This document shows positions 1 to 64,000 of a stretch of 64,000 nt of DNA, in pieces. The stretch is from Isoetes taiwanensis. Taxonomy: Eukaryota > Streptophyta > Lycopodiopsida > Isoetales > Isoetaceae. The DNA lies in contig JAJEKV010000124.1 of NCBI GenBank assembly GCA_021234155.1, forward strand, positions 1,629,094-1,693,093. The letters are read 5' to 3'. The notes under the pieces are model-generated. The model did no database searches. It had not been told where the DNA came from and saw nothing but the letters and a program-made list of their open reading frames with translations. Numbering within the stretch: position 1 is the stretch's first letter; every line of letters begins with the position of its first letter. Both the position numbers and the translations under genes were made by a program.

Positions 1-287
1 ACAAGCGGGGGCCTATAATAATAAAGCTAAACATTGTTTTTATGGAGACGTTTCAACCCTTGAACGTGGTATGTGGTTTTAGATCCATTCTTGTTAGATG
101 CAATGGGGCCACAACAAAATTGACTTGCGTAGGTGACTTGGGTGGACTTGACTTTAACGCTGTCCTTAGACTAGAGGCATTAAATTGTCGGCTTCTCCAG
201 TCCAGCTTGAACCAATCCTAGTATGTTTATCTCTGTGCATAGATAGAGCTAAGTATGTGGTTCTCAAAGCTTTATTTCTGGCTGGCT

Positions 288-368
288 GATGTATGTGCCA
301 AAAAGTATGAGCTGAGACCAGGGTGGAATACCAATAACACTTGGCCTTCAAATCTACCCATTTCTCAG
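288..368 (+). pseudogene. Exon relic of the lectin gene
   Basis: An 81-bp stretch encodes residues that match the region just after the signal peptide of the lectin protein at 421-1950 (KYELRPGWN here, RYELKPGWT there, followed by NNTWP and LPIS in both). It has no start codon and stops matching after LPISQ. It is most simply the remnant of a tandem duplication of the first exon. A shorter version persists in copy B near 15990-16030. Confidence 0.6.
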
Positions 369-420
369 GCTTTCTTCTGCTAAACAGGGCTGTGATAGCT
401 TTGCTTCGTCTTCCACAACT

Positions 421-1950
421 ATGTTCCTTCGTTCGGAAATATATGTCATGTTTAGTCTGCTGCTATTGCTCACCTTATCCTTGAGAGCTCAAAAATCTCA
501 TGTATGGGCCAAAAGATATGAGTTGAAACCAGGGTGGACCGCCAATAACACTTGGCCTCCATATCTACCCATCTCTGGATCTGAAGGGACATATAAACCC
601 CTCTTTCTAGATTATGGAACTAAGAATCAGGCCGTGATCTCCAGTGATGATGGCATGTTCTGTTTGGCCATGTATGTGTTCAAAAATAGTTCAGAAGCTT
701 ATTACCTCACTATTGTGATGGGCTGCAATGTAACTGGAGCAGGCATTCCGGTATGGATTGCCAACAGAAATGATCCATGCCCTTCAAGCTATGTTCTCAG
801 ATTTTCGAGAAGCTACAGTAGTTATCTTTTATACGATGACCAAAACACCAATTGGGCAAGTCCAGGTTCATTAGGCAGTGCAGAGCTCCAGGATTCTGGC
901 AACTGGGTTCTGTATGATAACTCAACACTAGGGGTTGTAAAATGGCAGAGTTTTGATCACCCTACTGATGTCTTATTGCCAGGCCAAAATCTTACAGAAT
1001 TCTTGATGCTGTATAGCAGAGCAAATTCTTCCACAGTCTATACTGGGTCTTTTTCTGCATCTGTTGAACAAAACAGGTTTGTTCTCTACCTTAACATTTC
1101 CAATAATCCTCAGCCTTACTACAAGTCTGCTTCTTCCTTTTGTCCCTCTTCAGATGCATATGCTGTAGTGGTATACAAAAACCGTAGCATTGAATTGTCA
1201 TATGGTAATTGCAGCCCCGTAGAGATTAAAAAATTTAATCTGCCTGAGGATACTGCATCAGATGGCATGAATTTCCTTAGGCTAGAAGAAGATGGTGACA
1301 TTGTGTCATATAGCTTTGACTCCAGTTCCAGTGTATGGAAACCAGCCAAATTTTTTGATAATAAATGCAATCTTCCTACTAGCTGTGATACATATGGATT
1401 TTGTAGGGAAGAAAAATGCCAGTGCCTTGCTACCAAGAATGTGACAGTAGAAGACAATAGTCTGAGAGCTTCAAGTTCAGAAAAGTGTAATGAAATCAAA
1501 GTGGAGAATGCTCCTTGCAACCAGAATTTGGAAAGAAATAATCACTTTGTTCAGCTTGAGGATTACACATACTTTTCCACAGACTACATTAATGGCATTA
1601 AAGGAATGTCAGAAGGGAGCTGCAGGGAGTCTTGCCTATCAAACTGTTCTTGCAGTGCTTTTGTGTATGGAAATAAGGAGTGCTTTCTAATTGACCAAGT
1701 CCTTGGAAGCTTTAAGTCTTCTGCAAAAATGCAGAGCTATCTAAAATTTCGTAACGAGGACATTGTCTCAGGCCAGTTGGAACTGCACAGCAATAAAGGT
1801 TATGTGAGGGGCCTTATTGCTGGTGTAGTGCTCTGCGTTGTAATTATAGTTTGCCTTGCACTCGTTATTGCCAAATTAGTTAGAAATAATAAGCTTCAAC
1901 ATCCCAGGCTGTTGTTTCAGTCTGTTTCAAGCTGGAAACTCACTAACTAG
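421..1950 (+). CDS. G-type (bulb-type) lectin receptor-like protein without a kinase domain
   Basis: A 509-residue protein with the extracellular plan of S-locus/G-type lectin receptor kinases. Residues 1-23 form a leucine-rich signal peptide. Residues about 65-200 are the bulb-lectin domain, with VWIANRNDP (111-119), a sugar-loop-like LQDSGNWVLYD (156-166) and WQSFDHPTDVLLPGQ (175-189). A cysteine-rich EGF-like stretch lies at 316-335 and a PAN/apple domain at about 366-440 (CRESCLSNCSCSAF). Residues 462-484 form one membrane helix. The frame then stops after about 25 cytosolic residues, so there is no kinase, unlike full receptor kinases of about 800 residues. Many N-x-S/T sites fit a secreted ectodomain. 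It is probably a cell-surface carbohydrate-binding receptor-like protein, or a receptor kinase that lost its last exon; no kinase exon is visible in the next 3 kb. The start was chosen because the signal peptide follows it directly. Confidence 0.85.
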   Translation: MFLRSEIYVMFSLLLLLTLSLRAQKSHVWAKRYELKPGWTANNTWPPYLPISGSEGTYKPLFLDYGTKNQAVISSDDGMFCLAMYVFKNSSEAYYLTIVMGCNVTGAGIPVWIANRNDPCPSSYVLRFSRSYSSYLLYDDQNTNWASPGSLGSAELQDSGNWVLYDNSTLGVVKWQSFDHPTDVLLPGQNLTEFLMLYSRANSSTVYTGSFSASVEQNRFVLYLNISNNPQPYYKSASSFCPSSDAYAVVVYKNRSIELSYGNCSPVEIKKFNLPEDTASDGMNFLRLEEDGDIVSYSFDSSSSVWKPAKFFDNKCNLPTSCDTYGFCREEKCQCLATKNVTVEDNSLRASSSEKCNEIKVENAPCNQNLERNNHFVQLEDYTYFSTDYINGIKGMSEGSCRESCLSNCSCSAFVYGNKECFLIDQVLGSFKSSAKMQSYLKFRNEDIVSGQLELHSNKGYVRGLIAGVVLCVVIIVCLALVIAKLVRNNKLQHPRLLFQSVSSWKLTN

Positions 1951-2321
1951 ACCATATTTTCGATCTCATGGGCATAGATCACTCAAAAGATAATTGTCAT
2001 ATTTATATGTACTTCTTCTGAAATATGACACTCGTTTGATTCCCATTTGTGGAGATTATAATCAACTTTTATGAAATGTGCCCAAGTTGCAATCCCATGT
2101 GATGCATGCTCAAAAACCTGAATCCATCCAAAATGTCTACGACTGAGTTTATTGTGAAAGGGGGCGCATCTATCTCCATTTGCATGCATGCTGAAGACTC
2201 ATGAAGGCGTGGGGCGGGAGACCTAATGTGCACAAAGGGGAGCTTGCACATTTTTTCAAGAGCACTGTGGAAAACACAACTGTCCCAATGAAGCTAAATC
2301 AAATAATTGCACAGTTAAGAA

Positions 2322-2390
2322 CAAGGTGCTGCACACGGAGGGTTGCCCTCCATGGCTGGAGGGTGAAGTGGTTTAAATCATAGTTCAAAG
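2322..2390. repeat. Dispersed repeat related to 47162-47247
   Basis: This stretch contains GGTGCTGCACACGGAGGG, then a GAGGGTGAAGTGG core followed by TTTAAATCATA. The same string occurs on the opposite strand at 47162-47247, where it continues into a second arm and forms a stem. Here the second arm has decayed. It is probably a fragment of a small dispersed element; I cannot assign a family. Confidence 0.55.
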
Positions 2391-2396
2391 TCATGT

Positions 2397-2667
2397 TCTG
2401 ATTCTTAGTTCCATAATCTAGAAAGAGGGGTTTATATGTCCCTTCAGATCCAGAGATGGGTAGATATGGAGCCCAAGTGTTATTGGCAGTCTACCGTAGT
2501 TTAAACTCATATCTTTTGATGAGATTTTTGAGCTCTCAAGTATAAGGTGAGCAATAGCAGCAGACTAAACATGACATATATTTCTGAACGAAGGAACATA
2601 GTTGTGGAAGATGAAGCAAAACTATCACAGCCCTGTTTAGCAGAAGACAGCCTGAGAAGGTGTATTT
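2397..2667 (-). repeat. Inverted partial copy of the lectin gene 5' end
   Basis: Reading the minus strand here gives the sequence of about 364-631 with few changes: 5' leader, start codon, signal peptide and the first 70 codons of the lectin gene. It lies about 450 bp beyond the lectin stop codon, in inverted orientation. A transcript running through the lectin gene into this copy could fold into a hairpin of about 260 bp. Confidence 0.85.
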
Positions 2668-3153
2668 ATGCATATATTTTCCATGTATTAATTTGTTGAA
2701 GGATGATCTAGCATCCTGGATCAATGACATGGATCTGCCAGCAGGGCAATTCACATGAATAGACACCAAATCAATTTACCTTCTTTAGTTTCATAGTTTA
2801 TCCCATGTTACACAGTCTTCTCTCACTTAGCATTAGGTGGGCAGTTCATTTCCCATTTGTTTGCAAAAGTGCACTTAATATTAAGGGAATTCATGCCTCA
2901 GTTGGCCCTTGAAATTTATTAATGGCAAGCTTTAGAAAACTTAATCGTAGTTGACTTGATGTCAACTGCTGAAAAGAAATTCAACAAATCCCCACAAATG
3001 AACTTGCAAAAATCCAGCCATCATCAATAGCGCAATGTCTTTTGTTAGACTTGGTCTATATATGAGAAGATACGTTACGACAATGTCTTTCATTGTGATT
3101 GAAGAGTGGAGATGGTTGGAAAATGAAAGGTTGAAAAGTTGAAGTGATCTTAT
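2668..3153. other. No gene seen
   Basis: AT-rich sequence between the inverted lectin fragment and the left end of the large transposon. I see no convincing frame, RNA gene or repeat. The last four bases (TTAT, 3150-3153) are the left target-site duplication of the transposon. Confidence 0.5.
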
Positions 3154-3192
3154 AAGCATAATTTCATTAATTGTGGACTTTGGCCGAGTCCA
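3154..3192. repeat. Left TIR and subterminal hairpin of element 1
   Basis: The TIR AAGCATAATTTCATTAATT is followed by GGACT, a short loop and AGTCC, which form a stem. Element 2 has the same layout at 27780-27822, where the stem is longer (ATATGGACT / AGTCCATAT) and the loop sequence differs. A conserved stem with a variable loop next to the TIR suggests a binding or cleavage feature. Confidence 0.7.
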
Positions 3193-3239
3193 TATGACTC
3201 CCAAATGTACCCGATTTTTTAGAAAATAAGGGTTTTATT

Positions 3240-6200
3240 TAGTAGAATGATGCAAATTTTCGAAATGTGTGCAGGTAGGTGGGATGGCAGGCCTTGTATC
3301 TATAAAGCACAAAAAGTGCCAACCGAGTTTGTGTCTCGCCCAAAGCGCCTACATGAGCGTGGTCTCGCCACGGTAGGCATTCGCAAATCGCATAGTGTAG
3401 ATTCATATTCGTGCCGGTCGAAATGGTCAGAACCAGGCAGACTATGGATTCACAATGAGCGAAATCACGGTTGCCATATCGGCGAGCCAATATTAGCTCA
3501 TGCGAATCGACTTCGAGTTGAGGTGCGAAGCGAGATAAACCAAAATGGCACAGAAGAAATGAGAAGCCAACTCGGGAAGCTCATTCGTCGTGGAGAGTTG
3601 ATGAAGGATGGCGATGGCGGGATGACCTTAGCGGGTGGTAGAGCTGGAAGGTCGCTGATTTCCTTGAAACGCCATATTCTGAGGCGAAGCTCTCGAAGAG
3701 GTTGCTGAAAATGGAGGATGTTTGGGTGCACAACACTTTCCGGTCGTTGTTTAGAAGCTTTACAAGAAGGAAAAGAGGCGTGTGGCTTTGGTAATCAAAC
3801 TCATCCTCGGCCTCCCTATCCGATGGCGCGTGGATGGTAATTTGGATCTGTCTCTTCTTGGACAAGACATATCGGAGTTCCAACCGGGGGATCTAATTGC
3901 GGTGGGCCCGGATATTGGTAAACGTCCATGTTTAATATTATCTATTATTATCTATTGTCATTACGTTCAACCTATGCTTTTCGACGCATGTTGTTTAGTT
4001 GATATTATTATCTCGTAATCCATCCATGTACTCCATTCCTATGTGAATAGAATGTTTTTGTCTACATTGAGAACATCCCAATGACGTGCAATTTACGAGC
4101 GGTAATATCTTATTTCATGGAGGCCTCCACGAGGAAATTGGGCGCCCGCCCACTTTCCTTCGAGGAGGAAATTGGGCGCGCCGCCCATTTTCTTTTCGGG
4201 AATAGTCTCCTCCGCCTGAAACTGGCCGCCGACTTTGCCCTTCGGATGGCACGAAGGTAGTTTCATGAAGGCTTCCACTTCGGGAAAATTGGGCCAGCCC
4301 ACTTTCCTTCTTCTTCTGCAAAGGAAAGCGAGAAAAGCGTGGTCGAACCGAAGATAACAAGCTGAAACATAACAACGAGAATCATGCACAACACAGTTAC
4401 ATCATCATATCATATAAAGTTATGAAATACATGAGTCATAGATTGTAATTATTGGTGATTCTATTAATCTCAAAAAGCTCGCTCGGAACCCACAATATGG
4501 ATAGTAACATGATACTCGCCAGGAGTCTTTCTTTCGACCGATGGCTATACCATACAGACCCGGGGATCGAGAGAGATCCCTTTCAACTCATGAGGCATAA
4601 AAGATGGTCATAGGTCATAAGGCAAGTAAGGGTGTCAACATGGGGCTGTGAAGATGGCGAGACATGGCGGTGGAATGTCTTTGTGGCGTCGAATGCGACT
4701 ATATTTATAGCCAAGGAATTATTGATGACTCTTGTAGCGGCATTATTGGTTGTATATACGGTGTACATCCAATAATCTTTGCGTTACAATACCTTCAATA
4801 ATGATTGTGGGTATAAATATATCTCAAACAATTTTGACCATCAAATTTGGCCTTCGTCTAGCCATGTGGTCTCGATCGGTCTGAGCATTGATTCCATCAA
4901 GCGCAAGATGAATCCGCGAAAACTTCAAGCGATCTGCCCATGGCGAGATACCCATGGAAGGCGGATGACCACGATTCGCTCTAAATCCTCGCCATTATCC
5001 ACGATCCCTTCGACGTTATCATCCATCGATATGGAATAGAGAGCATCAAATGTACATGATAGAGAAGATCATTTGGGGTGCACAGTGAAAATGACTCGAG
5101 GAGAGTCCCCTAAATGAGCAACTTGTCATCTTGTTGTAATCGGTTGTAATCATCTATGAGATAAAGTATTAGTACAACTTGTCTTCTATATGTGCAACTT
5201 GTCCAACATGTCCGTGAAATTGGGCGCCCGCCCACTTTGCCCTTGAATGCTCATATGTCGTATGATCTTGAAATTGGGCGGCCGCCCAATTTCGGCGTAG
5301 TATATAGGTGTACCTTATCTCACGGTTACATTGCGCTAGTATGTCGCCAATAATTGACATCAATAATTTCTCACGCCTATAAAAAGCGGCTCCTTTGCAT
5401 TCATCTCTCATGGCTTCCTTGCCGGATCGTCCAGGAGAACATCCGATCCTTCAAGTGCTACTTGAGTTACAACGATATTTGCCGGTGCTATATGGTGGTG
5501 TTAGTCTTGATCCATGGCTCGGTCCAAAGCGGATGGACTGCGAGTAATGCGGGGAAGCTCACTCGTGTTGAGGTCCACTGTGTTGGCTTCACGATCGGCG
5601 GATCTTTGGTGAATGGCATCGCCTTGGCGGCGTTGACGACGAGTGACTCTTTGTACACTCGGATATGTTAATCTTGACAAGGATATAATAATGTTGTAAG
5701 GATGTAATAAGCATAGTCAATATTATATAATGTAGCGTGCACGGTAATTCACGAGGTGCGCTCTTTGATCTCCACTTTTTTACCGCGGCTCCACTTCACT
5801 TCATGTTTGATGGCGCTTACTCTTGCCCGATAAATTGGGCTCCAGCCCAATTTCTGCTAGCGGAGGATAAGCTTGAGTCAAATAAATTTAATAAAAGGCT
5901 ATAGTTTGTAAGGGTTAGCCAAATTCGGCGGGCGCCCAATTTGGTTAGCAAAGTAAACTAGAGAAATTTAAGACAAGGAAATGAGTGCAACGTTATCATT
6001 TCTGAAAAAGAAGTATGAACAATTGTTATTAACATATTTCACGTATTTTCAACTCATAAATTCGCTCATTAAATGCGGAGGCACATCTTCCGAATGATCC
6101 CTCTTTTTGGGTTCTCCATCTTTGGGGCTGAGGTTGTTGTCTTTGCCTCTTTGATCAATTCCATTCTTTGCATAAAATCTTGGACCCCAGTTCCTCATTC

Positions 6201-6300
6201 TCATCATGTGCACCTTGATTGTCTTACGTGTTTAGCCACCTCTTCCTCTACATCTTGGTGCTCATCGTGTTGGGGACCACATCCTCTCCATCTGATTGTC
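3240..6300. other. CpG-rich transposon interior without a recognised gene
   Basis: Several open stretches of 60-150 codons exist on the plus strand (for example 3247-3708 and 5354-5671), but none has a motif I recognise, and the high CpG content makes chance open frames common. Palindrome copies occur at 4135-4156, 4169-4190, 5218-5239, 5271-5292, 5832-5853 and 5921-5942, plus a degenerate one near 4286. The stretch at 3690-3925 looks coding (LLKMEDVWVHN on the plus strand) and may be a captured gene fragment. Confidence 0.4.
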
Positions 6301-6304
6301 CCCT

Positions 6305-6529
6305 TCATGTGTTTCCATGACAACGCAGTCGTCGCTCCCTAGCAACCTCCTCCTCGAACTTTGAGGTCGCCTCAATCATGTCCTGAGTATTCACCAGTCC
6401 CGTCCCTGCCAGTGCGTTGATGTTGTTTTTTCTTCGCCTAAATAGTTCCAAATCCGGAGAGCCTAGGGCCGCTGCCCTTTTGAGCTGTACTTGAATCGCG
6501 CTCTTGTCCTGTCTCAGAACTGATTGCAC
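6305..6529 (-). pseudogene. Fragment of an unknown reverse-strand gene in element 1
   Basis: A 74-codon open frame rich in charged, helix-forming residues (for example LELFRRRKNN and EATSKFEEEVARERR). It lies downstream of, and in the same direction as, the larger reverse-strand gene at 6908-8035 and could be its last exon or a separate product. Another open stretch occurs at 6638-6838. I do not recognise either, and no function can be given. Confidence 0.3.
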
Positions 6530-6907
6530 TTCGTTTATAGTTGTAGGCGAGCGGACAAAGGTGTCTCGAGGCGGGAAGGCGGGGGCTGAGGAGGCGGTTT
6601 TGGAAGTAGAGGCCTTCTTCTTTCCCTCTTTTTCTTCTTACGTAGTGCCCGAGCTCTTGATTTTTTCTCGTCTAACATGACATCGAGTTGCTTTCGAATA
6701 TACGTACAAGCTTAATTTCCAGCTTCTCGTGCTCTCAAAAGACAATGTTTTATAGCCCTTCGCTGCTTTTGCCGCTCGGCTAAAAAGCACCACCGAAAAG
6801 AAGTCGAAACGATTGCAACCTTCCGACATCAACCACATACTAGATAGGTGCCGTCCTACTTTCCAAGCGATTACGCACCGGTACTCCTCCCCCCCACTTT
6901 TGCACCC

Positions 6908-8035
6908 TTATGTCGCACCAAAGGTCGTCTGACCAATAAAGGCTTGCCGCGGAAAACAAATGTTAGAAACATTGCTAGTCAACAAGCAAATTGGGCGGGC
7001 GCCCAATTTAAAATGCATACCTGCTGCACACTCGTGATCAGGCAAATTCTTTTCGATGTCCTGTTTTTCTCGTAAATGCTTGGGAAACTTAGCATATTGC
7101 TTTGGATGGTCGGAATTGGCGAAGCAAATATTTATTTCCTGTACTGATGGCGTAGCCGCTGCGTCTCTGGCAACATACATTAGCAGGACAAGACATTGCA
7201 ACTCTCGAACTCTAGAGGTAGTCGCAGTTCTGGCCGGGGGGTCCTGGTAGGAACCAACCCAAACACGGCTGCCACCGTCTATTGTCTTCATGGCGGATAG
7301 GCACTCATTGAGGCGGTCTGGGGTAATAAATATAGCTACCCAGTAAAGCTGCTGGTCCGTCATCGTGCTTAGCTGGTCAAGGAATTTTTCATAATCTTCC
7401 TTTGGCCATTTCTTCGTATATCTGAAGTCGCATCCAATGAAGCGGGCCGAAGTGTTTACCACGTCCACGCACAAACCTCCCGGACTAACGTGGAAACACT
7501 TGAAAGGTTTGCCACCCTCCTCAACCGGCCCTAGAAGATATTCGTCTACTTTGCTGTAGAGGGACTCCGGAAAGCTTTCCTTCTCCATCTCTTTGCGTCC
7601 TTCTGCCCATCCACTGATGCTACTTGCGAACATAAGCATCAGATTCTCCGTGAATATGGGGTGAGCTTGCCTCAAGGCAGCCATGTCTTGAAAAGGAAGT
7701 TTCTTGACTCCTTCATGTATCGACAAGGGCCCGCTCCATTGTTCCAATCTTCTTGACTCACGGCTCGCTTTTCATAGTCGTCTCGGTATAATCCTTGCTT
7801 CCCTTCGGGGAATGTGGTGCCATCCTTGATCTCCTTCACCCTTTGCGGATCTAGAGGATGCATGGACTTTAATGGGCGGCGCGAAATTATTGGTGAAAAG
7901 TCTAAGCCTATCCTTCACCTCAATTTTTCTCCCTTCTCGTCCTTCAACCGGTCTTCCCGTAGAATAAGCGGGCAACCGGTGCACATATTCCACGACTAAA
8001 TCGTCAAGATATACAAAGTAGTCGTAGTCACGCAT
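6908..8035 (-). pseudogene. Unknown reverse-strand protein of element 1
   Basis: Three overlapping minus-strand frames (7772-8035, 7672-7863, 6908-7747) continue one protein of roughly 350 residues if two frameshifts near 7860 and 7740 are allowed. It begins MRDYDYFVYLDDLVVEYVHR and later shows FIGCDFRYTKKWPKEDYEKF, LYWVAIFITPDRLNE and RVWVGSYQDPP. The composition and ordered hydrophobic pattern look like a folded globular protein, not noise. An alternating strand/helix pattern could fit a Rossmann-type fold such as a methyltransferase, but I see no decisive motif, so I leave it unnamed. It is divergent to the DUF7869-type gene and may be an accessory protein of the transposon. The last 30 or so codons run into a palindrome copy (6988-7009). 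Confidence 0.5.
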
Positions 8036-8139
8036 AGTTGACTTCTTAATCGTTTGCGGCCTTCTGACTTTCCAATCTGCATGACAAAGAAGGCACGGAT
8101 AAAGGCATACACATCATCTTAATTTGCTTGCGTGGTGGC

Positions 8140-8325
8140 GCTTGATTGGGCGCCCCGCCAATTTCAGATCATCAAACACTTTCGAGGTTAAAGGTGGGCG
8201 CCCAATTTCGAGCGTTTTGAAATTGGTGGCGCCCTCTTTCTGCCGTTAAGGAAATTGAGGCCCCCCAATTTGAAAAAGTGCCAATGAGGCTGAAATTGGT
8301 GGGCGCCCAATTTCGAACTTAATGA
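8140..8325. repeat. Cluster of degenerate GGGCG palindromes
   Basis: Five imperfect copies of the AAATTGGGCG / CGCCCAATTT palindrome lie within about 170 bp, several reduced to GGTGGGCGCCCAATTT or lacking part of one arm. They sit between the two parts of the reverse-strand gene block, in non-coding or intronic sequence. Confidence 0.7.
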
Positions 8326-8357
8326 ATAAGGAGGAACTAGTAATGGTGGTAGTGCAC

Positions 8358-9406
8358 TTACGAATAAGCTCCACCGGCAGTGCCGCGTTTGCCCTTACGT
8401 GGCTTCATGGGAATGCCCATTGGTTGCGAAGCTGCTTGAATTTCTTCGAAAAATACTTCCTCGTGTATAGTCTTCTTTGTTATGTCATTATTCTCACAGC
8501 TTACGAGCGTACTCGATTCTTTGTGAGATTTCCTGCCGGGACTCGGCATTTCCTTTTGGCATAGAAAAAAGAATATCGGGTTACGCCAAGTGCTTCCTTC
8601 CTTCGAGGAGGCCATGCCAAAGCTTGTGTGACAAGCGGTTGAGCAACCGTGGTCGTATGGTTGCCATTAACAATCGATGATACGCATTTTGCGGATCCTC
8701 GACTTCTTCCACTTTATTGCTGCGCCATACATGCGTGGATCGAGCGGCGCGACATCGGCCGCGGGGAGGGTGCATCGATGGGCGATAAGCGATTAGGTAG
8801 AGAGTGTCCAAGTGCTCTGGACTTATGACCCTACAAGTCATATTTGCGGGGCTTTATGCATCTTGAACACATCGACTTCAATCTGAAGCCCACCCCGGGG
8901 TAGATTCTCTCCACATGCTTGATGCTTGCTATGGCGCTTTGTGACAACTCATATACGCTCTCACGGTGGCGTCGCCACGGATGGAGTGAACTTCACGATC
9001 TGCGGCTACTCTCCGGTTGTTCGGATGAAGAAGAAGACAAGGACTCCCTCTCCAAAGTTTTTGGGCTCTGTGATAACCGTCCGCTTGCGCCTCTTGACGG
9101 ACCACCTAAATCTTTTCCCATGCGCTTAGGGGTTCCTCTTGAGCCTTGGTCCTCTTACGCACTTTTCGCATCGGGCGACCTTGATGTTCTCTTCATTCCA
9201 CCCAAATATAAGTTTAGTGGCGACTTTTTACGGTGAATAGCCTTAGCGGTGTCCTCGCCTTCTTGGCTGCTTGTGTCGGGCTCCATTTCGCTGCCCCCCC
9301 TTGTCTTTATCTCACCTTTCTTGTATCTAGACTTAAGCCACTTAGTATCGTACACTTTAGGTTGGTTTTGCCACGATACTCCGTGAGCGATTAACTTTCG
9401 ACACAT
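8358..9406 (-). pseudogene. Upstream portion of the reverse-strand gene block in element 1
   Basis: Minus-strand open stretches at 9155-9406, 8581-8841 and 8358-8615 look like successive broken parts of one or two proteins. The first is lysine/serine-rich and probably disordered (SEMEPDTSSQEGEDTAKAI). The second has a more ordered pattern (CRVISPEHLDTLYLIAYRPS and LLMATIRPRLLNRLSHKL). They lie upstream of 6908-8035 on the same strand, so they could be earlier exons or a separate gene. No family is recognised. Confidence 0.3.
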
Positions 9407-10025
9407 TACATTTGTGCTCTAATATCCTTTTGTCGGCGGCGTAGTAGCCATCAAAATATCAGTTCTTGATTTGATGCCCGGCGCTCTAAACTTTCATATG
9501 AGTCCGGCGCCCATCCTTTACGGCGCAAGAATGTGGGCTTTCCTTTATACTTGCGTTCATCATACATGGCTCGTGCTTAGATAGTGGAACTTTATAGCGG
9601 ACAAAAGTCCGATCTCACGGTGTCTTCAGCGTCGATGAGGAAGTCATCATTGTTCGCGAGCGACACCTCCATGTCGATGGCGATACCCGCGAATTCATTT
9701 TTCCTGCCCCTATCTTGCCAAAGAAAAGCGAGAAGATCCTTGAGGTGGTTTATGCGGGACCCGGGATGAATATTCCCTATCTCTATGCACCAGACCCATT
9801 AAATCGACCAACAAAAACTTCATGGGGCACAACACGGATGCCGACAAAGCAGATCTTTCTCTTCTTACATTCTTGCATTCTCTATTGCAATAGCCTCTGC
9901 AAATTTGGGTCGGTGCAAGGACCCGAAGCGATCTGCTTTGTTCGCGCCATATTAATTCTGCGAGCGGAAAGTAGTGTTAGTACTTGGGAGACTTGGGGCT
10001 GAAGAGGCATTGTTGCGATGGAGGC

Positions 10026-10338
10026 AAATTGGGCGCCCGCCCAATTTGCCCTGATCCCCACGCACACCAAATTGGGCGCACGCCCAATTTTCTCGGCTCA
10101 ACTCATGGTGAGCCTTGAGTCCGAGGGAGGAGATTTGTATCATTGGGGGCCAAATTGGGGCCAATTTTGCCAGATCCCCACGCATACTAAATTGGGCAGC
10201 CCAATTTTGCAATCCCACTAAACTAAAGCCGCCCAATTTACTTATCCCTCACCAAAAAGTGGTGCGGGCTTCGGTTTGCCTATCGAGAGCACTACCTTGG
10301 ATGGTAGACTTGGTCCGACTAAATTGGGCGCCCAATTT
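10026..10338. repeat. Palindrome cluster of element 1
   Basis: Copies occur at 10026-10047 (full arms, centre CC), 10069-10090 (centre CA), about 10152 (arms reduced to AAATTGGGG / CCAATTTT), 10189-10207 (short form) and 10321-10338, where the arms meet as a perfect 18-bp palindrome AAATTGGGCGCCCAATTT. The last copy is embedded in a larger inverted repeat: 10286-10320 and 10339-10373 share CTTGG, a stretch reading GGTAGACTTGGT, and GAGAGCAC in opposite orientation. Confidence 0.85.
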
Positions 10339-11149
10339 AGTACGACCAAGTCTACCATCCCGGTAGTCGTGCTCTCCTGGATAGGCAACTGGCCCCGCCT
10401 CACTTTGGTGTGCTCCGGATAGCAACCGGGATACCGCCCACATTGGGTCCAATGTCCAATGTTTTGCAAAAATGAAACACTCTAAGGGAAGCAATTGGGT
10501 GCCCTATTGGAGTTCTCGCATATATGCATCTGTGGGGACTAGTGAGGCATCTAGAAGATGTTCATATGTCCGAGATGTTATAGCGGGATACTTAATCAGG
10601 CAAGCGCTCAAGTTTATATTTAGAAAGTAGTCCACCTTACCTTTGCCACCGGTGGTGGGGCGAGATGCCATCAACTGCTAGAATTCCTTGGTGTACAGGG
10701 GTACCCAGGCGATAGGTCAATGCAGAGAGGAAGGCGCCAACAGGATGGCGACAAGCGGCCGAGAGACACAAGGCGCCAAGAGAGACACAAGGCGACAAGC
10801 TCGATCCGAAGCCGACAGCTGGTTCGGGAGTATAGTGCGGGCTGAGAACGACTTTCGTGGCTAAGAAATATGAAGGCGACAGTGTTTAGCGGAGCACAAA
10901 GCGTAAAGAAGCCGCGAATTTTCTAAATCTGCAATCGAGGAGAATGAGGGGCTTTTAAAGGGTTATGGACCTCTCTTGGGGGCGAAGACAAATTATGCGT
11001 GCATGTAAGCGCTTGGCCCTTTGAAATAAAAATGGACCGTTGATGGCTTCGAGCGTGAGGAATTAATTGTGGACCTTAATAATGAGTGCGCGGATTTCTT
11101 GAATTTCAAATCTGTCATTTAAAGCCCGCCCAAAATTAATTCGAGTCAT

Positions 11150-11166
11150 GCACGTGTCGCACGTGC
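11150..11166. promoter_or_regulatory. Double CACGTG box in a possible promoter
   Basis: GCACGTGTCGCACGTGC contains two CACGTG cores, the G-box bound by plant bZIP and bHLH factors. It lies about 1.2 kb upstream of the DUF7869-type frame in an AT-rich stretch with CCGCCC and GGCGGG boxes (11120-11180). Element 2 has a related CCACGTG in similar AT-rich sequence near 29985. Promoter function is inference. Confidence 0.3.
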
Positions 11167-11812
11167 TTTAGGCGGGAACTCATTTTTGAAAGTTCCGGGA
11201 CGGACACATTATTTCGAAATTAGGTGGGACATTTAACTTTAAAATTTGGGAAATTACATTCAAATTTTGGGGAATTCATGTTTAAATGTAAATGCGCTTC
11301 AAACTGTTGTTTTTTACGGCGGTGCCTTGTTTGGCTACTATCTTTTCTACAAGGCGCAAACATCTTCAGCGATTCATATTCATGGCCACGAGATCTCCAA
11401 AGGTTTGTCTTTGCTCCACAGTTAAATTCGCCATACCTCGATGTGTAATTCTTTGCAAATGTGATGTTACCCGATTTTATCAATCACGCCTTTCCATTCC
11501 GCGGTTGTTCATTCGCACCTCTTCAAGCACGCCTGTTCATTCACACCTTTCCATTCACGCCTTTTCGATGGCTTGACCCTTGATTTACTCCTCCTCATTC
11601 AACCTAAGTTCTTTGTCACATTTACATAAACTCTAAATTTCGATCACGATCCGCCCTTTTCACGAAATTGTCATGCGGGGATTTGTGTGCTGCTATTTTC
11701 TCCATTAACCCTTGTTTGTAGTCGGGCCCTTCAATGCTCGATTGTATTTGTTTTGGGAGCTCAATGATAAATTCAGTTAGTGTGCGCCTCCTTAGTTCTC
11801 TTAGTGTGTATG

Positions 11813-12338
11813 TGTAGGTGACCAGGTAGGTGAAACTGCCCGGATGGGCAAACTGTATCTCGAAGGTGTTTTATCTTGGTGACAACTAAATTGGGCGGGC
11901 GCCGAGTCTCTGCCTACTTCACAAGTCTTTAACCACCACGAACAAATAGGGCGGGCGCCCAATTTGTGCGCGGATATGTCCTCATCAGAGAGACAACCTT
12001 CTTTTCTACCCATTGTGAGGGCCGGCGCATCAATAATACCCTTTTATAAGCGCCTGATTCGGTTCAAATTGGGCGGCCGCCCAATTTGCAACAATGGGAC
12101 AAATTGGGCGGTCGCCCATATTGTCCCTTTCTGTACATGACCAGATAGGTGAAACTGTCCGGGTGGGCCAGCTGTATCTCGAATGTGTTTTCTCTTGGTG
12201 ACAGCTAAATTGGGCGGACGCCGAGTGTGTGCCTACTTTACAGCTCCTCCACCACCACGAACAAATTGGGCGGGCGCCCAATTTGTGCGCGGATATGGCC
12301 TCTTCAGAGTGAGAACCTTCTTTTCTACCCATTGTGAG
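11813..12338. repeat. Two tandem ~205-bp units, each with two palindromes
   Basis: 11813-12017 and 12134-12338 are near-copies: both start GTGA/ATGA then CCAG..TAGGTGAAACTG and both end TTCTTTTCTACCCATTGTGAG. Each carries one half-palindrome (AAATTGGGCGG.CGCCGAG) and one full palindrome (11945-11966; 12263-12284). Between the units are two more palindromes (12066-12087 with a perfect GC centre, and 12101-12122). Confidence 0.8.
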
Positions 12339-15300
12339 ACTCACTGCATCCAATACTAACCTTATACAAGGGGAATCTAAACACCTCATACGTAAAAAAG
12401 GGCACCCGCCCAATTTTATTGTCCTTGTAACCATTGAATGGGAGTCCCCCCAGGTCATTTGCATTGCTTTCTCGTCTTCCTTACTCGATTTTAACACTAC
12501 TGAAATCCTTGTGCAGGTTGTGTATCTCTTCCTTAATGAACATCTAGTAGCAAAGGGAGTTGTGGGGCAAATGACACAATGCCACTTCAAGGAGATATCG
12601 AAAGGACTACTGAGCGTAGGTGTGGAGGAAGTGTTGAAGGCCACCACACCCTTCCCCGGCCAACTCGGATGCAACCACAATAGCGTAAGCCGTGGGCTCA
12701 TTCGCTCGTGGAGAAGTGAAGATGCTCGTGGAGTCGCCTCGCTAATGGCGTCCCCAAAGAAAGGCAAGGACAGCGGTGGGGAAGGAGACACAACCCCGCC
12801 CGACAAGATATACCCTTCTAGAAAAGGATTGTGAGATATGGCACTCATGCGACTCCATTATTGCGGAAAGGGATTCATATCTTTCAACGGCCCCGATGAT
12901 GCGGTTTGTGACCAGTTTAGGGTTTCAAGTTTGTGGGAGTATCATGGCGAAGGTTTCCCTCCCTTTACGAAGTGAACATCCGTTGCGGGGGTTGCTTGCA
13001 GGTGCCGGGCCGGGCATGCTCGTGAGATGGAGCAATGACCTGCCTCTGTGTTGGCCGGAGTAAAGGTCTCCGGAGATATTGACCGCACACCGCAACAGAA
13101 GCGAATATTGTGTCCGGCCGGGGGGAGCTCGAGAGCATCGAAGCACCCAAATTATGAGAAAGCGACATTACACTTTTCATTCCGACAACCCGGGGAAGGT
13201 TGTTAGGCCACCAAAGCTTGCTCGTCTCACCACTCGAATGCTATCCTCACTTACGGGGAGGACCTTGTGTTGCAAGAATAGGTGTTGTGTCGGGTTCTCT
13301 AGGAATCAAGTTGTTAACATGCGAAAGGAATTCCTTGCCATGAAATCAAGTGATAGGGTTACTTTTGTTTATGACATGTTAGCCAACAACATGAAAGGTC
13401 GAAGAGTGGGACGACCGGTCTTTGCGGGGGAATCTCGTTTGCGAAAAGGGCGTGGTACCTTGGTCTCGGGATCTCAAAGTCGGCGTATCTGAAATGGAAG
13501 GCCCAATTTCTTGAGGGTGCACGCAAGGCCGAACATGGTAACTGTGGCACCTTGAAGCCTCGCTCCTCGACGTTGGCATGTGAGGCCGTGTTTTCCATGT
13601 TCGTGAGGGAGAACGGTGAATCCTTGCCCCACCGTAGCAAGAGAAACGAGGAGGGGATAAGAGAGAATGTCGAGAAGTTGCCCGCAATGTTTACGAAGTC
13701 CAAAGATTCTAGAAGAGGTTAATGCGAGGGTTGTGGCATTGATCGGCAAGAAGGTATCACCGACGTGTTTTCATAGAACGTGGAGGCGGAGGTTCCGGAC
13801 GTCGAGATCGCAAAAGAAAATTGCATTCTCCAAATGCGATACATGTGAGGTGATCCGTACGAAGTTACTGAAGACCAAAGATGAAGGAGAGAGGAGGCTG
13901 TTGCATGATGAAAGAAGAGCGCATAGACTCGAAAGGGCCCTCGTGTCGCACACAAGATCGGGTCGTGGAGATTATACTCCCACGGTATCCCTACCAATAT
14001 CTTTGTATTATTCACGACAAAATGGATCAAGCCAAAACAATGATTCCAAAATTGCAACAATCAGAAAGTCTCTCTGGAGACTTGACAAGTCGAACAACGA
14101 CATTGGTGGTGCATTGACTCATGGTCATGGGAATGGATCTTATGGAAACTTTGCCCGGACTTATGGGCGAGATGACTCCAACTTCCATGTAGGTTCTTTG
14201 AATAGCATCTTGAAGAGATTAGAGATGGGGCACGCAGTATGCAGGAGGCCACCGTCGGGTCCTCGAATCATCTGCTCCAAAATGGGTCTCCTCATTCGAG
14301 AGACACAACGGCCTTGGAGTCAAAGTTGTCACTATCCAATACCAGCATACCTGCTAATTTGCCACAGGCACAGGGACCATCATTGAAGCCTCTGCCCAAG
14401 ATACTTTATTTGCAGCTGGACAACGCATCTGGACAGAACAAGAATAGGTATGTCTTCTCCTATCTTTCTTACCTAGTATATCTTGGTGTGTTTGAAGAGA
14501 TTGAGCTAGGGTTCATGATGCCCGGTCACACACATGATGATATCGATGCCTTGTTTGGTAACTTCTCTACATCTTTAAAGAAGGCAGAGGTGCTCACAAT
14601 GCCAGAACTACTGTATGAATTCCACAAATGCAACTTGAATACACCCGTCCCCTATGTTGTTGACAAAGTTCCGGATTGGAAGGGTTTTATAGAAGGCTAC
14701 ATACCAGATGGGGATGATAGATTGACAGGTCATACCACCCCTCTAACTTTCAGATTCGCTATGAATGGTGATTGGCCAGTCATGTATTACAAAACTAGAC
14801 CCACTTACCTGGATTGGTTGCCTGCTGGTGGAATAAAAATGTGGAAAGAAAAAGAGGACGGGAAGCCCATGATGCCAGTTGGATATCCTAAGCTGCTTCC
14901 TCCCAAGAAATCGGTGAAGGACCTTGGCCTCGCTTGCGAAAACAAAGATCCACAAGCATATATTGCATTGGGTTGCTTGTTCAACGTCTAACAAAGGTGC
15001 TCCAGAAACTGCCAACTACTCGGCACAGTTCACGGCCACGATTGAATATTGGATGAAACTCTTGCAAGAACTCGGGAACATCAGCAGTGACGAAGGCACT
15101 TATAATGACTTCTGGCCATGTACTAGGCAAGCACAAGCTCCACCTCATGTAGCTGTAGTGGTAGAGCCAATTGCTACTATCACTCCTCCTTATGTCGGCC
15201 CTGGAAGGACAAACTGTCTTTGATTCAACCCATACAAAGATTTGAAGAAAGGTATGTTTATTATGGCATACGATGATGTCTTTGTGCCCAACTTGGGTGG

Positions 15301-15551
15301 GCCTAGCTACTGAGGACCCACAAATGGATGATAAGAAGGAGAACTTTGAGACTATTCTGGTGACTTGGTGGGAGCCAATCCCAGTGAGGAACCAAGTCTA
15401 CCCAGCTAATTATGCCAATTGTTGGAAGAAGAGATGGAGGCCAACGACTGCAAGTGACCGCATAGAAGTGGAGACTATCGACTACGCTTGGGAGCCATCA
15501 AACAAGAAGAAGATACCTAATACTATTAAGATACCCGTGCATCTTCTTTGA
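12334..15551 (+). pseudogene. DUF7869-type putative transposase gene of element 1 (frameshifted)
   Basis: Successive frames (12334-12834, 12776-13063, 13079-13492, 13500-13720, 13667-13960, 13881-14117, 14239-14991, 15273-15551) read as one long protein broken by several frameshifts, some possibly introns. Central parts show a cysteine-rich block (CCKNRCCVGF) and CDTCEVIRTKLLKTKDEGE with a following His/Arg-rich helix. IIHDKMDQAK then precedes the core: LYLQLDNASGQNKNRYVF and, 25 residues on, GHTHDDIDALF. Asp in DKMDQ, Asp in LDNASGQNKNRY and Asp in GHTHDDID are spaced as in RNase H-fold (DDE/D) transposases. This layout is that of the DUF7869 family, common in transposons of seed-free plants and protists; the DDE reading is my inference. 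The C-terminal part (VTWWEPI, then DYAWEPSNKKK) may be a small beta-barrel. The gene ends about 120 bp before the right TIR. A damaged inverted copy is at 33140-34591. Confidence 0.7.
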
Positions 15552-15647
15552 GGCATATCACAAAGACTTTCATGAGGATGTCAACTAGTGTATGAAAATG
15601 AGTCATTCATCCAAGTCTACTAAAAAATGGTCCATAAATTCAGGTAT

Positions 15648-15673
15648 TGTCCATAATTAATGAAATTGTGCTT
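15648..15673. repeat. Right TIR of element 1
   Basis: The minus strand reads AAGCACAATTTCATTAATT then ATGGAC, matching the left end with one T/C and one G/A difference. Just inside, GTCCATAA is repeated directly twice about 20 bp apart; element 2 retains this. The target-site duplication TTAT follows at 15674-15677. Confidence 0.8.
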
Positions 15674-15714
15674 TTATGCCATGTAGCATCAACTACCGGG
15701 GGGGGGGTGGGGGG

Positions 15715-17527
15715 AAACATTGTTTTGATGGAGACGTTTCAACCCAAGACCAATGATTTGAACGTGGTATTTGTAGTTAGATGCAATGGCCCACAACAAA
15801 ATTGACTTGCGTAGGTGACTTGGGTGGACTTGACTTTAACGCTATCCTTAGACTAGAGGCATTAAATTGTCGGCTTCTCCAGCTTGAACCAATCCTGGTA
15901 TGTTTATCTCTGTGCATAGATAGAGCTAAGTATGTGGTTCTCAAACCTTTATTGGCTTATGATCCTCTTCTGGCTGGTTGATGTATGTGGAATACCAATG
16001 ACACTTGGCCTTCAAATCTACCCATTTCTCAGGCTGTCTTCTGCTAAACAGGACTGTGATAGTTTTGCTTCGTCTTCCACAACTATGTTCCTTCGTTCAG
16101 AAATATATTGCTGCTATTACTCACCTTATCCTTGAGAGCTCAAAAATCTCAAGTATGGGCCAAAAAATATGAGTTGAAACCAAGGTGGAATGTCAATAAC
16201 ACTTGGCCTCCATATCCACCCATCTCTGGATCTGAAGGGACATATAAACCCCCATCCACCCATCTCTGGATCTGAAGGGACATATGCCTTTCTAGATTAT
16301 GGAACTACGAATCAGACGTGATCTCCAGTGATGATGGCAGGTTCTGTTTGGCCATGTATGTGTTCAAAAATAGTTCAGAAGCTTATTACCTCACTATTGT
16401 GATGGGCTGCAATGTAACTGGAGCAGGCGTTCCGGTATGGATTGCCAACAAAAATGATCCATGCTCTTCAAGCTATGTTCTCAGAATTTTGAGAAGGTTC
16501 AATAGTTATCGATTCTACCATAACAACGACAACTATAATTGAAGAAGTCCAGGTTCATTAGGCAGTGCAGAGCTCCAGGATTTTGGCAACTGGGTTCTGT
16601 ATGATAACTCAATACTAGAGGTTGTAAAATGGCAGAATTTTGATCACCCTATTGATGTCTTATTGTCTGGCCAAAATCTTGCAGGATTCTTGATGCTCTA
16701 TAGCAGAGCAAATTCTTCCACAGTCTACACTGGGTCTTTTTCTACATCTGTTGAACAAAACAGGTTTGTTCTCTACCTTAACATTTCCAATAATCCCCAG
16801 CCTTACTACAGGCCTGCTTCTTCCTTTTGTCCCTCTTCAGATGCATATGCTGTAGTGGTATACAAAGACCGTAGCATTGAATTGACATATGATACTTGCA
16901 GCCCCGTAGAGATTAAAAAATTTAATCTGCCTGAGGATACTGCATCAGATGGCATGAATTTTCTTAGGCTAGAAGAAGATGGTAACCTTGTGTCATATAG
17001 CTTTGACTCCAGTGTATGGAAACCAGCCAAGTTTTTTGATAATAAATGCAATCTTTCTACTAGCTGTGATACATATGGATTTTGTAGGGAAGAAAAATGC
17101 CAGTGCTTTTCTACCAAGAATGTGACAGTAGAAGACAATAGTCTGAGAGCTTCAACATATTTTCGATCTCATGGGCATAGATCACTCAAAAGATAATAGT
17201 CATGTTTATATATATGTACTTCTTCTGGAATATGACACTCGTTTGATTACCATTTGTGGAGATTATAATCAACTTTTATGAAATGTGCCCAATTTGCAAT
17301 CCCATGTGATGCATGCTGAAAAAGCTAAATCCATCCAAAATATCTACGGTTGAGTTTATTGTGAAAAGGGGCGCATCTATCTCCATTTGCATGCATGATG
17401 AAGACTCATGAAGGCATGGGGCGGGAGACCTAATGTGCACAAAGGGGAGCTTGCACATTTTTTCAAGAGCATTGTGGAAAACACAACTGTCCCAATGAAG
17501 CTAAATCAAATAATTGCGTAGCTAAGA
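15715..17527. repeat. Segmental duplication, copy B (lectin block)
   Basis: Second copy of 29-2322, in the same orientation. It lacks the sequence equivalent to about 1476-1950 of copy A and has an extra tandem 44-bp duplication at about 16210-16290 (two copies of a string containing CATCTCTGGATCTGAAGGG). It follows directly after the right flank of element 1 and a G-tract at 15698-15714. Confidence 0.85.
16084..17196 (+). pseudogene. Decayed second copy of the lectin receptor-like gene
   Basis: The start codon and first eight residues match the intact gene, but part of the signal peptide is deleted and the frame stops after 17 codons. A 44-bp tandem duplication, a stop at about 16540 and further small indels follow. 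Open remnants are 16318-16542 (bulb-lectin N-terminal part) and 16663-17196 (C-terminal half of the lectin and EGF-like part). A deletion joins the sequence after NSLRAS straight to the 3' flank, removing PAN domain and membrane helix. No product is expected. Confidence 0.85.
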
Positions 17528-20500
17528 AAAAATTAATACGAATAGGTTTCCTACTAAGGCCTAAATCACACTACAAGTCAAACAGAAAAAATGTAAAAGA
17601 AGAAACAACAAAATATGCCATGTGGAGTTTAGGCATGCACCACATATCACATCTAGGGTGCCAAATGCCTAATCAACCTTTTGGCTGTATTTTTGGACAT
17701 GGGATTTTCCCTGTCCCAACTTTCGCAGGCACCACGTCATCCACTTGCTCGTGCAATCCGGCGGGAGATCATGCCCTAAAATTACCTGTTCATGCAATCC
17801 GGCGGGAGCTATCTGAAAATTGTTGGAGTCAAGATGAATCCGTTGCATCTAGTCTGAAAATCGTTGGAAAAATTGGTGAAAATCAATGGCAAATATGTGA
17901 AATCGGTGGCATATCTGTGAAAGACGGTAGATTTTTGTGATGGCCTTTCTGCAAAGTATAGCCGAGATGATCAAGAGGAATCGAGAAAAGATTATTGGTC
18001 CTTGCAAAAATCGCATCAGAGCTTTTCCATCAGAGCTTTTCTAAACTTGCATCAGAGCTTTTCCATCAGAGCTCATCAAGGTCTGTCACAGATTATTGAT
18101 GCTTGTATGGCAGATGACATGGAAGGCTTTTTAGAAAATTTAGACATGATTGTGTGATATTGAATAGTGGCAGAATGTTTTGGGGGCTAAACACCCGCCT
18201 AAACTTGCCACGTATTTAATTGAGTTTAGCCGTAGATGATTTCACCCTAAGTGCCCAGTCAAAACCAACCTGAGGTGACGAATAGGTTTCCCAACACAGA
18301 TTCAACATGACCATATTTAAAGCTTTTTTTGGAAAAAAACATGATAGCCGTTGGATTGGCTTTTTTGCTTCAATGGTTCTTTGTGTGCGGCTGAAGATCG
18401 TCCTATTTCATCACGTTTCTACTTTGGGTAAAATTAGAAGATGGAGGCCAAGCTCTCATCTTTGTTGGGTGAATGAGAGGTTTCAATTCCCCCACAATAT
18501 CCATCTTTGGTCAATGGTGGGTTATTGTGGCCTGCCTCCACTCTTGTTCTGCCAGGTGGATTAGGTTTTCTGCTTAGCATCATCCTTATCGACTGTAGGA
18601 TTACTCATGGCTTCATTAATGGAATAGAATGTGCAGCTGCACAACGATCCTTCAAGCCTTATGTCTATCTGCTTACACCGTGAACATGTGGAATTAGTCA
18701 TGAAGACTAAGTGGGAGTTTGAGGCGTTTAGGAAATGCTGGCATAATTAAGAAATATATATATATATATATGAGGTAACAACCACATGAATCATTCTTAG
18801 ATCTAGATATCTCACGTGAGAATCCCTCTATGCCAGAAACTAACAATGCAATGTTAATACATAATATGAACAATGATAATTAGAAGCCTCACTATGAGAA
18901 ATACCCAAACATCATCTTTTCATCTAAATACATTGTAAATGCATATACCATAACTTTGCAATAATCATAAGATAACCACAAGACCATGAGAAACCATGAA
19001 ATAACTGTTAGATATTCATAAGTATGAAGTGCAACTCCAGTTCTATGCAGGCCACCTGGGCTGATCAAGCCCTACAACAAATAGGGGCAGGGTAAGCCTC
19101 ATGTGTATACACTCTCCTAGCCTGCATCCAGTGCTAAGGGACCACTTCTAAGCCATGTAACGTGACGAAGCACCCTCACCAGGACCCCGATGTCAAGAAC
19201 AAGAACAACCGCGAGTCCAAGCCACTGCAAATGGACTCTCGCCCTGGAGGATATGCACTCATACATCAACCAATAGCTTAGCGCATGTACCACATGTCGA
19301 AGTTTAAACCATATTTATCATCACGATCCAAGAATCCAGAGTCACATTTTACATGCATTTCCATGTATATCTACCAAGGACACATAGAACAATGCCAACA
19401 CTTGCAATGATATCATAGAGATCCAATCACGTTCATGCGCTACGATATCACGATGTCTAATCAATAAGAACACAATAACTTTATGCAATAGTGACTACAT
19501 TGTTATCCAAACATAGCATCTCTAGATATATCATCTAACAAGAGCACATAGAAAGTCCATAGTATTTCCCGATAGGCGATGCTTCCTTGGAACCACTCCC
19601 TCTTTAAGGAACACAACATCTCACAAGGAATGCAATGCCACACGAATACAATGCCTCTACAATAATTCTCCCATAAGGAACACAACTTGGTTAGATAATT
19701 AGCTACTAACTCCATTAGCTATATTACTTCTTTTTTTGAGAGAGAATGAAGTTTTTTATGCATAAATTATAGGAAAAAAGTACAAAAGTATAATGTCATA
19801 TCCCAAAAAGGAATTAGACATTTAAGAAATAGAGTAGAAAGTGATAACATGTTTTAAAGTAGGATAAATCCTAAATAAACATTAGAAGTGCAGTAGTCAT
19901 AGCAACAGTGGTCAGCCAGCCTTCAAGTGCTATACCTCACTCGCGGCACTGCAAGAGGTCCTCATGGTTCATCTTGCAAGTAATGGAATCACGTTCGGGA
20001 CCAGAATGTGCCATTAGCTAGACGGAGGCCAATGTTGATGGACTCGACAATTTGATGCATAGTTATACCCACCAAAATTATCGATGATATATACATAGAA
20101 ATTATTGGATATACATACTACGTATTATACTCGTATATACCCAATAATGTTGCTGCAGTGGACATCAATACTTTTATAAGTGCAGCTGCATTCGATGGCG
20201 TAAGGCATTCATATGTTGTCCTGGTATTGTGGATCCAAAGATACCTTGGTACTGCAAGATAAATTATGTACGCTCAAATTTGCATAAATGATTGAAGCCT
20301 TAGCATTGAACTGCATTTGGCATGTTTGAATCCTGGCATTGTGTATGCAAGGTTAGCTACTGCTTGCACAGATATAGAAGATAGAATTCTGCATATAAGG
20401 TCCAGTTATGCAGTGAGGAAATTTTTGTTTGCATTTGTTTTACCTTTGTTTTATATAAGTATCAGGCTGAGCCTATTAGTCGTTTGATTAGTTGTGGACC

Positions 20501-21302
20501 TGCTAGTGAAAAGTTGGCAATTCTAATGTCAAGTCCTTGATGCAATGAACAGAATTATTTATCCTCATTGAAGGGACAAGTTGACACAAATGTGATCTTG
20601 ACAAAGGAATGTGGATTATAAGAGGGCTCGCCATTTTGCAGCTATTAAGGATCCAACTTTTTCCAAATGTCTAGGATTGATTTTCTTCCAATACATCTCT
20701 AATATTCAAGGCAAATGTGCACTTTTATAAGCTTCATACTGTTACGATTTGGACTCATATATTATGTTGGGTGTCTTCAACAACCTTCGCAACAGGAGTA
20801 TGCATATGTATCAATATCATTTCAAATCCAAACACAAGGGACATCACCAATGTTATTTGACCAAAGAAACTTCATTTCTAGACCTCTATCAGAAATCAGG
20901 CTTTATTATGCTACAAGACTTATATATCAATTATGTAATTGATTTTGACACAATGTGCATGGTATGACTGAAGACATTTTGCACACTAGCATTTATGGGC
21001 ATTTTGGTAGAACAATTTCTGGCACAACTAAGTTGTACTCTGCTATGGATTGTAACATGCATATGAAGGTTAGACCTCGATGTGCTATAGCTCACACATA
21101 TAGCAACTGTAAAGCACAAATGAATTATTCTAATAATATGTTTAATTAGAAAACTTGCCTCATATCTTGTATTCCTTAAACTCAATAAAAATTACTATAT
21201 AAGGAGAATTTTAAACTTTCATTTTAACAGATGATCATATATATAGCAGTTAACACTCTTAACCATATGTTTATTAACTTTGGAATTTAATCCCAAAGAA
21301 AA
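17528..21302. other. Long non-coding stretch, no gene seen
   Basis: AT-rich DNA with no frame I can support. Noted contents: a repeated CAATCCGGCGGGAG at about 17754 and 17796, a short repeat of CATCAGAGCTTTTCC around 18015-18070, and a TA microsatellite at about 18750-18772. Confidence 0.5.
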
Positions 21303-21330
21303 GCCCAGCAACGCTAGGCACTTTTTCTAG
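21303..21330 (+). mobile_element. Helitron 3' terminus
   Basis: GCCCAGCAACGCTAGGC forms a hairpin (one mismatch) followed by a short T-rich spacer and CTAG, then T. This is the standard Helitron 3' end (stem-loop 6-12 nt before CTRR, insertion before T). The same hairpin, without the mismatch, is at 50196-50222. The 5' end (TC) could not be located, so the length is unknown; the element lies to the left. Confidence 0.65.
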
Positions 21331-22483
21331 TATTAAATATTCTCCTTTCATGCAAGTTAGCTTGTTATCCAGCCATTGTTTTATTGTCTCAAAGCCTTGA
21401 GTCTTATTAGTGTTCCATGTCAAGCTTGTGCAACGACATAGAAGAAGTAAAAGCTTTTTGTTTCTAGAAAAAGTGAATTACTACTTTTAATTTCTCAATC
21501 GGTCTCAACCAAGGAGGAAGAAAGCCAATGCTGTCTTTGTACAGTGAAATCATTGAAGGAACTTTACATGGCTCCTTGTTAGAAATCCACTTCAACACAA
21601 GGTTTTGTAATAACGAATACTTTTGCTGGTTATATATACATGTGCTTCAACTTTGTGCTTAGCTTTAAACTCTTGTATGCAGATGTAGATGCAGAGGGGG
21701 GAACTCCACATGAACCCTCTTCTTGATAAAAAAACATGTAGCCTAACATTAACATTGGATTTGTACCAAAGTGGTGAAACTGATGTCGTGTCCTTTATCC
21801 AGATGTCGTATCCTTTATCCTTCCTGCGCATCACTCCATATGATCAACTCCAACTCCATACAAACATTTTTTGTAGCGTGGAATGTGGATTATAGAATTT
21901 GTTTTTCATTGCAAATATCTTGCCATATTACGTCATAGGAACATTATTCTTAGCACTGAATGTGGAATTATGGCAAGTCATTGATCCACGCAATCATATT
22001 TGAAATTTTGATCAAATGTTGCAATATGGTGTTTATCCGAGTTTTATGGGGTTTTGAATATCGTCCAACCACCATCCTTTTCTAATTTGATGCAATAAGA
22101 AACCTTAGAAATGTGATTATAGCTCAACATTTATGTTCTTATTATATGTCATCTTTTCCTTTAAAAAATCTAAGTACCTTTTCCAAGGCCCTGAAGGGGC
22201 CAAACAAAATTTCATAATACAAATCATTACTCTTCACACTTATAATTAAATTTCTACCGAAAACCCCCTTTGGTTTAGGTGCATATTCACACGGGAGGTG
22301 ATGTAAGGCAGCGAGAGCCCCTTTTGTACTACTAAAACCATATAATACATGTCCAAAATCAACACCATTTAGTACGTTGCCTCAAACCTTATAGTATTTT
22401 ACAAACCTTGTTATGTTGTATATCAAAACTTGTACAAGCATACCTCACAAACAAAGATCACTATCTACGGTCTAGATCGGGGA
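21331..22483. other. Non-coding, no gene seen
   Basis: AT-rich sequence between the Helitron end and the minisatellite. Open stretches on both strands are short and without motifs. Confidence 0.5.
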
Positions 22484-23358
22484 ATAACTCCAACATGCCA
22501 CCTTGGCTCCAACATGCCAAGGTGGCTCAAACATGCCACGCGGGCTTCAACATGCCACCTAGGCTCAAACATGCAAGGTGGCTCCAACATGCCACCTAGG
22601 CTCCAACATGCCAAGGAGGCTCACCTAGGCTCAAACATGCCATGCGGCTCCAACATGCCACATAGTCTCAAACATGCCAAGCTGGCTCAAACATGCCAAG
22701 GTGGCTCCAACATTCCACCTAGGCTCCAACATGCCAAGGTAGCTCAAACATGCCACCAATGCTCCAACATGCCACCTAGGCTCCAACATGCCAAAACATG
22801 CCAAGGTGCCCAATCATGCCAAGTGGGCTCCAACATGCCACCTAGGCTCCGACATGACAAGGTGTCTCAAACATGCCACCTAGGCTCCAACATGCAAGGT
22901 GGCTCAAACATCCAAGGTGGCTCAAACATGCCACAGTGGGCTCCAACATGCCACCTAGGCTCCAACATGCCAAATTGACTCAAGCATGCCACGTGGGCTC
23001 CAATGTGCCACCTAGGCTCCATTTATGCCAAGATGGCACAGACATGCCACCTAGGCTCCAACATGCCAAGGTGGCTCAAACATGCCACGCAGGGTCCAAC
23101 ATGCCACCTAAGCTCCAACATGCCAAGGTGGCTCAAACATGCCACCTAGGCTCCAACATGCCACCTATGCTCAAATATGCCAAGTGGCTCAAACATGCCA
23201 TGCGGGCTCCAACATGCCACCTAGGCTCTAATATGCCAAGGTGGTCAAACATGCCACGCGGGCTCCAACATGCCATGCCAAGGTGGCTCGAACATGCCAA
23301 GGTAGCTCCAACATGGTACCTAGGCTCCAACATGCCAAGGTGGCTCAAACATGCCACC
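22484..23358. repeat. 19-bp minisatellite, left segment
   Basis: About 45 degenerate units alternate between two types, CTCCAACATGCCACCTAGG and CTCAAACATGCCAAGGTGG. Nineteen is not a multiple of three and the units lack stops, so long open frames appear on both strands as a by-product (for example 22430-22978). The distal halves CCACCT and AGGTGG are complementary, so neighbouring units can pair. The array continues at 25611-27779 and 31841-31940 after two transposon insertions. Confidence 0.9.
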
Positions 23359-23360
23359 TA

Positions 23361-25611
23361 GAACAAAGTTTAAAATGAAACGCACTAATTTGCTCCAAAC
23401 GCACTTTAAAAGGAATCTTTGAAAGATTCCCTAAAATCTCCCCAAAAAGCGCCTTTTTCTTGGTATATTTGTGACAAGTGTGACAATTTGAATATTTTAG
23501 GCACCATTTTTGGAGGGGAATTTGAACTCAGCTTCCATTCAAAATTGTTTGGTACCATTTTTTGGCCCCCTAGTTTGGTTTGAGAAATAGTAATATTTTT
23601 AAGGACAAAACAAAATAGACATTGAAAAAAAAAAATGCAAGAAAGCTTAAGAGTGCCCAAAAACCTATTTAGTTCAAAGTTTATGAATTCACTACAAAAT
23701 TATGAACAAAATTGCAAAAAATGCAACACATTTTTATATTGCCTCAATGAAGCAAATATTTTCACCTTAAAGTATGCCTCACACGCGAGTTGAAGTCGAA
23801 GATGCTTGGCGCTTTGCCTTATACACTTGCTCTAATTTGCTCCTCCAAATTTTGCTATAGACTTACGATACCGCGATGGCTTAATGTATGTATCCAATCG
23901 ACTTTTTTAAACTTTGTAATTTATTTGTTCTCTGTAGTCCTTAGTTTCTTCCAAATAAATTTCAAGATGGTATAAATTTATACCTCAATAGACAGTAATA
24001 TGTGGACATAGGATGCTAGAGAGTTAGACGCAGATAAATTTATACCGCAAGAAGACTTGAGCTGTATAGATTTATACAACAAGAGAACTCGAAGCGGTAT
24101 AAATTTATACAAAAAAGGACCCGAAGCGGATAAATTTATACCGCTAAGAGGACCCGAAAAGGTATAAATTTATACCGCAAGAGTTTTCTCGGTATAAATT
24201 TATACCAAAAATATATATATATGTATATTATATAAATATACAATATATATATATAGCATATATATTTACATATATATATCCGAAAAAAAGAGAACTCTTG
24301 CGGTATAAATCTATACCGCGAGACTTCCTGCGGTATAAATTTATACCTTTTTTTTTATATATACAAATATGTGAACGTATATATATTGAATATATATATA
24401 TATATTAACATGTATAAGATGTATATAGATATATATATACATAAAATATGTAGTCCAGGAGTATAAGTTTATATCGTGCAAAATCTTGTGGGGTCTTTCT
24501 TGCTCCCAAAGGTTTTTGCAACTTAATAATCGTTGAAATAACACACTCAAGGGATAATTTTATGCGCTTTTTTAGTTTTTAGTTCAAAAGTTCTAAAATA
24601 GTTCTAAATTCTCCCGACCTTGTAATGCAATGTTAGAGCATAAATTAGTCCCAATCCCATTGTTATTTTTACTTTTTTTTCTCTACACACATGCTAACTT
24701 CACTTTAGGCAGCTCAAAAACTGCTACTAAAGGCAAAGGACCCCAAAATGTTATGGAGACACATGTGTTCAACGAGAAGGAAACTACGTAATTTGTCCAT
24801 AGGGATGCGAGGAGTAGCAACCCCTCAAAAGTTTACCTATTTCTTTGCAAACAAACAAAAAAAAGCAAGATAGACAAATACTTCTCTGTGGAGAAATGTG
24901 CAGTGATGCCCACTGCTACAGATCATGGAATTGTGCTGAAGACTCTCAACATTGACAAGGAGCTTGACTATCTTCTCAACAACACTATATTGTGGATTGG
25001 TATTGTGCAAGCCCAAAGACATGATGAATACATCTCCGAGAACAACAAAGAAGGCCATGTAATCACAGAGCTTCACTACTTCAACTTCTGTTTCCTCGGT
25101 ATAAATTTATACGGCATCGTCAGTTGGAACTTCAACTAACTGCATGATTTCGTGGATGTATTACCATTTGTAAATAATGCAAAAACAATAATTTTTCATT
25201 CAAGCAGTTTGTTCAACTGTCTCCCAATGTCTTTTAAGGTCAATTAGGATGTTTAGCCAAAATGGTTGTGAAATAACAAATTTTTTGTCTTCTATAACAG
25301 CCAATATAAACGTTCTAAGGGATAAGATACAAAAGCGTCTAATTTTTTCATATGAGTTTGCCCCATAATAAATCTTTGGCTTTCGTAGTGGTCCTTTTCC
25401 CCTCTAAAATGAGATATTTTTCTTTGTTGTTCTTCTCCTTAATGTTAAGTCTTCCTAAAATGTCCTGCTTTTCATGAGCGCTTTTATAAATCTTTAGACA
25501 CAAGATAGTAAAAGAGTCCTTTTTAGGGGTATTTTAGAATTTTGTAAATTTTTAGAAGGAATCTTTCAAACGCACTTCTTAAATAAGTGCGTTTCATTTT
25601 AAACCTTGTTC
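23361..25611. mobile_element. 2.25 kb TIR element inside the minisatellite
   Basis: The left end GAACAAAGTTTAAAATGAAA and the right end on the opposite strand GAACAAGGTTTAAAATGAAA, both continuing CGCACT, form a TIR of about 27 bp with one difference. Removing it restores a perfect minisatellite unit (CCACCTAGGCTCC). The duplication is either TA or CTAG; the palindromic target prevents a choice. Subterminal GAAACGCACT and AAGTGCGTTT repeat in both orientations. No transposase frame is visible, so this is probably a non-autonomous element. The open stretches at 24837-25076 (-) and 24888-25139 (+) have no recognised motif. Confidence 0.75.
24030..24347. repeat. Array of CGGTATAAATTTATACCG palindromes
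   Basis: About eight copies of an 18-bp perfect or near-perfect palindrome occur here (24031, 24063, 24094, 24126, 24161, 24190, 24300, 24330), with looser ones at 24459 and 25098. Spacers vary but often contain AAGAG or GACCCGAA. Two (TA)n-rich tracts, at about 24208-24275 and 24352-24445, lie within and beside the array. Each arm contains TATAAAT, so every palindrome has a TATA-like string on both strands. Confidence 0.85.
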
Positions 25612-27779
25612 TAGGCTCCAACATGCCAAGGTGACTCAAACATACCAAGGTGGCTCAAACAGACCTTGCGAGCTCCAACATGCCACCTAGGCCCAAACAT
25701 GCCAAGGTGGCTCAAACATACCACGCGGACTCCAACATGCCAAGGTGGCTCAAACATGCCACGTGGGCTCCAACATGCCAAGGTGGCTCAAACATGCCAC
25801 CTAGGCTCCAACATGCCACCTAGACTCCAACATGCCAAGGTGGCTAAAGCATGCGAAGGTTGCTTAAACATGCCAAGGTGGCTCCAACACGCCACCTAGG
25901 CTCCAACATGCCAAGGTGGCTCCAACATGCCACCTAGGCACGAACATGGCATGGTGGCTCAAACATGCCACCTAGGCTCCAACATGCCATGTGGGCTCCA
26001 ACATGCTACCTAGACTCCAACATGCCACTTAGGCTCCAATGTGCCAAGGTGGCTCAAACATGCTAAGGTGGCTCCAACATGCCACCTAGGCACCAACATG
26101 GCAAGGTGGCTCAAACATGCCATCTAGGCTCCAACATGCTCCACGTGGGCTCCAACATGCAACTTAGGCTCCAACGTGCCAATGTGCCACTTAGGCTCCA
26201 ACATGCCAAGGTGGCTCCAACATGGCAAGGTCACTCAAACATGCCACCTAGGCTCCAACATGTCAAGGTGGCTCAAACATGCCAAGGTGGCTCCAACATT
26301 CCAAGGTGGCTCAAACATGCCACTCGTCCTCCAACATGCCACATAGGTTCAAACATGCCAAGGTGGCTCCAACATGCCACATAGGTTCCAACATGCCACC
26401 TAGGCTCAAACATGCAAAGGCGGCTCAAACATGCCACACGGCTCCAACATGCCACCTAGGCTCGAACATGTCAAGGTGGCTCAAACATGCCAAAGTGGCT
26501 GCAACATTCCACCTAGACTCCAACAAGCCAAGGTAGCTCAAACATGCCACCAATGCTCCAACATGCCACCTAGGCTCCAACATGCCAAGGTGGCTCAAAC
26601 ATGCCAAGGTGGCTCTATCATGCCAAGTGGGCTCCAACATGCCACCTGGGCTCTGACATGACAAGGTGTCTCAAACGTGCCACCTAGGCTCCAACATGCA
26701 AGGTGGCTGAAATCTCCAAGGTGGCTCAAACATGCCACTCTGGCTCCAACATGCCACCTAGGCTCTAACATGCCAAGTTGGCTCAAATATGCCACGTGGG
26801 CTCCAACGTGCCACCTAGGCTCCATCATGATAAGATGGCTTAGACATGCCACCTAGGCTCCAACATGCCAAGGTGGCTCAAACATGCCATGCGGGCTCCA
26901 ACATGCCACCTAAGCTCCAACATGCCAAGGTGGCTCAAACATGCCACCTAGGCTCCAAACATGCCACCTTTGCTCAAACATGCCATTGGTGGATCAAACC
27001 TGCCATGCGGGCTCCAACATGCCACCTAGGCTCTAATATGCCAAGGTGGCTCACAGATGCCACCTAGGCTCCAACATGGAAAGGTGGCTCAAACATGCGA
27101 CCTAGGCTTCACATGCCAAGGTGGCTCAAACATGCCAAGGTGGCTCCAACATAGCACCTAGGCTCCAACATGCCAAGGTGGTCCAAACATGCCACCTAGG
27201 CTCCAACATGCCAAGGTGACTCAAACATGCCACGCGCAAGCTCCAACATGCCACCTAGGCACAAACATGCCAAGGTGGCTCAAACATGCCACGCGGGCTC
27301 CAACATGCCAAGGTGGCTCAAACATGGCATGTGAGCTCCAACATGCCAAGTTAGCTCAAACATGCCACCTAGGCTCCAATATGCCACCTAGGCTCCAGCA
27401 TGCCAAGGTGGCTCAAGCATGCCAAGGTGGCTGCAACATGCCACCTAGGCTCCAATATGCCACCTAGGTGGCTCCAATATGCCACCTAGGCTCCAGCATG
27501 CCAAGGTGGCTCAAACATGCCACCTAGGCACAAACATGGCAAGGTGGCTCAAACATGCCATCTAGGCTCCAACATGCCAAGACTCCAACATGCCACATAG
27601 GCTCCAACGTGCCAAGGTTGCTCAAACATGCCACCTAGTCTCCAACATGCCAAGGTGGCTCCAACATGCCACCTGGACTCCAACATGGCAAGGTGACTCA
27701 AACATGCCACCTAGGTTCCAACATGTCAAGGTGGCTCAAACATGCCAAGGTGGCTCCAACATGTCACCTAGGCTCCAAC
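25611..27779. repeat. 19-bp minisatellite, middle segment
   Basis: This continues the array of 22484-23358 with the same two alternating unit types, about 110 units, more degenerate towards the right. There are occasional 17-18 bp units and runs of one type. The open frames inside (for example 26079-26384 and 27189-27467) are products of the repeat, not genes. The last four bases, CAAC, are the left target-site duplication of element 2. Confidence 0.9.
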
Positions 27780-28339
27780 AAGCACAATTTCATTATATAT
27801 GGACTTTCCCTAAGTCCATATGCCTCTGAAATGAACCCAAATTTTTAGAATATAGGGGTTTTTTTTATTAGAATGATGCAAAATTTCGGGAATCGTGGCA
27901 GTAGATGAGATGGCATGTTGTTTCTATTCAAAGCTTCCGGCCCTCTCCATGAATTCTTGAAGCTCAAGACTTATTTTCCTCCTCTTCTACCTCATGTGGA
28001 GCCGACTTCTCGATTTGTCAAGACTCTCATAGCCCTTGATTCTGCACAACAATAAAAGTTCGGTTAGAACAAAAGATTATGTTCCAAGGGCCAAACCGGG
28101 CATGGCAAAAAGTTTTTTCCTCAAGGGCAAACCGGGCGGGCCTAATTTGCCCTCTAGATGGTGTTGCCTTTGCACACCGGATTTGTTTTAAGAGCCAAAT
28201 TTGGAGCCTATTTGTATGAATATTATGTTTAATTATTATGTTTATTAAAGTCCTTCAACAAGCTTTCTAACCAACTAAAGAACATAGAAAATGGAATCCA
28301 AATGCAAAAGTTATGCCAAAAGTTCTATTCGCCACCTCG

Positions 28340-29480
28340 AACCCCAAATGGTTCCGGGTGGCGTAATAGATTTGTTTGGCATGACGCTTGCATCCCGACT
28401 CCGCTTATGCGCCCTTAGCTCGTTGAAAAACTTGTTCAGAGATCTTTGATAAAAATATCTAATTGGGCATAATGTTTATACAAATTGTCCCTTTGGCTCA
28501 AATTGGGCGGCCCAATTTAAGGGCTTCCGGGTGGCGTAATAGATTTTGGCATAATTTTTGCATCCGTAGTCCCATTTTGGCATTTTTATCTCGTTGGAAA
28601 GCTTCTTCAAAGAGCTTTGACGGAGGCACTAATGAAGCATACTATTTAGAGAAATAGGCTCGTAATTTGACTCAAATTGGGCGGGCGCCCAATTTAAGGG
28701 GTTCCGGGTGGCGTAATAGATTTTTGGCATAACTTTTGCATCCGGACTGATTTTCGCATTTTTATTTCTTTGGAAAGCTTCTTCAGAGGGCTTTGATAGA
28801 GGCACTAATGAAGCATACTATCTATAGAAATAGGCTCGTAAATTTGACTCAAATTGGGCGGGCGCCCAATTTAAGGGGTTCCGGGGATAAATTTTTGGCA
28901 TAACTTTTGCATCCGACTCGATTTTGGCATTTTTATTTCGTTGGAAAGCTTCTTCAGAGGGCTTTGATAGAGCACTAATGAAGCATACTATTTATAGAGA
29001 TGGGCTCGTAATTGGGGTCAAATTGGGCGGCGCCCAATTTAAGGGGTTCCGGTGGCGTAATAGATTTTTGGCATAACTTTTGCATCCGCATCTGATTTTG
29101 GCATTTTTATCTCGTTGGAAAGCTTGTTCAGAGGGCTTTGATAGAGCACTAATGAAGCATACTATTTATAGAGATGGGCTCATAATTGGGGCTCAAATTG
29201 GGCGGGCGCCCAATTTAAGGGGTTCCGGGTGGCGTAATAGTTTTTTGGCATAACTTTTGCATCCGACTCGATTTTGGCATTTTTATCTCGTTGGAAAGCT
29301 TGTTCAGAGGGCTTTGATAGAGCACTAATGAAGCATACTATTTATAGAGATGGGCTCGTAATTGGGCTTAAATTGGGCGGGCCCAATTTGAGGGGGCTCA
29401 AGGGTGGTATAGTGTAGGTTTCTCGACATAACTTTTGGTTTTGGACTCTGTTTTAGGCGTGCATTAGCTCGTTGGAATGC
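28340..29480. repeat. ~175-bp tandem repeat, 6-7 units, one palindrome each
   Basis: Palindromes begin at 28500, 28674, 28851, 29020, 29195 and 29370, so the spacing is 169-177 bp. The body shared by all units includes GGGTGGCGTAATAGATTTTTG, the string CATAACTTTTGCATCCG, TCGTTGGAAAGCTT and GATAGAGCACTAATGAAGCA. The unit has no similarity to the repeat units around the same palindrome at 11813-12338 or 34590-35290. The terminal units are the most divergent, as in arrays kept uniform by unequal exchange. Confidence 0.9.
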
Positions 29481-29499
29481 TTGTTCTGAGTGCTTGGAG

Positions 29500-30480
29500 G
29501 GGCTCTATGCTGGTGGGCAACATGCATGTCGAATAGCAAGATAAGAGAAAAGCAAGGACATGTATCCCCACCAAAAGCAAGAAAAGGAAGGATCATCCAT
29601 GTCAAAAAGTAGGGGAACAACATTTGATGTGCATATATAAAGCATGTAAGGAGGACAAAACTATATAAAAAGAACTAAAAGCAATAAAAAATGAAATGCA
29701 CTAACCTTTCACGGTCTTAGACATGCAAAAATGCTTCAAAAAGTCTTCTAAAAGATGGGCACCTTCCTGGACGAGCACACCCAATGGAGGAGGAAGAAAA
29801 CAACCACCTTGCAGCTCTAAAATGATGTCCTAATATTTGAAAAGCGCATGGATAAAGGTTGCATGGAGGATGGCACGTGGCATCATAAAGGAAAGATCAT
29901 GGGGATATTTGGTGGGCCCATAATGCATCACAAAATAAACCCCCTTTTTTATGACTATTTAAAATTTAAAATAAAGTTGCCACGTGTGTGGTTATTGAAA
30001 TTCAAAATTCAAATTTGAATTTCCCCCCCTCGACTTAATATTGCCAAAAGCTCTTACTACCCATTCTATGTTCTCGACATCTTGCCATCCATCTTTGGCG
30101 CTCTTGACTAGCCGTTTTGCCACCACAAGGTAGATTTTGTCTTTTTTATTCGCACATAGCATATACTAGTGTAATGCACTACTACTTTTGTAGTTTTTTT
30201 TTGAAGTTGTAATCTTATTGCTATTGTAATTTAAATGTTTAATCGTGTGTTGATCTCCTTTGGTTAATGCTCTTAGCTAAGAGTTGCATTATGCATTGCG
30301 ACACTCATGATGAGATGATGAGACACATCTTAGGCTTCAAGAAGAGGTTCGAGCTTTTATCCGAAATCACATAGCTAGTTGTGGCGTGATTTGAATTAAG
30401 GATGTGCGTGCACAAATCTGTCAAGACTAAATCTCGCAACTAAATGGGATGCCTAATTTTATGCACACATATAAGGCCGA
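29500..30480. other. Element 2 interior without a gene
   Basis: A-rich sequence with no supported frame. An AT-rich stretch at 29950-30030 contains CCACGTG and alternating AAATTC/GAATTT strings resembling the possible promoter of element 1. Confidence 0.4.
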
Positions 30481-30785
30481 ATCTTATGCACCGAAATAGG
30501 GGCGGGACGGCCAATTTGAGAGCCCAAATAAGGCGGGCGCCAATTTTAGGGCCAAATTGGGCGAGCCCAATTTAAGGGCAAAAAAAAAAAAAAAAAAAAA
30601 TTTTTAGCCCATAAATTGGGCGGACGCCCAATTTGATTGGCCCAGAATTGGTTGTCTATCCAATTTGGGCTCATTAATGTGAGTCATTTTTTCTCTCCCA
30701 TTTTTTTAAAGACATTTTCACCAAGTTTTGATATGATTTTCATGTGTATTATGCTTGAAATGAGGCGGCCGCCCAATTTGTAATG
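30480..30785. repeat. Palindrome cluster in element 2
   Basis: Degenerate copies lie near 30490 and 30533, a short form at about 30556, a good copy at 30613-30634 (centre GA) and a half-copy near 30767. A 22-nt A-run interrupts the cluster at about 30579. Confidence 0.75.
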
Positions 30786-31354
30786 ATATATCTTTCATCG
30801 TGTGTGACCGGGGGCTTCTAGGATTGAAGATCCATAACCGGGTTCTTGACATTCAAAGGTGGACGCCCTGGTTGCCAAAGGGTTTGTTGCCCATGGAGGG
30901 TGCAGATACTCTAGGGGAGCCTAAAGACTCGAAACCATGATGTTGTGCATCGATTGACATTGAGCCAAAGACCTTCAAGTCTAAAGAAAGGCAGGTGGAA
31001 GATGTAATGGGGCAACACCATTAACTAGGTATACCTTGAATAATTAGAATGTGACATCCGCGTGCATGGCATCACAATATCTTCGAATAGTCTCGTATTT
31101 TCTTACAGATCGATGTTACAGCCTCTCGACCAAAAATAATGAAATTGTGCTTTTTGGACTATTTCATTATATATGGACTACTACAATGACAAAGCTATAT
31201 GTGCCATCCAAGACTTGAGCTAATTTGGACTTTTAACAAGAAGGCAATTTCATCGGTTGGCACTATCTATTGTCTCAGATATCTGCGGGTCTCATCGTAA
31301 GAACATGAATGTCCATTTGACGAGCCATCCGTGAAGTTCTTACTTGTGAGATTT

Positions 31355-31720
31355 CTCTCTGCAACCGGACGATTCATTTGTACAAAACAGAAATAGGTAT
31401 GTGATTTCATATATTTTACATATTTCAATAACATGTGCACATCTTTGATGATGATGAGAGGTTGATTTGGGCACATTGGGCCTCTAGTTTTTGAGTTTGA
31501 GTGACCACCATGTACCACCAAAGCGTCAAGCCATCACCGCGAGAAGCATTGGTCTGTGAAAAGATAAACCTATGCCCAGGTGATGTCTTGTGTCTAACGT
31601 GGGAGATGGAAGCCAATGACTGCTAGTGACTACATAGAGATAGAGACTATCGACTATGTTTGGGAACCGTCAAACAAGAAGAAGATACCCGATACTATCA
31701 CGATACACGTGCAGCTGTGA
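31355..31720 (+). pseudogene. Decayed DUF7869-type gene remnant in element 2
   Basis: 31360-31430 encodes SFVQNRNRYVISYI, aligning with SGQNKNRYVFSYL of element 1. 31590-31700 aligns with the C-terminal part (WEPSNKKKIPDT here, WEPSNKKKIPNT there). The sequence between is largely lost or inverted. No product is expected, so this element would depend on a transposase from elsewhere. Confidence 0.65.
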
Positions 31721-31840
31721 AGGCATATGCAGTACTTGCAGGGGATGTCAATTAGTGTATGAAAAAGAGTCATTCATGCAAGTGCATTAAAAAATGGTCC
31801 ATAAATTCAGGTATTGTCCAAAATTAATGAAATTGTGCTT

Positions 31841-31940
31841 CAACATGCCAAGGTGGCTCAAACATGCCACGCGGCTCCAACATTCCACCTAGGCTCAAAT
31901 ACGACAAGGTGGCTCAAACATGCCAAGATAGGAAGGCCGC
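31841..31940. repeat. 19-bp minisatellite, right segment
   Basis: Five units with the same CAACATGCCAAGGTGG / CCACCTAGG alternation follow directly after the right end of element 2. The array ends at about 31940. Confidence 0.9.
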
Positions 31941-33139
31941 AGATGTTTGAACTGTCGGATGCCCCAAATTGAAAACAATAAGGGAAAAAAAGCTTAAGTA
32001 GCCAAGTATACAGTTTTCGATAAAAATTGAAAAAAGTAATGGAAAAAAAGCTTAAGTTACCCAGACAAAGGCAAAAGGGAAAAAGATATACACGTGCCAA
32101 ATTTATAGTTTTCGATAAAAACCCAGTAAGGGCTTGACCCTTAAAAACATCGGGTAATCTTAGAGGTTATAAAAAAATGCTATGTATTTTTTTGTCGTTG
32201 GCTAGCCTTTGATGTGGAAGATTCTAAAGAATCTTCCATGATCCAAAGATGATAGAGATAAACCGCCGAGATCTCGATCTCGGTCCTAACATCCTATTGG
32301 CTGAAGATTTCTTCAGTTCTTGCTGCTCTGTGTGTTTGGCGGCCTCCATTCTGCCTTGGCGCCTTCATTCCACCTTGGCGCCTTACCGCTTTGCCGCCAG
32401 ATCGTCCTACTGCCTTAATACCTTGCCGCCTTACCATCAGATCATCTGATCCATTCCGCATTACGAAATAAGATGCCAGATCTTACTTCTACTTGCTGAT
32501 TAATCTGTCTTCTTAATCTGTCTTCTACTTGATTTCTTACTTGGTTTCTGTCTTCTACTTGGTTTCCGTCTTCTACTTGGTTTCTTACTGGTGATTAATC
32601 TGTCTTCTACGTGTTGAGGAGGTTCAAATCCTTAAGTTTCCGGTAAGGCAAGAGCCAGGCTCTATTTTGTCCTTGTTTGAATCCGATGTCTCCTCTTTCA
32701 GATGTCTCACTTGCTACCTTTTGTTTCAGATGTTTCGTAGGCCATCTGGAAAGCATCCTTGCTTCAAATGATCAAGTCCGGCGCCCAAGTCCAGGGCCAT
32801 TTTGAGAATGCTAAGTCTGTTAGTTTTTGCTTATTTATAAAACCAAATGCAATTTCAGTCTGCAAGAAAATATTCATGAGGACACAATATTTAAGGAGAG
32901 ATTCAGGCCAGATTTTGCCCCAGTCAGAAATGGTAAGCAACGTGGATATTCAAGAACTTTAGATTGATACTTGTTTTCCGCATTATAGCAGTGAATAGGA
33001 CCTTTATATGTAGACTTTTCTTCTTTTGCAATAAACTTGCAAAAGAAGAAACTTGCAATACAATTGCTGCAAAAAGCTTGGAAAGTTATGTTTCTAGTGC
33101 CAGGAGAAGCCCAAATGCAAAACAAAACCAAAGAGAATG
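31941..33139. other. No gene; short simple repeats
   Basis: Noted: GCCTTGGCGCC and related strings at 32350-32430, similar to 35405-35560 and therefore perhaps more transposon DNA of the same family. Also a set of four to five CTGTCTTCTACTTGG repeats at 32508-32615. A direct repeat containing AGTTTTCGATAAAAA occurs at about 32012 and 32106. No frame has support. Confidence 0.4.
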
Positions 33140-34591
33140 CAATTTTCTCTGTGATACTGACATCCCGGAAGCTCCGCCTCCACGTTCTATGAAATCCAGT
33201 CGGTGACACCTTCTTGCCGGTCAGTGCCACAACTTCTGCATTAACCTCTTCGAGAATGCTAGACTTCGTAAACATTGCAGGCAACTTCCTGATGTTCTGT
33301 CTTATCCCGTCCTCGTTTCTCCTGCTGCGGTGGGGCAAAGATTCACAGTTTTCCCTCACAAACATGGAAAACACAGCCTCGCATGCCAATGTCGAGGAAC
33401 GAGGCTTCATGGTGCCACAGTTGCCATGTTCGGCCTTGCGTGCACCCTAAACGAATTGGGCCTTCCACTTCAGGTATGCCGACTTTGAGATCCCGAGACC
33501 AAGGTACCACGCCCTCTCGCAGACGAGATTTCCTTGCAGCACTAGCCGTCCTACTCTTCGACCTTTCATGTTGTTGCCGAGCATGTCATAAACAAAAGTA
33601 ATCCTATTACTAGATTTCATAGCAAGGAATTCCTTTCGCATGTTAACAGCTTGATTCGTAGAGAACTTGACGCAACACCTATTTTTGCAGCACAAGGTCC
33701 TCCTGTAATTGAGGATAGCATTCTGACTGGTGAGACGAACAAGCTTTGGTGGCCTTACAACCTTCCTGGGCTGTCGGGAATGAAAAGTGTAATGTCGTTT
33801 CTCCTAGTTTGGGTGCTTTTGATGCTCTGAGCTGCCCTGGCTGAACACTATATCTGCTTCCTGTTGTGGTGCCGCGGTCAATATCTCCGAGACATTCACT
33901 CCGCCAACACGAACGAGGTCATTGTTCCATCTCACAAGCATCCCCGGCTTCGGGAGCTGCAAGCATCCCTGGCAACGGATATTCACTTCAGAAGAAGGGG
34001 GGGAGAGAATCTTCAGTAACAGATACTCCCACAAACATCAAACCTAGAAACTGGTCACACACTGCATCATCAGGGCCAGTGAATGATATGAATCCCTTTC
34101 CGGTGATAATGGAGTCGCAAGAGTGCCATATCTCACAATCCATTTCAAGAAGCGTATATCTTGTCAGCGGTTGTGCCTCCTTTCCCACCTCTGTCCGCTG
34201 TCTTTTTCTGGGGACGTCATTAACAGACGACTCACGAGCATCTTCACTTCTAGCCCCTGGCTTCTGCTATTGTGTTTGCATCTGGAGTCGGCCAAGGAAG
34301 GGTATGGTGGCCTTCAATCACTTCCTCAACATCAACACTCACTACTCCATTCGGTATTTCCTTGAAGTGGCATTGTGTCATTTGCCCCACAACTCCTTTC
34401 TCTACCAGTAAATCATTAAGGAAGAGATACACAACCTGCATAAGGATTTCAGTTCTGTTAAAACCGAATAACGAGAACGAGAGAGCAATGCAAAAGACAT
34501 AGGGGCATGGCAATTCAAGGGTTACACGGACAATGAAATTGGGCGGGTGCCGATTTTCACTTGTGAGGCTGTTAGATTCTCCTCGTTGCAA
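33140..34591 (-). pseudogene. Broken DUF7869-type gene, N-terminal part
   Basis: Frames at 34250-34591, 33988-34188, 33804-34034, 33447-33695 and 32874-33410 match successive parts of the gene at 12334-13830: LVEKGVVGQMTQCHFKEI, then DCEIWHSCDSII, then GMLVRWNND, then CCKNRCCVKF, then VVALTGKKVSPTGFHRTWRR. The catalytic-like core (DNASGQNKNRY, GHTHDDID) is absent. Comparing the two copies gives the frame of the ancestral protein, because they are broken at different points. Confidence 0.7.
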
Positions 34592-35290
34592 ATTGGGCGG
34601 CCGCCCAATTTGCCCACATTAGGGGCTTGTATAACGTTAGTATTAATGCATTCAAAGTCAGATTGGGCACCCGCCCAAGTTCACCTTCTGGACATGCCAT
34701 GATCGCGGACAAATTGGGCCCCGCCCAAATTGGCCCTTGTTGTAGAAGAACATTTAAGGGGGTAGAGACTCGGAAGGTCAACTTGGGCGCCCGCCCAATT
34801 TAGCTGACAAAACTCCGAATAGATTGGGAGCCCCAATTTGCCAGCATTAGGGGCTTATTTCCACGTTAGTATCGATGCATTCAGAGTTAGATTGGGCACC
34901 CGCCCAATTTCACCATCTGGGCATGCCTTGATCACAGACAAATTGGGCGCCCAGCCAAATTGACCCTTGGTGTAGAAGAACGTTAAAGTGGGAGAGACTA
35001 GAAGGACAAGTTGGGCGCCCGCCCAATTTAGGGGATCTTGCATATGAACATGGAAAAACTAGGAGTAGAAATATAGGTGTCACCCCAATTTGCCCACATT
35101 AGGGGCTTGTTTCAACGTTAGTATTAATGCATTCAGAGTCAGAGCGGGCACCCGCCCAATTTCACCTTCTGGGCATGCCTTTATCGTGGACAAATTGGGC
35201 GCCTGCCCAATTTGGCCCTTTGTGTAGAAGAACATGAACGGGGGAGACACTAAAACAACATCTTGGGCGCCCGCCCAATTTGTGAAGAGG
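34537..35290. repeat. Three ~240-bp units with three palindromes each
   Basis: Units start at about 34609, 34838 and 35089 with ATTAGGGGCTT followed by CGTTAGTAT and GATTGGGCACCCGCCCAA. Every unit has three palindrome copies with differing centres (for example 34590-34611 with a perfect GC centre, 35010, 35191, 35262). Unit sequence is unrelated to the 175-bp and 205-bp units elsewhere. Confidence 0.8.
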
Positions 35291-35799
35291 GGATTTCTTT
35301 TAGGCACGACACTTGTCATGCGTGCATGAACGGTCCATAGCCCCTTTAAAAGCCCGTTCTGCTCTTCGACTGCAGTTTTAGAAATTTCTATGTTCTCCCT
35401 GTTGCCTTGGCGCCTTCTGCTCCACTTCACACTGTCGCCTTCGGATTCTCTATTCACCAATCATCTTCTCGTCCCCTTCCTGTCGGCGCCCTATACTCCC
35501 GAACCAGCTGTCGCCTGCTGCTTCTCAGCCGCTTGTCGCCTTCCTCTTGGTGCCTTCTTTTGTTGATTGTCCTATCGCCTTCGAATCCCACCAATTGATG
35601 GCATCTCGCCCCACGACAGGAGGCAAAGATAAGTTGGACTACTTGTATTAACGTGGCAGTATCTCTCAGCGCCTGCCTGATTGAGACTGCCACATCATAA
35701 ATGTGACCCTTAGGGTATCCTACCTTCCATTGTGGAAATTGGGCTGTGGCTAGCAATTTCGTCTCACTGGTCCCCACCAATGCATACCTCTCTGAAGAA

Positions 35800-36311
35800 A
35801 GTCGGCGGGCGCCCAATTCTTTCCTAAAGGGCGCATGATTTTGCTCAATATAAGGCCATTTGGCAAATCTGGCGGACGCCAGTTTGGTCTGGAAAGGGGC
35901 TTCATCACTTAAACAATTTGGACGAGCGCCCTATTTCTCCAGAAGGGACCTTGACAGCAAATTGGACAGGCACCCAATTTATTCAAATTGTTCAATCTGA
36001 GATATGGGCCATTGAATAAATTGGTCATTCGCCCAATTTCCTGTGACTGAGGACTTGATTGATGTCTTCTTATACCCATGGTTATTTAAACAAATTGGCC
36101 AGGCGCCTCCTTTCACGTTCATCCTGTTCCATGCCTCTCGCAGCAAATTGGGCAGACGCCCAATTTATTCAAAGGGAGCCTGACTTTCTTCAGTCTAAGG
36201 CATGGGCAATTGAGCAAATTGGGCGCCCGCCCAATTTGGTGTGAGAAGGGACCCTGATTATGTTCATCTTGATGCATGCCCCTCACACCAAATTGGGCGG
36301 GCGCCCGATTT
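35800..36311. repeat. Palindrome array, ~70-bp spacing
   Basis: About nine palindromes at irregular intervals of 40-75 bp: near 35803, 35873, 35918, 35961, 36022, 36092, then 36145-36166, 36216-36237 and 36290-36311. The left ones are degenerate (arms kept, centre and GGGCG eroded); the right ones are near consensus. Several are followed by TTTATTCAA. Confidence 0.8.
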
Positions 36312-36604
36312 GAGCTTAATGATCCAAGCATTTCCACAGCCCCAATTCTCCTTCCAGAATTGAGTTTTAACAGCTTCACCATGGCCCAATGTTCGATTTC
36401 AGTCCGAAAATGAATTCCAGAAGTAACAGAACTGGTTCTATGAATTAAAAATCAAAAAGCAGTATTGTAAAAGCTAAATCAATGTAGGTTTAACATGATT
36501 ATAACCAATGCGTTTGGCTTAAGGTCTGATCTTCAAATATTTCGGGCGATTTTTTCTTATGAAATCAAATTTGTTGCTTTGTTCATTTTGCAGGTACTGT
36601 GAGC

Positions 36605-37806
36605 ATGACAAAGACCTCAAAGAAGACACCAATCAAGGGTTCAAGAAAGTCTCCAAAGAACGGAAAGCCTCCAACAAATAAGAAAGCTTCAAGTTTACAT
36701 GCCAAAAGAGAAATTTTACTTCCTGATGACACCAGGTTTTCTGTAAGACAGCTCAGACAACTAAATTTTTGTGATGTTTATGAGAAGTATGATGCTATGG
36801 TAAGAGAGATATGTGGTGATGAAGCACCAAGCAGGTATGGCTATAAGGATGATAGAATTGATATGAAGTGGACAGAAGAATTCTGTAAATGGTATGAATT
36901 TATTTTTGGAAGAAAAGATGTTATGAATCACTATGTCCCTCTCTATTTCGCAAGGGCATTTGCATTGCATCTGAAAGGTGCAGAAGTGGACTGGGAAGAT
37001 GTTAAAGCATGGGCCGGATTCTGATCTATCTAGTGAGGTGGTGATAGTGAAATCTAGCAATGCAAATGCAAAAGGCCCAAGAACTTCAGCTAAGAGTTAC
37101 ACAAAGGAGCAATTAGAAGTTATCAGTAACTTCTTAGACATCAGATCTAACGTGAAGACATCTTTAAGCAAGAAATTAACTGAGTTAAAGGAAAGAAGGC
37201 AAGAGATCCTTGATACATTGAAGCACAAGGAAGGAGAGAGAGAGCAGTTTATATTAGGTTGGTCCAGAAAGCAGAGAGGAATGTTGAAGCAAAAATGGCA
37301 GCATTGGAGGATCAACAATCAAAGCTGGACCAAACATCTAAAAGTGCCATAAGATTTCAGCACTTAAAATGGAAAGTTGAGGATGCTATCGAGCAAAAGG
37401 AATCAAGAATGCAGGATCAGGCTGAGCTCCAGAGACATATTGACACAAATCTCACCGAATTGGAATATGTAGATGCAAAGATTCAAGCTACATCTGTTGA
37501 TATCAGTAGACAAAAAAATAATGGAACTGAGGGAATTTTTAGAACATTCCTCAATCCTTACTTTACAGCCCCCTCCTCTTCAGTCTACAATTCTTGCAAA
37601 TCAGATTATTGTTCAGCCTTTTTCTTCATGTACATATTGTGAGCAATCTTTTGGTATGAATCCAGTGGTTCTGGCACCCTGCAGACATCCTTATTGTCTC
37701 CTGTGTATATCCTATCTTGCTAGCACAAAGATTTCATGTGTTGATCCTGATTGCTCATGGAATAGCAATTTGCCTGTAGCACTTGGAATGCTTGCAACAA
37801 AAGGTT
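36605..37806 (+). pseudogene. Coiled-coil protein with C-terminal RING-like finger, frameshifted
   Basis: Four frames (36599-37024, 36978-37352, 37259-37642, 37473-37808) read as one protein of about 390 residues broken by three frameshifts. The N-terminus is basic (SKKTPIKGSRKSPKNGKPP), followed by a helical domain (LRQLNFCDVYEKYDAMVREI). A long coiled coil runs from about residue 150 to 290, and a finger at the end has CTYC, CRHPYCLLC and CVDPDC, fitting a C3HC4 RING or related zinc site. A RING usually means an E3 ubiquitin ligase, but I do not recognise the family. A likely 3' splice site (TTTGCAG) ends at 36593, just before the first codons, so an upstream exon may exist. It lies just right of element 3, in the opposite direction. 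Confidence 0.5.
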
Positions 37807-38869
37807 AGTACATGTACATTTGAATTACAATTTCTTTTCTTATTTTAATAGTTAGATTCTTTTTTGCATGAAGGTTTTAGGCTTGCATTTACATTGAGCA
37901 TTTAAATACATAGTTTTTGTAGTTGGATAATGTGGGTTCACTCATGTATAATCTGCCAAATAGACTACTTATTTTTAAAGATGAGAGTTTTTAATTTCAT
38001 GTGCATATCAGATAGCAGTAATGTAGATAGCTGATTACTTGTTATTGAGAACTGTATAATGTAGCAATTGACAGATACATTGCTATTGTTGCTGTCAAAA
38101 TTACTTTCTGATTTATATTGAATACTTCATGACTCATCAGTGGGCAGAGTACAATATTAGCTAGTTTTGTTTACATTGATTGTACTTTAGAACAATGAAT
38201 TTCAGAGTACATTCAGTACATTTCAAGAGTACATTGAGTATATTTAAATGTTAAATCAGAGTACACTATCAAATTGATACATTGCAATACATTGTCAGTT
38301 AATTTTTTTTGGGTTGCCCCTAGGGGGGCAAACCCTCGTTTATGTGGGTATGTGGGCATATCCAGGTATATGCTGGCATATGCCTAGCATATGCTGGTGA
38401 CTGCTCCAAACTGGCTACTGCCTGTAAACTCTCGGTCATCCAGCCCCATTCCTTCGCAGGCAAATGATCTTTGCCCGAACAACAGCCAAATGATCTTTGC
38501 CCCGTCAGGTTTTCCTTGCCGAAACCTATTTCCCTATGCCGAAATGGCCTATCTGTTGTTGCATTTGCTTGTTCTGCTTCCAGCCACTTCCCTTGCTGTC
38601 GATGGCAGAGGCCTTTCAGATGCTCTTGCCATAGGGGCAAGACACCCCAGAAATTGCAGTTACAGTATTTTCGTCAAGAAATCATTCGGCATTGCCTCTA
38701 AATTATGGTACTTCTGTTTTATCTCTCTCCTTTGGTTTTTTTGTTCTATTTTCTCGGATAACCTCGGGAATTTTGTACGTAAAACCTCACATATCTGCCA
38801 TATAACTTTACTTTTGGTTCCTGTGTTTTCTTTTGATGCGCTTGCAAGATCTCTCAATCAGGTTTAGAG
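37807..38869. other. No gene seen
   Basis: Intron-like AT-rich sequence with several GAGTACATT repeats (38200-38270), then a stretch with repeated GCATATG (38345-38400). No supported frame. Confidence 0.4.
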
Positions 38870-38914
38870 CGAGACAATTTGCTGAAGCAAGGCCTCAATT
38901 CTTAATACATAAGG

Positions 38915-39279
38915 TTGGAACATCTATCTTTTCATGAGCATGGCAGACAGAAGAAGCGGCATCATTCTTTTTTTTCCCACTCTACATTGAGCACAACTAT
39001 AAGCTTTATCCATAATGCACTCAATGGAGACTCTATAGTTGACATGTATTGCAAGCTTGGAAGCATGGAGGATGTGTGGAAGATATTTAATATAATCGAT
39101 GAAAAGGACACACCGTCATGGAATGTCATGATTTCTCTATGAGCTCTGCACACGCATGGGAGAGAGGCTCTCAGTGCCTTTAGAAGTATGCTATTGGAGA
39201 ATATGGTGCCTGACAACTTTACATATGTAAGCCTTCTTGATGCATATGGGAGTCAATCAATGCTTGGAGAGGGTAAGTG
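38915..39279 (+). pseudogene. PPR protein relic, left part
   Basis: From about 38990 the frame encodes SIVDMYCKLGSMEDVWKIF and DEKDTPSWNVMIS, then (after a stop at 39139) ALHTHGREALSAFRSMLLE and DNFTYVSLLDAYGS. These are adjacent PPR motifs of the PLS type typical of plant organelle RNA-editing factors. The frame is interrupted at 39280 by the hAT element and resumes at 42957. It is non-functional: in-frame stops, no start, too few motifs. Confidence 0.75.
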
Positions 39280-42200
39280 CAGGGTTGGAAATTGAAGGCT
39301 GCAAGCCATGCAAGACCTTAAAAACCATGCAAAATAAAGTAAAAAAAAAAATAGACCTTCAAAAACAAGTCCATATTTTATGTAGCCTTGCAAAATGAAA
39401 GTAAAAAAAAAATTTGCCATGCAACAAAAAGTCTACTTTTGACATAGCCATGCAATTATACCCCTATTTTTTAAATATATGTATAATACATATTATATAG
39501 CACAATTACCATATAAATACCATAATGGATAAATCAAAGAAAGAAATAGAGTGAAATAGAGTGAATAATAATTATTAGTAGCATTATGGCCTGGCATGGT
39601 GCCATTAATATTCCCAATTCGAAATTATTTGTTGGATTCTAAAAAAATTTGGGGGCTTTTACGAAATTTGAAGGAAAAAATTTTCTTCTTCTTTCTCTGA
39701 TACAAAGTTTACGAACTACTGTTCATCCGCAGCAAATCAACTGTTTGGGCAGCAAATTGGCAGCATGGGGTAGCAAATCGGCAGCATGTACAGCAAATCG
39801 GCAGCAAGAATGCATGTTTTATGATGAGATCCTCCCGAATTTGCAAGATGTAGCCCTGGATAATCATATTTGCATTGCACCAGCCGATTTCTTTCTTTGC
39901 ATCCGGGAACCAGGTTTGATTCTTTACCATATTTTTTGTTCATCTCCATCATTTTTATGTGGGGCAGAGGCCCGACTTGGAGCAGATTCCCAACTATGGA
40001 CAATAAAAACACAGAAAACAGAGCTCCGGCACGCAGTAATTTTACCTCCAAGAGCCAATCAAACAGAACATACTCCCTGAAAAGCCTATTCATATTTACC
40101 CCGTCCATTTTTCTTTTTGCTTATAAGCAGAACAAAGATCCAATCCGGAAGAAGTGACAGCAGAAAGATCAAGTAAAGAAAAAACTCACAGGACAGCAAT
40201 TTAGCCCATTCCGATTCTAACATTCCTGTACTGTATTGCTTTGCTTTGCTGCTATTGCTTGCTATTGGTCTGTCATAACACAGCAGATGAAATCCGTCAT
40301 AAATCCGTCATTGCTCTTCTTCACTAAGCTAAACTAAAATGCCAGACTAAAATCGATTGTTGAAGGAATTGGCTGTGTGCAGTTGTTCTATATTGCTGTT
40401 GTTTTTTTTTATAATAAATCTGAATCTTTGTTCTTCATTTTTTATAATAAATCTGAAACTTTGTTCTTCTCCACTTGCTTTACAGGACTGAAAAATACCT
40501 TAAGATGCATTTCACATCATAAATTTGGAAGGAGAGATGAAGAAGATGGGATGCCCAAAAAAGGACAAGAGGCAAGCTTCTCTGATTTCAGTTTTTAAAA
40601 AAGCTACAGTGCCAAATTTGAATTTGCCAATAGAGGGAGAGGAAGGGATTAATTCTGGAGAAGAGAAGAAAAGAAAGCTCACAAGTGAAAGAGAATTTAG
40701 AGATGAATGGATTCTTAAGCATCCATGGGTTTTTAGAAAAATTCTAGATGATAGTCGTCAAAGGATGTATTGCTCTCTATGTATTAAACATTTGCAAGTT
40801 AATGCCTTTTCTAAGCAAGGCAGCACTAACATTCAGTTACAAGCATTGGATGTGCATGCAATGTCACAAGATCATAGACTTGCCGTAAGTAAGGAGAGGA
40901 AGAAAGTTGTTCCACTAGAAGTGCACGTTGATCGTATGTTGGATGCAGAGGCAGAAAGGGTGAAGTGCGTGATGAGAATTATGTATTTTACAGCTAAGAA
41001 TGACTTGTCCATGAATTTCTACTCAACATTATGTGCCCATCATCGCTTTCTTGGAAACCCGTGTATGCCTATTAGTGATGATTACTCCTCCTATACAAAT
41101 CCCAAATCCGGGTCAGCGAGTTCTTGGATGCTTTCTACTCTATTTACTTTGAAGCTCTTCGGCAGGATGTGCTTAGTAGTCCATATTATTCTCTTCTCAT
41201 TGATAAGAGCACGGATATTTCTTTGGATCAACACCTTATCGTGTACATCACATTCTTGAAAGATGGAGGTAAGGGATTACCCGTTACTAAATTTTTGAAG
41301 TTGTTGAATGTGAGTAGTGGAGGTGCAAGTGATATGTATGTTGCATTGAAGTGTCTTTTGGAAGGACTAGGTTTTGATTTGCAAAAGATGGTTGGCTTTG
41401 GATCCGATGGGGAAAGTGCTATGGTTGGCTCACAAACTGGAGTAGCAACGAGATTTAAGATGGAAATACCACATCTTTTAAGTGTTCATTGTATAGCGCA
41501 TAGAGAGGCTTTAGCCATGGCTGATGCATATGAATCTATTCCTGAATTTAAGACATTGGACAAGTTGGCTAAAAAGGCCACAAGTTGGGTTGGAAGATCA
41601 TCTAAAAGGCATTCTTTCCTCCAAGATATTGTCAAGTGTTTTCAAAAGAAGAAATTGAATTTGCTTCAAATGCATGAAGTGCGTTGGTTGTCTAGAGGAG
41701 ATGTCATGAAAAGAGTTGTGAGGTTCATGGGTCCAATTTTGGAAGTGTGGAGACTAGATGAGAAGGAAATGTATGGTTACTTTACACACTATGGCGTGCA
41801 ATTTTTCTTTCATATGCTAGCAGATGTTCTTCCTTCAATGAATGAGATAAGCAAGAAATTTCAGTTTGATCACGTTGATATTACTTCTATTGGAAACGTG
41901 ATAAGTACGGTTATTGATACTTTCCAAATGCAATATTTGGTGGGAGAATTTGGACAAGGTGCACCACATATAACATCATTCTTGCAAGCTACGAAGGAGC
42001 ATGGATGTGTTCAATTTACGGATAACCAAGGTATGGTACATGTTCATGCTTTACATTTTGGTCTCATGCATAAAAAGGACACACATTGTATGTTGAATTC
42101 TAAGGAAGCTTGCATTGCATTGGGGAAGAGATACATAAAGCTTATGATTGACTCATTGAAGAAAAGGTTTGATGATATGGATATTTTTGATGGTGCAAAG

Positions 42201-42948
42201 TTGTTTAGCCCAAGGGATTATCCTCATGATGTAAAGTCTCTTTTCATGCTAAAGCATCCCAATGGTTACATCGCTTGGTCAACAAATTTAATAGTGGTCC
42301 AAATCCCTTGGTTGATGCACATGGTTGCAAAGGAGAGTTAGTAAATTTTATTGTCAAAATGGAGAAGGTGTGTCAAAAATGGAAGATGATTGATTCGTGG
42401 GAACGATGTTGTGATGAAGATATGTGGTTTGTAGCTCACCCACAATTGGCCAAGTTGTGGCAAATTATACTAGTGCTTCCTAGTAGTACGGCCATTTGTG
42501 AAAGAGGTTTTTCAAAGCAAAACTACATAAAAGATGATGATCGCTCTCGTCTTGACTTGAAGATGCTAGATGAGCTCATGTTTTTATCATTGACGGGACC
42601 AGAAGAAGGGAAGCTTGATGTTGATGGCGCTTTTAATCTTTGGCGTGAGAAGAAAAATAGAAGAATGCTTGATTTAAATGAGCATTAATGTTGTACTTAT
42701 TTCTGAAAATTGACTATGATCATATGGCTTTTATATATTTTATTAACTTAACTCTTATGTTTTAAATTCTTATGAATTTTATTAAATGATTTGCTGAAAT
42801 TTATTTATGTTCAAATAATCTTTATGTGTACTTTTACACTAACAATGCACATGAAAGTCTAATTTTTATTATGCCTTGCAATTTGAAAGTCCACTTTTTA
42901 GAGTGACCTTCAAAAAAAAGTAAGGGCAGCCCTTCAATTTCCAACCCT
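39280..42948 (+). mobile_element. hAT transposon inserted in a PPR relic
   Basis: The left end AGGGTTGGAAATTGAAGGCT and the right end on the opposite strand AGGGTTGGAAATTGAAGGGCT form a TIR of about 19 bp. GGTAAGTG flanks both sides (39272-39279, 42949-42956), which is the 8-bp duplication typical of hAT; a one-base shift is possible. Length is 3.67 kb. It carries one hAT transposase gene with two frameshifts. Repeated CCATGCAA/TTGCAAGGC strings near both ends (39290-39450, 42880-42900) are probably subterminal repeats. Confidence 0.88.
40525..42688 (+). pseudogene. hAT transposase with TTF-type zinc finger (two frameshifts)
   Basis: Frames 40525-41120, 41090-42250 and 42240-42688 form one protein of about 720 residues. 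The N-terminus has a TTF/BED-like finger (YCSLC, then HAMSQDH). The RNase H-like core follows (SLLIDKSTDISLDQHLIVYI, GFGSDGESAMVG, VHCIAHREALAMADA, EVRWLSRGDVMKR). The C-terminal dimerisation block is ICERGFSKQNYIKDDDRSRL. This arrangement is that of the ZNF862-like hAT transposases. Frameshifts near 41110 and 42245 break it. Because only two lesions exist and the target-site duplication is intact, the insertion looks fairly young, or the frameshifts could be sequencing errors. Confidence 0.88.
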
Positions 42949-42956
42949 GGTAAGTG

Positions 42957-43140
42957 CATCCACAGTCTCATTATTGAGTATGGATATGAGTCAGATGTAT
43001 ATATTAGTAATACTCTTATTAGTATGTATGGTAACTGCGGGAAGCTGTATGATGCATGAGCCTGTTTTGAAAGAATGCTTTCAAGAAATGCACTTTCATG
43101 GACTACAATAACTTCTGTTCATGCGTCAAGGAAGTTTACC
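42957..43140 (+). pseudogene. PPR protein relic, right part
   Basis: Continues the frame of 38990-39279 after the hAT element: IHSLIIEYGYESDVYISNTL then ISMYGNCGKLYDA, a stop (43057), then CFERMLSRNALSWTTI. Joined across the target site the codons run on without a shift, which confirms the insertion point. Confidence 0.75.
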
Positions 43141-43435
43141 AATTGGCCCCATGGTTTGGTCAGCCCCCATATTTTAAATTGCTTACACTGCTTTTTGTTT
43201 TCCCGTCTTCCTATTTTCTTTCGTTCAGATTTGTTTTGTTTCTTAAAATCCCTTTATTTTTAAACTTTACCGTTTGCTACTCCAGTGCTGTGCAGGATGC
43301 TGGTTGATTTTGCAGTCCCTTCCATTGCTGTTGTTTCCATTTTATTCTCACAATTTGGGGGTTTTGATATGTCATTTGTCCATGCCGATTATATTTCTCA
43401 AATTTTAAGTAACTGTACTCTAGTTGACTCGCAGG

Positions 43436-44060
43436 TTTGCAGTATTTCTCCTCAATTGCCTCTTTCTCCACATCTAAAAGTTGGATATGCTCTTCAAGAA
43501 GTGAATGGGATTTCAGTACACAACTCTCAGGAGTTAATGGAAAATCTTCTCAAATTGAGCGAAGCAAAGGCACATTCAGCTTTGGGTGTTGGTCATATTT
43601 CAAGAAATTTTAGTTTTCGAGGATACGTATTTAATGGTACTGAGCTACACTTGCTCCTCAGATTCCTTCCCGTTCTCTCAAGTTCCGCCTCTTAACTCAG
43701 AAGAAAGGAAGGCTGTGGAGACAGGACACGTAAATTATCTTCGAGCCATGAATATCGTTAGACAGCCACCGTGCGGATTTACATGGACAATGAGTTGTCC
43801 ATTGGTAAGCAGATATACTTGGAACCTGGATTCTTTGATGTCTTCTCATCATGTATGGCAATTGTTATAGATGCAGGTCTGCATGGAGCCCAAATTGCCT
43901 CCTGGTGAAGTCTTTGTAACTCTAGATTTTATATCGCAGAATTTCAGAAAGTGCCAGCATTCAAATGACAGTAGCAACTGTACAAATGAGCTGATATTTG
44001 TTGGAGAAGTAGGAGGCTTACTTTTCTCTTTGCAATTTGGTAACTACCTACCCTGTTCTC
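43436..44060 (+). pseudogene. Site-2-protease-like (MBTPS2-type) exon remnants
   Basis: After a good 3' splice site (GACTCGCAG ending about 43434) the frame encodes SISPQLPLSPHLKVGYALQE then VNGISVHNSQELMENLLKL. This is the PDZ-like stretch of membrane metalloprotease S2P, which cleaves membrane-bound bZIP factors in the Golgi. A second part (43700-43800) has PCGFTWTMSCP, and a third (43874-44060) has CMEPKLPPGEVFVTLDFISQ then a cysteine-rich stretch and NELIFVGE, matching the luminal domain before a membrane helix. The HExxH zinc site and LDG motif are not visible. Frames disagree between parts, so it is a decayed fragment or a set of exons with unresolved splicing. The family call rests on recalled patterns only. 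Confidence 0.5.
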
Positions 44061-47000
44061 TAGGCAGCTATTTTGCACCCTACGGCTTCCTCAAGTGCTT
44101 GAAAAGCTAGTAACATATTTATTCAACATCTCAGCAGCAATAATATTTTCTTCAGGGATGCCACATCAGAGAAAAATGCCTCCAGTAAACTTGGAGACTT
44201 ATCTATTCAAACTGCTTGTCTATAAGGGTATTACCTGGTGTTATTAGAGACCTAATAATAGAGTTAAGTATTCTAAGTTTTTAAATTTTTGATTTCTAAA
44301 AAATGTCAATGCTATTAGCACTTAATCTTTTATCTATATGATTAGAATAGATATGAAGACTTGTGCTAGTAGAAGACCAAATGAGCGTCCGAATTTTATT
44401 GGAGAGGATGGCAAACTTCTTTCCGTTCCCATTATCCCTACTAGAAGACGTCCCCGTCTGGCTCTTTCTTGGCTGTCTACTGCATTTTATATTCCACGAG
44501 ACAATGTCGTCATGTGGTGTGTCCTCTCCAATAGATGCATTCTGTAGTCACATATTGGATTAGGAACTGTCATTCCATTGCTTTCTATATTTGTTGAGAG
44601 GTGCCAAAATACCTTATTTTTTCTTGACTAACACGTAACCATTATGGCCTAGTAGGTTTTAAATGCTACCATCGCAAGCTTGTCAATGAACAGTCTTAGA
44701 AAAGTACGTCTTCTAAAAAGTTGTGTATGTTTATTGAAACTATAAAATGAGATGGCAGATTGTCAACATGGGATTGTTCTCCCAGTGGATCTGGATTTGC
44801 CAAATAGACTAACCGAGAGATGGATCCTTTACCTGGTTTTGAAATGGGGATGTGTGTTGGAACTCAAGAAGTCTGTAAATGTTGAAGCCTTTCGTGATGC
44901 CAATATTGACTGGCAAGTTATTTGCCTGCAAGGTCTATTGAATGTGCAGAGATAGACAGTTGTTCGTATTGTGTCTTTTGTTTGTGTAATTGTTTGTCTT
45001 ATATGCACTTCTGCCATGCCAAGTAAGTAAATAGTTTCATGTATCCCCCATGAAGGATTTGCAAGAATAAAGGTATTCATCTTATTGAGGAAGCACTCTT
45101 ACGGAGGACACGCAAAATCTGGCGGGAAGCTTTTTTGACAAGTATATGATCAAGTCTTGATGTTTTTTATTTAGAACCTATACGATAATTGCTTCAAGCA
45201 TGATGTGGCAGATTCTGTCAAGTTTATGCAACCAGGGGCGTCAATACAAATGCCAACCCTGTGGAATGTAGGCTTTGTGCCTAGAAATTGGGGCAACGGT
45301 GGATGGGAGAATTTAAATTTACAAGTAAGCATTCTCCATGTTCATTTCAGCTGTACGTACTCTTAGCGTGTATGGATTAAGAAATACTACAAATGCTGTT
45401 GCATCTTTATTTCCTTCTGCAATGTACGCAAATGAATAGAATATTCTATACCTTTGTGAAACAAAGTTATATGGCTCTTGGAAACACGCATATAACTATA
45501 TGAAAGGCAGGGTTAAAAAGACACTGAAGTGCGACATATATTGAAGATTCAAGTGTATACAGTGAACATAAGAGACCCTTGCCAAGTTTTGGTCTTCCTG
45601 CACTCAAGGGAATTCCAAGGAAGCTAATGTGATGTGGCATGTTTATTGCAAAGACTCGTGCCTTCAAATAGCAAGAGTTAGGGACAACAAGTTTTCAGTT
45701 TGGCATTTGGAAAGTTTAGTGGAGCATTTTGTATTGAACATAGTAGCATCTTGACATGTATCATGTAGTTTTTGGTTGTGCATTTAAAATACGGGAAGGC
45801 ATTAAGGCATTTCCGTTTTGTGGATGGCAAGATCACAAAAATGATTAAAATAAGGTTCTTTATTTCATGACAGTTGGTTCAAATGTTATGCAAATGCTAG
45901 GAGGAGATCTTAACGCAAATACACAATGAGACATAGTAGCAGTTAGTGCTTTTCTACTCTAACAAATTAAGAGACGATGTTAAGGACGAATTATGCAATG
46001 TTTATGGGCTGGCGGGGATTTCAATGAGTGGAATGGAAGACTTAGCTAGGTATTTGCAATTAATTTCACCATCTCGTTCTTGTGAGTTAGGTAGTTCATT
46101 TAAAATTATGTAAAGCACATAAGAATAGGATCATGTACCAAGTTCAAGACCCTCGTAGAATCCTTTTGGTCAAATGCTGTATCAACAACATTTTCTTGTT
46201 CAAAATGTATCAACAACATTTTTTTGTTGTTGACACTAGTAAAATGTATCAAAATCTTGATTTAATAAATTTCGCTCTAGTACATAGCACTTGTAAAATG
46301 TGTGAAAATCTTGACTTAGTGTAGTAAGCAAATGCAAATCCATCTATGGCAAAGGATTTTATAAGTATGAGACTAATACCTATAGCTACAATCAAGTGTA
46401 TCAAATAAGCTATTGTGTGCGATGTTATGATATTATGTAATGCCACTAATATTGTGTCCTCCCCTTTGACATTCAAATAGTTGACTAGTAATCTAGTTAT
46501 TTGCAATCTAATTGCATCAGGTATTAGCTAGATTGACCAACATGTTTGATGTGAATACAAGAGTTTGAGTAAATAATGAAGCCCATCAAGTCAATTTACC
46601 CGTCAATAATGAAGCCCATCAAGTCACTCTTTGTAGCTTTTAACTATCAACAACAAATCGAATCAGAAGAAAAGAAGAACTTACTTAAGCTTAACACTAG
46701 TTTATTAGATAGGCTAATTTTTTGAATATTATCAACAACTCCAACAAGCCCTTGAGTGATCTAGAATATATGGTGGTGGAGCTCTACTTCTAAGGTGCCC
46801 AAGAATTGGATTAAAATACGGAGTAAGGACATCCGCAAACCAAATGACAAATATTTGACAATTGCAGGTTGCAACTTCAGGTTTTAAATGAAGGCATCAT
46901 GTACACTAATAGAAATTTTGCTTTGTTCTTCAATAGAAGTCCTTGCAAGGCCTGTTTAATGTAGACTGGAATCTATATTTTGTTAATAGGAGCCCTGCAG

Positions 47001-47161
47001 CAATGTCCTCGATCTCAATCAAAGCATTGAAGATGATGCATTGGGGCTGTGAACGAATGTTTTCCCTTGTTCTATCATGGGCATAATTTTCCTTTAAGCA
47101 AAGATCTTGATTCCAAATTTGCAAACCAAATATTTGGAATAACAAGCTTGATCGAGTAGAC
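44061..47161. other. Mostly non-coding; possible exon traces
   Basis: Short open stretches at 44338-44570 and 44752-44955 have coding-like composition (for example GIVLPVDLDLPNRLTERWIL) and could be further exons of a host gene, but I cannot name them. The rest is AT-rich without support. A repeated AAAATGTATCAA string occurs at 46201-46265. Confidence 0.3.
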
Positions 47162-47247
47162 AGCTGGGGCTTGAGGGTGAAGTATGATTTAAGCCACTTC
47201 ACCCTCAGGCCACAGTGGGCAACCCTCCGTGCGCAGCACCTTGTTTC
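47162..47247. repeat. Stem-forming dispersed repeat
   Basis: GGGTGAAGT, then a 12-nt loop, then ACTTCACCC forms a 9-bp stem. It is followed by a CpG-containing arm CAACCCTCCGTGCGCAGCACC, the reverse complement of the sequence at 2322-2350. It is a dispersed family with at least two copies in the window; the class is unknown. Confidence 0.6.
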
Positions 47248-49058
47248 ATTTTGTACCTTGTAGAGTACATTAAGAATATATTTCTTAGTTGATGATCTGA
47301 TATACTTAATGTTTGACTGAGGCAGGTGACTTTGGTAGCATAAGGAAACCAGAAAAGGGTATGATATTGTAGTTTTGTTAATCGGGCATATTCCTTTTCT
47401 TATCTCAAGTCTTTTTCTACTCTGTACTGTAGATGACAGCAAAAAGCCAACAGAACTTTCTTCCAAGGTATTCAGGAAGATTTGGGAAATACTTCTACAT
47501 GGGCATCACCTGTAAACCTTGTAAAGTCTTTTGATGAAGAGCTTGAGGAACCAGTGAAGTCCTTGGATACATGTAAGTAACTATCACATTTGATTGATTT
47601 ACAATCCCTGGAATTTAATCATTAGGGCGGATTTGGGGTCTGAAAATGGCCCATATCTTGGGTTAAAGATTTCCCGCCGATTCGCCAGACCAATCGTTTT
47701 TGCCTTTTTTACGAAAAGTCGGGTATTACTTGGCGGTAGAAGGATGAGCAGGCTTACTTGGCATCCACATGGCGATTTTCATAGGGAATGCCCGCTTTTT
47801 GTTGCAACCATTTTAATGGCCTGTATTTTTTCGGGAGTCGCCAGCCAAAAAATAATGGTGACTTTGATCGCCTACCGTCACGTCACCAACTCCTTTGTCA
47901 AATTTTGGCGCCAAACTTACATCTTTGTCACTCCGGCGCTTCTCGTGCATCCTCTCCGCCTTCACTCCTCATCCGCAATCCATGTCTCCCGTAATTTCGT
48001 GTTCTTGCCCCATTTACGTAACTCCCAAGGTCAAGAAGTGGGAGGTTTTGTCTCAATAGGTTCAGGGGTGAGTATGCCGCCATCAACGAGGGGGCGCAGC
48101 ATAGAGTTAAGCGACAAAGGCGATCGACGTCGACACATTGATAGGTAGGATAAAAGAGTTCAAGTTGAATTCTAGCGCCGGAAAGTGGAAAGTATAACAA
48201 TACGACATGCATATACCCCTTCGATATGGCCAAAGAGCTAATCTCCACCAAAAACAAATTTTCCCAAAATTGCCCGCAAATGGTAACCACCTTTATCGGA
48301 TCACACGACGCCGCTATCCGTCACCTACTTAACCGCGTAGAGATAGTTTCGCGTCGTGGTGATCTCCTTATCTTTCATTTCTTTTCGTTGACACGCGTGT
48401 TTACAAACAAATTTATTGTGCGGTTTATGTTTATCGACGTCGTGGATGTCATTCCTACCGAAAGTATTAGTAGTGTACTTTGTCGTGGTATCACATAGAC
48501 ATCGGAATTGTCCTTTTCAAGGTATGGATGCCGTGACCTTGCGGGGTATAGGCATCCGGTTTTACTGGACATGATTATAACGTAAAGGTCGAAAACCGAG
48601 CTTGAGGCCTAGTTGAATTGCCCCTTTAAATGAACTTTGTAAGCCACGGACTAATGAGAACAATGTAATTGCAATGAAGAAATGCATGGCTAACGAGGTG
48701 CAAGCTGAATGTCCAAAAACGGAGGCGTGGAGGATGAGTTTCAAAAATCTTCACACCGTTTGAGGTATTTGCTAACATATTCCGGATGGCGCAGAAGTTC
48801 AAAAGCTCAAGACATATAATGCGCTTTCTCCCCTACCGATTTTGTGGATGGCTTATTTTTGGTTCCGACTGATGTTCGATTCCACGAATCATCCCCGTCA
48901 ACTAACGTAGGTCCGCGTGAAGTTAAGTCCTCCTTTAAGTTCGGATACTTTCTTCCAAAACAATATTTATACGTTAATTGTCAACTAGAACGAAGGAAAC
49001 AGAAAAAAGAGAGGTCGCACAACTTTTGGGAGCCGCTTTGAGGACCATAAATGCATAA

Positions 49059-49280
49059 TTCGATGCGGTGGATATTCGAGTATGGAGAGGGGAGGAAGTC
49101 ATTTATACAGCCACCATGGAAAGCGAATGGCCATTATCAGAGCTAAGAGTGCTAATGGAGACAGAGGAGATTGCTGACGACTTCCATTATTTCATTGATG
49201 GCATTAGGGTTGGTTACAGGCAAGAGGGAAATGTAAAGTTTAGTGAGTTCGCGATCAACAAGAAATTGTCTATCGCCTAG
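49059..49280 (+). pseudogene. Small exon, possibly ubiquitin-like fold
   Basis: An open stretch of 73 codons with no ATG encodes VDIRVWRGEEVIYTATMESE, then PLSELRVLMETEEIADDFHY and FIDGIRVGYRQEGNVKFSEF, ending in KLSIA and a stop. The strand-turn-strand, helix, FIDG turn and final strand resemble a ubiquitin-like domain. No family match is claimed. It has lost its start and lies in the Helitron-bounded tract. Confidence 0.35.
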
Positions 49281-49308
49281 CGCTTTGAATCTCGTTTTTT
49301 TATTTGTG

Positions 49309-49370
49309 TTTTTGTCCGATGTTTTTTTAGGGTTCCGTATTTTTGTCCGATGTTTTTTTAGGGTTCCGTA
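49309..49370. repeat. 31-bp tandem duplication
   Basis: The string beginning TTTTTGTCCGATG and ending AGGGTTCCGTA occurs twice in direct succession without a difference, so the duplication is recent. Confidence 0.85.
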
Positions 49371-49488
49371 CAATTATTTAAAAACGTTACCATCATATTT
49401 TACTTTAACTTCGCTTTTTACTATTTATCTCTTGCCGGTTGTCTATTTTTGTCGTGTTCAGAGTATAAAGCGCCATCCGCCGAAAGCC

Positions 49489-50156
49489 ATGGCAAGAACT
49501 AAGCAAACCGCAAGGATTCATCCGGTGGTGTAAGGCCGTGTGATTACATTAGTCCGCCTCCTTCATCCGAATCTGAAGTCTCGATAGAGATTCTCCTCCT
49601 CCCACCATGCCTAATGTAAGACCCTAAAAAGAAATCCGCATGACGATGGCGCCGGGAGAAGCAAATGAGTAAGTAGGGAGGTGCACTCCGCCGGAGAGGC
49701 GGAGGATGAAAATGTGAGAGACCGTGGCGAGCGTAATATGACGCCGGATTAATTATTGGGCAACCGCCTCTTCTTGCTCTTATCGCTTCTCCTCCCCTCT
49801 TCCCGGTGGAGGCCAGACCTTCAAATCAAAGGAGGAGGTCCAACGCCGAAAGGGAAGGCTAATTTAAATGGGAGGAGATTCACGAAGAGTCTACCGAGGA
49901 AACGTACCGCAAATGTCGGGTGAGGAGACTGGCCGGAAGAGTCTACCGAGCAACAGCTCCAAATGCCGGGTGGGTGAGGGTAGTGGCCTGGAAGCGAAGA
50001 CTAAGCCCCGGCATTAAAGCCGTGAGATTAAGAAGTATCGAAGAGCACCGAGATGGTCATTCCACGTCTCCCATTTGCCAGGCTCGTGAAAGAGATTCTG
50101 CAAGAGTGTGGTGCGATACATCATACCAGTTATAGAATTCAAGCAACTGCCTCGCT
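49489..50156 (+). pseudogene. Histone H3 variant, CENH3-like, frameshifted
   Basis: ATG at 49489 in a good plant context (GCCATGG) starts MARTKQTARIHP, the histone H3 N-terminus, ending at a stop after 14 codons. From about 49998 the histone fold begins: PGIKAV in one frame, REIKKYRR in a second, and IPRLPFARLVKEILQECG then YRIQATAS in a third. This gives the H3 order of PGT-ALREI, helix alpha-N, LPF-RLV-EI and the alpha-2 start. The loop after VKEI is about five residues longer than in canonical H3 (QECGAIHHTSYR against QDFKTDLR), the hallmark of the centromere-specific variant. The remaining alpha-2 and alpha-3 are missing, cut off about 60 bp before the Helitron 3' end. It is probably a captured, dead CENH3 fragment. 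Confidence 0.6.
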
Positions 50157-50222
50157 CACCTTCCGAGTTGGGAGCATTGAGGTACCCAACTTATACCCAG
50201 CAACGCTGGGCACCGTTACTAG

Positions 50223-50939
50223 TTTATATATAAGGTCAGGATAAATGGACAATACAGTTAAATGAGAAGCTGTAGTAACCACCTGCACATTTAACATACA
50301 ATGATGTAATACATCTGATATAGAATAGCACATTCTGGATAGAGAGTGAATAGGGGGAGCAAGATGCAGAAGAGGCACATATTTCAGAAGATGTTGTTGC
50401 ATGCTCTGTGTTTGATTTGGTAAACATGCTATTTGTTCCATTTGACAACACAGTTAGTAGTAATAGTTAGTAGCAAAGACTATCTTAAGAAGTATTTAAG
50501 CATTTAGCATTTAAATATTGTAAATAACAAGGTAACATTCAAGTCACAGTATTAATGCAATTGTCTATTGATTCTGCAATAACTAGTCTGGTTATCACCA
50601 GGCTTAAAAGAGGGCCAAGATAGGAATGCATTAGATAATCTTCATCAACAAAATAGCTGAAAAGCAGAACTTCAAAGAGCAAAGACTTACATGTACTAGT
50701 GCCCGCAAGGAAAGTTTTGATTGATACAAGGTAAAGTTCTATCAGAACAGTCTGTTTAAATTTGAATACTTTATTATGCTTTTCAACTATTTAAATGTGT
50801 CATAATTGCATGGGCTGCAATAATCCATAAGATGCATGGCATTATGTACAAGCGTAAATGCTAAAAGAAAGAAAAAACTACACAAAATGAAGGGCACAAC
50901 AAGCTGAATCCAAAATACAATACTTTCGTCTTTTCTGCA
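50223..50939. other. No gene seen
   Basis: AT-rich, CpG-poor sequence beyond the Helitron end. It may be intronic relative to the exon-like stretch at 50940-51190 on the minus strand. Confidence 0.4.
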
Positions 50940-51190
50940 ACAGGACTCTCTGCAGTGCTATCATCTTCAATGATATTAAATATCTTAGATAAAAGTTCGT
51001 CCGAGAAAAATTTCAAGACAGCTGCAGACGTGATAACCGTACGGGGTGGACGAATATGTGTTTTCTCAGTTCTTCCTCTAAATATATTTCTATTTGGGTT
51101 CTTAGGGCATCCACTAACAAATTTCTGTGAGCACCAAGCCTCATAACCTCCTGCAGTATATCCTCATCGATCTGGAAAACATTGAGTTAG
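50940..51190 (-). pseudogene. Exon-like stretch, possibly UBA domain of a SnRK1-type kinase
   Basis: The minus strand encodes FQIDEDILQEVMRLGAHRNL then LVDALRTQIEIYL. The pattern IDED-LQEV---G--RN-L---L resembles the UBA/autoinhibitory domain that follows the catalytic domain of plant SnRK1 kinases. Downstream it changes frame and reads LKFFSDELLSKIFNIIEDD. It is bounded on the right by a plausible splice junction near 51180. No other kinase parts are nearby. A fragment; the call is tentative. Confidence 0.35.
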
Positions 51191-51868
51191 GATAGGGTCT
51201 TCTACAATTGCTTGTATAAAGATAGTTTTTAGAAGTATACCCCGTTCGCTTGTTCAACAAAGTATCTAGAGGAGGAAAAGCTGTTGTGTGAGGTATTGTT
51301 GTTTTTTTAGATAAATTTTCTTAAGAATGGCAACATTTTACCTAATCTTTCTTGAAGCATGCACGGCCAAACCAGTGCTGCCCTACTGAATCACGAGCCT
51401 GATCCCCAGCCTACCAGTACTGCTGCTCCAGTGAGATCCAGAGCCCACTAGAACTGTGCGCCGTTGCAAAATTAGGCCAGAGGTCGAAATGACGCAACGA
51501 AGAAGAATGTGGGCGTAAAATGGTCATGGATCGGCGAAGATGGGGACAAAAAGTGGGCGAAGAAGAGGCGCCTGGCAGAAGAAGGGCACCCTCTCCTAAT
51601 GTAAAAACCATTTTTGTTGCCTCTGCTGCTTGTGAGACTCTGAAGCAATTGACGTAGGAAGAACCGATGTACTTCTTGATATCTCTGTGTTCAATTTTTG
51701 GGCAATTTTCTAATTTTCTTAGTCGTCCATGTAGAAAAATGGTGATTGAATGGCAAGAACTTATGCCATGTCAAATTTTACTGAGTTGGAGGTGCGACAT
51801 GGATAGCCTAGAATTGCAAGAAAGATGGTAAGCTTAGTTGGGCTGGCGTGTTAATTTTTTTTTTTTCC

Positions 51869-51949
51869 TTCCTTCGCTTACGCGAAATCTCAATTTCTCG
51901 TACGCAAAAACTGTTTTGCAGAAGCGAAACTGAGGTTTCGCTTACGCGA
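51869..51949. repeat. Foldback with TTCGCTTACGCGAAA arms
   Basis: TTCGCTTACGCGAAATCTCA is followed by a spacer and then TGAGGTTTCGCTTACGCGA, forming an imperfect stem of about 23 bp flanked by T-runs on both sides. It may be a small foldback element or a fragment of one; CpG-rich against AT-rich surroundings. Confidence 0.5.
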
Positions 51950-52299
51950 TTTTTTTTTCCCTGGCCAGCAATGGAAAAATATGGGAAGTACGTATTTTTA
52001 GACTTTATACATCTAGAAAAATAATTCTGTACTAGAAACGTGTGCCCGGCGATGCCGGGCAATAGTCGTGGACGTGTGAAGGCATTTATGTGCGTTAGTT
52101 GTGGTTGTGTCATTAATGTGCACAAGGCATCCACGGCAATATATGTTTAGGTGCAATAGGCACATGTAGATAGTGAACAAAATTTACGTTCAAAGTGTAC
52201 ACATAATATGAAGTTAAAACAAAATCTTTAACAAATATACTGGGCCTACACGCAAATCCAAGATATTGTTGATGCAAATAGAGGTTATGTCTGTCAATC

Positions 52300-52700
52300 T
52301 CAATGAATCCACATCATGAAGAACCTGTCCCAAAGAACTCTAGGAACGTCTGCCGGCTCGATGTGAAGTTCAGTTGCGAAGCTGATAGGTATAGCTGCTC
52401 CTCCCGTCGTGCCTATGGTGGCGAACATGAATGTGTAAACATGCTCTAATACCATGTCCCACACGTGCGACTCAGGTCTACCAACAACGATGTTATACTT
52501 TCTTAGAAACTCAGGAAGCTCATAATCACCAACTGCATCATGCGGGATCGATACCGAAGCCTTAAACTGTCTCCAGTCACAAACACCAATGTGTGTGATG
52601 CCCCCTGACCTGAAGCAAGTTCCCCCGCATGTATACTTGGTGGGGAACTTTTTTTACTCCAACACAGCTACACGCCAGCGGGTGTTATCGACTATTGCAT
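52300..52700 (-). pseudogene. RPA-like single-stranded DNA-binding protein remnant
   Basis: An open minus-strand stretch ends at a stop at 52300-52302. It encodes SYAIVDNTRWRVAVLE, then, after a shift in a run of seven T (plus strand, about 52649-52655), KFPTKYTCGGTCFRSGGITH followed by IGVCDWRQF and a mostly hydrophobic tail ending MMWIH. CGGTC and the preceding strands recall the zinc-containing oligonucleotide-binding fold of RPA1, which plant Helitrons commonly carry. It lies between the helicase part and the Helitron 3' end. Confidence 0.45.
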
Positions 52701-53019
52701 AACTCCCTACAATAATAAGATAGCATTTCAAAAAACGATAGGAGTGCATTGATAAACTTATTACCTATTAAGAAGTATATGAGCAATTGTTATTGTTACA
52801 ACTAACAAATCTTACACTCACTATCCCTACGGTGTACGTGAATTGTCGCCCTTGGCTTAGGGTTTCCAAGTTCCCGAGGTACAAAGGGTGTGTAGGGCTT
52901 CATGCTGCACACATTCAGAAGGTCAATAAACGTTTAAAAGCATGACAACCCTTGAAAAAAACACATATACATGCACTATATAGACGTCAGAACGTTAGTC
53001 GAGGACATGACACTTACCT

Positions 53020-53400
53020 CTATCACAAAGCATCTGTGTAAACCACGTTCCTTGTGAACCTTGAAATTGTATTGGCGCCTTCTTGAGGCACGGACGGTGA
53101 GTCTTTGATAGCAACCCGAATTCCTTGTCGATTTTGTACTCTTGAGAATGCCACATATAATTGTCCATGCGTAAAGACAGGCTTTGGAAGATATATCCCC
53201 ACCTTATGCATTGTCTGGCCCTGGGACTTGTTTATCGTCATGGCAAAGCCGGCCGCAAAGGGAATTGCACCCTTTCAAACTGAAATGGCAAACCTGAATC
53301 GGTAGGCACAATTGGAATGCGTGATAGGAGCACAGTGTCACCAACATGGGTTCCAGTTACTATCTCTGCCTCAATGACACGCCTTCCCAGCTATGCTCTC
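53020..53400 (-). pseudogene. Helitron helicase, C-terminal part
   Basis: The minus strand reads LGRRVIEAEIVTGTHVGDTV, then LLSRIPIVPTDSGLPFQFER and VQFPLRPA, a one-base slip near 53245, and then AMTINKSQGQTMHKVGIYLP and HGQLYVAFSRV. These are the last conserved motifs of the PIF1-type superfamily 1 helicase in Helitron Rep-helicase proteins, ending about 55 residues after the SRV motif. The walker motifs and Rep domain are missing. Confidence 0.85.
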
Positions 53401-53713
53401 AATCCAGCTTGCTATCCCAACCATCTTCCCCATTCTTCAAAACAAACAGCATTTCATCGATGACTTCTTTGACCTCTCTCACTTTCACAAAAGTACTTTT
53501 GCTATAGAATTTCTCAAGCTTGACAATAAGCTTCTCGATGTCAAGACTTGTCAACTCATGTACACACTTTGGACATGGCCTCCAAGGTTGCCACTCATAC
53601 CATGACCCCAAGGCTTTGACAACGAAGGAGATGCGACTAACATGCACCTCCTTCCAAACCAGACATTCGGCAACATGGCCGCCAAAAGCATACCAGGGCA
53701 CTAAAATTTGCAC
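53399..53713 (-). pseudogene. Second RPA-like fragment of the Helitron
   Basis: A 104-codon frame with SRISFVVKALGSWYEWQPWR then PCPKCVHELTS, resembling the Trp-Tyr and Cys-x2-Cys end of an RPA1-type binding fold. Its C-terminal half (LEKFYSKSTFVKVREVKEVI) looks helical. It lies directly upstream of the helicase remnant on the same strand. Its order relative to the helicase suggests deletion or rearrangement. Confidence 0.35.
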
Positions 53714-53750
53714 TATCTACATGAAAATAGAAAAATAATTAGAGCAACTT

Positions 53751-54784
53751 TAGGCACGGAATGGCATGGACACGTGTATAACCGAGGACAACTTAAAGGC
53801 ATCTTTACTTCGACGTTTAAATGAGATTAAACAGGAACAACCTTTGACTCAATAAGAAAGAAATAGCTAGTAGGATTGTCTACTCTAAACCCTCAATGAC
53901 GTAGCCTTTCCAACATGAAACAAAACATAGGAATAAACATGTCAACTAACCCTTGCAAAAGCAACCGAATCACCAGCTCACTAAGCCTCCTTTGGTTACG
54001 ACGAATATGGCTTTATGCTGCAAAAACACAACAACCACATGACTTGAATAACAATTGAATAAATAAGAACAAACAAAGATGCAGAATACCAAATGTATCG
54101 CATCTACTTTCATATTATGTGAGTTGGTTTAACAGAGCTTTGCTTAGGATGATGCCAAACATGCCACTATGCTCTTGTGCATCATATGCATTTGCATTTG
54201 CATTTGCCATTACAGCTTACTTGCACAACCTTCCAAACAGAAAAATCTGGTGACAGCAACATAGCTTCATGATTTGGGATTAAAGCAATAAAGTGGAAAA
54301 TAAAGTGGAACATAGATTTGAACCCAAAATGTAGGCTTTATGTCCCTCTTCAATTTATCAGGCATATATTCCCCTCGGAACTGACATTTTAGTTTCAAAG
54401 GCCTCCCATTTCTTCATGTAAAGGCTTATAACCACATTTCAGAGTCACATATTATGGCATAAAATTAAAAAAATGCACATGGATTTGTCATACGCATCAA
54501 AGTTAGATAAATAAAGTTTGTTCTTCAAAAAAAAAAAAAAGTAAGACGGAGGAGGAGTCCAAGGAATTTCGTAGCAGCATGCAGTTTTCAAATTGAATCT
54601 CGAAGAATTTCTTGCATTCAATTCCGCCAGCCCGCGTCTCGCTAGGGGGAACGCAAAGTGGAAGGGAACGCCGCATGCGGCGTAAGATGCAGCGTTCCCT
54701 TTGGCACGGAACCCAACAACATCTTAAAATAAAAAAAAAAGATGTCCAAAACATGTCCCTGCATGCCTCCCTCCCCCTTCTCCC
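53751..54784. other. No gene seen
   Basis: AT-rich sequence with an A-run at 54528-54540. Open stretches near 54600-54900 arise from the GC-rich palindrome array that follows. Confidence 0.4.
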
Positions 54785-55075
54785 CCCCCCCTCTTCCCGG
54801 GGCCATTTGGGGGGTATACATGCCCCCCTTTGGGGTGCCCGGGGGGGGCATGTATACCCCCCAAATGGCGCCCCCCGAGGGGGTATGTACACCTCGTAAG
54901 TGGCGCCATGGCGCCATTTGAGGGATAACATGCCCCTCCTGGCCATTTGGGGATTATATGTGCCCTCTTGGGGGTGCCAGAGGGGGCATGTATAACTTCC
55001 AAATGGCGCCCCCGGGGGGCATGTATACCCCAAATGGCGCGTCATGAGGGGGCATGTACACCCCCCAAATGTCTA
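54785..55075. repeat. GC-rich palindrome array GGGGGCATGTATACCCCC
   Basis: At least eight copies, alternately as GGGGGTATACATGCCCCC and its reverse complement, are linked by CAAATGGCGCC or GGCCATTTGGGG strings. Neighbouring copies can pair along most of the array. Degenerate members (TTATATGTGCC, GTATGTACACC) lie between good ones. There is no coding sense despite open frames on both strands. Confidence 0.85.
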
Positions 55076-56079
55076 CTTAAATACAGAAAGAAGACAATGC
55101 ATCCAACAACAAAATAACACAGTAGAAAAGGCATTTTAGAGGACTTACATGGGTATGTTGGTCAGCATTTTGGTGGAAAAAACTGTCGGGAGTGGAGTAT
55201 CTGGTTCTTGTAAGATTTCTACAACGCCTCAAAGAGAAGCGCCCAAAAAAAAACTTGTGCAAACAGCTAATGCACCTGCAAGTAAATGGCTGCAAGAAGC
55301 CGCCTAGAAGCGCCGATTGGTAAAGAACCATCGAAGACCATGCATCCGCCTATAAAGGATCTACATAAGCGCCCAAAGAAATGATATGCCGAGCAGCAAC
55401 AACAATACTAAATCGGAGCTGGAATCGTCTGCATCAACTGGCTTTGTCTTTTAGGCGGTAATTTTAAATTTGGAATTTCAAATTTTGAATTTGGACGGGG
55501 TTTTTGAATTTGGGCGAAATGAGTTTTAAATTTGGGCGGGCGGAGAGGTTTCAAATTTGAGCGGGCATTTTATTTAAGACCATAGGTCCGCCAAATGTGC
55601 AATGGCCAGGGGCTTCGCCATACCCACTGCGCCCCCACTCTAGCTCCGCGGCCTTCATGTATGCGCCACCTACTCCACTCACTGGAACCCCTCCTAGCTT
55701 CGATTGCCAGTGCCACCTAGCTCAGCCACCACTGCCTGCCTTAGAGTTCCTCCTAGCTTCTCATGTTTGGACCACCTCCTGTATAGCATGCTCGATGATA
55801 TGTTGGACCACCGCCTGCATAGTCCTCTTTTTCTGTCCCAATGCTGTTCATTTGAATTCAGCAGTTGTTAGCAATGCGCCTAGCACCTGGTGCCTAGCGC
55901 CTTTGTTTTCATCACTCTAGACACTAAAGGTACAAAGAATCAGGAAGGCAAGTCTGCAAGGCAAATGTAGCTCTTCTTCTTTTACTTGATTTTTGAGTTT
56001 TTCTAGGCAACGATTTCTCAAATATATGTTCATTTGACGCATGTTAGATGTTTTTTTGGTAGATTAGTGGAGCAAACAG
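55076..56079. other. No supported gene; possible promoter-like stretch
   Basis: 55445-55575 repeats AATTTGGGCGGG, AATTTGGGCGAAA and AATTTGAGCGGGC between AT-rich strings, in part resembling one arm of the GGGCG palindrome. An open stretch at 55597-55920 (107 codons, Pro/Cys-rich) follows directly and starts with ATG, so a promoter and 5' exon are conceivable. I have no family for it. Confidence 0.3.
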
Positions 56080-57165
56080 CATGCAAAAAGGCATTTTGTA
56101 GAGGAAGCCATTTTCCTCCATAAAATGCGTTAATGCATGGGTTGTTTTTAGGATCAGGAGGTCGCATAAATGCATATTGAAATGGCGCCATGGTGGCATT
56201 AGGATCAAAATGGCGCCATGGTGGCATTAGGCCCCTCAATATGCATTTCTGCAATCCTCCTATGACTTTTGGCTGCTGTTAATGCTTGAAAGTTTTCGAA
56301 CAAAGATCGTGGAGGTCTGTTACACCAAATGCATATCGAGGATGGTACCATTTGCATCACCAGCATGCATTTGGTCTAGTATAGCAAATGCATGTTGGGG
56401 ATGCAAATGGCACCATTTGCATCCTCAGCATACTAAAAAAATAAAATACAAAATGGCACCTTTGCATCTTGAGCAGGCTTGGCATGCTGCGGATGCAAAT
56501 GGCGCCGTGATGCCATTTGCATCCTTAGGGTGCCATTTTTTTATTTTGTTTTTTAAGCATACTGAGGATGCAAATGGTGCCATTTTCATCCTCATCACGC
56601 ATTTGCTATACCAGACCAGATGCATCCTGGTGAATGCAAATGGCACAGCATGCATTTGGTAAAGTGGACCACGCTGAGGATGCACGCCATTTGAATCCTC
56701 GATATGCATTCGGTATAGCAGATCTTCGTGGTTGATGCTGATGTTGATTCTTGTTAGTTTTAGAACAAAAGACCATGATGCTATTCTACTATCAAAGTAT
56801 GCATGCCAAGCCATGCAAATGGTTCCATGGCTCCATATGCATCCTCAACACGCGTTATTGCTATCATGTAAATGGCGCCTTGAGGTTGAAAATGGTGCCA
56901 TTTGCATCTATCAAAGTATGCATACCAAGCCATCATGATTCATGTTCCATTTGCATCTTAACATGCATTATTGAGAGCATGTATATGGCGCCCTGAGATG
57001 CAAATGGCACCATGGGCCAGTTGCATCCTCAACATGCATTTGCTATAGCAGACCTTCATGGGTGTTACTGATATTGATGCGTGTTAGTTTTAGAACAAAA
57101 CACCATAATGCCAATATGCTATCAAAAGTATGCATATCAAGCCATGCAAATGGTGCAGTGGCACC
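56080..57165. repeat. Palindrome array GGATGCAAATGG..CCATTTGCATCC
   Basis: About 15 full or partial copies. The best is 56399-56424, with two 12-bp arms around a CA centre; others are at 56497-56531, 56568-56593 and 56997-57029. Many carry a GGCGCC centre (AAATGGCGCCATGG at about 56182 and 56208). Larger units repeat too: 56750-56840 and 57080-57160 share TTAGTTTTAGAACAAAA and a following CCA(T/A)GCAAATGG. The CACTA-like element begins inside this array. Confidence 0.85.
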
Positions 57166-57187
57166 CACTACAAAACCAAAGCCCTGT

Positions 57188-57690
57188 TACGACGTCTATT
57201 ACGACGTCCAGACGTCGTTTGCACGTCGATGATCGACGTCGAAACGTCGATAAACGACGTCTATTTCGACGTCGAAGGCCGATGTACGACGCTTATCGTC
57301 GCTATAATGCTGCCGCAACCGGGGCGCTTTAGCGGCGACATGACGCCGCTCAACGCCGTTAACATATCCGATCACGATACCTTTGGACCGCCGCTTTACC
57401 CATCAAGCAGCGCCCGGTAGGCCGGGCCGGGCGTGGCAGATGACCTCGGCGACGCCGTTCAACGACGGTGTACACGCCATCATGTTCGTCGGCGTGGCGT
57501 TGCCGGTAGCGTAAGCGACGACGTGGTCGCCGGGCGTGTGAAACGCCGCTCAACGACGTTCCGGGCGTGGTCGACACCTGCCTCGCCGCATTAATTAAGC
57601 CGGCTTTTCGGGGCGCCACGCAGACGGCGCCGCTCAACGACGCCGGCGGCGACGCGGGCCATGCGCATAACGCCGTTCAACGACGATTAA
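57188..57690. repeat. Left subterminal repeats of the CACTA-like element
   Basis: Dozens of ACGACGTC, CGACGTCGA and CAACGCCGTT strings occur in both orientations, a very CpG-rich pattern. Such subterminal motifs are where CACTA accessory proteins bind (as in Spm). The end at 57690 is sharp: the following DNA is almost pure A/T. Confidence 0.75.
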
Positions 57691-58255
57691 AGAATTTTGA
57701 TAAAAATATATTTATTTAATATTATTCAATATGATTTAATCGGACAGGTTAATATTCATATGCAAAATTAACAAATATTTAATATAAATAAATATTTAGT
57801 AATATTTATTAATATTAATATTATCAATAATATTAATAGTATTAATAAATATTAAATATGAACAAAATAAATCGAGAATAAATATTTAAAATTTTAAAAA
57901 TTCGAAAAATAGAAACAAATATTGATTAAATTATATTAATGGTAGATAAGCATTATTGTTTAATATGTAATTAAATGTTTAATAAATCTAAGAATAAAAA
58001 AATAGAATCGAGCATAAAATTAACATAACAAAAAAATCACAAATAATAAGAACAAAGCATAAAAAATTTAAATTGAATTCAATTAATATATTTCACAATG
58101 TAATTTGCACATTACAAAATATATTAAGTCTTTAGTTGTTGCTCTCTTCTTCTTCTTCTTCATTGGCTTCGTCTTTCATTTACCTGCATTATATTGTATC
58201 GCAACAATTAGTTCATTGTAGTCACAAATAATTATCTAATGAATGATACACACTT
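57691..58255. other. AT-rich spacer, no gene
   Basis: About 75-80 percent A/T by eye, with repeated AATATTTAATA strings. A TTC-rich stretch lies near 58145-58165. No frame has support. Confidence 0.5.
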
Positions 58256-59588
58256 CATCCCCCCTTTCACGCGCAGTGGCGTACGCGATGGCCGCATGAC
58301 TGCCTTGTTTGAAGGCCCTTTCGCGTTCATCTTTAGCAGCCGGGCGACCAGCAAATGACGCCTAGTGAGAATGAGCACCAAAACTAATGTTAGTGTTCAA
58401 CTCGAGAACCTACATTATAAACCAAATTTATACTTACAAATAGCTTATCCAGAAAGCCATAACCGCCAGACCCAATCTTATTGGCACTATGGCTGCCACT
58501 TGCTTCGTCGTACCTCGCGTCCAGCGCTGCCTTTGTTCTAGCTTCCCCTTTCTTTGATAATATGTTGGCCTTCAAACACTACAATGCAATACAAGGACTT
58601 AGTCCACATGGCATCATCTAATTATACGACTCATGGGAGAGATGATGTACTTGAAATGCCTCATTAGTCAACCAGATAGGCTGTGCCACTTCCTCTATCG
58701 GGACTCCTGTAGCTTTGGCAAGATCTTTCAGCTGCTTCTTCTGATTACCTCTGCAAAATATAAATAAAATATGAGTACAATGAGGTTATAATGAAGAACG
58801 AAAGAGCCTAATACACCGTGGATTTAACATGTTTACCACCGCTTTGAACAAAGCTCCCTCCATGAGATCTCTCCCCGACTTGAGCTCGGGATATTACGCT
58901 TCTAAAATCTCCTTGATCCTCTCTTTTTCCTCATCATAGGCTCCCCGAGTTCCAAATACCCTTGTGGACGTTATGGCAAACGCTATTTGTGACATTATTA
59001 GCCATCTTCCAAAAATTGTCGCCATCTGCAGTCTTTGTGGGCGCGGCAACTTTGCTACTACACTCAACATACGACTAACATATGAATATGTGTTAGTGAA
59101 CAAAAAAGGGCATAATTCAAGATGAACTCACTCAAATTGAAAGAGATGCCTTCGTGGAGGTGGTGCGGTGGTGCACGATCTTTAACGAGCTTGAAGAGGA
59201 ATTGCGTCCACTCCGACGTGGGCGGCCGGGCGCCTCGCCGTGGGGGTTCATTCTCCTCGTGCTTCGGAACGGCCCCAAGATTGAATTCGGAAGGAGTGTA
59301 TGAGCTATGACGTGGAGGGTCATGGGGCCCAGACCTCCGCCTACTTTGTTCAACGGCTGGCGCGCAAATCTCCATTTCTGCGGGGCGACATCCCGAATTG
59401 CAAGGCATTCCACCTATCTTCGGGGTTATCGCCTCGTTGATATCTCTGGAAGTTCCCTCGCTTCTTCGCCTTCCCGGCTGGATGCGAGGTCCTTTTTCCT
59501 CTCTTCTTCGGTGGTGGTGATGAGAAGAAGATCCGCCCATAACCACGACGGCGAACATTATGCATAGGAAAAGAAGGACGAACCGCAT
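58256..59588 (-). pseudogene. Possible CACTA transposase-accessory gene (Ptta/En-Spm-like)
   Basis: Minus-strand parts read in order. 59588-59064 is a basic, low-complexity N-terminus containing RPPTSEWTQFLFKLVKDRAP. 59103-58860 contains LPRPQRLQMATIFGRWLIMS and then KERIKEILEA followed by YPELKSGRDLMEGALFKAVV. 58760-58390 reads LKDLAKATGVPIEEVAQPIW, KGEARTKAALDARYDEASGS and NKIGSGGYGFLDKLF. 58330-58260 reads FAGRPAAKDERERAFKQG. The layout (basic start, helical middle, Gly-rich turn, charged end) resembles the Ptta/En-Spm family that accompanies plant CACTA elements. Some breaks may be introns; a stop after LEA is a real lesion unless spliced. Moderate certainty only. Confidence 0.4.
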
Positions 59589-60059
59589 TTACACGCTACA
59601 TTTAAAAACATTAGAACGTTAAAAAATAAATGGTTAACTTACATTTTATCCTAGAAAAAAATCCATACCAAATCCACACAATGGTGGAGGTGGCGGTGGT
59701 GGCGAGCTAAACCCGAATCGACCAACTTAAGCCTCTTAAAGGCCTTTGCGTTTAGGGTCATCAATAAGGCTACCAAGCCACGCGAGAAGTAAAGTTGTGA
59801 ACAATAGATATGCCATCGTGCAAATCCCATGGTTCTTTGGACATGTGCAAAAACTTGCAAGTTATTTATATGGAGTCGCGATGAATAACATAGTAGGAAA
59901 GCAACAAATGTTAGCAACATGGGAAGTTCATTACAAAACATTGGGATTTGAATAATTAAAAGTGTCTTTATATATTTGGTTATTAGACAATTAAAAAAAT
60001 TTAATACTCTTAAACATGGCAAGATATACAATATTGTATTCATTATTTGAGTTGTGACA

Positions 60060-61640
60060 ACAACAATTTTGACATCTCCAAGGCATCCATGCACTTCATG
60101 TGTCGTCTTTGTCTCACAACCATGGTAGAAGATATTCCAACACTTTGTAAGGCTTCAACAACCCGGAAGCTTTGGGTCGTGATGAGAATACGCCTTCACG
60201 TAGGCACATCATTCTTGTTTTGCTCCTCCAACTTGTCAAGACGTCGTTGGTACATATGGGTTGGATTAATCCATTGGGCATTGTTGTTATTATTAAACCA
60301 CTCCATTCGTCATTAGCAGCTTGCACGAAATCCAAAGCATCTCATAAATATATCCCAATGCATAGACATCATGAATTTCGTGTCCCCATACACGATCATC
60401 ATCCTTTTGATTTCTCAAACACGGTTTCCTCTAACCATGGATATTTTGCTTGTCCATCCGAAAGTAAATCACCGACACTTCAACAAGGGACGGCGCTCTT
60501 TGGCGTAAAATGAATTGCATTGTCCCAATCACCAATGGCCACCCACACATTTTGGTACTCATCATCAAAATGTAATTTGACTCTCTTGCAATTAAGCTTT
60601 GTGTGAGTGAAGTGGCCTTTGTGGATCTCAACGACACCTTCTCGCTAGGGCAAGAGCTATCTCGAACATCTTGATATACAACTCGCATTTTGCTCCTAAG
60701 TTCGGCCTATGTGTTTGTCGGGTTCTTCTTGGCTCTAGCAATTGCATTTGACCATCTTCTAAAACGTGACAAGTTATTAGGTAAATAGTCAAACAAGTGT
60801 GCAAGTGTCTCTCCATTCATGAAAGGTAGAATCACCATTGGCCCTATGGTATCCCCACTAGAGCTAGCAACTTCATATGCAAGTCCAATGGATGTAGCCA
60901 AAGCGGGGATCTCGGGCTCTTGAAGCGTGTATGTATCTTTGAGCCATCTCATACGTCTACGCCTCTATCTTTGCCCTTGAAAACCCATCCACTGTATAGC
61001 TCATCATCTTGGAAGTGTTGTGTTCCGTTGATTTTGATTTGATACGTGCGATGTGTTGGTTTCTCCTCAATAAGGTGTATCACATCCACGGCCTCTACGG
61101 GCATGGGATCAACAAAGATTGATGTGTTCATGTGATTCTCCAAAGAAAAGTGGGGCTTGCTAGGCCCCGCTCCCACTAGAGCTTCCCCCCTGATGCAAAG
61201 CATTTTTAATTACCTCCAACTGACGTGCATTGAGATCCGCAATGATGTTCTTGTGATCCAAACGTCGCTTCTTTGAGGAATTCCATGAAGCTACCCATTC
61301 CTTGACACGAGCCTCGGCATTGGGACTTTTAAGTCGCCTTTGAATGCTTCAAACATGTCTTCAGATTCATCCATGGGGTTTCCAATCATTGGCTTTACAT
61401 GTGTGTCAAGGAGAGAAGTCAACATTTCTTCTTGACCTGGCCATTTTGTGCTAACTCAAATTGGCACTTCCTTTTCACATGTCGACAAAATGGTCGACAC
61501 GTTGACCGGGTTTGCATCTCCCGATGGGACTTTTCGTTAGCACATATCTCATTTATGACCATGCGTCTAATCTCACTAATCATTAGTGTCTTCACAGTCG
61601 GGGCCATACCTACAAACCAATTTAGATTCATTAATCTTGC
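60060..61640 (-). pseudogene. Protein-kinase-like gene inside the CACTA-like element
   Basis: Reading the minus strand: a Cys/His-rich start (61631-61419, CRPFCRHVKRKCQ); a middle part (61203-60949, YQIKINGTQHFQDDELYSGW); then an N-lobe-like stretch (60952-60707) with EPEIPALATSIGLAYEVASS, MVILPFMNGETL and LSRFRRWSNAIARA. At 60690-60500 another frame has LYIKMFEIALALA, IHKGHFTHTKLNCKRVKL and WVAIGDWDNAI, in the positions of kinase subdomains VIa, VIb (catalytic loop, H-x-K-L-N in place of HRDLKxxN) and VII (GDWD in place of DFG). At 60400-60330 HDVYALGYIYEML fits subdomain IX. Frameshifts separate the parts. The altered catalytic Asp suggests a pseudokinase even before decay. It could be a captured host gene or a long-term passenger of this element. 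Confidence 0.5.
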
Positions 61641-61889
61641 TTTGTGACTTTTTTCAAACCTTCATTATGAATCTTTACCTACTTTCTTAAGAGTTAGTTT
61701 CCCTTTTAATTTTTTTTTTTAAAAACCAACTATTTAAATTTTTCTTGCTCTTAACCACTCCACATCAGTGTTTCTTTGACATCCCTAACATCTTTAAAAA
61801 ACAACATTCTTAACTAGAAACCCGAAAATCAATAATGCAATTTTTTTCAAAAACCCCTCCTTGTCCAATCCAGAAAGATTTCTATTTAT

Positions 61890-62265
61890 TGATATATTAA
61901 TAAAAAAAAAAACAAGAGTGGCGGTGAGCTTGGACCCGGAACACCTAGTCTTCTCCACTCAAAGGCGAGCCGACCATGCCCCTTGTCCAAGTCTCCCCAA
62001 ATTTTTCTAAACTAAATACATTAATCAATAAAATTTCAAGAGTAAGCGGTGAGCTTGGACCCGGAACACCTAGTCTTCTCCACTCAAGGCGGAGCCGACC
62101 ATGCCCTTGTCCAAGTCTCCCCAATTTTTTTTTTCTAAACTAAATACATTAATCAATAAAATTACAAAGAGTAACGGTGAGCTTGGACCCGAACACCTAG
62201 TCTTCTCCACTCAAGGCGGAGCCGACCATGCCCTTGTCCAAGTCTCCCCAAGTTTTTTTTTTTAA
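61890..62265. repeat. Three tandem ~126-bp units
   Basis: Each unit has GGTGAGCTTGGACCCG, then ACACCTAGTCTTCTCCACTC, GAGCCGACCATGCC and TTGTCCAAGTCTCCCC, and then an A/T-rich tail with ATTAATCAATAAAAT. Units begin at about 61921, 62046 and 62174 and differ by a few small indels. There is no coding evidence. Confidence 0.85.
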
Positions 62266-62670
62266 CCTAAATAAAACATTAAAATTTTATTCTCCTACTC
62301 AAACTCAAATTCTTACCTAGAATGTCTTCGAAATCAAAATCGATTTCCAAGAGCTTAATGCATTTTGTTATTAGTGTACATGCAAAAAATAAAGGCATTC
62401 AATAATTAGAAAACTTACATAAATAAAGAAATAAAAAAAAAAAAAAAACAAAAGACGATTCACATTGAAAAGATCATTGACATTAAAACTATTTACATTG
62501 TTAATTAAAAGAACTATATATTGACATGTAAAAATGAAAAAAAAAAAAAAAAAAAAAGAAAGAAGGGGCCTCGCTCTTTCAACGACGTCCCTTCTTGTAA
62601 TAAAAAATAGAGGAAGAATGGGCCTCGCTCTTTTCAACCACGCCCTTCTTCCATGGAAAAAAAAAAATAG

Positions 62671-62915
62671 AAGAGGAAGAAGAAGAAGAAGAAGAAGAAG
62701 AAGAAGAAGAAGAAGAAGAAGAAGAAGAAGAAGAAGAAGAAGAAGAAGAAGAAGAAGAAGAAGAAGAAGAAGAAGAAGAAGAAGAAGAAGAAGAAGAAGA
62801 AGAAGAAGAAGAAGAAGAAGAAGAAGAAGAAGAAGAAGAAGAAGAAGAAGAAGAAGAAGAAGAAGAAGAAGAAGAAGAAGAAGAAGAAGAAGAAGAAGAA
62901 GAAGAAGAAGAAGAG
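62671..62915. repeat. (GAA)n microsatellite
   Basis: About 80 uninterrupted GAA triplets, with further GAA runs at 62950-62970. The long Arg-, Glu- or Leu-only frames are artefacts of the repeat. Length may be misassembled. Confidence 0.97.
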
Positions 62916-63354
62916 ATAGGAAAGAAAGATTGAATAGAATGAGAAAGTGGTGAAGAAGAAGAAGAAGAAAAATGAATAGAAGATTGGAAGAACGGAAGAT
63001 TAGAAGGAAGAAACCAATGATTGGAAGATCATTGGAAGAAGAAGGAGGAGGATTCATTCATACTAATAAGAGGCGAAATGGATTGAAGAAAACAAGGATG
63101 GAAAGAAGAGGAGGATAGAAATGGGATGGATTGAAAACAAATAAGAAAAAAAACAAGAAGCCCTAAATCTATCAAACAACAAGCCTAATTCAAAAATAGA
63201 GTTGATTGATCCATTGAAATACCTTTGGATGCTTGCTTGAAGCTTGGAAAGGACCGCAAAAGGATGATCCGCGCCAAAAATCGCAAAAAAACGCCCTCCG
63301 GCCGCTTAGAACCAAAAAACTAGGCGCGGAAAAAGCTCTGTTTTTTGATAAAAG

Positions 63355-63462
63355 TTACGGGGCGTCGTTGAACGACGTCGCGAGGTCGTTAACGGCGTGC
63401 GCAATAAATCGTTAAACGGCGTCTATAACGACGTCTTTGTGTTAAACGACGTGCCTTTTTTT
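63355..63462. repeat. Right subterminal repeats of the CACTA-like element
   Basis: GTCGTTGAACGACGTCGCGA, then CGTTAACGGCGTGCGC, AACGACGTC and AAACGACGTGCC: the same motif set as at 57188-57690. The sequence after 63462 is T-rich, then (TAT/AAT)n-like. No CACTA terminus follows. Confidence 0.65.
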
Positions 63463-64000
63463 AAGTTATAATTATAAGTTATTATTATAATTATAATAAT
63501 AATTAAGTCAAGTGCACACAGTTCAATCCTTACAATTGCAATTGATGGTGAATTTGGCGAGAATGGGGCTCCATGTGACACATCCATTCCAAAGATTATA
63601 GTTGGCTCCACGGAGACCTTTGGAAGACCACGCGAAATTCCATCGATAACATCGTATTATATCCTCCACACTACAGGTTTAGTAAGTCTTGATTCAATGA
63701 ACGAGGGGAGCCATTATGGGGTACCAAGTGAGTTACCTTGGCATTAATTTTCAAAGCCACATTAAGTCAAGTCTTCGATCATTTATATTACGGGGAGGAA
63801 CTATACAGCGATTAACAACTCCAACGTCGCATGTAAACAGTTTGTTAAACGCCCCCGCAAAACATCTCTCTCGCATAAGTATGCATTGCATCTTCCTTCG
63901 TAAACTACATATAAAAGGAATCAAACCATTACACAGCATAGAGATCAGTCTTTCTGAGGTAGAATGCATAGAATAAACTCTGGTGGCTCTTTTAGCTGAG
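63463..64000. other. Possible exon trace, otherwise no gene
   Basis: 63510-63680 on the plus strand can be read ILTIAIDGEFGENGAPCDTS then IPKIIVGSTETFGRPREIPS without a stop, which looks coding. A host gene or another transposon gene may enter here. I do not recognise it. The last 300 bases also hold an 86-codon open stretch (63716-63976) without motifs. Confidence 0.3.

Follow-up and report, generated by a model that had tools for sequence, protein, structure and literature searches.

What does a short palindrome do when it recurs throughout the copies of one transposon family? The window studied here (the whole stretch of 64,000 nucleotides that was analysed) raises this question with the palindrome AAATTGGGCGNNCGCCCAATTT, which occurs in it as 12 exact copies, as 37 copies at three or fewer mismatches, and at 45 start positions, two of them overlapping, at up to five mismatches (spanning 4135 to 36290). 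A preliminary description of this DNA had counted about 50 copies, a figure that holds only when degenerate copies are included. Its statement that the palindrome is found nowhere else in the window stands: two element copies and one fragment contain all 45 (Table 1). The repeat units, too, match that account (207 nt at 11813 and 12132, a period of 176 at 28495-29395, and spacings of 229 and 252 at 34602-35281), and the two central bases do vary, though they are G/C-rich. The host family consists of DNA transposons with AAGCACAATTTC ends, a 4-bp target duplication, and a DUF7869 transposase. The duplications matched in 10 of the 11 copies with both ends seen (that of L011 is imperfect), and DUF7869 (PF25273) was detected above the Pfam cut-off with E-values of 6.6e-37, 1e-38, and 2.8e-41. 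A literature search on DUF7869 found no paper; some conserved acidic positions of the transposase look DDE-like by eye.

Table 1. Family elements in the window and their palindromes
Feature	Start	End	Strand	Remarks
Element 1	3154	15673	+	Complete; TIRs at 3154 and ending 15673; TTAT target duplication
Element 1, palindromes in and beyond accessory gene	4135	7009		4135, 4169, 5217, 5271, 5832, 5921, 6988
Element 1, accessory gene	6206	9950	-	Decayed; MARTKQIAS start at 9950
Element 1, two exact palindromes	10026	10090		Centres 86 and 129 bp upstream of accessory start
Element 1, seven palindromes before transposase	11888	12416		Two 207-nt units and single sites
Element 1, transposase gene	12517	15548	+	Several frames; DUF7869 match in frame 14206-14988
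Element 2, non-autonomous	27780	31840	+	CAAC target duplication; within 19-bp minisatellite
Element 2, palindromes	28495	30779		Array of 176-bp units and single sites
Element 3, transposase fragment	33132	34435	-	
Element 3, palindromes	34536	36311		Upstream of its transposase fragment

In the whole genome, the exact palindrome was found at 2,720 sites, while neither the pattern read backwards nor a rearranged control palindrome, AAATTCCGCGNNCGCGGAATTT, with equal base composition and two more CpGs, occurred at any. The spacing of the half-sites is fixed: AAATTGGG-N6-CCCAATTT was counted 3,783 times against 163 for N5 and 89 for N7, and facing half-sites were separated by a gap of 6 in 100 cases, by gaps of 1-5 in 21, and by a gap of 7 in one. 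Twenty genome sites were sampled from the top 100 rows of the site list. These rows represent 50 sites, once per strand, in an order that places small contigs first and makes the sample non-random. Eighteen showed nucleotide homology to family elements within 901 bp, which extended over at least 100 bp in 17 and over only 57 bp in L034, and the remaining two, L030 and L040, showed none within that distance. A smaller first element library had given 14 of 20, and 6 of 41 control pieces taken elsewhere in the window matched family elements. The density of the palindrome is thus tied to the family, and the earlier claim of confinement to it was nearly right, the two sites without family homology being the exception.

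The 22 bp are under constraint of their own. When the palindromes were masked and their flanks tested pairwise, 63 contexts with mutually dissimilar flanks had only these 22 bp in common, and the next base outward was preferentially C or G; this procedure replaced single-linkage clustering of flanks, which gave 12 clusters because adjacent palindromes chain contexts together. With the anchor copy excluded, the arms differed at 0.098 per site and the flanks at 0.188-0.239. Of the 39 alignments, several of which were drawn from shared arrays, 30 had a lower value for the arms than for the 11-60-bp flank and nine a higher one. At non-CpG sites the arm/flank ratio of change was 0.36 (bootstrap 0.18-0.62), and ordered comparisons showed CpGs retained 252 times out of 335 within the motif and 726 times out of 1404 in the flanks. 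The core inference of the preliminary description, that a motif kept in unrelated contexts within one transposon family is functional, therefore withstood both of the tests set for it beforehand, density outside the family and conservation of arms against flanks. Conversion between copies could explain part of the arm constraint. An insertion model for the palindrome was rejected, as some motif-free homologous sites are of equal length.

Where the palindromes lie is equally regular. Family elements carry two divergent genes, one for the transposase and one for a faster-evolving accessory protein, and palindromes cluster upstream of both and in the accessory introns. The nearest palindrome centre lies at -69 to -133 bp from the accessory start in all 15 elements with a placed start, comprising 12 of 12 in a first set (which includes S2, a motif 2 element with an assumed start; motif 2 is described below) and three of three loci fetched later (-81, -89, and -93). 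Upstream of the first conserved transposase exon, a palindrome is found at -54 to -221 bp in 14 of 17 elements, the exceptions being L007 (-429), L008 (-450), and L0056 (-2561); in element 1 the nearest centre is 112 bp from this exon. In the genome, 150 of 936 accessory and 150 of 11,168 transposase candidates were scored. The transposase coding stretches read are free of palindromes, none being present downstream of the transposase start in up to 3 kb fetched (17/17), and the interval +0 to +1500 relative to the accessory start likewise contains none (12/12; L049, L051, and L052 end sooner). One element, S3 (L058 and L046), has no palindrome in the 10.2 kb before its open transposase frame, and this was at first read as the accessory gene and the palindromes having been lost together, a sign that the accessory protein reads the palindrome. 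We rejected that reading when the accessory gene was located 13.5 kb from the transposase start, its promoter carrying palindromes.

A sister clade has replaced the palindrome by another of the same length. All four sister loci carry 8-19 copies of motif 2, AAATGGCGCCATGGCGCCATTT, a different 22-bp palindrome without CCAAT, and no copy of the original palindrome (motif 1), whereas the five nearer loci L048-L052 carry motif 1 and no motif 2; this is one switch, represented by four motif 2 loci. A genome-wide count gave 1,223 exact sites for motif 2. In the single sister element read whole, the layout is that of the motif 1 elements. Between the clades, the transposase core is 67-69% identical, and accessory protein matches are approximately 22-42% identical, most of them below 32%. 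That each family has its own palindrome in corresponding places suggests a private switch read by a family protein.

The accessory protein of motif 1 elements usually starts with MARTKQTAR, in which ARTKQTAR, directly after the initiator methionine, is identical to residues 1-8 of the histone H3 tail. Among the titles and abstract beginnings of the matches listed in a literature search, we found no transposon protein with an H3 tail. The accessory protein is under purifying selection, with dN/dS of 0.10-0.69 in unsaturated pairs; in exon 1 of close copies, values near 0.5-0.7 indicate weak constraint. Its pieces contain no Pfam domain above the cut-off, and phmmer against the PDB gave only E-values above 0.6. 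Two AlphaFold models of such pieces were of low quality (mean pLDDT 41.8 and 47.0), and Foldseek returned no match to the second at E ≤ 0.001, with two methyltransferases on top of its weak matches. By eye, a 'VNGNHS' stretch is ParB-like and an 'LDFFSGGAF' stretch methyltransferase-like, each without a Pfam match at the cut-off.

On balance, we favor the reading that the palindrome is a family-specific cis-regulatory site, bound by a dimeric protein of the element, that keeps both promoters open against silencing. The 22 bp would be recognized as one unit with its half-sites at fixed spacing, and the reader would be a dimer encoded by the element itself, most plausibly the accessory protein and, as second choice, the transposase. 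Binding at the promoters of the two divergent genes, within accessory introns, and on the arrays that non-autonomous copies carry would leave the element accessible and able to be transcribed, countering host silencing, and the accessory protein could plausibly use its H3-tail-like start as an effector arm. Constraint, fixed spacing, placement, and motif switch are observed here; the reader and its effect are inferred. A more specific version is offered tentatively, as a possibility: sequence-specific anti-silencing may have arisen a second time, in an independent lineage, with an accessory dimer that reads a private palindrome in both promoters and introns, a free H3-tail N-terminus that recruits or decoys host H3K4 readers or writers, and at least one joint switch of protein and palindrome. 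How an element recognizes copies of itself and leaves host genes undisturbed is a question that this proposal makes accessible to binding and swap experiments.

The candidate roles listed in the preliminary description fared unevenly: an element-specific protein-binding site fits, and its NF-Y, insulator, and hairpin readings fit less well. Its transposase-binding site survives best among the alternatives. The palindromes would then, like the subterminal repeats that TNPA binds in CACTA elements, be needed in cis for transposition and be read by the transposase within the synaptic complex. Motif type does track the transposase clade, a weak helix-turn-helix match (E 0.0036, below the cut-off) falls in the transposase and not in the accessory protein, and gene-free copies keep many palindromes (13 in L001, 15 in L002, and 16 in L018, with one site 270 bp from an end in both L001 and L002), so that a cis mobilization site fits these copies equally. 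In gene-bearing copies, however, the palindromes are concentrated before both genes and within accessory introns instead of at the termini; in eight of these copies (L008, L012-L015, L017, L019, and element 1) about 3.25-3.5 kb separate the transposase-side end from the first site, and S3 has an open transposase frame behind its long palindrome-free stretch. We regard this role as rather unlikely. It is quite improbable that the palindromes are sites for host transcription factors of the E2F/DP, TCP, NF-Y, or GC-box type serving as the element's promoter. Their promoter-proximal position and the ATTGG/CCAAT and GGGCG within the half-sites would suit such factors, and TTGGGCGC is one letter off the E2F consensus, TTTSSCGC, but constraint spans all 22 bp including the AAAT ends and the fixed 6-bp centre, family sequence accompanies most sampled sites, and the sister clade uses a different palindrome. 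Because the latter lacks CCAAT, the NF-Y/GC-box enhancer proposed earlier is weakened in particular. No positive support was found for insulator DNA or hairpin RNA. A structural signal, either cruciform DNA or a transcribed hairpin, would account for an inverted repeat with a short centre, and the centre gains gaps more often (0.243) than the flanks (0.038-0.071); yet the spacing is nearly fixed and the sequence itself is kept, motif 1 or motif 2 accounting by our own count for 82 of the 86 near-perfect inverted repeats of 22 bp in the nine sister loci L047-L055, and we consider this explanation very improbable. A functionless, passive or self-spreading mini-repeat, though it would suit the variety of unrelated contexts and the abundance of tandem arrays, is hardly credible, given that it would predict neither constraint on arms and CpGs nor a set distance from the starts of two genes, and that motif-free homologues of site W3:1759 in L010, L012, and L015 are equally long, with no empty site.

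Among known systems, the proposed anti-silencing switch most calls for comparison with VANC of Arabidopsis VANDAL elements, which it appears to resemble by analogy without being a member. VANC21 recognizes YAGTATTAY and VANC6 AGTTGTCC/AGTTGTAC; these anti-silencing motifs are asymmetric, 8-9 bp long, and different in related families (PMC5735166, PMC10398659). Both systems share a short motif repeated in the non-coding parts of one transposon family (introns, intergenic sequence, and upstream of the transposase), frequently arranged as tandem repeats that vary from copy to copy, a change of motif between related families, and an accessory protein less conserved than the transposase. The present motif, in contrast, is a 22-bp palindrome; the elements have a DUF7869 transposase, TIRs, and a 4-bp target duplication, unlike the Mutator-like VANDALs; the accessory pieces searched gave no Pfam match to the VANC domains DUF1985/DUF287 at E-values up to 5-10; and in motif 1 elements the accessory protein begins with an H3-tail sequence. 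CACTA (En/Spm) elements, which have CACTA termini, a 3-bp target duplication, and subterminal repeats bound by TNPA, likewise hold many copies of a short motif in a two-gene DNA transposon and keep them in non-autonomous copies. The family described here differs from them in its AAGCACAATTTC ends and 4-bp duplication, and the motifs of its gene-bearing copies are promoter-proximal and intronic, not subterminal (gene-free L001 and L002 do have one 270 bp from one end). Sola-type DNA transposons also make a 4-bp target duplication, and the family may be compared with them in this and in its acidic, DDE-like positions. Histone-tail mimics are known in viruses and cellular proteins; here, too, a histone-tail sequence stands on a non-histone protein, but on the product of a DNA-transposon gene and after the initiator methionine. 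If retained at the start of a transposon protein, such a sequence would be a new route by which mobile DNA affects chromatin. The two-gene layout, the promoter-proximal palindromes, the motif switch in the sister clade, and the H3-like accessory start are new here. If our reading is right, VANC-like private switches arose more than once, here in an unrelated transposon class, and the visible code of this one consists of two equally long palindromes, each belonging to a single clade of the same family.

The preliminary description had reported about 50 palindrome copies confined to one transposon family, and counts in the window and the genome confirmed that the palindrome is real. Motif 1, the 22-bp palindrome of the DUF7869 elements, occurs in the window in 12 exact copies and in 37 copies with up to three mismatches; with up to five mismatches, 45 start positions were found, all within 4135-36290. 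In the genome (1.658 Gb, 1,110 contigs), probably a plant's to judge by frames resembling B-lectin/PAN receptors, there are 2,720 exact sites, and neither the pattern read backwards nor a control palindrome rearranged at equal base composition gave any site. Facing 8-base half-sites peak sharply at a gap of 6 (3,783 genome-wide, with 163 at gap 5 and 89 at gap 7). In the element loci L001-L020 plus the window, gap 6 accounted for 100 facing pairs, compared with 21 for gaps 1-5 and a single pair for gap 7, and no divergent or direct arrangement showed a comparable peak.

The carrier elements end in AAGCACAATTTCATTA, and a matching 4-bp target duplication was found in 10 of the 11 copies with both ends seen, that of L011 being imperfect (table). 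The 19-base end AAGCACAATTTCATTAATT occurs exactly 255 times. At one element end lies the gene of the DUF7869 protein, whose conserved acidic positions look like those of a DDE transposase; the best 150 of 11,168 first-look candidates were scored in a genome search with this protein. Among 20 genome sites sampled from the first 50 listed (100 rows), 18 matched other element copies at the nucleotide level within 901 bp (17 over at least 100 bp) and two had no match within that distance; in the control, 6 of 41 window pieces matched element copies, and a smaller first library of elements had matched 14 of the 20 sites. In three copies (window 31134, L011:1013 and L020:1105), another sequence resembling the terminal repeat lies about 690 bp inward from one end. 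Element 2 is hosted by the 19-bp minisatellite GGCTCCAACATGCCAAGGT (window 22488-27763 and 31842-31927; similar frames in L058), and lectin receptor-like sequence is duplicated on either side of element 1 (299-3308 and 16026-17940) in direct and inverted blocks that are 90-98% identical.

Elements, target duplications and accessory-gene starts
Feature	Location	Target duplication	Remark
Element 1	window 3154-15673		complete, two-gene
Element 2	window 27780-31840		non-autonomous; within 19-bp minisatellite
Element 3	window about 33132-36311, minus strand		fragment
Window copies	window	TTAT and CAAC	
L001		TATG	
L002		TTTC	
L003/L004		TATG	
L005/L006		TAAA	
L016		AAAT	
L018		TCTT	
L020		ATTT	
S2		CATG	motif-2 element
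Accessory start	L019:5282		MARTKQTAR
Accessory start	L016:2277		MARTKQTAR
Accessory start	L005+L006:8518		MARTKQTAR

Motif 1 occurs at 210 sites with up to three mismatches, 80 of which are exact, in a set of 21 element stretches made up of 16 single loci, two joined pairs and three pieces of the window. From these sites, 63 could be selected so that no two had similar 50-bp flanks (E below 0.05; motif-like letters masked), and their consensus drops at the 22-bp edge except for a C just before it (37/63) and a G just after it (30/63); because the contexts were picked by the motif, only this fall-off is informative. Palindromes whose positions have homologous counterparts in two or more other elements were then identified through the flanks alone, with the motif hidden. 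The 93 anchors yielded 39 non-overlapping alignments, from which the anchor copy, picked for its motif, was excluded; several, taken from shared arrays, are not independent of one another. Differences per site were 0.098 in the arms and 0.239, 0.188 and 0.190 in the flanks at 1-10, 11-60 and 61-100 bp, and of the 39 alignments, 30 had less divergence in the arms than in the 11-60-bp flank and 9 had more. Change is least at the outermost bases (0-0.04 at positions 0-1 and 18-21) and greatest at the central CG positions (0.20-0.24). Ordered comparisons showed CpG retention in 252 of 335 cases within the motif and in 726 of 1404 in the flanks. Without CpG sites the values were 0.064 and 0.174, so that in the comparison of arms with flanks that the preliminary description had named, the arms are more conserved at a ratio of 0.36 (bootstrap over alignments 0.18-0.62). 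Counting against constraint, the arms (0.111) and centre (0.243) show a higher gap frequency than the flanks (0.038-0.071). The earlier interpretation that a motif kept in unrelated surroundings is functional was partly supported and extended.

The accessory gene lies upstream of the transposase gene in the opposite direction and has several exons. Among 20 element stretches examined, the palindrome centre nearest to the accessory start lies at -69 to -133 in all 12 elements with a placed start (11 with motif 1, and S2 with motif 2, its start assumed at an internal Met), and at -81, -89 and -93 in three further loci; L008, L012, L013, L014, L017, L018, L050 and the window piece W3 were not counted, their accessory start being decayed, absent or unfetched. 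No palindrome occurs from +0 to +1500 in the 12 elements, of which L049, L051 and L052 end sooner, and additional palindromes lie between accessory exons. For the transposase, the nearest palindrome is at -54 to -221 of the first conserved exon in 14 of the 17 stretches where this exon is recognisable (exceptions: L007, -429; L008, -450; L0056, -2561), and none was found downstream in up to 3 kb read. The element S3 has no palindrome in the 10.2 kb ahead of its transposase frame but does have palindromes at its accessory promoter. A promoter role alone is insufficient, because copies with little or no gene sequence carry 1 to 16 palindromes each (up to three mismatches): L001, L003/L004, L009, L017, L018, L020 and element 2 match the transposase over short pieces only (13-57 residues), L002 and L011 have no transposase match, and none of these nine has an accessory-gene match. 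Element 3 stops about where the accessory gene would begin (window 36311); a different open frame (36563-37024) lies about 250 bp past its end, followed by a weak RING-finger match (37473-37808), and the transposon promoter there (36311-37808) may have been taken over by the other frame.

Ten transposase matches from the genome search (L046-L055), picked by open frame and identity rather than at random, were read upstream. L048-L052 (79-87% identical) carry 8-15 copies of motif 1 each and no motif 2 in these reads. L047, L053, L054 and L055 (transposase core 67-69% identical) carry 14, 19, 8 and 11 copies of motif 2, AAATGG(C/A)GCC-NN-GGCGCCATTT, which also measures 22 bp and has AAAT ends, and lack motif 1. 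L046 (88%), part of the motif-1 element S3, has neither in its 8.5 kb. The motif-2 array at L053:28-984 consists of 59-bp units, and GAGCC replaces GCGCC in 11 of its 16 left arms. Motif 2 has 1,223 exact sites genome-wide, and S2 is a complete motif-2 element of the same layout: its array starts about 130 bp ahead of the accessory frame, a single site lies between accessory frames, and another precedes the transposase frame by 109 bp. In the transposase-core tree, the four motif-2 loci group as one clade (support 1.0); the decayed, long-branch motif-1 copies L008, L013 and L019 adjoin it (0.743), a position that we attribute to decay.

The accessory protein begins with MARTKQTAR, the beginning of histone H3, in the motif-1 elements L007, L010, L016, L019, L0056, L051, L060 and L061. 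Variants are MARTKQTTR (L015), MARTKSTAR (L048, L049, L059) and MARIKKTAR (L052), and element 1 has a decayed MARTKQIAS (window 9950). The start is kept in diverged copies despite different codons; between L051 and L019, seven of the eight codons after ATG differ silently. In a genome search with exon 1, in which the best 150 of 936 candidates were scored, 38 of 40 matches listed at up to 60% identity align from residue 1 (hand count from alignment positions). The accessory protein of motif-2 elements can be recognised at about 22-42% identity, mostly under 32%; S2 yielded no MARTK start, and the accessory pieces searched gave no Pfam domain at or above cut-off. Pairwise dN/dS of unsaturated pairs was 0.13-0.33 in the middle exon, 0.28-0.46 in the C-terminal exon and 0.10-0.69 in exon 1, compared with 0.14 or less in the transposase core. 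Outside the elements, MARTKQTAR also occurs at window 49489, and the sequence at 50041-50193 weakly resembles H3 (E 9e-05); the stretch 49489-50193 may encode a histone H3 variant.

Terminal transposase sites, host-factor sites, hairpins and passive repeats were weighed as readings. The palindrome's two-fold symmetry, fixed spacing, sequence constraint, position about 70-130 bp ahead of both genes and difference between clades make recognition by an element-specific dimer the best reading. A host E2F-like factor is a possible reader, as both motifs have GGCG or GGGCG cores, but the 22-bp span of the constraint and the motif switch between clades argue against it. Within the element, a weak helix-turn-helix match was found in the transposase only; we nevertheless infer that the accessory protein is the favoured candidate, because it diverges faster and has the palindrome at its own promoter in every copy checkable. 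An H3-like tail would suit a chromatin-acting protein.

By analogy with Arabidopsis VANC, which acts against silencing (PMC5735166), the most likely effect of such a dimer would be protection: bound palindromes would keep both promoters out of silencing, and the same effect would extend to non-autonomous copies. In Arabidopsis, VANC motifs are located in introns and intergenic regions, are arranged as tandem repeats and vary from family to family (PMC5735166), features that the present palindromes share. The system is predicted to work like the VANC target system without being a member of VANC, since the transposon class and protein domains differ.
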